Assembly (NCBI RefSeq): GCF_000264905.1
Contig: NW_006763132.1
Span: 2,978,023 to 3,042,022, forward strand
DNA length: 64,000 nt
Reading direction: 5' to 3'
DNA from: Stereum hirsutum FP-91666 SS1
Taxonomy: Eukaryota > Basidiomycota > Agaricomycetes > Russulales > Stereaceae
A model generated the notes under the pieces. It was not told where the DNA came from. It was given only the letters and a program-made list of their open reading frames with translations, and did not search any database. Position 1 is the first letter of the stretch. Every line of letters starts with the position of its first letter. Positions 1 to 64,000 of the stretch are shown piece by piece. The position numbers and the translations under genes are program-made.

Positions 1-2409
1 ACTGGTCCTGGTTCCCCTCCTGCTGCTGCTACCGCTGCGCCTAAAGGTGTGTCACATTCGCTCCCCTCTGCTAATTTAAGGCTCTAACGGAGATCTGTTT
101 CAATGGACGGGCTTCAAACGATAATTTTCCCATGCTACGCTTATGTCGGACTGATATTCGGTGGCGTAATGGAATGGCTGAATAGCTGTTGCTGAGGCGC
201 CTACACCTGCACCTGGAAAGGATGACGAGAAGAAGGATGAGGAGGAGCCAAAGGGTGCGTTTCATTACTTAATCTGTATTTGTTATCGAGGTGCTGATTG
301 GCGACATGGTGGTTTGGTTCCCTCTATATAGCTCCTGGAGCCCATAAAGAAACTGCATCTGAGCTGCTGAAGTCATCTTTCGATGTGGAGGTGTGTCATT
401 TCTCGATTGGTCTTGTACGCACCGCACTATGGTAACGGTACTGATGTACTGGTGATCCATGGACGGCTTCTCTCTCTATTCTCGGCCGTGGGGAGTAGGT
501 AACACTAGCGGATCAACAACAAGATCCAAATTCGCCTCTGTATAGTGTGAAAACATTCGAGGAGCTTAATCTGTGCGTGCTCTCCACCATTTTTCTCGGT
601 TTTCTCCATAGCCAATGCGGCTTTGTTCATCAATCGCCTCTGGCAATATGTTTTTCTATGGCGACATCTCTTCCTTACCGTGTATGAAACGGCGAGTGAA
701 CGGGTCACTGATCTTTCCCTTCTGTTCTGGTCATGTTCTCTTGTGGTGTGCGGCTGTATACATACAGACATGCGGACTTGTTATCTGGTATCTATGCGAT
801 GGGCTTCACACGACCGTCGAAGATCCAGGAGCGTGCATTACCTCTGCTTCTTGCATCACCGTATGTTTCATCTCTTCGTCTTCCACGTTAAAAAATTTCT
901 CATTATTCTGTCCGTCCCCTTCACTCTTCCCTTCTCGTCTATTTGTCCACCTTCAAGACCATCACATATGATTGGCCAGTCCCAGTCCGGGACAGGCAAA
1001 ACCGCCGCCTTCGTCCTCGCCATGCTCTCCCGTGTCGACTTCAATATCAACAAGCCACAAGCACTATGTATGGCCCCTTCGCGTGAACTGGCCCGCCAAA
1101 TCATGTCCGTCGTCGTTGCCATGGGCAAGTTTACGCCCGTGCAGACCGAGTTTGCCATCAAGGATGGTTTGCCGAAGGGGGCGTCGAAGGTGACGGCGCA
1201 TATCATTGTGGGGACACCGGGGACGATGACGGATTTGATTCGGAGGAGGGTGATAGATGTGGAGGAGGTGAAAATTCTTGTGCTCGATGAGGCAGATACG
1301 ATGGTGGGACAGGACGGGATGGGTGATCAGACGTTGAGGGTGAAGAAGTACGTGCTCTCCCCTTTCGTATTATCTTCTACATCCTAACTTAGCTTTTCGA
1401 CATTCTATCACTTATACACATTCCTCCCCTTCTTTTTTTGTCGCACAGCTCACTACCGAAAAACAAAAATGTCCAGATTGTCCTGTTTTCGGCCACATTC
1501 CCAAAGCACGTTCATCAGTTCGCTCAGAAGTTCGCACCAAACGCGAATAAGATCGAGCTAAGAAGAAACGAGATCACTGTGGAGAATATCAAGCAATTCT
1601 ATATGGACTGTAAGGACGAGGTCAAGAAGTATGACGTGCTAGTCCAGCTGTATCACATCCTCACCATCGGGCAGAGTATCATCTTCTGCGAGGTATATTT
1701 CTCCTCTCAGCGTACCCACCTCCACTTTTGTTACTTTCGTCGCACGGATCACTTACTTCCTGCCCGCACCCTCTAGCGCCGCGAGACCGCAGATAAAATT
1801 TCCAAACGCATGACCGATGAGGGCCACAAAGTCGCCTCCCTACATGGTGCTAAAGACTCGGCAGAACGAGACGCTATCATTGACAGGTTTAGGGACGGGA
1901 AAGAGAAGGTGCTCATCACGACGAACGTCATCGCGCGGGGGATCGATATCATGCAAGTCAACATGGTGGTGAACTATGATCTGCCGCTCATGAGCGATAG
2001 CCGAGGGGGCTTAAAGCCGGATGTAGAGACCTATATTCATCGGATTGGTGCGTTTCATTTCATCCCTTCTGATCTCTTCTCCATGGCGTCCTTTTTCTGC
2101 TTTTGTTGGCTGTACCGGTCCTGACAGTGCATTTAACTTGGTTTCGACTGTAATGCTCAGGCCGAACGGGCCGTTTTGGGCGCAAGGGTCTCTCGATCAA
2201 CTTCGTCCATAATGACAAGACGTGGAAGCAGATGCAGGACATTGAGGCTGTCACGGGCAAGGTTATCACGAAGGTGGAGACGGATGATCTCGATGTAATG
2301 GAGGAGGTAAGTGTCTTGTTCTTTGCCTCTGTGGCCGCGATTGTCTGACTTCTGGTGGCTGTTGCCCGGCCGCGTGGTGATGTAGACGCTGAAGAAGTAC
2401 TTGAAGTAA
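1..2409 (+). CDS. DBP5: DEAD-box ATP-dependent RNA helicase, Dbp5/DDX19 type (5' end outside window)
   Basis: ATP-dependent RNA helicase expected to act at the cytoplasmic face of the nuclear pore, remodelling exported mRNPs. Splicing about nine exons gives an Ala/Pro/Glu/Lys-rich N-terminal tail, then the Dbp5-typical [17 protein letters not shown] block (exon near 516-574). The helicase core follows: Q-motif around [14 protein letters not shown], Walker A SQSGTGKT (about 980), [17 protein letters not shown] (about 1287), SAT in FSATFP (about 1488) and motif [15 protein letters not shown], which is split by the intron ending at about 2160. The last exon encodes TLKKYLK and stops at 2409. The first codons at base 1 are already inside the gene, so the start codon lies upstream. 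The block before ETYIHRIG ([12 protein letters not shown]) is slightly longer than I remember for yeast Dbp5. No lesion seen. Confidence 0.93.
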
Positions 2410-5400
2410 TGATGGACCTGCGTGTAGAGTATATGTCTCCGAGTACTATTGGGCACAATGTTGTACTAGTGTGTGGCGGCATATTTGTAGGATCAGTTTG
2501 GGATAGGTGCTTGTATTGCGTTTGTTTCGGTTGCTAAGATTGAGGGTTGAGGGGCATCGAGCTTGATGCATGACTTTATAGCGCTAGACACAGTTATTGT
2601 GTGGCGAGTGTCTGCTCGGTCGGAAGTCCGAGTATCTCAGGATCTTACCTCCTTCCACAGCCTAGAGGTTTTTCTTTCCCCTCCTAATACTTCCGAGTGT
2701 TTGTCGCAGTCGAAAGGATGACAGAACGAAGGCAAGGTGATTGTGAGAAAAGCACTGCTTTAAGCTTGCCACATCTGCACCAGCCACTTGGCGCTTTATG
2801 TACCGCCACTGACGTAACGCACATTGCTGCCACTGGTTCTTTCCTGCTTTTTCGACTCTTGAATCCGTTGTTCTTCTCATGACCGGCGCCGTCGGCCTCA
2901 CTACCTGGATAGCAAAGCGAGCTAATGAACTGATACATGGTAAGTACAGTCCAGCATACTCATCTTGGATTGGCTTTCTATAGATATTGTCCCGGTAGCT
3001 CCCGAATCACTCGACTTTCTGTGGTGATACCGGCAGCATCCTGTCTCATTCGCAACTCATTCGGTACGTACCCCTCTTCCTCTGCTTCTACTTCTTGAGT
3101 GCTATGACTCGGACGTGAGCGCAAAGCTCTAGTTGGTTTGAACAGGTTACATGAAACCTTTACTCGTGCAACTTTACCACGTCGTCTAGCATCGCTACGG
3201 CCATAGGACGAAGATTATCCAGAGTGGGCGGGCTAGCTTGATGCCTAGCTTATTAATTGAATACCTTGACTTTATCCGACTCTGTTAGAGATGAGATGAA
3301 GTCAAGCTGGTTTAAATTAGCGCTAATAGTGTTGCGACCCGCACCTATATCTCAATGGCTTCAAGGACTCGGTCAATCGGATTAGGGCATCGATGATTTT
3401 GCTGAGGCATTGAGGGCCGGCAAGTCCTTCTTCACAGCCGTTTTCAGGAAAATGGTAGAGCCTTAATTAATGTGGGTATCACGCATTTGTTGGATCCCGC
3501 GATACCCTATTCGCCCCAAATATACCTCTGCTCGTGTGCAAGACACCCTTCCAATACGAGCAGTAAGTAATAAGCAGAATAGGCTAGTATCCCCAGATAT
3601 ATTGGGAACTATGAATCATCATAGTACAGTCATTCGATGTCCTGACGGATAAATTTGGTAGAGCTCACTTGCATGAGGGCCAGGAGCGACTGCCATTATT
3701 CGCAGAGTAATAGTTCAATATTAATTGGCCTACCTGTCCCTCGTTCAATCAAGTCCTCGACACCAGAATAACAGGAGTAATCTGCTGCTGCACCAGCCTC
3801 CACTCTTAGCTGCTCGCAGATTTTTGTTCTGAATGAAGATTGGGTCCAAATCGTCCTGATTTTGATACACGGGCGTCAACGGAGAGGATGCTTATCTGAT
3901 CCGCTAGAATAAGTGAGCTACTCCTCCTACATGAAATCCGAACGGATCACTGCCTGTCGGAAATGACCCCTTTGAGAGTGTAATATGGTTACCTGGCTGT
4001 GAGGTGCCCTATCCCACTTGAGCGCTGTGGAGTTTGTCAGTGACACTTCATTGTGAAGTTTTCAGAGTGCTGCATAAACAGACATGACCTTCTTCGAATA
4101 ACTGAAACAGTCTGACTGCATACGTATGCCGGCGGATTGTCATATGCACAATATATGAGTGTGCCACGTTCCCGCGGGAGATATGCCTTCGAGCGCATAC
4201 AACGACTACATTAAAAGAGGTCTGTATTTGGAGACTACCTTTGAGGTACTTCTTCTGCCGACGTAGTATGGCCCGCGAAACATGGCCAACGTACCTCGAT
4301 ATCCTCTTTGCACGTCATACAAGACGATCTATCACTACTCAAATAGATTTCAAGTTATTTCTCGAAGAATGCATAGGCCATGTTATGGTCGTAGACTCGA
4401 CATGTCTCCGGGTCCACTTTAAGGAAGGCTGATAGCCAAGGATACGTATTCTTGTTTTAGGATACTCTGAGTAGATCTTTTCCATTCGGCGAGCACTATT
4501 GTCCGATTGAAGTGGAAGCTTGGGCCTCTCGAACGTCTAGAAGAGCAATGAAGGCTCCAATGTCTCAGAAACTATGTTTCAGTTTTCTTGGTGCCCATTC
4601 GGCGGCACTTCCGCTGATCGTTCCTAAATAAGACTTCCGAACATGAATACCCTAGGTGTCCAATCATGTCATGAGCTATCCGGCGTATCTGGAAACTTAC
4701 TGGCAGGAAGTTGGAGTATGCCCTTGCTTGGGATCTGAACACATCTAAATGTAGCTTCAAGACTACACGAGAGTCAGGAAAGTACACGGCCATAATTTCG
4801 CTATCACAGCACGACTCTGACGCGAACATGCTAGTGCACTATCGCAGACGCTGACGTCGTAATCCAGCAGGTCATGGTGTTCTGTTTTGTTCCGTCCCTG
4901 GCCAAACCAGAGGCAATACCGACGAACTGTCTCCAACATCGCCCAACTATCATTGTTGCTTCTTCCTATCCTCGTGATATTTTGAGGCCATTGGTATCCA
5001 CCTCTCAATTTATATCCCGTCATCACAAATCTTCACTAGCCTCGCCTTGGCGCAATGGTATTACCTGAAATATGTTCAAGGAAACGAAGATCGTCCCGAT
5101 CCCGCGTATGCGGCTGACTCTCGCCGTGCTTTGGGCAAATGTCGAAGTCCACAACTTGACTCCTTTGAGCCCCCTCTGCTTTTGCTACTACCCCCTTCCT
5201 ATAAATGCGAGACCGGGTCGTCCTTTCACATCCATGACCCAAGGACATCACGGTACTCTCAGACAGAGTCTACCATACTCGCATTGCATTCTACTTCAAC
5301 CGTATTTTATCGTATCCTGGGCTTTATTAGTGTCGTGGTTGAAGGTACCTACGAGTTGTGCCCCACATATTCACACATAACAGCTAACTTTTCTCTCTTG

Positions 5401-5515
5401 CTCAGACTTTAGGCACCTTGTCTCAACGCTACCAGTATTTATTCCGGACGAACCTGACTACGGTTCTGTATCTGCTTCACCAAACAAAATTGTCGTTGTC
5501 ACGTTGCCAGACAAA
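2410..5515. other. Long gene-poor stretch
   Basis: I see no recognisable protein family over about 3.1 kb. Open frames are short (60-120 codons) and lack family motifs. A two-exon mini-frame can be drawn at 2880-3029 (good GTAAGT donor, TATAG acceptor, about 34 codons), but nothing supports it as a gene. The 3.2-4.5 kb part is comparatively AT-rich with many stops in all frames, which fits decayed sequence. The right end may hold 5' exons or the promoter of the next gene. Confidence 0.5.
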
Positions 5516-7049
5516 ATGGAGCACCATGACGGCAGACAGGACCGGTATGTTCTTGCTCAAGCACTGTGGAAGTTCGTCCTTCTCTCGGCCCTTATTTTTA
5601 CATTTTTCGAACCGTCAAGGAAGATGGATGATTCAAGACGAACCGAAGAGCCCCGTAATGACCTGTACCCAACATTCGAGCGAAGCGATCACAACCTGGA
5701 GTCAGTCCTTGGGGGAATGTACCACTTCCGTTCGCTCGTATGCTCCCAGCAGAACACGGTGAGCAGTATCGATTATGGTCTGAGGAATTGAAGGAAGTTA
5801 TACAGGGCGTGAGTCGATATTGATGTCTGCAATTTCGCAGGAGACTCGTATATCGGCCAATCGCCTACCTACCGTCGTGAGTACTGTTCTTTACAATACA
5901 CTGGTTTAACAGGCATATTATGACGCAAGTCACCTTCTATGTTTTTACCAGCCTGCTATCCCACGCTATTACAACGCTAGGGCAGTGGGAGTAGATTATA
6001 TGCATCCTTCGAGCGCTTCTGCCCTCGTATGTGTAGACTCCATCTTCCGTCATCCCCGCGCGACTCACAAGATGCTTCCTTTGATACTAGACATGGTCTC
6101 CTCCGGCTGGCCAGCCAATGAGTGATGTGTATTCTGATGAGCTCTTGGTTCAAGAACGTCCTCAAGCAGTCGCCGATCCCTTGATACTACCAGCCCCACT
6201 GGTCGGAGACGTTCGACAATATCGACACAAAATAGCTTGTCGACTCACTGCCACCGGTAGAGGCCTGGGAGGTCGTAGTACGATTGACCTAGCCGGTATG
6301 AGCCATATGCAGTCCAATGCGAATCATACATATGGCCTGGTCAGTGTCAAGTTTGGAAGAACGATGGGCCCAGTTAGCATCGTTCCTCAATCAGAATATC
6401 GTCATTCTTCCAAAGCAGGGCAGACTCGATACGGTCGTCCACTCGACTTGACGTCGATAGCATTCGTCAGCGTCGATGGCAACGGTGCCCGAGAGGATGG
6501 AGTCATTGTAGAGGATGCTTTGAAGGGGTTCAAAGGCTGCCCTGTGGAGCTTGAGGGTGCGGACGATATCGTTCTGGAAGGTTCTGTCGTCAATATAACT
6601 GTGCACATAATGGTGAGTCCTGATTTTACAATATATAATTAGTGATTGCAAGGCGCCGGACATGATTTTGACAAGTATGCTCGTACATAGTGGTTTGGCC
6701 GGGAACCCTGGAAGAATTTGATCAGCACAAGATGCTTGCAGGAGAAGCGCATTATCCCAATGACTCGAGGAATCCTCGCCCAAAGATTAGCCAAAGCTCT
6801 GGTCAAGTTCATGCAGGTGAGGATTGCGACCAGTTCTCACGTCTCATGAAACAAACTGAATTATTATCTTAACACGTACAGCATGTCAGATGGCTGGATA
6901 CCAAGTCGGAAATGTCTGCTACACCTAACGCCAGCGGTCTTCTCTCCATCCCAGCTGCGGGTCAAATGGTCATACGCAGTCTCAATCCTGTGACTCACGG
7001 CGGGTGGCAAGTAGACCTCGCTGTTGCTGGCGTTCGCCCTATTATTTAA
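5516..7049 (+). CDS. Uncharacterised multigene-family protein, copy 1
   Basis: Function unknown. One of four related genes in this window (others at 14.4, 29.2 and 34.9 kb). The well-supported part is the C-terminal half. An exon to 6612 carries SKAGQTRYGRPLDL, then LEGADDIVLEGSVVNITVHIM. The next exon (from 6691) carries WFGREPWKNLISTRC and MTRGILAQRLAKALVKF. The last exon (6882-7049) ends with NPVTHGGWQVDL and a short tail. Introns at 6613-6690 (GTGAGT...ATAG) and about 6820-6881 (GTGAGG...ACAG) sit where the other copies have theirs. The N-terminal half is poorly conserved. I place the start at ATG 5516, but ATG 5622 is also possible and exon joins between 5760 and 6120 are uncertain. No signal peptide or membrane segment is evident. 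I recall similar uncharacterised proteins being common in Agaricomycetes but cannot name a domain. Confidence 0.6.
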
Positions 7050-7571
7050 CTTCGAGCTCGTTGTGCGAGGCTACATCTCTAGAAGACGAATGGACGTTAA
7101 TTTACCGAAGTTTCACGATAGTACCTATATTTCACCAAACTATAGCTGACTCTCTGCTCCCTGTTTTCGCTCACTCTCGTGTTCTCTGTACCTACGTGCT
7201 TGGCCGCTAGATGAACACATTTGTAACATATGAGGCTCACACATTGACAAGAACTTGCGCCATCGATACCAGCAAAATACAGGGTGATAAATAATGCACG
7301 CAATAACATATCTTTTCATTAATTCATTCTGCTCAATTCCACTCACTCCTTGTGACGGTTCGATGCCAGCATCTTGGAGTCACAGCAACACGACTTTTCC
7401 GATTGCCTTGAAAGAGACCATGTGAGGGTTAAGTATAATAAGGACATTGGGACAGCAGACCCTCTTTTGACGCCCTTTGTCCATTTTCCATCAGATTCAT
7501 TTCTGCGATCATCCTAGAAAAATTCATGTATGACTGAATCGATTCGCACGGAAGAGGAAGGAAATGACGCT

Positions 7572-9142
<1,571 letters not shown>

Positions 9143-10097
9143 GATGTCTTGAGCCGAACAAGTGAGACATCGAAGGAGATGATGCTGGGAGAACGTAGAC
9201 GCCGAGAAATACAAGTAAATGGGCTACAGTGATAGCTCTACTCTCCGAGCTTGTTTTATACTGATGATTTTCTTTCGCTACGGTACAGAAGCATCATGGC
9301 CACACCAGTACCGTCCTTGCTGGCCGAAGTTCGGATGTTCGTCGCTGATTCGGGACGCAGGAGGCACAATGCTGGTAGTGTTCACATGAGCAGTAGCACC
9401 TATTCCCTATGAATGTCAGTCGATAGAAATCCTGTCCGCATGATGCGATGTGTATAAGGCTCAGATGCCTAGTCGTGCCTTGGTAACGATATGAGACTGT
9501 CCAACATGTAATTGACGGAGGGTACGTGGTGTACTACTCGTTCAGATACTTCTGCAAACAAGCTAGGCGCGGAGTTACAGTCCACATTAGGATAGTCGAC
9601 CTCCAGTTGTGAAGTACTTTCGAGTGGAAAACTCGGATAAGCAACTGGCCACGGCCCGTGAGTGTCACAGAACTGTCTGAATATGGAATGACCATCAAGT
9701 CACGTCGAAAGCCATTGGAATTTCTTGCATGCGCTCAGGGATTCTGAGAACGTTACAAGCACTCCATCTAAAAATGCTCCGAAACTCGAGTGACGCATAT
9801 ACGTCAGAACCACGTCCACAGGAACAATTCATGTAGGCTCAGAGCTAATCCCATTTACAGATGGACCAGCCGTAGGCAGTGCAGACGACGGTGGTGCACA
9901 GCAGAACACATCCGATGTTTTCACGGTCGTTCAGGTCTGGTGACGAGCCTGCAAACCCGTAAAAAGGTTCGAGCTTTCTCGTGCAATGGATAATCGGACG
10001 GTGGATAATGAAGCGATTGCATGCACCTACAGTGGCAGCAGCAAGATGACCTCTCATAGCAGACAAGAATGATGAGGGGGCATGAGACCCTGAGAAA
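9143..10097. other. Promoter side of xylanase pseudogene; nothing else recognised
   Basis: Contains the upstream region of the minus-strand xylanase pseudogene, with a TATA-like element near 9254. No reading frame in the remaining ~800 bases shows a family motif. Confidence 0.5.
9254..9261 (-). promoter_or_regulatory. TATA-like element of xylanase pseudogene
   Basis: GTATAAAA on the minus strand, about 112 bases upstream of the start codon at 9142. The intact xylanase has GTATAAAG about 80 bases upstream of its start, so both paralogues keep a TATA-type promoter. Confidence 0.45.
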
Positions 10098-10913
10098 TTA
10101 GAAGGCAGTTGCACGGATGGTGTGGCAACCGGCTACTGGATGGGACGAAGGGCAGAATGACGAAAAGATGACGCCAGTACGAGGACATGCCGATGATGGT
10201 GCTCCAAGAAAGAATATTATTAGAAAAGAAAGAAAGACAACGGACCACTTGGCTACGACGACAGGGATATAACCCCGTACATACAGCTCTCCATTCGAAT
10301 TTACCGTGGATATCTGCACACTCGCATACTTCAAGCTCTCCTTCAATGGTTTCCCAAACACAGGGTGTTCCAATTTGATTTCTGTGCCGAGGTAAAGTTC
10401 TGCCACCAGGCTCTGAGCGACGCCCTGGTGGGTGGATGTTGTTCTGCGGTCATGGATCTGGAGGCGGAAGAAGACGCAGAGGGAGGTAGGATCGAGACGT
10501 CCTCTGTCGGGCGTCGCTGGAGCGAATGCGGTGCCTGTTCTTGTTCTTGTGCGAGCGGCGACGGTGATGTCTTTGACTTCGTGGGGGTGCGTTTGGGTGG
10601 GTATGAGACGGAATGACGAGAAGGTGGATGAGTTTGTGAGTATGATTGTGATTGTGGAGGAGGAGGAGGACTGGGAGTGGAGCGGTGGTCGGAGGCGGTG
10701 GAGGGACGGAAGAGGCGGAGGGGGAGCCTGTGCGGGTGCGGGGGCGGGTCGGGGGCCGGATGTTGCGCTGGGCGAGTCGGGGAGCGAGGTCAGTGGTTGC
10801 GCCCCCCAAGGAAGCCGAACGTTCGTCGGGGTCGGCTCGAGGCCAGTGCGGCTGAATTTAAGCACAAAAATGCGAAGAGAGAAAGGCAGACGCCGACGCG
10901 AGCAACGAGGCAT
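10098..10913 (-). pseudogene. Truncated fungal RhoGAP (Sac7-like) fragment
   Basis: The minus-strand frame contains a stretch characteristic of fungal Rho GTPase-activating proteins. From about 10495 to 10248 it reads SLCVFFRLQIHDRRTTSTH, then LVAELYLGTEI, HPVFGKPLKESLKYASVQIS and GELYVRGYIPVVVAK. In intact family members this leads into a Cys-Gly and the catalytic GAP helices with an arginine finger (GxFRxSG). Here the frame runs into unrelated sequence after the Lys codon at 10248. The break coincides with a possible donor (AAGTG/GTCCGT) that would give the expected Cys, but no following GAP exon is found down to about 9850. The upstream part is Pro/Ser/Thr-rich and of uncertain frame. I infer a 5' fragment of a RhoGAP gene left by rearrangement. 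Confidence 0.6.
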
Positions 10914-10916
10914 CAC

Positions 10917-13181
10917 CGCCGTTCGCCCGCCGCTTGGGGCCTCTGACGCACCTTTCTCTCACGCTCCGGCGCTGGGCCACTTCGCTCCCTGTCGCTCGAT
11001 TTCTTGTACTTCTGAGCCCCATCCAGCCGTCACATACAGGACCATAGGTTACTCATCTAGCTCCATCTGGGTCCTTCCTGGATCTGACGCTGCGCATTGG
11101 GTTCAGCTAATCGAAATCTCTCACGCTCTTTTTCAGCGTCTCCAAACCTTTTCTGTTCTCAACGACCACGACACTCCGGAGCTGCACCGGGATACATTAT
11201 ATATCTAGTCCAGCTCAGATCAAGTTACAAGACCACAGAAAATCATACATCGATCACGCTCTCGACTCTCGACCCTTCGGCATTGCATGTTTACCGAGTC
11301 ACGACGACGGCTTCCCCCGGTTGCTTCCGTCTTACCTCGTTCAACCTTCTCGGCTCTTTTCAGCCACCCGTTTTCTTTAGATATTGCATGTTCTCTGCAG
11401 AAAGACAAGACGGTGCTGGGTGGTACTGTATAGACGGTACTCACATTCTCAGCATTGCAGAAGCCGGTGAAAAAATACCTTCGGTGTCGAAGAACCTTCA
11501 GCCGTCGCATCCAAACAAGCTCTGCCATTCATTGTTGTGCCTGCCGAAGGTTCATCGAGATCGGCTCACGGCCAGCACGGTGGAAGTCGCCTGCGCGAAA
11601 GGGAGCCAGAGGGTCTCAAGACATCGACAAATCGCCCATAAACAACTCGCCACATCCAAGTGTGGCGTGCGCTCTGATCCGACACCAAGATCTCCACGCG
11701 ACATCTGCTCGGCGTTCGTACACTCCCTGCATTCATTGTGGGAGGTCTGCTACAGGAAAAATCATATGTATGAGTACGTCCCCTCTTCATTTAATTTTAT
11801 CCAACATCGCGGGCTCGCATCCAGCGCGCCCTGCCACGTCACGAAGGTCAAATTACCAACCCTATAACCCGTATAGATGACGACGCGCAACTCTATCACA
11901 GGTCGATTGCCGTTGTGGTGAGCTCCCTTTCCCTTCCTCTGTCTGCTCTCCATTTCTTTCGTCGTGTTTGGCTGTGCTGCCATCGTGGCGCCGATGATCC
12001 AAGCGAGCTTGTGAGAGATGTTTAGTCTGGCCAATCATGATGGCATCTGATGGGACTTCCGACTTGGGAATATACAACGAAAAGGTGTGATAACTCGGAA
12101 TAAATCCTACTGGGCCTCTACTCCTATAGAATCATGTATAAGGGGCCTCGACATGCTATGAGTAGTCCTCACATAACCCTCCACATATCCTGATCTATCC
12201 CGGACATGACACTCGCGTCCTGACCTAGTCTTCTCTTTTGACCGAACCCGTGCACGCTATTGCAGACAAATGAACTCTCAGTCGATATCGAGAGACGATT
12301 CAGCTAGGTTAAGTAAGCTGAGGCCATGTCCGGGCTAGGATAGGGAAAGTTGAGGTTTAGCCCAGACCGAGCGCGACCCTCCCACACCCTCGGGGTTGGT
12401 ATCATACTTTCGGCCGTGCCCCCCAACCCCCGCTTTCGCATCATATGTACATCGGGCCAAAAGCCGCCCCAGAAACCTCCGTTTTCGCTCCAGACCTCCG
12501 CGCTGATGCGCCGTCCAAACTCCCGCCCCGAGATCAGATCCGTAGGGGATTGTCAGGCGTCTTCATTTGATGCACCCTTTTTGTGCTCGTACATGACGAA
12601 ATGTAGTGCTGCAATATGGACAGGACTGTCGGCGTCTGGAGATCCTCGACGATTTGATTCCCGGCATTGTGGCAACATTGTGGCGCAAGATGGTAATTTC
12701 CAGGGGATGTCGAGGCGTGTTGCGGAAACGTAACTCGTGTGAACAGAATAGACCGTTTAAGTGCTTGGATCGCTGAAAGAGCGACAATCGTCTACAGTTA
12801 TACTCCTGCCTCTGGTCTTGGCCCGACGCTGTGATCCGGCCAATACACATATACACGACCAGGCACCCTTTTTGTGCGTCGTTCCTCGTTTCACTCTTGC
12901 AGTTGTTTTCAGAATCATAGTCGCGCCCGCGTTTTCGTTCGATGGAGCGGTCGGAGCTTTCTGACGCAACCAGCTACCATTTCAGGACGCAAGCGCCAAT
13001 TCCTACGAAGGGCCACACCTGCCCTCATAACATCGACATAGGCATTACTATTCCACCTCAGAATATCAGGTAGGCAGTTTTTATGAGACATATATCTTGC
13101 ATGAGGTTCTGGAGTTTTTTTTTGGAGACATCTTCATCGGGACTAACGCTCTGAGGGCTTGCTGAGGCATACGAGAGTGCT
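10917..13181. other. Gene-poor stretch, possibly decayed
   Basis: No family motif found on either strand. Open frames of up to about 256 codons occur in GC-rich sequence, but several lack an ATG and have biased Arg/Ser/Pro content typical of shadow frames. A ~35-base segment at about 11316-11350 recurs at about 13630-13662. Confidence 0.4.
11316..11350 (+). repeat. Short dispersed repeat, copy A
   Basis: The stretch GGTTGCTTCCGTCTTACCTC and the bases after it match 13630-13662 with three visible differences (C/T, one extra T, T/C). Flanks are not obviously related. It may be the stub of an older shared element. Confidence 0.35.
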
Positions 13182-13553
13182 GTGGCCCAGCCTGTGGCGA
13201 GCCCATCGGAAGCCCCGGTGAGGCTCCGAGTGGGGCCAAGCTCCATCGACGAAAATCCTGGATGCGACTACAATTCTGAAAACAGCTGTAATGCGACATT
13301 TGTTGCTCTAATTACGAACGCGGATCACTCATTCGGTTCGGTACACGTTCAAATCATTTCCGAGGCTGATAGCCGATGCTTTCCGGTCAACATCATTCGA
13401 CAGAACAACTCAGACCACCAGATGATGCCTTGCACTCATCGTGGCCCGCAAACGGAGGGAACCCCCGGTGTGCCTGTCCATCATTCCCATGATTTGGACC
13501 CAGGCGAATGGCGTGCCACACTGGACAAGCCACAATATTCACACTACATATGA
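13182..13553 (+). pseudogene. Possible fragment of the same multigene family (fifth copy)
   Basis: An open frame without an ATG at its left end. Its middle resembles the central part of family copy 1: NADHSFGSVHVQIISE against NANHTYGLVSVKFGRT, and FPVNIIRQNNSDH against GPVSIVPQSEYRH at the same spacing. The conserved C-terminal blocks (RTRY, EGADD, TRGILA, GGWQVDL) are not found downstream. It is therefore either a degraded 5' piece of another member or a chance resemblance. Confidence 0.3.
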
Positions 13554-14443
13554 GGAGTATTGTGTGGTCGCCTGCCGCATTTCGAACCTCAGGGTGTTAT
13601 TTCATATTGCCTGACTCCTCTGGTCCCGGCTGCTTCCGTCTACCTCGTTCAACTTTCTCGTTCAATGTCTCCGCTGAACCTCTGTGTGCGGGAGCGACGA
13701 AACACATAGCGGTTCTACTCCTTCAAATGCGCTACGTATTGCATAACAAAGCTCATTTTGCGTTGTTTATTTTAGTGGATTATTTTTACTGTGCCTGCGG
13801 CGCTGGGCCAATATTCGCCACACCCATACCATATTTAAGGTTTTGTACACAAAATCTCGGTATACGGCGATGACGGTCTAGCCTGTAGCATGCCAACATT
13901 CTGTCTCTCGAGCTTCGTCCAAACATGGAAAGTTCAAACACTCACAAGAATCTAGGGCTCCCAACGGAGATCTACTCAGCGCGATCCGTATGAGCTAGTA
14001 CAGATGCAGTATCCGAGGACAGCTCAGGAGCTATTCCTGGCGTCCCACACTGTTTTCCCACGTAGCCATCAATATGAAGGTTGCAGCTTTTTTGATAGGT
14101 GTATGCACACCTCGATCGTGCTCAGAGTTACGGGGACGTTTCAACACAGCTTCTTTAGATAATAAGAAACATGACCACCCACAGTCAGAGAATACCCAAT
14201 TCAAGATATATGTATTTTTCCCGATTTTGTTTGAGGTAGACACGCTGCCATAATCGGAGCGAGAACGTTGCTGATGGCGGTCGGTCCCCTAGCATTTTGC
14301 ATGATGCGATTGTTGGAGTGCCATCCAATCAGAGAGCAGCCTACACGGCTATTGTTTTCTTTTTACAGCTATAGTCGCGAAGTATAAAGGAAACTGGTTC
14401 AGAGCGATTTGGGATTCCTCACCCCCCACCACATTCTTCATCG
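13554..14443. other. Intergenic, upstream of family copy 2
   Basis: Nothing coding recognised. Holds the second copy of the short repeat (13630-13662) and presumably the promoter of the gene starting at 14444. Confidence 0.4.
13630..13662 (+). repeat. Short dispersed repeat, copy B
   Basis: Near-identical to 11316-11350; see that entry. Confidence 0.35.
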
Positions 14444-15877
14444 ATGTACTCTCACACCTACCCATATAATGGAGACGGATTCCATCCCGCCGTTGAGGAC
14501 ATGTCTGACCATGTGAGTACGCCAATCCTTACATATTGTACTTCATTTCATGCTTTTTGGTATGTATTCAGGACGTTAGTACGCTCGACCCGGACATGAA
14601 CCAGCACATAGTTCGTAGCTCCTTTCCCGTCATTCTTATAGCTCGACTTAACGACATTTACAGATATACGATCCAAGCTACAGTGGTACTACTGAAGACA
14701 TGTACCAGCGTGGTCCTGTCTTGTACATGCCTGTGCGTATATTTCTAGAACGTGTCGATGCTTTCAACGAACCCGAATCTGGCAGCGCCCTTCCATCATT
14801 GAGCACTAAAGTGTAACCTGTCTGCTCAGGCCGCACATATGGTAAGGGATGGGCAGCCATACCCATACCTGACAGGTCAGGTAGACGAGATGCATGGGTC
14901 AAGACAGCTACCGGTCAGGACCGTTTGCCTATTCGTGCTTACTACCAACCTATTCACACAACCGAACAGGCTCAGCCCGACGCTAGAGAAAATAACTTTG
15001 CCCAGGACACTGGCGTCATGGTCGATCAGCTCACATCTCAGTTTGCCTCTGTGAGTATCCCTCTGAGCTATTTTAAGGCGCCGCTTCTCGTTGTGCAACA
15101 GGACGCTGACTCGCACATATACACCCATATCTTTCATAAGTCGACTGTGATTGGCGACAGCGACCTTTCTGCACAGACCTCTTCGTCTTCGTCTCTCTCC
15201 AGATCCATCACATTCATCGCACAAGATAGATATCAGCAACAGAAGGGGAAAGACCGTTATCGTCTTCCACACACCGCATCGTCTATTTCCTTTCGTGGCC
15301 ATGGTGAAGGCGAGGATGGAGTTCACGCTGCAGTATGCATTAATCACCCCGGACTCGAGAACGCAGAGGAATGTGTTCTCGTGGGCCACGAGAGTGAAAC
15401 TATCACGGTACACGTATTACCATCGGTGAGAACTTGAATTCCTCCTATGCGTTCTACACCACTGTGAGCATAATATGTTATTAACGCATGTCTTGTCTTC
15501 TGGATTCCTAGGCCGAATACAAATCACAAAATTAGTCCGACTGGAGTGGCACCATCAACATCAAGGCAGGAAAGTCCGAAGGTGGTGGATATAACCCAAT
15601 AACACGTCGACAACTTTTCGAGCGACTTTCTCGCCGTTTTAAGGGATGTGTGGAGGGCCGCCGGGTACGTGGGCATTCATGTAAATCGGATGAACGTCTC
15701 GATCTTTAACTGAAGAGCTGTATCATTTAGAGCTCCTCCAGGTCCACCACCGGCACTGTCCTGAACCCCTTCCCACCGAAGATGACTTTAGGAGATATAG
15801 TGATCCGTAGGCTATACCAAGTGTCGCAAGGATCATGGCAAGTCGAGCTTGGCTACAAGGAGTCAGACTCGCTGTGA
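14444..15877 (+). CDS. Uncharacterised multigene-family protein, copy 2
   Basis: Second and most divergent family member, function unknown. Start ATG 14444 opens MYSHTYPYNGDGFHPAVEDM, followed by short exons split by introns with clear GT-AG ends. The conserved C-terminal half is present: KDRYRLPHTASSISF (the RTRY-x-x-P region of other copies), EECVLVGHESETITVHVLPS, then after an intron ending at about 15533 SDWSGTINIKAGKSE and YNPITRRQLFERLSRRF. After a final intron (about 15669 to 15730) come IVIRRLYQVSQGSWQVEL and a stop at 15877. All junctions can be read without frameshift, so the gene looks intact. The internal intron at about 14887-14924 would be only ~38 bases, so that join is the least certain. 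Convergent with the PKS on the minus strand, about 780 bases away. Confidence 0.6.
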
Positions 15878-16659
15878 TTTTACGACATTTAGTAAGGGAG
15901 TGGTGCGTGCACTGGCAAGCAGTGCAGCGCGGGTCTCTACTATTTTCTACAAATCCAAAAACGAGAGCCTCGGATTCTACCGGTTCAGATGCGACCCGCA
16001 TTTTGCACTGGTTATTTCTGGGAAAATAAAACAACATAGGCTTCGAGTATGCCTTCATAATTATCTCGTTTATCTTTTATTACCCCGCCCACCCTTACTT
16101 ATTTCTTCCATACACACCCTCCTGTATCAAAATTAACCTACTTCTTCCTTCCCCTTCTATTTCGTGTCGTATTGCGTGTCATTTACTATTCCTCCTGTCC
16201 TCACATGTACGACTAATAACTATAATGTGTTTGTAAACTCAACTCCCTTTCCGCATCGCTCCTCTCCCGTTCCCCCATCCACCTTACACGGGCTAACATA
16301 AAGTAAACTACTCTCTCTTTAACCTCCCCATCATAATTCCCCCTCACTTTCCCCTTAAAGCCAGTTTCCCCGATTGCGTCACACTCGTGCCGGATAGACG
16401 ATGATCTATATCGTAACGGCTCTCCTCATCTGTTAGTGTGTACTGTACTTGATCTTGAAGGTGTATCGACACCAAATATTATAGCGCATGTGCTATCGTA
16501 TGGCTTTGCTTACGGGTTCGATCGTACCAGTATAAGCAAGAAGAGCCCATCGCTTGACATGATGAGTCAGATTGATGAATTTCGAGACTCGTAGCCTGAT
16601 AGTCTCACGTACGCTACATACAACGTTCGACGGCCCCCTCTCGGCAAGACGCGCCATAA
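15878..16659. other. Convergent intergenic region, pyrimidine-rich
   Basis: Lies between two convergent genes (family copy 2 and the PKS). The plus strand is rich in CT tracts from 16080 to 16380, typical of fungal 3' flanks. No gene recognised. Confidence 0.5.
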
Positions 16660-19600
16660 TCATACAACTGGCCTCCCCCGCCCCTCCAGATAGTCGCATC
16701 CTGCTCTGATTTGCAATGCCATCTGAGCGAGCTATGTTCGCATGTATCAATAATGTCATGAGCAATGTATCACATGAAGATAGAAAAAGACAATTACATT
16801 CTCTTCCTTGAATGCTGCAAAATGATCGCCTGGGATCTCAAGCACTTCGATCCCGCCACGCCCGACCAAGCTCTCCCATTCCGCCACACCAGCTCCAGGC
16901 TTAGATCTATGCTTAAGCCACTCGGGAACATCTTCCGGGGGCACACCTCGGGGATGGAAACCTTCCTTTGAGCGCAGGAGAACGAGTGGCGGGTAGGATG
17001 AACCGTCTACATAACCACCTCTTTTGTCGTCGGAAGCTTGAAAGGTTGATCCGTACCGCTCCAAGAGCTTCGCATTTTCGGTAAACTGGCTCTTTACACA
17101 CATTTGGATACCTTTTCGCCGGCCAGATATGGGTGAAGAGCAGGAGTGTGGCTCCGATGTTTGTGATGTGAGCACGGCGTCGATTACCGTCAAGGACATG
17201 GGGACGTGCTGGACGGGACACGGCGAATCAACGAGTATGACACCCCGGACTGGCGACCTCATCTCTGAATTATTGTATCGAAGGAGCTGCCGCGCAATTT
17301 CGAATGCGACCACGCCACCGAAGGACCAGCCTATAAGATGAAGTCGTATATAAGAATTGGACGTCTGGCAGTGTCAGAGAATTCACAGTTTGATGTATTA
17401 CGCACCAGCTAAAATGACACCTTCGTCGACCGCACATCTTCCGTTCTGGCTCTGACTCCTCTGACTTGCCTCCAGGACGTACTGTGTGTACTCCTTCGCC
17501 ATCTCTTCCACGCTATCCCAGTTCTCCTCTTCAACTCCGTCTGACGCCCGTTCGTTATGGCAATTGCTACCGCAGTCTACGCGGAGGAACTTGGGGTTTT
17601 GGATTCCCCATAGGTCCCTACCGATCGATGGTAGGCGTCGGAGATAAGACAAGAGCCCGGAGCCATCATGGATGAAGACGATAGGGATAGGTATGTGACC
17701 GCAACGAGATGCGACTGAAGTTGAAAAGTCAGATGGTGGGGAAGAAGCCGTGCCTGAGTGTAACGGAAGGGGGCAGGAAGACTGTATAAGCAAAGGATTC
17801 TCGTCGAGCTGGAGTAGTCGACCCAGGGCGACTTGTGTGTCCTCGGTTCCCGCCGCCGCACTTTCGTTACCTTCCTCCTGGAGGGGGTAGAAGTTTGGCT
17901 TTCTCTCCTTGTCTTGGGCGCGCACTCGTACCCCCTTCTGAATTTGGCTGTCCACAAGCATCACCAACTCTCGTACCGTCTCGCAGCGCTCGAACAACGC
18001 GCAGCCTGTCGTCTCCATCCCTGTCCTATTCTCCTTATGAACCCCCAATGCATCCCACAATACACTCTGCACCTCTATACTCGTCAAAGAATCCAGGCCC
18101 AGCGCATCCAGAACAACGTCGTCGCCGATCTCGTAAACCGGAACTTCGAGAACTGAACTTAGTATGGACTTGACCTGAGCGGATATGTCGTCCTTGGTTT
18201 CGAGAGCAAGAATAGAAGGATCCAGGCTCGATCTGGGGTAATAGGTGTGGGTGGCCATGGCGGAGGAGTCATCGTCGTTGACGAGCGTCGGGATAGTCGA
18301 GAAAGAATCGTCGCCAGGAAGATGAGGGAGGAAAGACGTTGTGGATACGTCGGGATATTGAAATTTCTCCACTGCCGCTATAATCTCTTCGATAGTCCTG
18401 CATTCCGCCATGATAGATGTTGACCTCGATGATGGGAGTCGCTGAACGGAGGGGAAACGTTCTCGGAGAGCACCCAATATCTCGATAGACATGAGAGAGT
18501 CGATACCGTAGTTGCTAATCTCAACGTCGAGATCAAGGTCTAGGTCGGCCAGGGAGATATCACAAGTTTGAGAGATAACTTGAATGATTTCTGCGCGAGT
18601 ATCTAGAGCGGGCTCGGGATTGGAGAGGGTGAAGGCGGTGGAAGCCGTAGACAAGTGAGAGGAAGAACGAGAAATATATGGAGGTTGAACCAATGATCGT
18701 CGGTAGTCGGAATGTGTTGGTGATTGGAGTGTCAAGATACGAGAATGGGCTGTTGTCGATATCGCAGATGCGACCGTAGGAAGACGAGCGGGGCCGGCAT
18801 GGTCAGGACCGCTGCGACCGGCGAAAGCAACAAGGCTCCGCCTCAAACTAGTGATTCTGATCTTTCTGAACTCTATTCCTTCCATTCTCGCTACCACCTT
18901 GTTACACCCACCCTCTTTCCCTTTCTCATTGGTGACTTCGATCACTACTACGTGCGCCGTAATACTAGTGGTGCCGCGAAGTAAGGTCATATAAATGCCG
19001 TAGGCGTCGTTTCCGCTTGTGAAATTTGGAGGAGCATCCATGAAGCCGAGTTTGGAGCAGATGAAGGCTTCGGATGGTTCTGCAAGGAGGTTAGCGAGGA
19101 AGCCTGCGGCATGAAGCATTCTGTCCAGCACAACTTTCAACTTTGAGTCTCCCTCCCCGAAAAGTCACAGTGACAGAGGTATAAACGACTCACGTGTCTA
19201 AGAAGATAGGATGCAGTACGAATCCTATCTTTCCTTCCCCAAAGTTCTGCTCGGGCCCTGAACCTCGCAATGTCGGTACCTGAACGATGGCATAACCTTC
19301 CATACCACCCTCCCCGACAATCAATCTCTTGATAGCTCTGAACTCCTCAGAGTACATCACAACTCGCGGAAAGACTACCTCGTATATTGTCCGCGTCGAA
19401 AAGATCTCCACCGAGTATGCCTCATCTAACGACGTGAGACTTGAGATACGATCGGAAATATCGAATTTTATGTCGGAGGAATTAGTTGTGGTGGTAGATG
19501 ACTCGATGGAAGGCGAGAAATTGAAGACGCCTGTGCAATGGGTGGTTTTTTCCGAGTGCTGCGGCCTCTGTGAAGACAATGAAGATTCGATGAGATGGGA

Positions 19601-22600
19601 CGTGACACTGAAGGATCCCATTCCATCCGGACCAGGTATCGTGACTTCAGACCGAATGACCCTCTCCACACCTTCCATATATACCAACGGGTTGGTATAC
19701 TCGACATCCGTTAGCAACGTTACGTTACCACCCGCGTCTTCGTCATCTTGACCACCAACTTCGATGGCAGCCCGGGTGCATGCGACGGCCTCCAACACTA
19801 ACTCCAAGTACACCGACGCAGGACACAATGCGGCCTCGCCGACTTTATGTCCCTCAATGTACCTCCTCACCATCTCTATCGGCGTCTCGAATATAGAGAT
19901 ATTTTCATTTGATGGAGATGGGTGTTGAGTCCAGGATCCAAGCATCGCAAATCTTGACAGGTCTGTTGGTGTGGCGGTGGCGGTGGCGACGCGCTTAGTG
20001 TGGCGATATCGAGAGGTGGTGGTATCTTCTTTGTACGAGACCCAGAACTTCGTCTTCGCAAACGGATACGTTGGCATCGATATGCATCTCGGTGCTTCTT
20101 GGTATCGGCACTCGAAAACCTCTCTCCACTTCACATCCACCCTCGCCATATACATCTGTGCCAAAGTTGAGCCCAATGTAGTCCAAGGCTCGATGCCCTT
20201 GCGCATCGAACCCAGGAACACGGTCCTGCTTTTATGAATGTCGAAGTCGTCACAGGCCACGGTGGAACTCGTCCCGGAATTGGCATTCAGCATTGGTAAT
20301 GTTGTCGTGCTCGGGCCTATCTCCACCCACATCCCCAAACCATCTCCTGCGACACCGTTCCCCATGAAAGTGCCGAGCGAACGCAGTCCACGCTCAAAGT
20401 GAACGGGTTCGGCGCAGTGCATCGCATAGTATTCAGCATTGAAAACGTCCGTGTCGCCAGGCATAACGATTTCGCCATAAACATTCGACACGATAGGAAT
20501 CGTCGGGGCTCGGATTGATATACGTCTAGCGAGGGAAGTGAGGTCGTCTAGCACTGGAAGCATCGTCGGGCTATGATATCCGTACGGCACGGACAGGATG
20601 AGGTTCTTGACGTTCAGTTCATTGAGGTGTAAGCGCAGGACGATGAGTTGGGAGATCGGGCCTGAGATGACGCAGTCCGTCGGACTATTGAAGCATGAGA
20701 TGTGGCACTCGCTGAAATCGTGGCGGAGATCGTGGCTGGTAATGATATCGGAGACAGAATCAGAGCTTATATTGACAGCAAGCATTCCGGTAGCGTTGAG
20801 TGTGCATCTCTGGACCATCCATAACGCTCGATTTGCTATGAGCAGCAAAGCGCCCTTCAGCGTCAGAACGCCAGCGATGACTTGAGCTGCATATTCTCCT
20901 AGACTGATAGAGGTGTTAGTCACATCCTAAGTTCGAGTTGTGTAGAGTCGCGAGTTACCTATGACCCACAACGACTACCGGCCTAACACCCCAGGTCATC
21001 CAAACCTGGGCTAAAGCCCATTCGACGGCAAACACAGCAGTTTGGTGCGCCTGCACTTCCTCTTCCCGGTCCAACCCACTCTTCTCCCCTTCCCCCAGAA
21101 TAATGGCCAAAACTCCGGGGAATCCCATTTTTCTCAGAATCGAATGACATTCGTCGACGCACTTGCGGAATAGCGGAACAGAATGGTAAAGACTCGCACC
21201 CATACCGAGGTACTGTGATCCTTGTCCTGAGAAAACGAAAGCGATTTTGGGAGGGGCGGGGGTAATTTTGGCCGTGATCGAGGGTCGGGTCCGACGCGAA
21301 TCGATGAGCTTGCGCCAAAGGTCTTCCTTGTCAGTAACAGAGAACGATATCCGATGATCGTAGAGCTGTCGTCGTGCCGTAGCCGTATACGTGATATCGG
21401 CCAACCGCGCCTCTTCTCCGTCCGCCGTCTGCAACCACTCAATGTAACGCTCGCGGAGTCTTTCAAGAGCTTCTTCCGTCTTCGCAGATAGCCCAAAGAC
21501 ATATGTCATATTCCGGGTGTCGGGGGAAGGAAGAGGATATATATGTTCCTCCACGACCATGGCCGCATTGGAGCCTGCTGCTCCAAAGTTGTTTACCACG
21601 CCAGCCCTTGGTAGCCCGCCTCCCGGCTGTTTCCACTCCATATTTCTCGTCGGAATGACCGAACCGTCGATCCCAAGGGGCAGGATCCTAGGGTTGAGTT
21701 CTCGGAAAAAGGCCTGACGAGGGATGGTCCTATGTTTGAACATGAGCAACAGCTTCGCGAGACTGGCGGCTCCAGATGCGGCTTCCAGATGCCCTATGTT
21801 CGCCTTGATGGAGGTTATGTGGAGCGGATTATTCGTAGATCGATGCGGTGAGGCGAAGACGTTTCGTATACTCTCGAGCTCAGTCGGATCGCCGGCCTGC
21901 GTGCCCGTCCCGTGAGCCTCCACGACGTTGACCCTCTCAGGCTCGATTTCGGAACGGTGCAATAGGCGTTTGAGTAGCGTGGTTTGAGTGGCTGCGTGAG
22001 GGTGAGTGATCGAATCTGCGAGTCCGCTTTGATTGATGTCGACGCCGCGAATGACGCCTAGTACGTTGTCGTTCTCCGAAAGCGCGTCGGAGAGGCGTTT
22101 GAGAACAAACATTCCGCAGCCTTCAGAGCGGGCATACCCATCTGCAGAGGCGTCGAAGGGTTTACATTGGCCGGTAGGGGAGAGAAAGTGCGCGCGGTCG
22201 AGGCCGAGGAACATCTGTTGGGTTGTACACGGGACGGCGTGGATGAAGAAGATATTGATGATATTGGGGCGAAACGGACCACGGACGTCAAGAAATACTC
22301 GAATGAATAGAGGGATAGCACGTACGTCTGGGCCTGTGATAATGTTGATGCCGCCTGCTACAGCGGCGTTACAGTCTCCACTTGCAAGGGCGCGGCATGC
22401 CTGGTACATGGAAATAAGTGACGACGAGCAAGCTGTTCAGAAAGAATGCCCATTGTGTCAGTGATCGCTCAGGGTACCGAAGAAGAATAGGAAAATTATA
22501 ATTACCTGTATCCACGACGATTGACGGCCCTCCGAAGCCCATAGCATACGATATCCGTCCGCTTAAGAACGCTCTCAACGTCCCTGGACAGATCATGGAC

Positions 22601-24407
22601 CAAATTAGCCAAAATCCCACAGAGAATGATTGCGCTCGGACAGAACTCACCCGTAGCATAATATACATCCACATCATTCTTCAAATTCTGGGTATAATCT
22701 CCGGTAGCGGCACCAACATAACACCCAAAGGTCTCTCTTTTCCACGTATCCGTCGCATCGGGCACGTAACCCGCGTCCTCGAGCGCCTCATACGTCGTGT
22801 GCAGAAGAATACGCTGTTGAGGGTCGAGAGAACGGGCCTCACGAGGTGAGATCCTGAAGAACTTGTTGTCGAATACATCGGGACCATCGATGAAGTTACC
22901 CATACGGGCCTTCATTGTACGAGGCGTCGAGCTCGAGGTCGCGCCCGAGGAGGCTGTCGGGTCTTGATAGTCGGAGATCTGGAAGCGATGCTGTGGAATC
23001 TACGTAGAAGGTGACACTGGGAATGAGGCTCTTGGCGGGACGGAAAAAGACGAGTACTGACCTCCGAGATCGTATTCAAACCTTCCTCCAGAAGCCGCCA
23101 AAGCGAAGATACATCCGGCGCACCAGGCATATTGATGGCCATTCCAACGATCGCGATATGTTCCTTTTGCAACTTGGATGTACCCGTGATATTTGAAGTC
23201 GTACCAGGAACGATGCGGGTCATAGTCAGATCCAGAGATTCGAAAGCGATCGAAGAAGCTGCCAGATATCGTTCGAAAGTTCGTAGAAGACCAGAGCCTG
23301 GACCGATATTGACCACTCGAACGGGTTGGCTTGAAGCATAGGCAGCAGCGGAGAGTAGAACGTAGTCCCAGTTGACCGGATGAAGCATTATAGCGTCTAC
23401 CATGGCCTCTAATAGTGTCTCGCCATCGATGCTTCGTAGAGCTTCACCCGTAAGGCTGGAATGTACCGGACACACCAAGTCAGAGAAGGCGGGGAAGGAG
23501 ATATTCCTACGAGAGATATCGGCAAGAATGTCGTCACGAGCAGCTCCGAGATGTTCTGCGCAATGAAAGAGCGTGGAAACGGTAGATTTGTAGGCAGGAT
23601 AGTTGGCGGATACAGAGAGCGCAAATGATTCCAAAACGTCAGGTCGGCCTGAAATGGTGACGCTGTGATGATCCATCACGGCAGTGAGATACAGAGGAGC
23701 AGGCTGGGTCTGTTCCTGTTAACCGAAAATATGAACTTTTGACTCTTCGGGGAAAAGGATTGATTTACCTCTTCGAACCGCTTCAACACACCCAGGGCAA
23801 TTTCGCGATTCATGCCGAGAAAGACGTAGCTCCACGAGTCATTTTCTGGGTCTTCATCCAACGGGTCGATGTCCTGGGTTGATGCACGTCGATATAGCTC
23901 CGTATGCACGCCTATCCAGAAGGCGACCCGAAAGGCTTCCACAGATTTAGAAATGTAATCCAGTGTGGAGATTGAAGACGCGGACACGCAAGCTGGAAGT
24001 ATTCCAGAGGAGAAGCCGCAGAAGTTGAAAGAAGGCAAGCTATGTCGTGCAGGTGCGTAGGGATTGTTTGAGAGTGTTTGAGTTTCCATGAAAGCGAGAT
24101 AGCGAAGAGATTGCACTAGAAAGATGCGTATTCCGGACATGATGGTCCTGTGTTTCGGTGGCGAAAGATTCCAGAGAAGTGATTCCGACGTGGGGAAGTC
24201 GGAACACGTAATATCGAGGCCGTCTAGTTGAGCAGGAGAGAGGGCAGCGAGCTCTGAAAACAATGCGCGGTGGCATTCCGACATAAGCATGGAACCAGAT
24301 GGAGAAGACGCATCGTGCAAAGCGAGTGTCTGAGTGTGTACAGAGTCCAAGGACGGAGTACCCTGTCCAGCGAATACCACGACAGAAGCTATTTCGTTTT
24401 GATGCAT
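16660..24407 (-). CDS. Non-reducing polyketide synthase, SAT-KS-AT-PT-ACP-ACP-TE
   Basis: Iterative type I PKS expected to make an aromatic polyketide; the architecture fits basidiomycete orsellinic-acid-type synthases. Domains from the N-terminus: SAT (from 24407; active-site region GFSSG); KS (about 23130-21650) with catalytic DTACSSS assembled across the intron near 22440-22505, HGTGTQ and NIGHLE; AT (about 21260-20280) with GHSLGEYA joined across an intron near 20900-20955; PT (about 19940-18870) with His in EGHKVGE and Asp in IFLDT; ACP1 with GIDSL (about 18510); ACP2 with GLDSL (about 18100); TE with GWSFGG joined across an intron near 17310-17400, Asp in LVDSPCP and His in GDHFAAF. The last exon ends [17 protein letters not shown], stop 16660-16662. 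Start is the first in-frame ATG. All introns found keep frame, so the gene looks intact. There are no reductive domains (KR, DH, ER) and no methyltransferase. The SAT has Ser where many family members have Cys (GxCxG). No tailoring enzymes adjoin it. Confidence 0.93.
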
Positions 24408-26249
24408 GATCCGTTTGGAGCGATTCTGACGTCGAGTGATAGGGAGGTCGTTGCTTTTAGAGTGATATCTAGCTGAGATATCAGGGGCCAACAGCGGAGA
24501 GAGCTACAAGAAAAGTAGGTGATAAGTCGAGAGCAGATTGCGAGTGAGATAAAGAGTTCAAAGAGGACATGAGGGCTTGATTTGCAAGTGGAAAGACGGG
24601 ATGCATGCGTCATGAACTCCACAGCTACCAAAAAGACGGGCGGGCGATAGAGAATGGGATGAAGACCATCATGCAGATCGTCTGAGATAGAGACCAAAGT
24701 CCGCCACACCACGCATGCAGCAACATAGAAGAGACATCTGAAGCGGTAAAAGTGGACTATGCACACGAACGACTCACCGCGTATGAGCTTTCCTACAAGC
24801 TGCGATATTGGTACGAGATAAAGGCTGAAAGTTTTTCTTAATTGCCGTCGCGGACGGACTGAGCGAATAGGGAGAGATGCCTCGGCGGTCGCGTCGGTGA
24901 TCAGCGCTGTCAGCGTTTGCAGTGGCGTTCGAAGGAGTGTGAAATTTTGGTGAAAGTGATAGACTAGACACCGGACCGACACCTCCGGTGAAAAGGATCT
25001 AAGTCTTTCTCGACCATTCCTAGATCGTCGATGAAGGAGAGAAGCAGTTCTTGAGCAATTCTATGCAGGATATGGACGCCGATTTTGGAGACCATAGAAG
25101 TTCAGTTGATTCTGTGGCGTGGTCAGCGAGCTCGGAGCAACTCGGGAACAAGCGTGGGAATTTGCTGCTGTCGGCGGTTCACGATGTTCACAATTTGCAA
25201 TGCGAATGTTCACTAGACTCTAGTACCCTCACGATCCACGATTCATACCGCGATAGACCGCGACCCGGTTCGATTCTTCTCTCCTTCAGTCGACGCTTGC
25301 ACTACTTTGTAGAATGATCGTCCTATCATCGTGCGTGGAGCTACAGCATCTCAATGAAAGGAGAGACTGTCAGTGATGTCTCTATGACGATGAGTCCTTA
25401 CATGCTACTCGGGGCGGGGCTCTCAAAAGGCTTGAACCCGTGGGGTGGTCCTCTTTGTCCTTAGTTAATTGCAAGAAGTGTGTAATTGCTCAGATCTCAG
25501 GTTGCTGTGATGCCGCCGCTTGACTTGTTACAGACTAGCTCACAGCAGCTACAACTACTCAGACACCCACATAAGTTTTTCTTGGAACTCGGCGATGAGG
25601 CGTTCAAAAGCGATGCGTCTCTACTTTTGGAGCATCTGGGCCAGCCACGTCAGCAGAAGCGACCTTGTATGAGCAGGTACGCCCCCATGACTGCCCCTCA
25701 TCTTCCACCAACGGCTCAAGTCTTCATCAGTCCTTTGTTTAGTCTCTTTACTTGCGGCTCCGTCGCGTACGTCGCATGTCCAGCCTCGTTCGCGCTGTCG
25801 ATGCCTAGCAGAATTTCAGAAAGTGATCCAGCAACATGCCCGACTATTTTCCTAAGCTGTCGTATATGGCACGAGCCGACTTTGAACCGAGCCTCGTGGC
25901 ATGGGCAGTATACAATCACCCAAACATCCTCTCTATACCGCCCACGTTTATTCTTGAAGCAATCAATCGCCGCATATCCTCACTGACTGACTGCATAATG
26001 TGCCCGAAGAAATGCCATCAGAGGTCATGTACAACTTCTCTTCATCGCATCCGCACACCTGCATTGAACCACCTTTCATCGAAGAATATCCGTCGCGGGC
26101 CGCGCACATCGTAGGCCGCTCCTTGCTCCCTGCTGGATGCCCATGAAAATGACGAGCATTCGTATAAAGACACATTCATCGCGACTCCTTGCATTTATAG
26201 ACTCCCAAGCTCTCATTCTAGTCCCTCGGTCCACTCATACCACGGTAGG
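24408..26249. other. Divergent intergenic region between PKS and xylanase
   Basis: About 1.8 kb shared upstream region of the PKS (minus) and xylanase (plus). A possible 5' exon of the PKS transcript with a GTGAGT donor near 24777 on the minus strand can be drawn but has no ATG. The frames at 25.0-26.1 kb show no family motif. Confidence 0.45.
26162..26169 (+). promoter_or_regulatory. TATA-like element of xylanase gene
   Basis: GTATAAAG about 80 bases upstream of the ATG at 26250, a reasonable TATA position for a strongly inducible fungal secreted-enzyme gene. Confidence 0.5.
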
Positions 26250-29190
<2,941 letters not shown>

Positions 29191-30515
29191 ATGGTCGATG
29201 ATAGTCCACAAGGTTGGTGCTTCATGAGATCCTCGTCGAATTCCCACTATTCGGTGTCTTACTTACCTCGTTCTTTGGCGTAGATCGAACAACGGACGAC
29301 GAGGTTCCGGAACGAAGTGTATACCCCGCAGCAACTACACCTCGGAAGTTCGAGAACTTTCGACTGAGTGATCAGGGACTAGCATCACAGGATTGGCCTT
29401 TCACCAATTATTGGCATGATCCTGTAGGCCAGGTATGTTACTCAGGCTGTTCAACTCGTTGTCCAGAGGCTGACTCGGGATCAGGATCCATACAACTCAA
29501 ATGAACTTGCCCTCATACCGGATAGCTATCTTTCCGCGACTATCTCGACGTCTTCCGCAGATCCGAGTCAGTATCTTGAGGGCCATGGTGCGAGTAGCGG
29601 CGCAATTCCATATGCAGCATCAACGGTATGATGTCGCACGGCTTCTTTCCCCCTCGTGCGGTAACCTTTTGCCTCTTAGTTCCAGCCAGACGGCTCTGTA
29701 ATGGACACGCAAGCCTTCCACTGGGGTATGGCCAGCATGGGCCAGTCAAGTCATGTATCTGTCCATGGTGCGCAGGCAGACATTCACCTCACATCTTCAT
29801 GTTCCCTGGTCGAGGCACCGCACGACCAACCTGGACCACCAGCCAGCCGTATTATCCAAATTCCTCAAGTCCGCTATGTCCACCCTTCCAAAAGGGGGAG
29901 GACGCGTTACGGCCGCCCTATCGACCTCGAACCAATCATTTTTTGCCTCAGTGGTTCTGGTGAAGAAGGTGTCCTAGCTTCAGACGCGTTTGACGGCCCG
30001 TTTAGACACTCGACTTTACACCTCGAAGGTGCAGATGACGTGGTCTTTAGGGCGGATCATGCGAGGAACATCACGATGCATATCTTAGTAAGAATTTTGT
30101 TTTTCCCCGCACTGTCTATACCTGTCCTGTCTATCCCTTAGAGAACTCTGACGCCCGCTGTATTCTGTTCTCGATGATTATTAGTGGCCCGAATGCACAC
30201 CATGGAAGGCTTTGATTAGCACGAAATGCTTTGTAGCGAAGCAATCTGTGCCAATCACTCGAGGCATACTAGCCAAGCGAATCGCCGCCCAGTTGGTCTC
30301 TTTCACGAAGGCATTTACTCACTCACTCACGATACGCTCTCTGGGGCACATTGCTGATGAGTGTATACCAGCAGATACCGCATCCCAGTATACCCGGCTC
30401 AACGGTCCCCTCTCCAGCAGGCTTGAGATTGGACCAGATCTCCATCCGAAGATTCTATCCCGTCTCTCAGGGAGCGTGGCAGGTTGATCTTACGGTTACA
30501 GTACCTATTGTATAA
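29191..30515 (+). CDS. Uncharacterised multigene-family protein, copy 3 (best-preserved model)
   Basis: Function unknown; the cleanest member of the family. ATG 29191 opens MVDDSPQ, then in-frame exons carry VPERSVYPAATTP, DPVGQ, DPYNSNELALIPDSYLSATI and YAASTFQPDGSVMDTQAFHW, with introns at about 29213-29282, 29434-29484 and 29610-29662. The core reads VSVHGAQADIHLTSS, IPQVRYVHPSKRGRTRYGRP, EEGVLASDAFDG, LEGADDVVF and NITMHIL. After an intron ending at about 30182 comes WPECTPWKALISTKC with PITRGILAKRIAAQLVSF. The last exon gives LRLDQISIRRFYPVSQGAWQ, VDL and a stop at 30515. The last intron appears to start GC rather than GT (ACGAAG/GCATTT...ACCAG). There is no signal peptide, membrane helix or known catalytic motif. 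Lies between the intact xylanase and the PEX26-like/COQ9 pair. Confidence 0.65.
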
Positions 30516-30842
30516 TATTACTGCACATTGACAGTGTCTCTCATTTCCACCATTGTAACGATGCTTCCCCGTCTTTTCACATACACCTTCTCTTTACTGT
30601 GGACTATTACCCCTTTGAACCGCCGATATTTTACTCTCTGTATACTTACGTTCCAACACTTGATCCCAAATTGTCAGTAGCATGCGAGGGAGTGTTCACA
30701 ACGTGGAGTGACATAGTAGAATGCCGATCTGCATTATCCTCCCAGACCCACATAATCGTAATAGAAAGCTATGGATAACATGAACGGAATCTAACCAAAA
30801 AAGTGACTCCAAAGACGATAAAAACAAGGATAATAAATAAAT
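30516..30842. other. Convergent 3' flank
   Basis: Between two convergent genes. AT-rich toward 30780-30840; nothing else seen. Confidence 0.4.
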
Positions 30843-32603
30843 TTACACCAGGCCCTTCCCACCCATTCTGACCGTATCTTCCACAGCCTTCACACACTCC
30901 TCCCAGACCCTCCTCCAAACGCCAACCACACTAGCGCCCCCGCCCTGCACATTAGATCCATTGCCCAACCTCCTCCTCACATCCCTCGCGGTAATCCCAC
31001 CCCCACCTGGACTCACTAACCTCGCCCCTTTCTTAACCCGTAGAACGAGCGAAACCAAAGGAAGGACGACGAATACGGCAACAAATACCATCCACTTCGG
31101 TGTGTTCGTGAGACCTTGGAGGTGAAGCCTCGATAACCATGGATGTATAATTTCTCGCAGAAGTGAGAGTGGGCTGGGTGAAGAGATGCGTGATCTTGAG
31201 GGTGCGGTAGAATGTAAAGGCGACGCCATAGACTGTGTTTTCACAAGCGTTGAAGGAGGTGTGAGGCTCGACGGTGAATGCCTACCATTAGCACGCGCCT
31301 CCCCGTTTGAATGTACCGGGCCATTCACGACTCCGTGGCCATTTGCATGGCCGTTCGTTATTGATTGGGGATCATGACCTCTATATTTTGAGATAGGTCT
31401 TTGGGTACCAGGTGCAGGTGTGACTGTTCTCGAGGTCGCCGTGGAGCTGGAACCAGGCGTAGGCGGGCGAGATGAAGATGCCGATGACAATGGTGCCAGA
31501 GAAGAGAGGCTCGAGGAAGAGGACGAGATGTTGCAGGGTCGACTGGATAGAGGAACGGCGGTCTTTGTTGATGTTGTTGAATGAGAAGAGATAGATGGTG
31601 TTGGTGATGGTGAGCGAAGATTTTGTACTGGTGCCGATGACGAAGAAGAGAGCGTGGAGGAGTGAAGGCTTGGTGACGATGGCGGTGGCGTTTGTGACGT
31701 GATGAGATATTGTGCATGGAGAGCTTTCAGCGTTTTGAGAATATGCTGTGTGTTGAATGGTCAATAACCGTAGATAACATTCAGAGAAATACCGATTGGA
31801 GTGATGTCGTATGGAAGACAAAGACTGAGTGGCGATACATCCATAACGTGGTGACTCACCTGCTTTCGTTCCGGCGCTAATTCTCCTTCATACTCCAGAA
31901 ATTCAACAGCGTAGTCCCATTCCTCCAGCACTGGGAGCACGTTCAAGCAATACACCTCCAACACCTTTTCGTATCCGTCCTTCTCCACCGGACCTGTCGG
32001 AACTAGATCCACACTCCCTCGCCTGGCCAACCACTCCTCGATCATCCACCTCCCGACAAGAGCACAGTCCGTCTTTAAGCTTGCCAGCACGAGTGTGACA
32101 AGAATCTGGCTAGGTAACCACGCACTTTCTGGTCTACCAACCCCATCCGGTGTAAAGAGTTGTAGTGACCTCGTATGGAGTGCAGTGATGAGTGACGAAG
32201 ATGAAAGCATAGCATTGCTTCGTAATGGCGCTGGGATGGTCGCAGAATCATCTGGTGGTGAGTTATAGACGGTAGCCTCAAGCGTTATACGAAGGATATC
32301 CCATTTTCGACGCTGGTCCGCATAGAGTCCTTGAGTGCCACCCTGACTGAAGGATTGAATGTGCGGCGAAGGTGGTGCTGGAAGGAGGGTGAAGGCATTG
32401 GCAATAAGGGAGTAAGTGAGAGAGATGTCGCGGTGAAGAAATGCGCGCGCTGCACGAGAGTATATAGAGCGAAGGGTATTAAGGATTGACGGCGGTGGTT
32501 GTATCGACGGTTGTGGGGGTTGTGGCGAGGCTGAGGTGGCTTTCAGCGGAAGAGCATTTGTAGAGGTCATCGTGATGGATGTCGTCGAGGTCACTGAAGG
32601 CAT
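30843..32603 (-). CDS. Protein with one C-terminal-half membrane segment, possibly PEX26-like peroxin
   Basis: Two exons joined by an intron at about 31759-31859 (GTGAGT...ACACAG). Residues 1-250 are helical, with RAFLHRDISLTYSLIANAF, LVGRWMIEEWLARRG and VLEVYCLNVLPVLEEWDYAV. A long Ser/Pro/Thr/Asn-rich linker follows (about 31750-31180). One hydrophobic segment, WMVFVAVFVVLPLVSLVLRV, is followed by a basic Gly-rich tail ending GGKGLV. Helical domain, disordered linker and a single helix near the C-terminus are the layout of Pex26/Pex15, which hold the Pex1-Pex6 ATPase on the peroxisome; the VLPVLEEWDYA stretch also resembles that family. This is an inference from layout and faint similarity, and the tail after the membrane segment (about 70 residues) is long for a strict tail anchor. 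Start is the first in-frame ATG (MPSVTSTTS). Divergent from COQ9 with 255 bases between starts. Confidence 0.5.
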
Positions 32604-32858
32604 GATAGACAAGTAGGGATACTATTCTCAAAGCTGAGTTAGCCTAGCCGTCGTCGTCGTTGCTGTTCAGGACGACTCGTCAACAGAAGCCGCATCCCCT
32701 TGTGTTTGTCAAGAAACCGAGTCGATTTCACATGGCCAAACATGGTGCCACCCAACTCGTGCCGCCGCCGCCGCCGCATTGGCAATTGTTCCCACGAGCC
32801 CCTTTCCTTCTTCCAACCAGCTTGTTCGAATTGAGTATCCCGGCCGTTCTCGAGGGTC

Positions 32859-33745
32859 ATGTCTGCTCTAAGGTCAGTTGCCTAGTAAAGTATAGCTACA
32901 AAATCTGTTGAATTTTCTCCATTCATAGAACACGTCTCCTCCAAGCCGCCATACCTCTCGTACGAGAACACGGCTTCACCCGTCAAGCTCTTGCCAACTC
33001 CGTTCTGCATCTTCAAGCAGAGTCACGCTCAGAACCGTTACCGGACACAGCTGTAACAACTCTCTTTGGTGAGGGAGATAATGCTCGCCGGACCCTCATC
33101 GATGCATGGCTCGAAAAGGGCAGGATTCAGATGAAGTCGAGCGCTACTTCCTTGACGCCCGACTTGAAAGAAGTATTGCGTTCCAGGCTGGGATACAACG
33201 AGCCCGTTTTATCTCTTTTGCCGGAGGTGATTAACGTCGTCAAAATCCTTCCTGAAAGTGCTACTAAACTTATTGTATCAGGCTTTCGCCCTTCTCGCTT
33301 CTCCCCAAAATGGTCTTCCGCCACTCGACGTGAGGCCTGCCCTCCGTCATGCCACGAGCGTAGCCAATGACGCGTGCATCGCAATTCGCGACGAATCCCT
33401 TGGTGTAAGCATATTCACATCCTTTTGCTTTGTATCTTGATTAGGAACGTTTGTCTTCAGCCTTCATGGTACACGCAGCGTGCCACACTAGCCACAATAT
33501 ACACAGCCGCTGGTAACGTATTCTTTTCCTTCCGATCGAGGATTTGGTCTACTCCCGAGTCTCACTACCCTCTGTCGGTTCCAGAGCTTCACCAACTCAC
33601 CTCGCCAGGAACTGCCCATGCATTCCTCGACTCCATCTTCGACACGGCTGCCTCTCTTCGGACTGCGGCTAGCGAGGCTGAGCTCTACTCTCAATATGTC
33701 GTGAAAAGCTGGGCGGCTCTCGTCAGGAGTTCCGGTGTACTCTGA
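32859..33745 (+). CDS. COQ9: Ubiquinone biosynthesis protein COQ9
   Basis: Lipid-binding mitochondrial protein that assists COQ7 in coenzyme Q synthesis. The spliced product begins MSALRTRLLQAAIPLVREHG, matching the TetR-like helix-turn-helix at the start of the COQ9 domain. It continues with ALANSVLHL, AWLEKGRIQM, RLGYNEPVLSLLPE and the diagnostic C-terminal block WYTQRATLATIYTAAELHQL, then SPGTAHAFLDSIFD, ending VRSSGVL at 33745. Introns at about 32872-32929, 33228-33281, 33404-33460 and 33513-33583 have normal GT-AG ends. There is no in-frame ATG upstream before a stop, so this model lacks an obvious mitochondrial presequence. Either a 5' exon was missed or import relies on the basic amphipathic N-terminus (MSALRTRLL). 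Divergent from the PEX26-like gene. Confidence 0.85.
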
Positions 33746-34931
33746 CATCTCTTTCTCTGATCACGCCATCGCCATTCTATACGGTCCAATATCACCGTGG
33801 CCCTCGAGCCATCTATCGCATGTTATGCACTTTGTGAGGTCCAATCACGCGCTCCGTTTCTGCCTACGTTGGAATGACCGTCTTCTTCTCGACCACGTCT
33901 GCATTAATCTGCGCAAGGATCAGTACATGGCCCTCCCAAGTCCTACAGTACTTCCTTTTGATTGAGTTTACTCCCTCGACGAGCCTGCTTCGTGCGGAAA
34001 GCGCCATTTGCAGTGACTGGCCGTTCAGCACAAGCGATACACAAGCTGGTCAGGACGCTTCCCCGATACGTTCATGGTTACTGTATGTGGAACGCCGAGT
34101 GCACCGAGTTTCGATGTTTGGAGCATACACTCGATAGTTTCAATATGGAGTTATTCGCTTTCGTTGACTGTGCGGTGTATCGGTTCAAGCCTGCGCATCC
34201 ATCTGCGAGCCTCTGTTCAACTTGCATATTTTTCAGCGGTTGGCTACCGGAAAATGCTCCTTGTGGGACAACTCTTTTGAACAGATGAAGACGGTATTTG
34301 TCCTGTTTTTCGACACTACTTGGGTGGTTGGAAAGGATCTCCAAGGTGCAGTGTATCAGGACGATCCTTCACGGTATGTTTTATCCGAGGTGATTATACT
34401 CTATATTTGGAGTTCACGCATTGTTCCATTCATAGACATACGGCTCCAATGTGGGTCAGAGTCAACACAGCGCCTGCACTAATGGCAGTATGCGCGGACG
34501 ACTCTGATTCCTCATTGACCACCAGGCGTCTTAGGGCGTTTCCTGAGTCTTTCGGGCGTCACTTCCTGTCTTAGAATGGTTTAGGTTTTCATTGGTATCA
34601 CCGTGAATGGCGTCTTCACTAGGCAAAGCGTCATAGTTAGCGATGTGGATGTTCCCGTCCGTATCAAAGCTATGCATGTCCTGCATTCACTCTTGCTGGT
34701 CAGCAAAATTACATCACAAGGAGGCGACACCCATCGACCTTGCGAGTCGTTTCAGCGCTGTATCTCTACGGCTGTCATATGAAGTTCCCTGAGATTATAA
34801 GCTGCGCTGTGCGTGAAGGACGAGTTGTCCTCAACACTTCCTCCACCCTCTTTGCATCGCTCCACAACCCCAAGAAGTGACCACTGCAGCTCTTTACGCA
34901 TCGCACCCGTACCCGACTCGCACAATCTGGG
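33746..34931. other. Intergenic, nothing recognised
   Basis: About 1.2 kb between COQ9 and family copy 4. Open frames of 60-110 codons have no family motif and overlap one another in different frames. Confidence 0.4.
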
Positions 34932-36308
34932 ATGGCAACTCATAGCACTGATGGTCCGACCCGATTTCTCGGTGTGTTGTCGTTTTACTCAAATATATTT
35001 GCGGATGCAGTTAATAACGATACTTCTGAGCCTGCGTACCATGATCATACGGAGGCAAATGATTCTTTTCTCCCTGACATGGAGAGGCTTGCCGCTGATG
35101 CTATGCAATGTGGTGACGTCTTTCCACGACGCGGGCACCCTCATGCGGATTATGCGGCAGACGACCCCGACCATGTAATGATGCCACCCCACTCTGTCCA
35201 GTTCAACTTTTACTGACCTTGATCGCGATGACAGTATACCTTGATAAGACCGTCCGAAGTCGGTATACTCTCGGTTTAACCTATCTCTCACTTAGCTTGA
35301 AGCTCTTCACATATTTCAGGTCGTTCTCGGAGCATATTCCAATTCTATGTGGCCCAATACTCCCTTTGTACGTTTTCCCGAATGGATGAACCTCGCCGTG
35401 TCACACTTGGCAAAATTCGCTCACACATACTACTCTCCTTGTACACAACATGTCGTCCCAGGTCGGCACCTTCGGTACCTGCCTTGACGCTTCCGTAGAT
35501 TCGTCAGCCACAAGCTACGTACGTGTTGACCGTAGCATTGCTTTGCAAAATTTATCGGTGAATCTATACAATATTTCCCCCGGAGACGATTGCTTACCAC
35601 TTCCACTCATCTTCCCTAGTCTACGTCACCGTCTATGGTTCATATTCCTCAAGGACTCTATTCCCACCGCTCTAAGAAAAGCCGCACTCGTTACAGCCAT
35701 CCTCTCGACAACGGTTATATATCGTTCTGTCCCTCTGGTACGAGCAAAGAGGGGATCCCACTCCAAGATGCCCTGGATAGCAAGTTGCACCGTAGCATTG
35801 GAGGGCACAAAGGACGTCGTTCTACAAAATCATCCTGTCAACGTCACTCTGCACATCATGGTATGTCAGCACTTCTTCGCTTCCTGGTGTTAATGACCAT
35901 AACTTGCGCGTTGCCCGCTTCGCAAACAAAGTGGCCGGGTCGCAATCCATGGAAAACTTTGATCTGCACAAAGCGCTCTAACAGAGAGAAACGCCTCCCG
36001 ATCACTCGACTAGAACTTGCAAGGCGCCTTGCGAGAGCTATAAACCGATTTACCCAGGCAAGCGCCACAATAGCCTTAACATAATCACGAGTTATAATAA
36101 TCATGAGGATTGACAGAATCCACCCAGTGCCGAGCTGGAAAGCTCGGATTCCACTAATAGTTCTTCCTTTGCGGTGCCCTCACCGAATGACCTCGTGTCT
36201 GATCAAATTTTTCTGAAACGGATGTATCCTGTGACGCACGGAGGATGGCAAGTCGACCTCGCAGTATTGTCTCAACAATCTAATACAACGACAGCCATTA
36301 CTCCCTGA
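34932..36308 (+). pseudogene. Uncharacterised multigene-family member, copy 4, frameshifted
   Basis: Recognisable family member with broken frame. ATG 34932 gives MATHSTDGPTRFL, then an exon with EPAYHDHTEANDSFLPDMER. The core is split over three frames: SSSLVYVTVYGS (frame of 35583), IPQGLYSHRSKKSRTRYSHP and EGIPLQDALDSKLHR (frame of 35635), and VALEGTKDVVLQNHPVNVTL (frame of 35450). No splice sites explain the switches at about 35630 and 35785. Downstream exons are good: WPGRNPWKTLICTKR with LPITRLELARRLARAINRF, then YPVTHGGWQVDLAVLS and stop 36306-36308. The last intron would use a GC donor (CCCAG/GCAAGC...GACAG). A sequencing error could mimic one shift but hardly two, so I call it a pseudogene. 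Confidence 0.6.
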
Positions 36309-36703
36309 TGCAACTACTCTTCGTTGAAGCTATGCCTTTTCTCTCCTTCCTACGTTCTGGTTAATGACTTCGTTGTATAGATGGTCGTTGACTATGTTAT
36401 CAAATATATTCGCTTGGACTCTTCTTCCTCTCCTTCTTGTACTCTCCTATTTCATTATCGAACTTGCTTTGCGATATTGCTTTGGACTGCTTTGAGCCAT
36501 TTTTTCTATGAATTCTATCCCTATTTTTGCTCTGACGTCCATGGACATCGCGCATTGCCTTGGTCTCGCTGCTATGCTTATGCTTTGAACCGTGACGAAA
36601 GATACGTGGTCGCATGATCAAACTGCTACTACGATACACTATCGCGAAGTCAGTACAGATAATCACACGAGCAGAGCAGAGTCAAACCACTCACCGCTCA
36701 ACC
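36309..36703. other. Convergent 3' flank
   Basis: Between family copy 4 (plus) and the GFA-domain gene (minus). CT-rich on the plus strand; nothing else seen. Confidence 0.4.
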
Positions 36704-37185
36704 TCAATAAGATTGTTCAGGGATCGTGTCTTGAAGCCATCCCTTCTTGTTCCTGCACCACACCTCATTCGTCGGTTTCCACTCCTTTGGTGCATCATCC
36801 AACCCTCCATACGGCACAATGATAACACCGTTATACTTCGACGAAGTGACAAACAATGTCGAGCCGCACTTGCTACAGAATCGTCGGAAGAGGGTGTTGC
36901 CACTTTCGAGTTTCTTGTCTTCGTAAGTGGTGATAATGCCGGAGGGGTTCTCCGAATAAGTTACTTGCTACGAGTGATAGAGAGATTCAATCAGGTCCGA
37001 TAGCACAACTACCACTCTTGTAGGTCCAAGAGAAGTCTTACCTCCTCTCTAAAGAAGACGAAATTACCAGCAGCGGCTCCAACGATCTTCGCACAGTTGG
37101 CACAGTGGCAGACATTGAATCTGAAAGGGTCGCCCTCGATCTCATATTTCACGCTTTCGCAGAGGCAGGAGCCGTGGACAGTCAT
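36704..37185 (-). CDS. GFA/CENP-V domain protein (glutathione-dependent formaldehyde-activating enzyme-like)
   Basis: Small zinc-binding protein of the GFA fold; bacterial Gfa was proposed to bind glutathione and formaldehyde, but most fungal members have no proven reaction. Two exons with an intron at about 36967-37041. The zinc ligands are clear: CLC in MTVHGSCLCESVKYE, CHCANC in FRFNVCHCANCAKIVG, and FCSKCGS in RRFCSKCGSTLFVTS. It continues with VIIVPYGGLDD and ends TIPEQSY with stop 36704-36706. Length about 136 residues, normal for the family. Start is the ATG directly before the first Cys block. No targeting sequence, so probably cytosolic. Intact. Confidence 0.9.
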
Positions 37186-37744
37186 GGCAACCTCAAGAAG
37201 GAGTACTCTGAAGAGAGTGGAGATGGGAGTCGCTGCTGAGTAACCGACTACTTATACTTTCATATCAAACGGTTCGAGGAACGAGCTGAGGTAAACGGCA
37301 GACCGCTGTGAAAGTACTTTCCGACCAATTATGCACAGCGGGTAACCGTCTGTGACCGTACGGGTGAGCATCCGGAACCAAGTGGATCTTATCAGATCTT
37401 ATCTCATCATCATCATCTCCACCCGCACCGTAGCTCGGCCCTCGGGTGTTCTCAGTCTCTTTGAGCAGCAATATCATTGAGATCGTGGGGTCTACCTCGA
37501 GCGGATGCAGTCAGTAGAGAGTTCTCACAGTCTAGGGATATTGCGGTTCCAGGACTGTACAAACAATAACACGACACACATTAGGCGTATTCGTGGGAAT
37601 ATCGACCAACGCATAGACGGATAACCATCGTTGAAAGTCAGTGGATTCATAGGTACCAAAAACCCGCATAGACCGATACCTACTCGTCCTAGCTCCAGTT
37701 AATATTTGCAGCAGATTCACTCCAGTTCCAAGCTACATGCGGCA
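37186..37744. other. Intergenic, nothing recognised
   Basis: Upstream region of the GFA gene and 3' flank of the M20 peptidase gene, both on the minus strand. No family motif in any frame. Confidence 0.4.
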
Positions 37745-40700
37745 TCACTCATCCTCCATCTGGTCTAAGTTCTTCACGAAATCTGTGAAAATGCCATCAT
37801 AGTTCATGAGCACAAAGCCAACCAACCACCAAGACATCCGGATCAAAAGTGAGCGGAGAGTAGGAACTCACAAGTATAGAACCTTATACCCTCGATATGC
37901 GTATCGAGCATGACACGTTCGTCTCTCGTATGTGCGTTGAGACGCGTCCCCAATTTCGCTCTATGATCGAAAAGTTATCAACACACCACGGTCAGGTCAG
38001 TGGCAGAGATCAGTGGTAAATGGAAAACGGTGGATGTTGATTAAAAAAGATACCAGGTATGAAGATGCATGATAGTCGGAGTGGACGGAAGAGAGCAGAG
38101 GAGTTCAAAAGCAAAGGAGTGTATTGAAGAAGCAACGATCAAGGCTGTCACTCACGGAGACCACCGCAATATCGACCCACTCAAATCCAGATAGTTCCTC
38201 GTATCCGTATTTCCGGTCCTATATCCGTCCATAATCATCCAAGTTCGTTCCGTTAGTTAGCCCACACACCCACCCGCGCGAGAAAAGAGGAGCGCAACAA
38301 AAGAATACAAACTTACATCAACGACGGTGCGGCGATCACATCAGCCCCAAACGCCCCCTTCACCGCACTCCCGAATGCCTCCCAGACCTTATCCAGCCCT
38401 CCAGACTTTGCTTTAGTGGCGGTGATAGGGCTCGCGTCGGACGGAGTGCTAAACATCCTGATCGTAATATTACCCTTGGCCACATCGTCCGGCGCGATGA
38501 GCACCTGCGTCCCAAATGCATCGAGCGACAGGTCGAGCGAAGACGCGAGGGGGATGAAGAAGTTGGTCAAGGCTGTTTCATGTTCGGATATGGACTGGGT
38601 GATCTGCGGTGAGTCCAAGGGTTCAGATAGTCAATTACAGAACGAGCAACAAGCGACCGTCAAGAAGGCACCCGAGTGGAAAGCAAAGGGAAGTTGGATA
38701 TTCACCTCGACGCGCGAATTGATATTCAATGTCGCCCTCTCCGGCAACGCGTTCGTTTTAACGCCACCCTGCACAATCGTCCCCGCCACACTGGTCTCTA
38801 ACAGAAATCGCTCGGCTGGTCCTTGCGCTGCGAACCACTGTGCAAGGAGGTCTACTCGTCCAAGGCGAAGGAGACGTTTCAGTAGGTTTGGGACCCGGTC
38901 GGATAGGCCGTGAGTTGTCAGGCTGAATGTATGTGTACAGAGATCAGAGGCACGCGTATACAGAGAGTGGAGGGAAGGAGACAATGGTAGGGGTAAACAA
39001 GCGTATATGGCAGAGAAACATGGGGAGTTGTGAAGGAGGTAGGAGTGTTATTTTGTATGGGTCATTTTAAGGACTTTGGTTTACGGAGAAAGGCTGAGAA
39101 AGGTTGACGTTGCGGACGGACGTACCATTCTAAATATTCATATATCGGATGCTCCAGCGTCAGCACCGGATGATAAATCGCAGATTCCTCGTCTTCGAGC
39201 GCTGTGATAAACCTGTATTCCAGGGGGGAAAGTGAAATGGAATCAGCTTATGCTGTGTCAGGTGGATGTCTGCTAGTTGAAGACAATGAAGGGAGATACA
39301 CGTCTCAGCGCGTAGGAGAGGGAATGCATGCATCGAAGAGGAGAGGGTAGCGATGGGGGATATAAAGCCGACAACGAAAGGGTTCGTACTTCGCCATATA
39401 TCCGATCGAAGTGTGTTCCGGTGGAACGCTCGAATGACCGCCTGGGCTCCGAACCTAAGAACCATATAATTCAGGTAAGTGAGTCTATTTACACCCGGTG
39501 GAAGTAACACTGCAGATACTTAGAAAGTCAAAACTCACCTCTATTTCGACGTCGGCCGCCCCCTTTTCTGCCACGGCCGGCAGTGCGAACGCCCGACCGT
39601 ACAGTTCTTGCAGGCCACTGCCACCCTCGTCCAATATCGCTGCTATTCCATCCTTGCCGTACCTTTAAGTGGCCGAGCAGCCATTTCGTAGTCAGTACAT
39701 ATATTGTGTAAGTAAGAGTGAGACGAGATAATGTGTGATAACATGGAATTTAGTAGGAAGGGGGGGTGAAATAAGCGTACCTCCCCAGCAAAAACTTGTT
39801 GATTTGCCCAGCTCCGTAACTTCCGTTACTTTCCTCGTCCGATCCGAATGCAAGGATGATGGTGCGACGAGGTGTGAAGACCTCCGGATTGGACAGATCG
39901 AGGAGATGTTCGAAGGTAGTGAGGAGGCCGATGACGTTATTCTTACCTGTGATGAGGGTAGGTGGACGGTTACAATCGAGACGCATAGAAATCGAACGAC
40001 GGGAAAAATACTCACAATCTGACGCGCCGCGTCCCCAGACCCATGTTCCGTCCTTTGCCAGCAACGTCATCGCCGTCAGGAATATTACCGAGGGCCAACG
40101 AGAATATATAAGAATTGATACCCACAAAATGAGCATCAAATGGGTTGTGTGTCCACTCCTCCCATGATCCCTCGGGAACGGGAACTACATCCATGTGAGC
40201 GGTTAACATTGTAGGCTTGAGGGAAGGGTCGGAGCCGGGAAGAATATAAACAAGGGCATAGTTGTTGATCTTAATGAGTTCAAAGCGAGAATACCTATGT
40301 TTTCGTGTAAATAGTCAATTGAGAGGACGAAGGAAGAGGTTGCTTACACGAGAGGGAAAGTGTCATTTAGATATTGGTGAAAGTCCAGGAAGGGGAGCCA
40401 GCGTTCGTCCTGTGACTCTGTATAGCAAGATGGGAGCGCATAAGACCCAAATTGAACTTTATCTATATCTTGAAATAAACTCACCGTCTTGCGGATCACC
40501 CATATCGTCGAACACCTGGGCTACCCGTACACAAATCGTGCCACCAAGGACTCAATACGGCTAGTCTATCCTTAAAAGAACACGAAAGAGACGGACTTTG
40601 AATCCTGACAGCGCCTTGCAACCTTTCCAGTGCCACCTTCCTGAACCTATCTGTATCGTAAACCTCCGTCGTAGGATCGTGCGGCGGAACTGGAGCCTGA

Positions 40701-40966
40701 GGACATGTCCCGCTGGTCAAGTCGACAGTCTGCACACTTCCGAACCAAGGCAGTGCGTAGCCAGTGTACGCAGAGAAATGAAGGCAGATAAAAATTATGA
40801 ACAGCAGCAGGAGGGGACGAAGGATGACATTGGGGCTAAATCGATTGGAATCCCGAGACTGAGGCGTTTCCGACGATTCTGCAGCACTCATGACGGGCAG
40901 CGGTAGAGCAAATGCGGCTTTGTCGTTGTCGCGGGCGCGCTCTCTGGCCTTGTCGTCGACAGACAT
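37745..40966 (-). CDS. CPS1: M20 metallopeptidase, vacuolar carboxypeptidase S type
   Basis: Zinc carboxypeptidase of family M20, in yeast a type II membrane precursor delivered to the vacuole. Many exons. The N-terminus is cytosolic and charged (MSVDDKARERARDNDKAAF), then one signal-anchor helix (VILRPLLLLFIIFICLHFSA). The catalytic domain has metal-binding His in TAHMDVVPV, Asp in WGRGASDCKNN (joined across two introns at about 40010-40130), FGSDEESNG with the catalytic Glu pair, and ILDEGGSGL. PGGHSSVPPEHTSIGYMA, which marks the lid region, is joined near 39460-39390, then GGVKTNALPERATLNINSRV, GAFGADVIAAPSLM, TGNTDTRNYLDLSG, and a last exon YFVKNLDQMEDE with stop at 37745. All joins examined keep frame. 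Divergent from the F-box gene. Confidence 0.88.
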
Positions 40967-41324
40967 GGCGAAAAAAAGATAGAAGCAAATGGAGTAGTCA
41001 AGACATGATAAGTATTTCGTCTCGCCATCGCCCAAGATTCGTTGAAGAAGAACGGAAGAGCGAATGGAGGATGGCCATGATTGTCGGGCGCATCACTTCC
41101 GATTCCGAGGCCCTTGAGATTCAACAAGCACAAATAAACACTATTTCCTTGGCGTCACCAACGAGCCCTTCTACGCCACATAAATAAACAAGCCCAAACA
41201 AGAGCTCTTACTTACCAACTGCGAGACGCTTCTCCTCTTCACCTTCGACCAAATCCATAATCTGAAAATCACTTGTCTGACACTAAACAACTCCCAAAGC
41301 CGCTCAACGTCGTTTGCATACAGT
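40967..41324. promoter_or_regulatory. Shared divergent promoter region
   Basis: Some 358 bases separate the start codons of the CPS1-type peptidase (minus) and the F-box gene (plus). No clear TATA or repeat is seen. Called regulatory only from its position. Confidence 0.35.
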
Positions 41325-42435
41325 ATGTCGAAAGGTAAGCCGCAACATGCTCGATGGGCCGGCCCTTGGTTTTCGTCGTTTCCCTTCTCTATCAAATCTA
41401 ATCGTACTCTCCTTGTCAGTGATTGCGGTGTCCGGATCCTTGTGTGTTATAGGTGTAACAGCCATCGCATACGGCCCCTGGCTTCGCTATAAGCTGAGGC
41501 AGATACAGCCAAGGCCCCCCACTCCTATTTTTCGTCTCCCGCCAGAGATACTCGGCTGTATCTTTCAATATGTCCCTACCCATTGGGACCTCCCCGATGA
41601 GTATATAAACCGACTGCGCGCACGCCGCAGACGTCTTCGAGGCAGTAAACTTGCCACCCGTTTCTTCGTCCTAAGTCAGGTCTGTACAAAGTGGCGCGAT
41701 ACTGCAATCGCAACCCCAGAGCTTTGGAAGGACATCCTTAAGATCCCAGTGTCCGCCGAAAGAAGGCTCTATGGTTCTGTAACCTTCATGCTAGTACTAT
41801 ACGGCACCATAGAACCGGATGTATACCTCAACTTTCATCCCTCGTACGACCAGTACACGCCAGCCACCATCGCCCTGGTCGAGCGCTGCATTTCCATGAT
41901 ACCCACTCTGAAGAGTTTCGAACTGCATGGTTACGGATCATTCTTTCTGCTCGATCGCCCGCAGTCTCCCGCTCCTGAGCTACAAAGGCTCAATCTTGCG
42001 GGCTCACAGCACGCTCCCATCCGCACGATATCGAACAAGTTATTCAATGGACATGCCCCAGAATTACGAGAACTCCGGCTCAGCTTCATGACCATCGATC
42101 TCTCCTCGCCTCTCCTTTCCCGACTCGAGGTGTTCGAGATATCCTCTTCGGACAGCTCTACTCCGCCTACACAACCTCTAGACCGTTGGCTCTTCGCCTT
42201 CAGCAATATGCCTCGACTGAGAAAAGTGTATCTTCACCATGTCATCAAACCAACACCTCGAGATGCCGATGACCACCTGTTCATCAATGCCCACCTTCCT
42301 GATCTGTCCAGGATGACCGTCGTATTTCCCTCCAGTCGAGAGGCGCACGATGGTAAACGAATAAGAGAACACATTATCGCCCCTCCGAGTGCAGACATCG
42401 ATATATTCGCACCGATGTATCATGAACGCGTATAA
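41325..42435 (+). CDS. F-box protein with N-terminal membrane helix
   Basis: Probable substrate adaptor of an SCF ubiquitin ligase. The F-box-like segment is IFRLPPEILGCIFQYVP with LSQVCTKWRDTAIATPELWK, the form common in basidiomycete F-box expansions. A weak leucine-rich region follows (PELQRLNLAGS, APELRELRLSFM, LPDLSRMTVV). Two starts are possible. ATG 41325 with a well-formed intron at about 41335-41412 (GTAAGC...GTCAG) gives MSKVIAVSGSLCVIGVTAIA. ATG 41347, unspliced, gives a longer N-terminus with LSNLIVLSLSVIAVSG. Both retain a hydrophobic segment before RYKLRQIQPRPPTPIF, so the protein may be membrane-tethered, which is unusual for an F-box protein. The rest (to 42435) is one exon. 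Confidence 0.75.
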
Positions 42436-43369
42436 TCTGGTTAACCAGATCAGGGAATGAACAGGACCAGGCGACCAAATACACAGACCCGCAAGGGTCC
42501 CATTATATTCCGACGCCTCCTGTGACCTACGGTGCGAGGACACAGCGGTTGTCTACCCCAATAGAGTTTTCAGAAACGGGACAAAGACGGGATGAAGTGT
42601 TCGTACATACCAATGTCCACGATGTATAGTCTCATGCTTACCTATTCACTCGTCTATGCTACATATGTGAGTTTCTGCACCTTTCCGGCAAGGTTGACTC
42701 CCCAGAGCACGATTTTGAGCCGTAAGATTCGTCGTGTCGAGTCCAATAGTACTGGCGTGACGGCCGCTGAGAAAACAAACATAGCCCGAGAGTAGTAGAG
42801 GTAGATGTAGTTACATGGATTGCTTGTTACGGCTACTGTCTCTTCCTAGCAATCACACTTTGGTAGGTTGACAGACGATCAGTATGGTGGCGGTGTGGAA
42901 CAAGTTCGGGACCGGAAGAACGTGGGGTAGAGTGAAAATCTGGAGTAAAGTGGATGACGTCGCCAACGAATCATAAGCGAGTCGGCACCGCGATGATCGA
43001 CGACATCGACGACCGAACGCCTACCGACTTCACCCAACAGAAACTCTCGAGAATGTCGACGATAAATTTTGCAGTCGCAGAGAAGATGGGTGTCGAACAT
43101 GCCTGTTTGGGTGAGCTCTGCTCTGAAGGACTGGAACGCGTCGAGGCAACGGCCGAGGGGGACACCGCCACCAAGTTCCACATGCAGAGCCCTCCAACTC
43201 CACCACGAATCCATCCATTATCCACGACCTCTGACGACTTTTTATACCCACGCTATCACTGTTCTTTCTCTCTTTCATTACAAACTACTATCTGCAGCCA
43301 TATCTCGACGACTTCGACGACTTCGAACGACTGAGTCGGCTGCAACAACACTAAAAGCTCGAGCAGGCA
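42436..43369. other. Intergenic upstream of kelch gene
   Basis: An ATG-started frame of 126 codons at 42954-43334 is the best candidate, but it shows no family motif and ends only 36 bases before the kelch gene start, so it is more likely part of that promoter. Otherwise nothing seen. Confidence 0.4.
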
Positions 43370-46300
43370 ATGGTGCGAAGTCGAAGTCCTGGACGTCATC
43401 TTGGCACCCTTCTCTTGCTATCCTCATATCTCTGGGAGCGCGGTCGGACGAGTTATACGGCAGTATCTAGGTGCGCGTCAATACTTGTCAAAATGACAAT
43501 GAGGCTCACTAGTTTTACTTTTGGTCGGAAGATGGGGTCAAGCTGTTGCAGGTGTGTCACTGTTCCTTCGTTCGCTTTGAATTCGTATTTGCTTGCGCGC
43601 TCCAAAGCATGGGCGTGAAATGCAGGTGGCATGTTGATACATGCCATTATATTCCTCGGCCCCCGAGAGTACCCCTTCCTTATGGTGGTAGAATCCTCTC
43701 CGGAACCTTTCCCCTATCTGTACGAGAGAGGTTTGACCAACTGGCATGGCGTTCGTTCGCCGCTCCGAACCTCTGTACCTCATGGAATGGGTCCTAACTG
43801 ACATCGAGGCTTTCACTTGCCCATGCCTCTTTGCGTGCCATGACCTTGTCGGCAGCTCTCATGGCTTTCAACTTGTATGGACCAAAGTGTGGCCCACATA
43901 TCTATCTCAGTGCCACATGATCCTCGGAATGCGAATCTCCGTGTTTAGGATCAGATTGTGTCGTTCAAAGAAGCTCACTTTCTTCCCTTTAGTCGTAAAT
44001 GATGCATTCTTTGTTTATGGCGGACACACCGATCCCTACGATCAATACTCCTACACTTCCGCTCCCTGGTCTAACGACATCCTATACCTCTCCCTCTCCT
44101 CGACTTCTTTCGACCCAAACTCACCACCATGGGAATACGTTGGTGGCTCATCCAATACCTCCTTACCACAAGGTCCCGCCCTCTCCTGGCACACCCTCTC
44201 CGCCTTCACCATCTCCTCCAGCCTCGTCTTCGGCGGCAACACCGGCCCCAACTCCGACCAAGTCCTCCTTTCCCAATCCGATTCCGCTCTTCTCCTCAAC
44301 ACATACGACCGTCTCACGCCGAGCTGGACGGACGAATCGAACGGATGGGCAAACGAGCCTCAACGCCGGATGCGACATTCTGCGAGCTCGACGGGGGGTA
44401 AGATCTATATCGTGGGTGGCGAGAAGGCGGATGGGTCGATGACTGGGTTCGGGGACCATTATGTGTTCGATCCGAATGGACCTCAGTTCACGCAACTTCC
44501 GACGACGAATGGTCCCCCGGATATCTATGGACATGCGTCGATCGTGCTCCAGGACGGCCGACTGCTCGTTTTTGGAGGATACAGCCAGAGTGAGGGGAGG
44601 CTTGTGCCATTCAGTACCGTTTGGGCTCTGGACACGACGCAGTCAAGCTATGAGTGGGAACTTGTTGAGATCGATACGTCTAGCTTGCCGGGTGCGAGGA
44701 TGTCGTTTGCGGCGACTTTGCTCCCGGACGGTAGGATCGTGATTCAGGGCGGATGCGATTCGGCCTTTCAGAATAACTATAGTGACGGTTGGATACTCGA
44801 TACGTCCTCAAGTCCGATGGTTTGGAGCTCGGTGGGCGCGTTATCTGAGCTGGGAGGCAGACGAGACCATTTTGCGATCACGGCGGGGGACCAGGTCATT
44901 TTCGGCTTTGGTGCGTCTTCACGCCTCCTTCGCTCCTTCTCTCTCTCTCTCGTCCCCTTTCTCGTGGTTCTGACCTTCTATTGACACTTCCTATTTTTAA
45001 ACTTTAAACTATAGGTTACGCAGCGAACGGACCCGCAGACTCGGATCTCCATATCTGGAACCCCGATTCTGGGGCCTGGCAGCCGACTTATACTCCCGTG
45101 ACGTCCGTCCCAACACAGACGCTTCCTTCGCCCACGCAGACAGGTGGATCTGGTGCGACGACGACCGGTGGATCGGGATCGCAGACGACGGGTACGGGCG
45201 GGAGTGGTGGTGGGGGAAATACCTCTGGTGCCGCGGGGTCGACTGGAGCTGGGGCTGGGACTGGGACTGGGACGTCGGGTGCTGCTGGGTCGACTGGGAC
45301 TGGAACTGGAACGGCAGGCGGGGGAGGAGGAGGTGGCTCAGCGACGGGATCGAATGGAGTCGTGCCTACTAGCACGAGCACGGGTGGCGGTGGCGGTGGC
45401 GGTGGGAACGGGAACGGAAATGGTGGAGATCCAGCAAGTTCATCTTCCCGCACACGACACACAACAGCCATAGTCATCGGCACCGTCTTTGGAATCATCG
45501 GTCTCGTGCTCGGCGCTTTACTCATCTACTGGTTTCTCCGACGCCATCGTCAACGGAAGGGCCCACTTCATCTTTTCAGTCCCTTGGACAATCCCGATCG
45601 CGATGAGGAGGAAGGCGAGTCACCGCAATCGCCGCATGTTCCTTATGGGATCCCGATGGCCGGCGCGGCGGATGCGAATCGTGGGGCTGAGGCGGAGGGA
45701 GAGAAGAGGAGGTTTTCGGCGGAGAGGTTGCTTCCTGGCCCGTTGCGCGTTTTGGCGGCGGTGGGGATCGGGAGGAGGCAGGCATCGACTGGTGTGAGAA
45801 GGGAGAGGAGGGACATGTTGGCGGATGAGGACAGGAGTTTTGTGTGGAGCGAGGGGAGTCGTAGTGGGCGGAGTGGAAGGAGCGGGAGGAGTGGCAGGAG
45901 GTCGAGGATCGAGAGGGAGGGAAGTGGGGGCAGTTCGAGTTATAGAGGAAGTACGAGGAGCGCGAGCGCGAGGCTGAAGGGGACGTTCGCGGGGATGGTC
46001 AGTGGGTCTTGGGCTTCATTTAAGGCGCTTGGGCTTGGACGAGGAGGGGGCAGTGGGAAGTCGAGGGATGCGAGTGGGGCGAGTGAGTGGGATGAGAAGT
46101 ATGGAGGGGAGATGTTTTCGGACGAGGTGGCGCTGATCACGGAACCGCTTCGCAATTTAGGGGAGGAAGGGGACACAGTGGAGAGGCCGAGGGGTGGATG
46201 GAGGACGTCGACTCATGAGAAGATGCCATCAGGGTCTTTTGGGCCGTATACGGATCCGTTCGCGGACCAGGACGCAGAGTTCGAGCTTTTACATGATGCT

Positions 46301-47533
46301 GGGTCAGAGATGGACAGTGAGGATGGAGCCAGCAGTAGCGTTGTCGTTCCTAGCGCCCTGGGGAACAGACCGCCACACCCTTCTATCCGGACTGCACTAC
46401 CTCCCACAGGCGACTTCGTGCCGATGTCACCTCTCATCGAGCAAGCGTCACAAAAGAGTGGCGAGCTTGGTTCGTCCTCTGAAAACCGGCATTCGTCGTC
46501 GGTGCACCTCGATACTTCTCGTTCGTCACACGAAGCATCAAGATCTCCGAGACCTTCATCCATTTTCGACGCTAATCCTTCCTCCGCTGGCAGTCCCGTT
46601 CGTCGCTCAGATTCGTGGTGGTCCAAGCTCTCTGCGAACTCCCTTCTCAATCGGAACAGCAGCGCCAATAAAGGCGGATTCTTCGAGTTCCGTGATCCTA
46701 ATCCTCCGCCACGTCTTAACCCAATCGAAGAGTCACTCTATTCCAAATCACCAGAATCGCCGACGTCGAAGTCGAACAGCAGGCAGGCATCGGGAGATAC
46801 TGGTATCCCTGTTCGTCGTCAACAATCGATCTACGCAGCCTATGGCCACGGAAAATCAGTATCGTCCCTTCAGACGGCCAATTCTGAGACTATCGAACGT
46901 GCGGTGGGGTCGATGGCGATCGTCCAGCGCGACGCTACGATGGACTCGCAGTCTACACAGAGCCCGTTCGGGGATGATTTCGGAGAAGTGGCGGGACTTA
47001 GCCGGGCTGGCACTGGTACTGGTGGCTCTAGAGACAGGCTGAAGCTCGTGAGGAACGATCCGTCGCAGATCTCTGAAATCTCGAGGACGGATAGCGAACA
47101 GACTTCTGGGACGCAAGGGACGGATGAACCTCCACCACCACCCCCACTTGTTACCTCTCCACTCGACATCAACGTTCAGAACCACTCCGCGTTCGCTCGT
47201 CAGCCCTCGGCTTTCGATCATCCCTTGGCTCCGTCCGGACCAAGGCAACTATCGACCTATCAACCTAGTTCTGTAGCTGGACCGTCCTCGTCTCTCATCA
47301 ACGCAGGCCCTACTTCTCCTGGAGTGAGAGATAGGGCGAGAGCGTATGAGAGACGGTTGTCACATGAGGTCCCGAAGAGCCCGCCTCCCTTGACCAATAC
47401 GAAGAGGTATGAGGAGAGGGTGGGGCCGAGGCCGGTTGTGAGGTATGGGTTGGTGCCGAAGCCTGCGTTGTTTGTTGCTAATCCGGATGGGAGGAATGTG
47501 TCGACGGATACGTTGGCGGGAGGTGGGAAGTGA
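43370..47533 (+). CDS. Kelch-repeat membrane protein with long cytoplasmic tail
   Basis: Predicted cell-surface kelch beta-propeller with one membrane span; function unknown, perhaps sensing or wall-associated. Exon 1 (ATG 43370) encodes a signal peptide, RHLGTLLLLSSYLWERG. A tiny exon gives WGQAVA and, after a 440-base intron, the next joins as VVNDAFFVYGGHTDPYDQYS. Kelch-like GG motifs recur: LVFGGNTGP, IYIVGGEKADGS, LLVFGGYSQ, IVIQGGCDSA, VIFGFGYAANGP, with an intron at about 44911-45013. Then come a Gly/Thr/Ser-rich stalk (45100-45430) and a TM helix TAIVIGTVFGIIGLVLGALL (about 45465-45530) with a stop-transfer RRHRQRKG. About 660 cytoplasmic residues follow, rich in Ser, Arg and Pro, with an RSGRSGRSGRSGRR repeat near 45860-45900, ending STDTLAGGGK at 47533. 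The large 3' exon is one uninterrupted frame. Confidence 0.85.
45140..45430 (+). repeat. Gly/Thr-rich low-complexity stalk
   Basis: GGN-type trinucleotide-rich sequence inside the kelch gene encoding GTGTGT, SGGGGN and GGGGGG runs between the propeller and the membrane helix. It creates long false antisense frames full of Pro and Val. Confidence 0.7.
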
Positions 47534-49043
47534 TCTTTTCTGTCTTTCTTGTTTCTAGGCATCTGCCTCGCATACACGCGTGTATCCGTCGTCTCCTTCA
47601 TCCTGCTTCACATCCACATCTAGACCTCATCTGTCTGCCCTTTTTAGCTTTGCGATCTTGTTCTGTTGACTGACCTTTACGCTGTTTGCTTGTTTCTTCT
47701 TCTTTTTTATGGTTTTATTGTTGCGGGCTATGCTTATTCGTTCTTTTCGACCGTTGACGAACTCTTCATGACACGTTCACGACTCTTGCTGTCTTTGCTT
47801 CCGCTTTATATCCCTACTATTATCCTCTTGACCCCCGAGTCCGTGACTGTGACTGTTTGACCACCTACTAGCATGATACCTTACGATCATTGTACGATCT
47901 ATTCTTCCTATATTTTTTTTTTCAAATCTTGTGTGGGCTTTGGCTGTGCTGATATTGTGTATGTAGGACTCGTTACTGTACAATGCTGGACTGTTACTTG
48001 CTTACTGTGTTTACCCCTCTCTCACCCCCTACCTTCCGGTTGGCGCATTCGTTGTACACATGTAGAACTTACCGTCGACACACTCTAGATCATACTCGCA
48101 GTCTAGCTATAGCATGTATATGATCCAACAAACAATGTTTGTATAGCCAGTATGCATGCAGTAGCTTGTAGTATAGTGTCTGCCGATTGTTGTTTGCGGA
48201 AATGCTCGAGGACCGCGGCGTAGGGTCTGAGGGTTTTTGCTGAGCATCGCCTTCAGGCGCTAAAGGTGCGTCTCGTACGCTTTTCCATATCCTCTTGTCT
48301 CACTGCTTTGACTGCCTTTTCTCCTGGGTGGTTGATACGCTCTCCGGTATAACTCCTGGTCGCTTTTCACAGGCAAGTCTATTTTTGGAGAGACTTTGTC
48401 CGATGTTTAGGGTATGTTCAAATAGGTCCGCGTATGCCATGTTGTTCAACGTTCCTTTCCTTCCTCTTCCGATCTGGACCTCGTCATGCATAGGCTTTCT
48501 TTTTGAAACTCTGTGTCGATCCTTGGCAGTTTTAGGTTGGCAAAAGGTTCGACCGGTCTGGGGTACTCGCGCAGATCGTGGAATTGTACTGCGCACAACC
48601 TCGCAGATCACAGGAAGGAGACACGGCTCTGCGCCAAAATGCGTAGCAATCCGTATGAGCCCATCTTTCGTTCTATTAGTTTTATCTGATAGGCAGAGCT
48701 AACATGTCTAGGAGCTCGGAAAATCAGTGATCAATGCTATGAAGCAACACGGACCATCATGTTCGAGAGGAGGCAACCAGGTCATCTTCCTCCAAGAACT
48801 TCCGCGTATCACGCATTTCGTCGGCAGTTTATGGAAGGAAGGACGGGTCTGCACCAGCGGACCCCTAACTTCGCCAGCTTCTCTCGGCCGACTTCATCGT
48901 GCATTAACTGCAACATCATCATACCCCTCAACCTCCCAAGTCATGCGCAGCTGCGTCGAAGCTGCGCGTAGTACCAGCTTTTCGGAACAATTCCTCTCGA
49001 GCTATGCAGCGAGTTTGCTTAAATACTTAAGGGTAGGGCGTCC
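47534..49043. other. Intergenic, 3' flank of kelch gene and upstream of tannase gene
   Basis: CT- and T-rich 3' flank to about 47960. Frames at 48295-48702 and 48727-49224 have no motifs I recognise. A TATA-like site lies at 49019. Confidence 0.4.
49019..49028 (+). promoter_or_regulatory. TATA-like element of tannase-family gene
   Basis: TTAAATACTT lies only 25 bases before the first possible ATG (49044) but about 75 before the next in-frame ATG (49095). This spacing favours the second ATG as the real start, since transcription normally begins about 30 or more bases after TATA. Confidence 0.4.
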
Positions 49044-49094
49044 ATGCTGCTACTTTCCGTACTCTTGTTCATCGTCGCTTGGGTTCATCTCACT

Positions 49095-51563
49095 ATGGCA
49101 CCCTCCTCGCACTCTCCGTCTTACTTTGCTCTATTGGCTACTGTGCTTCCTCTCATTGTCCGTTCCGACGCATTTCACACTCGAGATGATACTTCGACGT
49201 GCTCAGGCCTCGCTTCTGCTCTAAGCAGCAACACAACATTTACCGTCACAAATGCGACGTACTACGCTGCTAATGCGAGCATCGACACCAGTACCACCGG
49301 GGGTAGCGATACTGGAGCTGGTGGTGCTGCTACGTTCTCTGGCCTACCTGCTTTCTGTCGTTAGTATTCTTTTCCGCTTGTAGCGATTACTCTTAACCTG
49401 TCTTGACATTCATGTTGACGGAGACATAACTTCTCTTTGAATAGGTGTACAGCTCGACCTGAATACGTATAACGGTTCCAACGCAACAGCAGAGGTCTGG
49501 TTGCCAGATTCCAGCAGCTGGAGTGGTCGCTTCCTTGCTGTTGGTGGTGGCGGTCTGGAAGGCTCTAGTGAGACTCAATTTTGCACCTCCAGGGTCTAGC
49601 GTCCGGGAACAAACGAATGCTCATGACGGTCATCCTTCTAGTAAACTACCAGGCTCTCGCCTACAGTGGTCTCAACCAAAGCTTTGCGGCTGTCAGCACA
49701 AACGCCGGACACGATTCATCAGAGGACATGATTTGGTGGACTTCTAATCCCGTACGTCATGCATTCGTGACCGGTTCCACATTCTGAGAACAGCTTGACT
49801 GACGTAGTCATTTCACAACGCTAGGATGCAGTCATTGATTTCGGTTGGCGTGCTATGCATACGGCCGTCGACTCTGGCAAGACGGTTGTTTCCAACTATT
49901 ATGGCTCTTCGGCGAACAAATCATACTACACTGGTTGCTCTGACGGTGGAAGACAAGGGTACGCACGTCACTTCCACTGGACGATCTCGCTGTAACTGAC
50001 CCGCCTCGTTCGGCAATCCAGCTTGCAGTCTTTCCAGATGTTCCCAGAGGACTTTGATGGCGTCGTTGTCGGTTCTCCAGCCGCCTGGCTGTAAGGCGTT
50101 CAACTCTGCAGCTTTCCTTCGTATTTGATGGCTAATGTCTCAACGTATACCCCTTCCCCAGGTCCCACCAGCAAGCTTGGTCCATCTGGATGACGAAGCA
50201 TGTATTCCCTGTAAATGGTTCATCTTGGATTCCGAGCGACATGTGGAGCGTTATCGGCGACGAGGTCATCAAGCAATGTGACACCATTGATGGGGTATGT
50301 AGCTTCTCAACATAGTCCGTCGTATTTTTCAGTTGATTCAAGTCATCTTGCTATCCAGGTCGCCGATGGTATCATCAACGACCCTTGGCGCTGCTAGTAT
50401 GTGATTTATTTCGATAGAGGTCTTTTCGGAGTACTGACAGCTGCAATGTGTCTATGTAGCTTCCGTCCTGAGACTTTGGCCTGCCGCTCCAACTCGACTG
50501 ACTCATGCTTGACAAGCGATCAAATCGATGCCTTGAACAAGATCTACCACCCTTGGATCGACGTCAACCAAACCTGTACGTCGTCAGAGCTTCTCTCTCC
50601 ACTGCATACACATGCAAATTATAACAACTCGTCGGATTGTAGACGTCTTCGATGGCTACTTACCTGGTGGCGAGGCCCAATATGACAGCGTCCACCTGGC
50701 CTCCACCGCCCCGGACAGCATCGGCCTCGACTTCTTTGAATACTTGGTCTACAACGATACCAACTGGGACTGGCAGACACTCACTTATGCCGATGCTGTG
50801 TTCTTTGAAGAGCTCAACCCGGGACAGATGATCGCGAACAGCCATGACCTGACGGAGTTCGCTGGCGAGTCGCATAACGGAAAGGTTCGCTTTTAAGTTT
50901 TAACGATCGACAACGCCCGGTATTTCTCTGCTGACCTTTGATATGCTTCAATCGACGTAGGTTATCCATTTCGTGGGACTCGGCGATCCCAACATTTCCC
51001 CTGGCCAATCGGTAAGTGTTAATTCTATGAGCGTGGATGGAAATGCCATTGTGGCTCTCCTAATTCATGGTCTCGGTGCGCGTGGCTGATGAATAATATT
51101 GTAGTTACACTACTACCGTCAAGTCGAGCAATACATGAACTTAAACTCCGACCTCGATATCGATGACTATTATCGCTTCTTCCCTGTTCCCGGAATGGCT
51201 CACTGCAGGTGATTTTCTCCTCTCCATCCTCGGTCGCGCTTCTCCTACTCTATGATGCAGAATCACTAACGAGAGTATCATGTCACTTCCAGCGGTGGTA
51301 TCGGTGCCAATGCATTCGGGGCTGCAGACACTAGCTCTGCCACTCCCCCCCTCGCTTTCGACGCAGACCACAGCGCCTTGCTCGCCATGGTGCAGTGGGT
51401 TGAGGAAGGTATCGCGCCGTCAAAGATAATCGCCACCAAATACGTTGACGATGACTCCTCGAACGGTGTCAACTTCACGAGACCTATATGTATGTACCCG
51501 CAAGAGATCACATACACTGGAAACGGGAGCATTTGGAACGCCACCAACTTTGATTGTGAGTGA
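49095..51563 (+). CDS. Tannase/feruloyl esterase family protein, secreted
   Basis: Serine esterase that cleaves ester links of phenolic acids (tannins or feruloylated wall sugars). Signal peptide from ATG 49095: SYFALLATVLPLIVRSDA; an in-frame ATG at 49044 would add another hydrophobic stretch. Many short introns. Family blocks: VQLDLNTYNGSNATAEVWLP, FLAVGGGGLEGS joined to INYQALAYSGL (intron about 49569-49638, GTGAGA...TCTAG), TNAGHDSSED, DAVIDFGWRAMH, then the nucleophile Ser in YYTGCSDGGRQG (about 49945). Next are EDFDGVVVGSPAAWL, DGVADGIINDP, FVGLGDPNISPGQS with the likely Asp, and FFPVPGMAHCSGG with the His and its neighbouring Cys. It ends NGSIWNATNFDCE, stop at 51563. Cys residues before the Ser and after the His fit the family's paired disulfide. 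Looks intact. Confidence 0.88.
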
Positions 51564-52043
51564 AGGAGATCGTGTTGTTTAGCAGTCATTGGTGTCGGCG
51601 CTCTCTTTGTGTATACCCGTTATAGCAGTCTAATATGTCACAATCATGTCTCTGCCTCTTCGTTCTTTCGTTACTGACCATGGATGGGAAGGATCCCCGG
51701 AGTCTATACTGTCACGGAAACCTGTTGTTGGCTATTAGTCTGAATTCTGAAGCTCACTCGCCCTACATATATTACAAAATGAAATCGCCAATGATCGACG
51801 GCACTGGTTACCAAGGCCCGCTTCGCACAGATCTGTTAAGAGAAAAATACAAATGATATTCTCACGATAAATCGAGACTATTCTGAGTCAACGCAGGCCA
51901 CATATGTACATAACATCGAAAATATCTCCGGGTATTCATCTAGGTGGTCGCAATATCGCCGGTTGAGTGTACTGGTTGTGGTGAGTGGTACAACGAAAGT
52001 AAAAGTACAAAAGGCGACACGAATCATAACGCGACGAAAACAG
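51564..52043. other. Convergent intergenic
   Basis: Between the tannase-family gene and the minus-strand gene at 52044. A 73-codon frame at 51635 has no recognisable content. Confidence 0.4.
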
Positions 52044-52700
52044 CTAGTATTGGAAATCCATGCCTGAGTTACCTGTGGTGGCAATCAGGTGAGTGTCTCT
52101 ATACTCCCTTCCTTCCGACATATCCTCGTCCCGGGCTTCATCCATCACTTTAAGAGCGGTGCTGGGGAATGGTCCTGGTCTGTCGCCGATGGGTTCGGTC
52201 AAGAATTTGACCAGGTCACAGACACAAGTGATGCAATTGCCGCCAATAGCAACCTTCGGCGACCACCGTTTACCCACCTCTGCAAGCGATTCGCGCTCTG
52301 CACCGGTCAAAGATGCAAGTACCCTCAGCTTCCATTGCTTTTGCGGTCAAATATCTGATAAGTCATAACACATTTACATCGTCGAAAGGCAGCATAAGCT
52401 CACCTTTGCTGTGTGACTATCGCGTGGCTTGAAAGAGAACCTGTATTTGAATTCCCTCGGATTGGTTGATGGATTGCGTACTTCCATAATCTTGAAGCCG
52501 ATGTGTTCAGTAGAGGCTGATAGCGCGGTCGTTTCAGGCGCATAGGCGTGCCATACGATAGACCAGTGAAGGGCGCCATTGAAACGATAGACAGCGAGGT
52601 AGATAGGGAGTTTCTCCTCGATACGGGCATCTTTCGCGGTAACTTGACGCAGAGTGGTATCATCGACGGCGGGGTTCCAGAACATAATGGATTGGGCCAT
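52044..52700 (-). CDS. Small protein, possibly papain-like (His-Trp / Asn-Cys signature)
   Basis: Two or more exons. ATG 52700 opens MAQSIMFWNPAVDD, then LPIYLAVYRFNGALHWSIVW and, after an intron of about 75 bases ending near 52330 (GTGAGC...GGAAG), RVLASLTGAERESL, WSPKVAIGGNCITCVCDLVK and ALKVMDEARDED, ending GNSGMDFQY at 52044. I cannot assign a named family with certainty. The His-Trp in a predicted first strand followed much later by an Asn-Cys at the start of a helix is the order seen in permuted NlpC/LRAT-type papain-like proteins, and I recall similar small basidiomycete proteins with HWALFV and NCQDWV. This role is inference. No signal peptide. Located just left of the repeat cluster. 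Confidence 0.55.
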
Positions 52701-52904
52701 GGTCAACGGCTTCAAGAAGAGTATAGGCTATACATTTTACAAAGTACATATTAGCAATTCTGACCGAGACCCCAATGTCACTTATGGAAAGACACTTACT
52801 GATGATAGGTGTAGTACACTTGGAGGTACCTTCAATGCGGAGTGAGGGAGAGAATCAAGTGCGGGTGAGGAAAGCTGACCACAACGAACCCACTACTTAT
52901 ATAC

Positions 52905-53280
52905 CGTGTGTTCCGAGTATTATGCTTCGGTCAGCACAATAGACTTCGCGTATCAAACACTTGTACACGCCACTGACTCGACGAGGCGTTCTGTATTGTA
53001 CCTATATTCAGCACAACAGGCAATCAGCAGCTTGTTATGCCTCAGTCAGCACAGTAAACTTCGCGTGTCGAACAAGGCTTGTACACGCCACTGACCCCAC
53101 GAGGCGTTCTGTATCGTACCTACATCGAGTACAACAGGCAATCAGCAGCTTGTTATGCCTCAGTCAGAACAATAAACTTCGCGTGTCAAACACTGTTGTA
53201 CCCAATAACTTACTTTCCTTCCTTCAAGCCGAGTCGTACACGCCATTGACACTGTACTAAGTATACCTACATTTAGCAAG
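52905..53280 (+). repeat. Tandem ~115-119-base repeats, cluster A
   Basis: Three units start at about 52921, 53036 and 53155. Each has GCCTCAGTCAGCACAATAAA, CTTCGCGTGTCAAACAC, TTGTACACGCCACTGAC, CGAGGCGTTCTGTATTGTAC and CAACAGGCAATCAGCAGC in order, with a few substitutions. The third unit is interrupted by about 40 unrelated bases, then resumes with TCGTACACGCCATTGACAC. The same repeat recurs at 55838-56190. Confidence 0.85.
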
Positions 53281-53615
53281 ACGATCAGAAGCCCCGTAGT
53301 CTGAACTTCTGTGGGCTACGATACTCGTACGACGAACCGTACACGACCTGAACGACTGGAGTGGCACTGCTAACCTGAACATCATCTAGAGTTATTGAGC
53401 TAGTGCTGCATGCAAGTGCTGGGCTCCGGAACCCAAACCGACGGACGGAATCGCTGCCACAGATTTGCAATAATAAGGAAGTACTAGTGGGCCCAGTAGA
53501 AAGATGTCAGTCGCTAGGTTCAAGAGTATGTATCCCCATTTGAAAAGATGCCTTTGTGACCAACAAGTCCGAAGCCGTCTATTGTACACTTTTCGGGACG
53601 CCCCGAAACAATAGA

Positions 53616-54812
53616 ATGGCCGCTGGTAATAGGGTAGGTTGTGGGGGCGTGAGAAAAAGTGACTCCCGCGTGGAAGGATATTTAAACGCTTCCTTGTTTG
53701 TTGTCGTCACTCGAGATCATCATACAAGTATACCGCGTTCTCCTTCTCATCTATCGTCCATCAGTCTGCAGATCCAAGGCCACTCTAATTTGCTGCCATA
53801 TTATCTGTCAACCAGTAGGTTTCATGTTGCGCTGTGTCACGTTATCGGAGCTGGCGCCTACATCATCTCAACTTTTCTATCTTTCGTAGTGACTGCATCT
53901 CCGCAAACAATTGACATTCATGATCTTACCTCGATCAAGAATGCAATCGCTACCGGCATAAATCTAGTAGCGCCTGACTCACAATCTCCTGCACGAGTCA
54001 GAGAGCTTCCAGGAGGGCTTGTCGTTAAATTTGGGTCGACCGTGTGGAGGTCAGAGTTCCTGGCACTCCATCTCGTACGAAAACATACGACTATACCAAC
54101 TCCCGTCCCTCTTTCATATCTCTCCGAGGAGGAAGACAAACACGTCATACCAAACCGACCCCGGAGGGGCTACATTGTCATGACGAAGTTGCCTGGAGTC
54201 AGGATGATCGACGTGCTTGCTGACCTCGACGATGGGTCTTGTGTCCATCTCTCGGAGCAGCTGGGTCAGTATTTGGGTCAGCTGCGCACGCTGGACTCTA
54301 TGGGACGTTGGGAGATGGTTGGGAAGAAGGGTCGTTATCATCAAGGCTATTTCAAGCTCTTGCCGTGGTCACTTGAGCGGCAGACCCAGCCCAACCCTTG
54401 CAGCGCTACTTGCGCCCTTGACTTCCTTGACTACTTCTTCAAGGCCTGTCCGTCACCTATCGTGCCAGACGGGGTGAGAAAGCGCGCCCTCGATGCGTTC
54501 GACCTTAATCGCCCTTCTTCCTTCACTCATGGTGATCTCCTACCGGAGAACATCATGGTCGACATGAGCGTAGCTGGACGTCCTCGGATTACGGGGATCT
54601 TCGATTGGGAGCTTGCAGGGTGGTATCCATACTTTTGGGATTATTTTAGAGCGGCCAGTCGAAGGTTACCCTATAAAGCAGGGCAGTGGTCGAATTGGGT
54701 AAAGATATTTTCGCCTTGCATCGAGTCTCATGTAGAAGAGAACAATGCATTCGGCACACTTTTGTACTGGACTTATGATGGCGTGTTCGAGATGCCTTGG
54801 ACTACTAAGTGA
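53616..54812 (+). CDS. Aminoglycoside-phosphotransferase (APH)-like kinase, duplicate A; 5' end doubtful
   Basis: Protein-kinase-like fold of the APH/choline kinase family, a large fungal family with unknown substrates. Conserved: PGGLVVKFG (ATP-binding Lys strand), SEFLALHLVRKHTTIPTPVP, GYIVMTKLPGVRMID, the catalytic loop FTHGDLLPENIMVD (Asp and Asn, about 54525) and GIFDWELAGWYP (metal-binding Asp). No in-frame ATG lies between the TATA-like site at 53678 and the conserved domain. The ATG equivalent to the start of duplicate B (53824) is thrown out of frame by a 4-base deletion and hits TGA at 53890. The ATG at 53616 is in frame but upstream of the TATA, and its equivalent in duplicate B is followed at once by a stop. 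So this copy may be untranslatable or use another start. An AA/GTGAGT donor at the stop and a GTGCAG acceptor allow an alternative end at 54895. Confidence 0.6.
   Translation: MAAGNRVGCGGVRKSDSRVEGYLNASLFVVVTRDHHTSIPRSPSHLSSISLQIQGHSNLLPYYLSTSRFHVALCHVIGAGAYIISTFLSFVVTASPQTIDIHDLTSIKNAIATGINLVAPDSQSPARVRELPGGLVVKFGSTVWRSEFLALHLVRKHTTIPTPVPLSYLSEEEDKHVIPNRPRRGYIVMTKLPGVRMIDVLADLDDGSCVHLSEQLGQYLGQLRTLDSMGRWEMVGKKGRYHQGYFKLLPWSLERQTQPNPCSATCALDFLDYFFKACPSPIVPDGVRKRALDAFDLNRPSSFTHGDLLPENIMVDMSVAGRPRITGIFDWELAGWYPYFWDYFRAASRRLPYKAGQWSNWVKIFSPCIESHVEENNAFGTLLYWTYDGVFEMPWTTK
53678..53686 (+). promoter_or_regulatory. TATA-like element, duplicate A
   Basis: ATATTTAAA, conserved at the same relative place in duplicate B (56660). 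Its surroundings (GTGAGAAAAA...GACTCC and CGCTTCCTTGTTTG) are also conserved between the duplicates. Confidence 0.5.
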
Positions 54813-55837
54813 GTCGCGCTATTTCTCATCACAACTGTTGTGACCCCCTGTCTGACGCGCTCTCCTCTTCGTGCAGATGCGATTGTTGCGACTAGGCGGC
54901 TGCAGATTACCTATAATATGGTCCCCTCTTTGTTGCGCTCACCACGTATGTATGTCAACGACGAAGAATTGAATCATCTACGAGGTTTGTGTTCAGCGCT
55001 ATATTTTCGATTTTCACAGAAGACTTCAATGGGTAATTGGAGACCGCGGACACGATCAGTCAAGTGAACCGGAAGTGTTTGTTATGTATGCCTCTTCCTC
55101 GTCTTGTCCACCGACGGTAAGCCTTGCGAGCGCGCCTGAGACGGAGCAGGACGGAGCTCATCTTACCCAAATCTGTCCTGAATGTTACAGAGTCGTCGGA
55201 AGCACCTCGCTCTCGGGCCTCAAATTTATCTAGCCTGCTCCAATGTCATCGTCCGTTCCCTACTGAGAACTATCGTTCATGATTATTGGTTATCTCTGTC
55301 TCCCGGAGCATAGGCGACTTGTGCTACCGTCTAATCTAAGTGCTGCGCGAACTTCGTATATCCCGACTCGATCAGCACAACAGGCTTTCGCATGTCAGAC
55401 ACTCATCATACCCGCCACTGACACGAGGCTTTGTCAATTGTACCCTCATATGGTAAGTACTTACCAATCAACAGAGAAGAGTCAGAAGACAAGCCCTGGA
55501 CGTTTGACATCCTGCGACACCGCGGCACCCGATTCGTAGGGTGAATCAGCGAAGCCGTTCTTGTGAGGCATAGTTAGACGCAAAGGCCAATTAGTACTCA
55601 AAATATATCGAGATCACTAGGGCTCGCATGAGCTGGATGTCCTTTACTGTAATATTATGTGCTCTGCAGAATCCTCTACGACACAAGGGAGACTCGGAGT
55701 GCGAGCAGATCCGACCCTGGCAGATTTCGTGTCCCGTGGGCCACGTTCCTGCCGGGGACATTTCACCCTCACCCTGCGCCGACATACAATAAGCAGAAAC
55801 CCAGTGCATTCCACTTCACGAAACCATAAGTACAAAA
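54813..55837. other. Spacer between the duplicated units
   Basis: No gene recognised. A degraded piece of the ~115-base repeat is visible near 55340-55445 (GCGAACTTCGTATATC, CGCCACTGACACGAGGC). Confidence 0.45.
55340..55445 (+). repeat. Degraded partial copy of the ~115-base repeat
   Basis: Contains GCGAACTTCGTA, AGCACAACAGGC, TCAGACACT and CGCCACTGACACGAGGC in rearranged or shortened form compared with clusters A and B. Confidence 0.45.
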
Positions 55838-56190
55838 ACCCCATAAACTTCGTGTATCAAACACGTTTACACGCCACTGGAACAAGGGGTTCTGTGTTGT
55901 AGCTACATTGAGCATAACAATCAACTTATCAGCAGCCTGTATGCCTTAGTCGGATGAACTTCGCGTGTTAAACACTTGTACGCGCCACCGATACTCGGAG
56001 GCGCCCTGTATTGTAGCTGCATTCAGCAAAACAGGCGATCAGCAGCCTGTTATGCCTCAGTCAGCACAATAAAGTTCGCGTGCCAAACACTTTTCCACCT
56101 TAACAAACCTTTCTTCCTTGTACACGCCACTGGCGACACGAGGCGTTTCGTATTGTACCTACATTTAGCAAAACATCTCCAGAAGCCCCT
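55838..56190 (+). repeat. Tandem ~110-115-base repeats, cluster B
   Basis: Three units begin at about 55838, 55939 and 56050, with the same ordered blocks as cluster A (AAACTTCGTGTATCAAACAC, ACACGCCACTGG, CTGTATTGTAGC, CAGCAGCCTGTTATGCCTCA). The last unit carries an insertion of about 35 bases similar in position and content (CTTTCTTCCTT) to the one in the last unit of cluster A. Confidence 0.85.
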
Positions 56191-56810
56191 AGCTCTGCGA
56201 CACCTGTGCGATCTGAGTCGGACACATAGCATAGACTGAAATGACCTCAACGAGAGCGATACTGGGTGACTTTCCGTAGCAATCTAGGCCTCTAGAATTT
56301 GTGAGACCCTCTACAGAAAGTCACCCACTACTAACATGCCAGAGTCATTAAGCTACTAGTGAGTACTAGTGCTCAGAAACCCAGAGTAAGTAGTAGGGAA
56401 CGGCGGATGAAATCGCTGCCACGTACTTGCAATAATACAAAAGTGGTGAGACGCAAGGCCCTGTAAGTATGCTAATTGCCAAGAGTACGCCCATTTGAAG
56501 CGACAACAGCCTGCAATTGACCATGCGGCATCATCTACTTTTGTGACCAACAAGTTCGAAGCCGTCTATTGTGTACTTTCCGGGACTGGCCCCGAAACAA
56601 TAGAATGGCGTAAGCAGTGGGGGCGTGAGAAAAATTGACTCCGGCCTGGAACTTGAAGGATATTTAAGCGCTTCCTTGTTTGCTGTCGTCACTCGAAATC
56701 AGCAGACAGGTACTATCCCGTGTTCTCCTTCTCTCGTCTGTCGTCCGTCAAATTGCAGATTCAAGAGCACTCTATTCTGCGGCCATATCATCTGTCAATC
56801 AGTAGGTTTC
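56191..56810. other. Duplicated upstream region of APH-like duplicate B
   Basis: No gene. Aligns with 53281-53823 through shared stretches such as GAAATCGCTGCCAC, TGTGACCAACAAGT, CGAAGCCGTCTATTGT and CCCCGAAACAATAGAATGGC. Confidence 0.6.
56660..56668 (+). promoter_or_regulatory. TATA-like element, duplicate B
   Basis: ATATTTAAG about 150 bases upstream of the start ATG at 56811. Confidence 0.5.
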
Positions 56811-57806
56811 ATGTTGCAGCGTGTCTCTCCCGTTATTAGAGCTGGCGCCTACATCATCTCAACTTTTGCATTTTTCGCAGTGACCGCGATTCGCCCATCA
56901 ATCGATATTCATAACCTTACCTCCATCAAAGAGTCAATCGCTGCTGGCATTAATCTAGTAGCGCCTGACTCTCAATCCCCTGCACAAGTTAGAGAGCTTC
57001 CAGGAGGGCTTGTCGTCAAATATGGATGGACCGTATGGAGGTCAGAGTTTCTGGCGATGGAACTCGTACGAAAGTATACGACTATACCGACTCCCGTCCC
57101 TCTTTCCTACCTCTCCGAGGAGGAAGACAAATACGTCAAACCAAACCGACCCCGGATGGGCTACATTGTCATGACGAAGTTGCCCGGAGTCAGGATGATC
57201 GACGTCCTTGCTGACCTCGACGAAGAATCTTGTGTTCACCTGTCAAAACAATTGAGTCAGTATTTGGGTCAGCTGCGCACGCTGGACTCGATGGGAGGTT
57301 GGGAGATGGTCGGGAAGAAGGGTCGTTATCATCAAGGCTTCTTTACGCGCTTACCATGGTCACTTCAGCAGGAAATGAGGGCCAACCCATGCAGCGCTAC
57401 CTGCGCTTATGACTTCCTCGATTACTTCATCAAAGCCAGTCCACCAGCTATCGTATCAGACGAGAAGATAAAGCGCGTCCTCGACGCGTTCGACCTTAAA
57501 CACCCTTCTTCCTTCACTCATGGTGATCTCCTCCCGGAAAATATCATGGTCGACATTAGCGTGGCTGGACGTCCGCGGATAACGGGGATATTTGACTGGG
57601 AGCTTGCAGGGTGGTATCCATATTTTTGGGATTATTCTAGAGCGTCCAGTCGGTTGTGGCAATACGAAGGAGAACAGTGGCCGAACTGGGTGAAGATATT
57701 TTCTCCCTGTATCGAGTCTCATATAAACGAGGCCAAGGCATTTGACATGCTTTTATATTGGAATTATGACGGCAAGTTCGAGTTGTCATTGAACTCAGAG
57801 CCTTGA
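56811..57806 (+). CDS. Aminoglycoside-phosphotransferase (APH)-like kinase, duplicate B
   Basis: Paralogue of the gene at 53616-54812, very similar along its length. ATG 56811 opens MLQRVSPVIRAGAYIISTF, a hydrophobic stretch absent from typical APH proteins, then the conserved domain from DIHNLTSIKESI: PGGLVVKYG, SEFLAMELVRKYTTIPTPVP, GYIVMTKLPGVRMID, LGQLRTLDSMGGWEMVGKKG, FTHGDLLPENIMVD (about 57515), GIFDWELAGWYPYFWDY, ending LSLNSEP at 57806. Catalytic Asp and Asn and the DWE metal ligand are kept, so it should be active as a phosphotransferase of unknown substrate. The hydrophobic start could instead be a mis-called intron (possible GTAGGT donor at 56803 and CGCAG acceptor at 56880), but then no in-frame ATG would remain. 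About 331 residues. Confidence 0.75.
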   Translation: MLQRVSPVIRAGAYIISTFAFFAVTAIRPSIDIHNLTSIKESIAAGINLVAPDSQSPAQVRELPGGLVVKYGWTVWRSEFLAMELVRKYTTIPTPVPLSYLSEEEDKYVKPNRPRMGYIVMTKLPGVRMIDVLADLDEESCVHLSKQLSQYLGQLRTLDSMGGWEMVGKKGRYHQGFFTRLPWSLQQEMRANPCSATCAYDFLDYFIKASPPAIVSDEKIKRVLDAFDLKHPSSFTHGDLLPENIMVDISVAGRPRITGIFDWELAGWYPYFWDYSRASSRLWQYEGEQWPNWVKIFSPCIESHINEAKAFDMLLYWNYDGKFELSLNSEP

Positions 57807-58176
57807 GAGCAAATATTGTAGATAATTCAATTCTCCGCGGTTGAGATACACACATGGCGAACGAAACAAAGAGGGGTGACATTTCTGGGTAGTCACCTTG
57901 CTTGCAAGGTCTCTGGACACCCACAAATCGTGGGAAGAACAACGCAGCATCAACCGGCGTTCCCCGGTACTCCCGGCGTATGCCGTCCACTGAGAATAAA
58001 CCAATCTCGTCGTGCGTTCTCGCTTCGAACCTCAACGACGTTGGTATTCCGGTACTTACTGCTATTGCAATGTCGCCAAACTCCAGCTAGACCTGGGCAA
58101 CGCACTTCCACAATTTCTGGGCAATACAACGTGCCCAGCCTGCCATCCTCCGCCATCTACTCTGCGCAGTGTCCCT
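57807..58176. other. 3' flank and decayed sequence
   Basis: No recognisable gene; adjoins the helicase remnant. Confidence 0.4.
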
Positions 58177-58425
58177 TCAGCAAGAGTTTGTTTTCGAAAG
58201 CCCGAAGCAGTCGAACAGTCGATCTCCCTGAACTTCGCGACAATATCCATTAAGATCGAACAGGTTCAACTCTCTTCTCGGAGGCGAGGCAATGTCACTC
58301 AGTGCAGCCGGGAGTCCTTGTGCCCGGAAATCTGTGAAGCCGTACACAGCTGTCATGGGGACTCGGAATTGATGTTGCTTGACGGTGCAATCTACTGTGG
58401 CCCCTCGCTGTGTTTGGACTCTCAT
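58177..58425 (-). mobile_element. PIF1-like helicase C-terminal remnant
   Basis: An 82-codon frame whose core reads KQHQFRVPMTAVYGFTDFRA, QG, LSDIASPPRRELNLFDLNGY. This is the degraded form of the C-terminal helicase motif block QFPxTPAYAFTDYRxQGQT...VDIAxPPxGxLxxFxxYVALSR found in the many PIF1-like helicases of Agaricomycete genomes, often carried by Helitrons. The final VALSR motif is disrupted and no Walker A or B is found nearby, so this is a relic. Confidence 0.55.
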
Positions 58426-58712
58426 CTTCGGTCTTTGCTTCTATGACATTGCGTGGCAAACCTTCTAGCTGTGTGGCGTGTGTGCGGTCTAGTTCGCCAA
58501 GGATGCATGTTGGCATGTAATGAAGCACGATCGTTGACTCGTCTCCATCATGATTTTTTTTGGTTGAACTCAGCGTCGAGCAATCGCCAAAGGCAACCCT
58601 CTTCCGCCTCATCGTCGGTGGGCGGGGAATCTCACCCCGCAGTCCAAAATGGCAAAAACCCTGGGGAAATGCATTACGCACGAACGACTAGATGTCGAAC
58701 AGTGTAGGGCTA

Positions 58713-59760
58713 TCACCCGTCCGGTCTCGGTAAACGAGGCCTCCTTGGTGGTATACCTACTAAAACCCCAGCCTGCCAGAGCCAGTTCTCTGGCAGGTTT
58801 TTTTCGTTGAAGAGAGTCCCGTTCCAGGTTTTGAGCACGAGATCTGGTCTTGTAGCTTTTGGTCCGAATTTCCGCTTGTTGCACGCGCTTCGGTCCAAGG
58901 AGAGCCTTTGGTTTATAGTGAAAACCCACTTATTGTGTATCTCGTTGTGAGACGGGTATTTATTTGGGTCGTCTTCGTGTTGTATGCGGCGTACACAGCG
59001 CAGCTTCCATATGAGGTGAGCTGACTCCGAGATCAGGATGCGCCACAGGCGGTTCGCACCAGACAATCTCTTTCCGCCTTCCGTTTTGAATCCACTCACT
59101 CCACATCCCAGAATCGTTCCGTAGCCAAAGTCGTTCGGCCACTGCATGCCTTTACCTTCCCAGAGCCTCCTGGCCAGGCTCCAGATCAGGATTCATCCCC
59201 TCGCTGAACATTCGGTAAGTATGTGCTTAATTGTTTCGTCAGTGTCGTTACAGCACGGGCATTTCCCCCGGTGCTCGTAGTTTGTGATGTTTGACCAGTA
59301 GGTCCCGCACTTGAAGCCGACGTGCAGTACTCTCCATATGAACGTCCGGTACGTTCTGGAGAAATCTCTGTGGCGTATGGAATTCCATAGCTGTGCATCC
59401 GTAAGTGTTCTGCGGCATAGGTTTTTTACCCCTTGGCGTGCTTCGTCTAGTTCCCTGCTGGTTCTAGTGCGGACAGGTGTGTTTTCCTTTTGTTTCAGCC
59501 CTTTGTATAAGAGCGACTGAGAGGCTTTTACTAGTTTTGCCCCAGTAAGCCTGAAGCGGTGGGGGACGTAGACGTTCAAATTGCTATGTTCGAGCTCCGT
59601 GCCCGCGGCCGCCATGTGGTCGGATCATGATATTGTTGTTTGCCCTCATCCAGAATAATGTTGGAGGTCGTGCCTCGAGCCCCACTCGTGATATCAATGT
59701 CTATCTCCAGATTTGTTGTCACCGTAACCCTCATATCCATGGCGAACTCGGCAACGACTT
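58713..59760 (-). mobile_element. Non-LTR retrotransposon (LINE) remnant: RNase H tail, zinc-binding and C-terminal region
   Basis: 3' end of a LINE-type ORF2. From 59615 leftward: FRLTGAKLVKASQSLLYKGL, LWNSIRHRDFSRTYRTFIWR, YEHRGKCPCCNDTDETIKH and ILTEC (the zinc-binding RT-associated domain), then one in-frame TGA at about 59193-59195. The same frame continues as IWSLARRLWEGKGMQWPNDF, GYGTILGCG, RILISESAHLIWKLR, INQRLSLDR, LVLKTWNGTL and GVLVGI, the usual end of such proteins. To the right of 59615 a frame-broken RNase H tail is visible (ARPPTLFW, SDHMAAAGTEL). The reverse transcriptase catalytic part (YADD) is not present in the window, so this is a 5'-truncated, inactive copy. Confidence 0.75.
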
Positions 59761-60554
59761 GAAGACCTGTGCGTTTGAGTCGTCTCTGGCGCGGGGTGCT
59801 GTCCTGATGCACGGCCAGAGTGTATATCTTGCGTGGAGTGACCCATTTGACTGTTTGGTACTTTCCCAAATACATATTGACAATGGATTTCGTCTGGTTC
59901 AATCCGTGTTCAACATAGTACTACCTTATAGCTTAGCTTTTCATTTCCCGAACGTCAATTGCATCCAATACACCGCTTCACTCTTCTGATAAGAGGTTGT
60001 ATATATTACAAATTTTTTTATCTCAAGCAAGGTGTCCGGCGACGAAGTCGACACTTCCCCCAGTCTATAGTCGCCTAGTCACAACAATCACAGCTGTACG
60101 AGAAAAAGTATCAGACAAGTGATCACAATGGTTGTGATGCGAAGTAGCGACACTCACTTGGGAGGTTAGCGACGTGTTCTCAGGCATACCCTCACCCTAC
60201 ACTCACATCAGCAAAACGACAATCGCCCTGAGCGCCCTGAGCGCCCTGGCAGAGGGGTCCTCAGGGTGTTCAGTGCGTTCAGGGTCTCAGTGTCGTTCAC
60301 GCGTCATCAGAGCCGGTTCGGAATCCTTATCAGGGTGGCCAGGGCCGCCAGGGCCGTCTCGCCGTGAGTCGTCTAACTTACGAGTGAGGTACTGCGGGTA
60401 AAGGAGTACAGCGGTAAAATGATGTGGTATAATGCACGGTGGTATAGGTTTCAACATAATGCAGAAAGAGCCGGGCATACTAATAGTCTATGTGAGCACA
60501 CGGAAGAGGTAAAAAAAAAAAGCAGTATGTATCACTGTTCAGATTGAGGAGAAA
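59761..60554. other. Spacer with GC-rich short repeats
   Basis: No gene. At 60225-60355 short near-repeats built on CCCTGAGCG/CCCTGG occur, followed by their inverted forms (TCAGGGTGTTCAG, GGCCAGGGCCGCCAGGGCC). Confidence 0.45.
60225..60355. repeat. GC-rich direct and inverted short repeats
   Basis: Three direct copies of GCGCCCTG(A/G) at 60234-60256, then GGGTGTTCAGTGCGTTCAGGG and CCAGGGCCGCCAGGGCCG. The opposed CCCTGA and TCAGGG blocks could pair as a hairpin. Confidence 0.5.
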
Positions 60555-61669
60555 TCATCTACGAAGAGGGGTCGCGTACGGATTGACCGCATCATTTGCG
60601 AAGGATCTGTCCTCCGCGTCGGTAGTACAGTCACTCGGCGAGAATAACTTCAACCCCTCACAGATCGCGTTACATCTGTGATACCCCCAAGCTTTCGTCA
60701 TCTTTTTGTAACCCCCGTCACTGTACCAGTACCTACCCTCTTCAGTGTGACTGAGTATCATCAACGTGAGCAATCAGGATTCAGCAGGCTGTTCTAAAGA
60801 CGAAACAAGTATGATTGAGCAACGTACGAGTGCTTGCGAATATAGGCTACGACGGCCTTAACCTCGCCTGTGGCCAAAACCTGAGGAACATCTACATGTG
60901 AAGGACTCGAGTTCAGTCGTGTTAATCGGCTCAGAAGAGACAGAGTAAAGACTCACAATAGAATTCATCACATACATCCCTCTTACCACGGTGAACATGT
61001 AGATAGTGCGTGAACGCGTCGAGCGTGGCGGTGATCTTCAGCGCGATGGTCGATGGTTTTGGTGTGGGCCTGGCGATGCGGTAACGTTCGACATTATTCC
61101 AGTTGATCTCTTCGGAAATGTGAAGCCACATGCGTCGCGGATGGCGGTCTTTGGGCTCCTCGAGAATGCAAGCATCCACAACTGAAACAACTACAAGGTA
61201 TCGTGCTAGGTTAGTAGCAAGACCAGTACTACAAGGGTAAGTGATAGCTTGAACTCACGGGCTGCCTCGATTTTCCGATTCGCCAGGAGCCTGTTGAACC
61301 TCTCAGCGTAGTGATTTGCACTGACGAGATACAAGGCTTCTCCGGTGACGACATTAGAGATGTCCCAGCCGTCGTACGGGCCAATGTTTGGCTGTAGTAC
61401 TACGGCATTGGCGTGGTTGTTGGCTGTAGGGAGCCTCAGCTCAGCCTAAGTAAACGAGGCAGTTCAGACGCGTAAGGTCATTAGATGAAAGGATGGTGAC
61501 GCACTGAGAATATACTGTATGGCCCGAGCCCCACTCGCAAAGCCTCGTATCCTACTCGAAGGCCGTGTACTTGCGCATCATCGTCGGTCCAGGTCGAAGC
61601 GATGAGCTTCGACGTCAGGTCAGGATCTTTTGGGGCTAGCTTGGGATCTGGCTCCGCATTGTTGATCAT
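60555..61669 (-). CDS. Unrecognised protein encoded just downstream of, and overlapping, the next gene
   Basis: No family recognised. ATG 61669 opens MINNAEPDPKLAPKDPDLTS and continues DDAQVHGLRVGYEALRVGLG. After an intron (about 61446-61505) comes AELRLPTANNHANAVVLQPN, then IGPYDGWDISNVVTGEALYL and AERFNRLLANRKIEAA. After another intron come VVDACILEEPKDRHPRRMWL, HISEEINWNNVERYRIARP and LDAFTHYLHVHRGKRDVCDE, and a last exon ends DAVNPYATPLRR with stop 60555-60557. It is soluble and mixed-charge, with no signal peptide or membrane segment. Its start codon overlaps the stop of the upstream gene (ATGA), so the two may come from one transcript or be parts of one gene whose true splice was missed. 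Confidence 0.55.
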
Positions 61670-64000
61670 GCTGACTGTTGTGACCTTGACACAACAGGTC
61701 TCCGGCCTCCAGCCTTCAGTGCGTTGATCAGTGTGAGAAATGCGAGGTTGAGAGCAAGGATCGTACCGTCGTCGTCGACTATCATTCCGACCGGCGAAGA
61801 CGGTGCCTCCTCAGGCTCAAGTGCTCGACTACTCGTCTTGTCATCATCGCCTGAATCGTCTGCAACCCCGGCCTTGACTGAGTGCTCGCCCGTAATGTCT
61901 TCCTCGCCTTCGAACTCGCCCTCGCCATCGCCCTCGACCTCGTCATCGCCTTCACCTTCACCCTTCTCTACACCTGCAGCCTCGCCTTCAATATCGTCCT
62001 CGCCTTCAACCTCGTCCTCGCCTTCACCCACTTCGTCATCTTGATCTGAGACTCCATCTGGCTCTGTAGCTGTGCTCGATGGGTCGGGGGCAGGATCGTC
62101 AAATATAGCACGTGCATTGCTTTCCACCTGTTTTGGCGATAGACGAGACTCGTCCTTGGCGGGCAGATACTTCAGAGCCGCCACGACGAATCTCTGAACA
62201 ACTGGGAGATTATTAGTTTGCAAAGACACAGAGAAAGACGACCAACGTACATGAAGGGTCCGAACCACCAAACTGAACCATAACGGACTTGTCGCGCCAA
62301 TCCTCAACATTCTTCTTCCACTGTTTATCAGAGCCCCACGGTGTTGGTGATTTGAACTCGCCTGTTTTCCAGGCGCCAAAACCACGTTCGACCTATACCA
62401 ATACGAAGGAAAGCAGATGTGTCAGTAGATATATCCCATTAGAGATGTGATAACGCTGGTACCGCTGCCAATGCAAGGGCAATTGCCCCGTACGGTGGTC
62501 CACACCCGCCGATCGAGCCTTGAACAAACTGAAGGTGTGCACAGGCAACGGTCTCGAGAATGTATCTCGAGAACAGAGCACCGGCACGTTCCTGTACAAG
62601 AAAAGAGAGTGAGATGTGAATAAATAATCATATGGAGACGTAAGTTTGCACAGACGCACCCCCACTTTCCCAGGTGTGGCCCAAAATGCCTCCCCACCTT
62701 CACCGGTAGCGGCAGCAACAAACCGTCTGATCGCTGGTTGCTTGGCCTTGAGTAAAGTCGTGATAGCTTTCTCCGCACCTTTGTCAGTCACGTCAGTGTC
62801 GGGGGCAAATTTGTTCCTTATTGCCTGAGTAACGACGAAGACACCCAGGGGGCCGAATCGAAGACGCCACTCAATGGCCGATTGACGAGTCTGATGCTCG
62901 ACAGCATCACAGTCAGCTGAATGTAGGTCAAATGAGTATGGGGTTGACTTGCCTCTGTGCACAAGAGGTCCCCGGGTTTTATATCGTAATACTCGTCCTC
63001 CGAGACCAGCTCCTTGAAAACATGGCGCATGCGAGTAAGAAGTAGGCGTTTCGGGCCGTGATCAAGGTCATAAGGACCAGGCTTTTTCACGCTGCCAGCA
63101 AATTCAAGGACCGAGGGTAGGTATGATACTTTGTAGATGGCTTGTTCGAAGCTGGCAAGAGCATCGAATGCACGAGACTTGCCCTCTGCAGGCTCTGTCG
63201 GCGATCGGCGAGACTTCTTCTGGTCCTTCTTCAAGCTCTCCGTCGTGTCCGTAGCCTCGGGTAAAACAACCTTCACAAGCTAAGTGAGGATACAGAGAGG
63301 TTAGCTCTGTTGAACAATACCAAATCAGGTCGACTGCTGCATGCGCACCTGCGCCCCACGTTGGACCAAATCCACATCCTCACGCTCCGTTCGAACGTCA
63401 TCATCCTGCAACCCTTCTCCTATGACCTTCTTCTTGCTCTTTGTTTTCTTCTGAAGCGGCTTGGAAATGTTGGCAGCAGCCCACTCGGGGTCAAATGCTT
63501 CGACGGTGGCCTTCGCTTTTTTGCTCTGTGGTGCTTCACGCTCGATCGCTCTGCATAAGTAGTTCAAATACATGAATAAGAAAGGTCAGACGTCATTTCA
63601 GTGAGACAGGCTTACACGTTATCTGCAGAACGCTTCTGCTGCAGAGAAATAACAGGAGGGTCATCGGTCGTGGCATCGAGCTGAGCAGCACCACGAGCAG
63701 CTTTCACACGCTGCTCCTTCTTCTCTTTTTCGGACTGCTTGGGCGCTTTCGCGGGGACTGCCTTGCCTTTTCTTGCGGTCTATTGATATATTCAGCTCGT
63801 TTGACACGTAAATGATCGAGATCAGGACACACGACATACCTGTGGCCTCTCCTCGTTCTCATCGACCTCCATGCCCTCGTTCTGCTCATCACTCTCGCCC
63901 TCGTCCGACTCGCCAGCTGCCTCCTGAAGCACCTGTTGTTGCTTCTTCGCCATCAAACCTCTCAACTTCTCGTTCTGCGTCTTCAACTTCTCCGCCTTTT
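61666..64000 (-). CDS. Unrecognised coiled-coil/acidic protein (5' end outside window)
   Basis: Multi-exon gene running in from the right edge. The visible N-terminal part is charged and probably coiled coil (KAEKLKTQNEKLRGLMAKKQ), then an acidic patch (ESDEGESDEQNEGMEVDENE) and a Lys-rich segment (KPLQKKTKSKKKVIGEG). A globular middle follows: AIYKVSYLPSVLEFAGSVKK, LTRMRHVFKELVSEDEYYDI, RQSAIEWRLRFGPLGVFVVT, IRRFVAAATGEGGEAFWATP, SIGGCGPPYGAIALA and VERGFGAWKTGEF. Next is an Asp/Glu/Gly low-complexity stretch (about 62060-61870), and it ends ALNLAFLTLINALKAGGRRP before TGA at 61666-61668. I do not recognise it. Similar Lys-rich coiled-coil proteins are common and unnamed in Polyporales-like genomes (recollection). 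Confidence 0.6.
61870..62060 (-). repeat. Acidic low-complexity coding repeat
   Basis: Hexamer-like GAGGGCGAG variants encode runs of Glu, Gly, Asp and Val (EGEDEVEGEDDIEGE and similar). The opposite strand shows the matching false Ser/Pro frame. Confidence 0.7.

What the first reader, a model, noticed from the sequence alone, without database searches (positions are those of the whole stretch)
5516..36308. Dispersed, unnamed multigene family: four copies and perhaps a fragment in 31 kb
Genes at 5.5, 14.4, 29.2 and 34.9 kb share one C-terminal layout: an RxRYxxP block, a (L/V)EGADD(I/V)V-type strand (divergent in copy 2), an (I/V)T(M/V/L)H(I/V) exon end, a W(P/F)xxxPWKxLI exon (weaker in copy 2) with an ITR helix and Arg/Lys-rich Leu repeats, and a last exon with (Y/N)xV(S/T)(H/Q)GxWQV(D/E)L. 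Introns fall at matching places. N-termini are unrelated in sequence but similar in size. No known catalytic or targeting motif is visible. All four lie on the plus strand but are interspersed with unrelated genes, which suggests dispersal rather than simple tandem growth. This is the best candidate here for an undescribed family.
Basis: partly seen in the sequence, partly recalled or inferred. Interest (0 to 1): 0.75.

Follow-up and report, generated by a model that had tools for sequence, protein, structure and literature searches.

The report
Expanded mushroom family of unknown function
The four look-alike genes are real members of a large, uncharacterised protein family found in many mushroom-forming fungi, which has multiplied in this wood-rotting fungus; what the proteins do is unknown, but their conserved part looks like a small folded binding domain.

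Summary
Confirmed and extended. The window is Stereum hirsutum FP-91666 SS1. Four plus-strand genes (5.5, 14.4, 29.2, 34.9 kb) share a homologous C-terminal domain of about 160 residues on three exons. Two are deposited as uncharacterised proteins: STEHIDRAFT_153110 (copy 1) and STEHIDRAFT_108020 (copy 2). Copy 4 has a broken frame inside the domain; no further fragment was found in the window. A profile built without the window copies picks out these four genes. I count 27 places with the domain in this genome. Thirteen are of the window type, found elsewhere only in unnamed metagenome pieces (search-limited); two are of a conserved type with 128 database matches, the named ones all Agaricomycetes. 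The nearest named family is Pfam DUF6741, below cut-off in every score I saw; the genome's true DUF6741 gene has the same introns. AlphaFold2 gives a confident alpha/beta domain, beta-grasp-like in its C-terminal half, with no significant PDB match; the single significant fold match is an uncharacterised Pithovirus protein. dN/dS is well below 1 in two paralogue pairs, neither from the window. Best guess, unproven: a nuclear or cytosolic regulator with a disordered arm and a basic, probably nucleic-acid-binding domain.

The parts
5516..7049 (+). copy 1 = STEHIDRAFT_153110 (P0005). Exons by my model 5516-5544, 5620-5758, 5952-6026, 6091-6612, 6691-6816 (W exon), 6882-7049; the deposited 389-aa model reads through intron 1 and has one more small exon
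6376..7037 (+). conserved C-terminal domain of copy 1 (three exons)
14444..15877 (+). copy 2 = STEHIDRAFT_108020 (P0001, 285 aa), the most divergent window copy; core exon ends 15425, then 15536-15664 and 15731-15877; the deposited model splices its N-terminal part differently from mine
29191..30515 (+). copy 3: exons 29191-29212, 29284-29432, 29485-29625, 29680-30087, 30185-30310 (W exon), 30372-30515; last intron modelled as GC-AG
34932..36308 (+). copy 4: N-terminal exons uncertain; core exon from 35620, W exon 35932-36057, last exon 36117-36308; last intron modelled as GC-AG
35784..35795 (+). break of the conserved reading frame in copy 4 (pseudogene or assembly error)
6691..6816 (+). W exon of copy 1 (126 nt, phase 0 introns on both sides)
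15536..15664 (+). W exon of copy 2 (129 nt by my model; lacks the PWK motif)
30185..30310 (+). W exon of copy 3 (126 nt)
35932..36057 (+). W exon of copy 4 (126 nt)

Best explanation
The four genes belong to an Agaricomycete protein family: a long, disordered N-terminal arm followed by one C-terminal alpha/beta domain (about 160 residues). The conserved introns cut this domain as: N-terminal extension plus strand 1 | strand 2 plus the long helix (W exon) | the C-terminal strand hairpin. Shown here: homology, exon plan, predicted fold, wide conservation, expansion in Stereum, dN/dS below 1 in two paralogue pairs. Inferred: the proteins are intracellular, most likely nuclear; the conserved basic residues of the domain (including K/R spaced as one face of the helix) contact a polyanion, most likely DNA or RNA, and the disordered arm recruits partners, so that the protein works as a regulator. 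The Stereum copies would be paralogues whose N-terminal arms have diverged, giving different partners or control.
Confidence: 0.35

Rival explanations
1. The domain is a beta-grasp protein-interaction module (like RA, RBD, PB1 or ubiquitin-like domains) and the proteins are signalling adaptors or scaffolds, not nucleic-acid binders.
For: The C-terminal half has the strand-strand-helix-strand-strand order, and most rows of the fold comparisons of both models are, by their names, beta-grasp domains: ubiquitin, SUMO, ELMO RBD, PI3K, PB1 of Cdc24.
Confidence: 0.3
2. The window copies are products of a birth-and-death gene family that drift with little function; only the conserved gene (contig C20) matters.
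For: Copy 4 has a broken frame, copy 2 is highly diverged (branch 2.28), N-termini are not conserved, and window-type queries found only Stereum hirsutum records and unnamed metagenome pieces.
Against: Copies 1-3 have intact spliced frames with conserved core residues; dN/dS of a pair of the same type elsewhere on C2 (C2:2656/C2:2661) is 0.35; splice sites are kept.
Confidence: 0.25
3. The family belongs to the NDT80/PhoG transcription factors, as the UniRef name of one homologue (Cerrena zonata) says.
For: One record, P0069, carries the name 'NDT80 domain-containing protein'.
Against: Pfam hmmscan of that protein, listing up to E 10, gives only DUF6741; NDT80 is not among the three families matched by any of 72 members at E<=0.01. 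The genome-wide NDT80 search is uninformative because its controls were silent too.
Confidence: 0.03

Closest known systems
Agaricomycete uncharacterised family of STEHIDRAFT_125987 (S. hirsutum contig C20; named homologues from genera that I place, by recall, in Russulales, Polyporales, Agaricales, Hymenochaetales and Atheliales)
   Same: Homologous C-terminal domain over 161 columns (hhalign prob 99.8), same introns around the W exon in the two Stereum genes, disordered N-terminal arm
   Different: Its W exon reads WPGYxPWSRQIPTRDFR..PITRAKLAKNVAK.VQRF and its start SDRRRYVEE; 27% identity in the hhalign alignment; the window type lies on one side of a 100/100 branch
Pfam PF20526 DUF6741
   Same: Weak matches in 42 of 72 homologues at E<=0.01 (best 6.3e-5); the DUF6741 gene of this genome (contig C5) has the same W-exon introns and a WAGY...LARRIARSVEHF block
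   Different: None of three window copies scanned matches it at E<=1, nor deposited copies 1 and 2 at E<=10; seven pan-family proteins score 13.5-22.7 bits against a cut-off of 27 and an eighth has no match. One homologue, P0065, does carry a precomputed PF20526 label
B3-type DNA-binding domains (LlaJI.R1, At1g16640, ARF; that they are B3 is recalled)
   Same: The two highest rows for one model, 103 and 96 residues aligned over the whole domain
Beta-grasp domains (ubiquitin-like, RA/RBD, PB1)
   Same: Order of strands and long helix in the C-terminal half
Uncharacterised protein A0A481ZAI3 of Pithovirus LCPAC401 (predicted structure)
   Same: Only significant fold match: Foldseek E 2.2e-5, probability 1.00, target TM 0.62 over 162 alignment columns
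   Different: 15% identity, rmsd 7.6 A over the whole alignment, function unknown; the viral library was searched with one model only; no relative by sequence found in IMG/VR

Membership tests
Pfam DUF6741 (PF20526) | profile match above Pfam's gathering score (27 bits) | tested here: not met
   window copies: 0 of 3 spliced models at E<=1 (copy 4 not scanned), 0 of 2 deposited proteins at E<=10; pan-family: 7 of 8 proteins scanned match at 13.5-22.7 bits, the eighth not at all. Against this, P0065 carries a precomputed PF20526 label
Pfam DUF6741 (PF20526) | shared gene anatomy with the genome's true DUF6741 gene: phase 0 introns around the W exon (my own criterion, not Pfam's) | tested here: met
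   C5 gene: acceptor directly before W, donor two codons after F, as in 17 of the other 20 members; copies 1, 3 and 4 among them, copy 2 differs slightly
Agaricomycete STEHIDRAFT_125987 family | homologous C-terminal domain over its full length | tested here: met
   hhalign prob 99.8, E 1.3e-28, 161 columns; independent profile finds all four window copies, copy 2 by its last exon only
NDT80/PhoG | PF05224 profile match | tested here: not met
   no PF05224 row for P0069, the record named NDT80, nor for any of 72 members at E<=0.01
KilA-N/APSES | PF04383 profile match | tested here: not met
   no row for any of 72 homologues at E<=0.01; the two KilA-N places found in this genome lie elsewhere
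B3 DNA-binding fold | fold match well above background | tested here: inconclusive
Beta-grasp fold | fold match well above background and matching sheet order | tested here: inconclusive
Nucleic-acid-binding regulator | binding to DNA or RNA | not testable with these tools
   needs an assay

The most novel reading that the evidence does not exclude
A previously undescribed fungal regulator family with its own nucleic-acid-binding domain, related in fold to a protein of giant viruses, conserved in many Agaricomycetes and amplified to more than two dozen diverging paralogues in Stereum hirsutum.
Probability: 0.25. Interest if true: 0.65.

Novelty: new variant of a known kind. Interest (0 to 1): 0.42.

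Why it matters
A domain kept across many Agaricomycetes with 66 nearly invariant positions carries no assigned function in any record I saw, and no paper in the held library mentions DUF6741. Its conserved gene is a tractable target, and the Stereum expansion offers natural variants of one fold. If it proves to be a nucleic-acid-binding domain, it would add a regulator class to mushroom biology; the lone giant-virus fold match would then become a question about origin.

Tried and rejected
NDT80 membership (one record's name) is not supported by Pfam; the genome-wide NDT80 search had silent controls. KilA-N/APSES: no sequence match. RRP4_S1 in copy 2 (E 0.024-0.028), Cupiennin in P0007 (E 0.3), and single NOG1 and PHD hits among the 72 (E 0.0012, 0.0025) are taken as chance; PDB sequence hits at E 0.36-1.8 likewise. 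Foldseek against PDB gave no match at E<=0.001 for either model; families not listed there are not excluded. A relative in IMG/VR viral contigs was sought with the pan-family alignment and not found. Rfam: no match in the window. A fifth copy or fragment in the window was sought and not found. The first homologue searches, with window-type queries, found four proteins (of 3985 candidates) and two (of 401); only the conserved paralogue as query opened the family. The absence of the window type from other named fungi therefore rests on word-limited searches. A subclade joining all four window copies with C2:2976 and C11:1142 (95/91, where the bootstrap had not settled) did not survive when the long-branch row C11:1142 was left out and C2:2938 added. 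Papers: one search found none; some searches listed 1, 1, 11 and 7 papers, of which I saw titles and starts of abstracts, and passages of one (PMC9769804; they concern other genes). The rest were not opened, so absence of this family from print is not shown.

Full report
Identity of the window. The window is G000:C2:2978023-3042022 of a 45,982,361-base genome in 38 contigs. Two homologue searches returned proteins of Stereum hirsutum FP-91666 SS1 whose contig length (3,727,085) equals that of contig C2: STEHIDRAFT_108020, which is copy 2 apart from exon choice, and STEHIDRAFT_153110, which is copy 1. No deposited protein for copies 3 and 4 turned up in these searches, which only cover proteins within a length range.

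Check of the observation. I read all four regions and modelled them by hand. Each has the described C-terminal layout, with phase 0 introns before and after a 126-129 nt W exon. Copies 1, 2 and 3 give an intact spliced frame. Copy 4 does not: the conserved frame changes between about 35784 and 35795, with no room for an intron, so it is a pseudogene or an assembly error. Copies 3 and 4 seem to use a GC-AG last intron, as does the neighbour at C2:2976; no transcript confirms this. A search of the whole window with two profiles found the four copies and otherwise only hits with E above 1. With the profile that holds no window copy, copy 4 is strong (1.1e-10), copies 1 and 3 modest (2.1e-4, 0.0011), and copy 2 is found by its last exon only (0.0033).

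Family in this genome. Six-frame searches with several queries found more members; counts are lower bounds. I count 27 places: 13 of the window type (the four, plus C2:2976 just upstream of the window, C2:2938, C2:2656, C2:2661, C11:1531, C11:1564, C11:1142, C10:179, C1:508), two of the conserved type (C20:722, C20:740), 11 of a third type (three in a row on C7, four on C20, and C2:921, C14:959, C1:3399, C1:3320; five of these 11 were checked only by profile) and one DUF6741 gene (C5). Weak hits at C3:3316 and C7:1370 were not followed and are not counted. Splice sites were checked in 21 of the 27: 20 have AG directly before the first codon of the W exon (W in most, V or F in two), and 18 have a phase 0 GT or GC exactly two codons after the conserved F/Y. 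Two others have the donor at three or four codons. The last exception is copy 2: its acceptor lies two codons before its W, and the donor that the script picked is not the one in my model, which lies further on. The donor test is loose by itself, since an in-phase GT is common; its force lies in the shared position.

Family in other fungi. With window-type queries only Stereum hirsutum and unnamed metagenome pieces were found. With the conserved paralogue at C20:722, my spliced model proved identical to STEHIDRAFT_125987, which supports the exon reading, and 128 proteins matched at E<=0.01 among 307 candidates, 120 of them listed. The species named in the list are, by my own knowledge of their taxonomy, Agaricomycetes; many rows are unnamed metagenome proteins. 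I aligned 72 of the listed 120 (A3). The alignment of ten cores from this genome matches A3 by hhalign with probability 99.8 and E 1.3e-28 over 161 columns. In two trees of 40 rows the 12 window-type rows that each held lie on one side of a 100/100 branch (with C11:1142, with C2:2938 instead; no tree held all 13). Copies 1 and 3 are sisters (97/86; 94/85), and copy 2 joins C2:2938 (100/100). The placing of copy 4 is not resolved. The growth is therefore partly local and partly dispersed.

Named families. Pfam gives nothing for the spliced copies 1 and 3 at E<=1 and only a sub-threshold RRP4_S1 hit for copy 2. In the pan-family, 42 of 72 members match DUF6741 at E<=0.01, best 6.3e-5; the seven scores seen are 13.5-22.7 bits against a cut-off of 27, and an eighth protein has no match, while one other homologue (P0065) bears a precomputed DUF6741 label. 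The genome's true DUF6741 gene on C5 carries the same two introns around a comparable block. I read this as distant kinship with DUF6741, not membership. No paper in the held library mentions DUF6741. Four further searches listed 20 papers; apart from passages of PMC9769804, which concern other S. hirsutum genes, I saw only titles and starts of abstracts, none of which names this family.

Function. In A3, 66 core columns are at least 90% one residue, and 13 of these are R, K or H against 3 D and no E; in the ten cores of this genome it is 5 of 25 against none. In the conserved gene the helix reads ITRAKLAKNVAK.VQRF; its K/R at i, i+3, i+7 and i+11 would lie on one side. The window copies keep part of this pattern. 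The pan-family arm is rich in Ser and Pro; the window copies' arms less so. Together these fit a regulator with a nucleic-acid-binding domain, but nothing tested here shows binding, and an adaptor role for a beta-grasp module is nearly as likely. dN/dS, by a simple count without a significance test, is 0.13 for C20:722/C20:740 and 0.35 for C2:2656/C2:2661, so at least these genes look constrained; the window copies themselves were not tested because they are too diverged.

Verdict. It is a divergent, Stereum-expanded branch of an Agaricomycete family with distant kinship to DUF6741, so I rate it a new variant of a known kind, of moderate interest.

Noticed in passing
window 16756-24503, minus strand: Polyketide synthase gene between copies 2 and 3: its open frames match SAT, ketoacyl synthase, acyltransferase, dehydratase-type, carrier-protein (two stretches) and thioesterase families, the layout of a non-reducing PKS; an orsellinic-acid-type product is a guess.
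   Followed up: partly
window 7790-8332 (minus) and 27393-27941 (plus): Open frames of two glycosyl hydrolase family 10 genes, by eye very similar to each other, in opposite orientation, near copies 1 and 3: a second duplicated gene pair at this locus.
   Followed up: partly
window 30311 and 36058; L008: Last introns of copies 3, 4 and of C2:2976 appear to have GC donors instead of GT.
   Followed up: partly
G000:C7:1477500-1484200 (L073): Three members of a third type of the family stand in a row on one strand about 3 kb apart, apparently tandem, unlike the window copies.
   Followed up: partly
Pithovirus LCPAC401 A0A481ZAI3: The only significant fold match of the domain in the libraries searched is an uncharacterised giant-virus protein; origin unexplained.
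   Followed up: partly
P0069, Cerrena zonata: UniRef name 'NDT80 domain-containing protein' is not supported by Pfam: likely a misannotation.
   Followed up: yes
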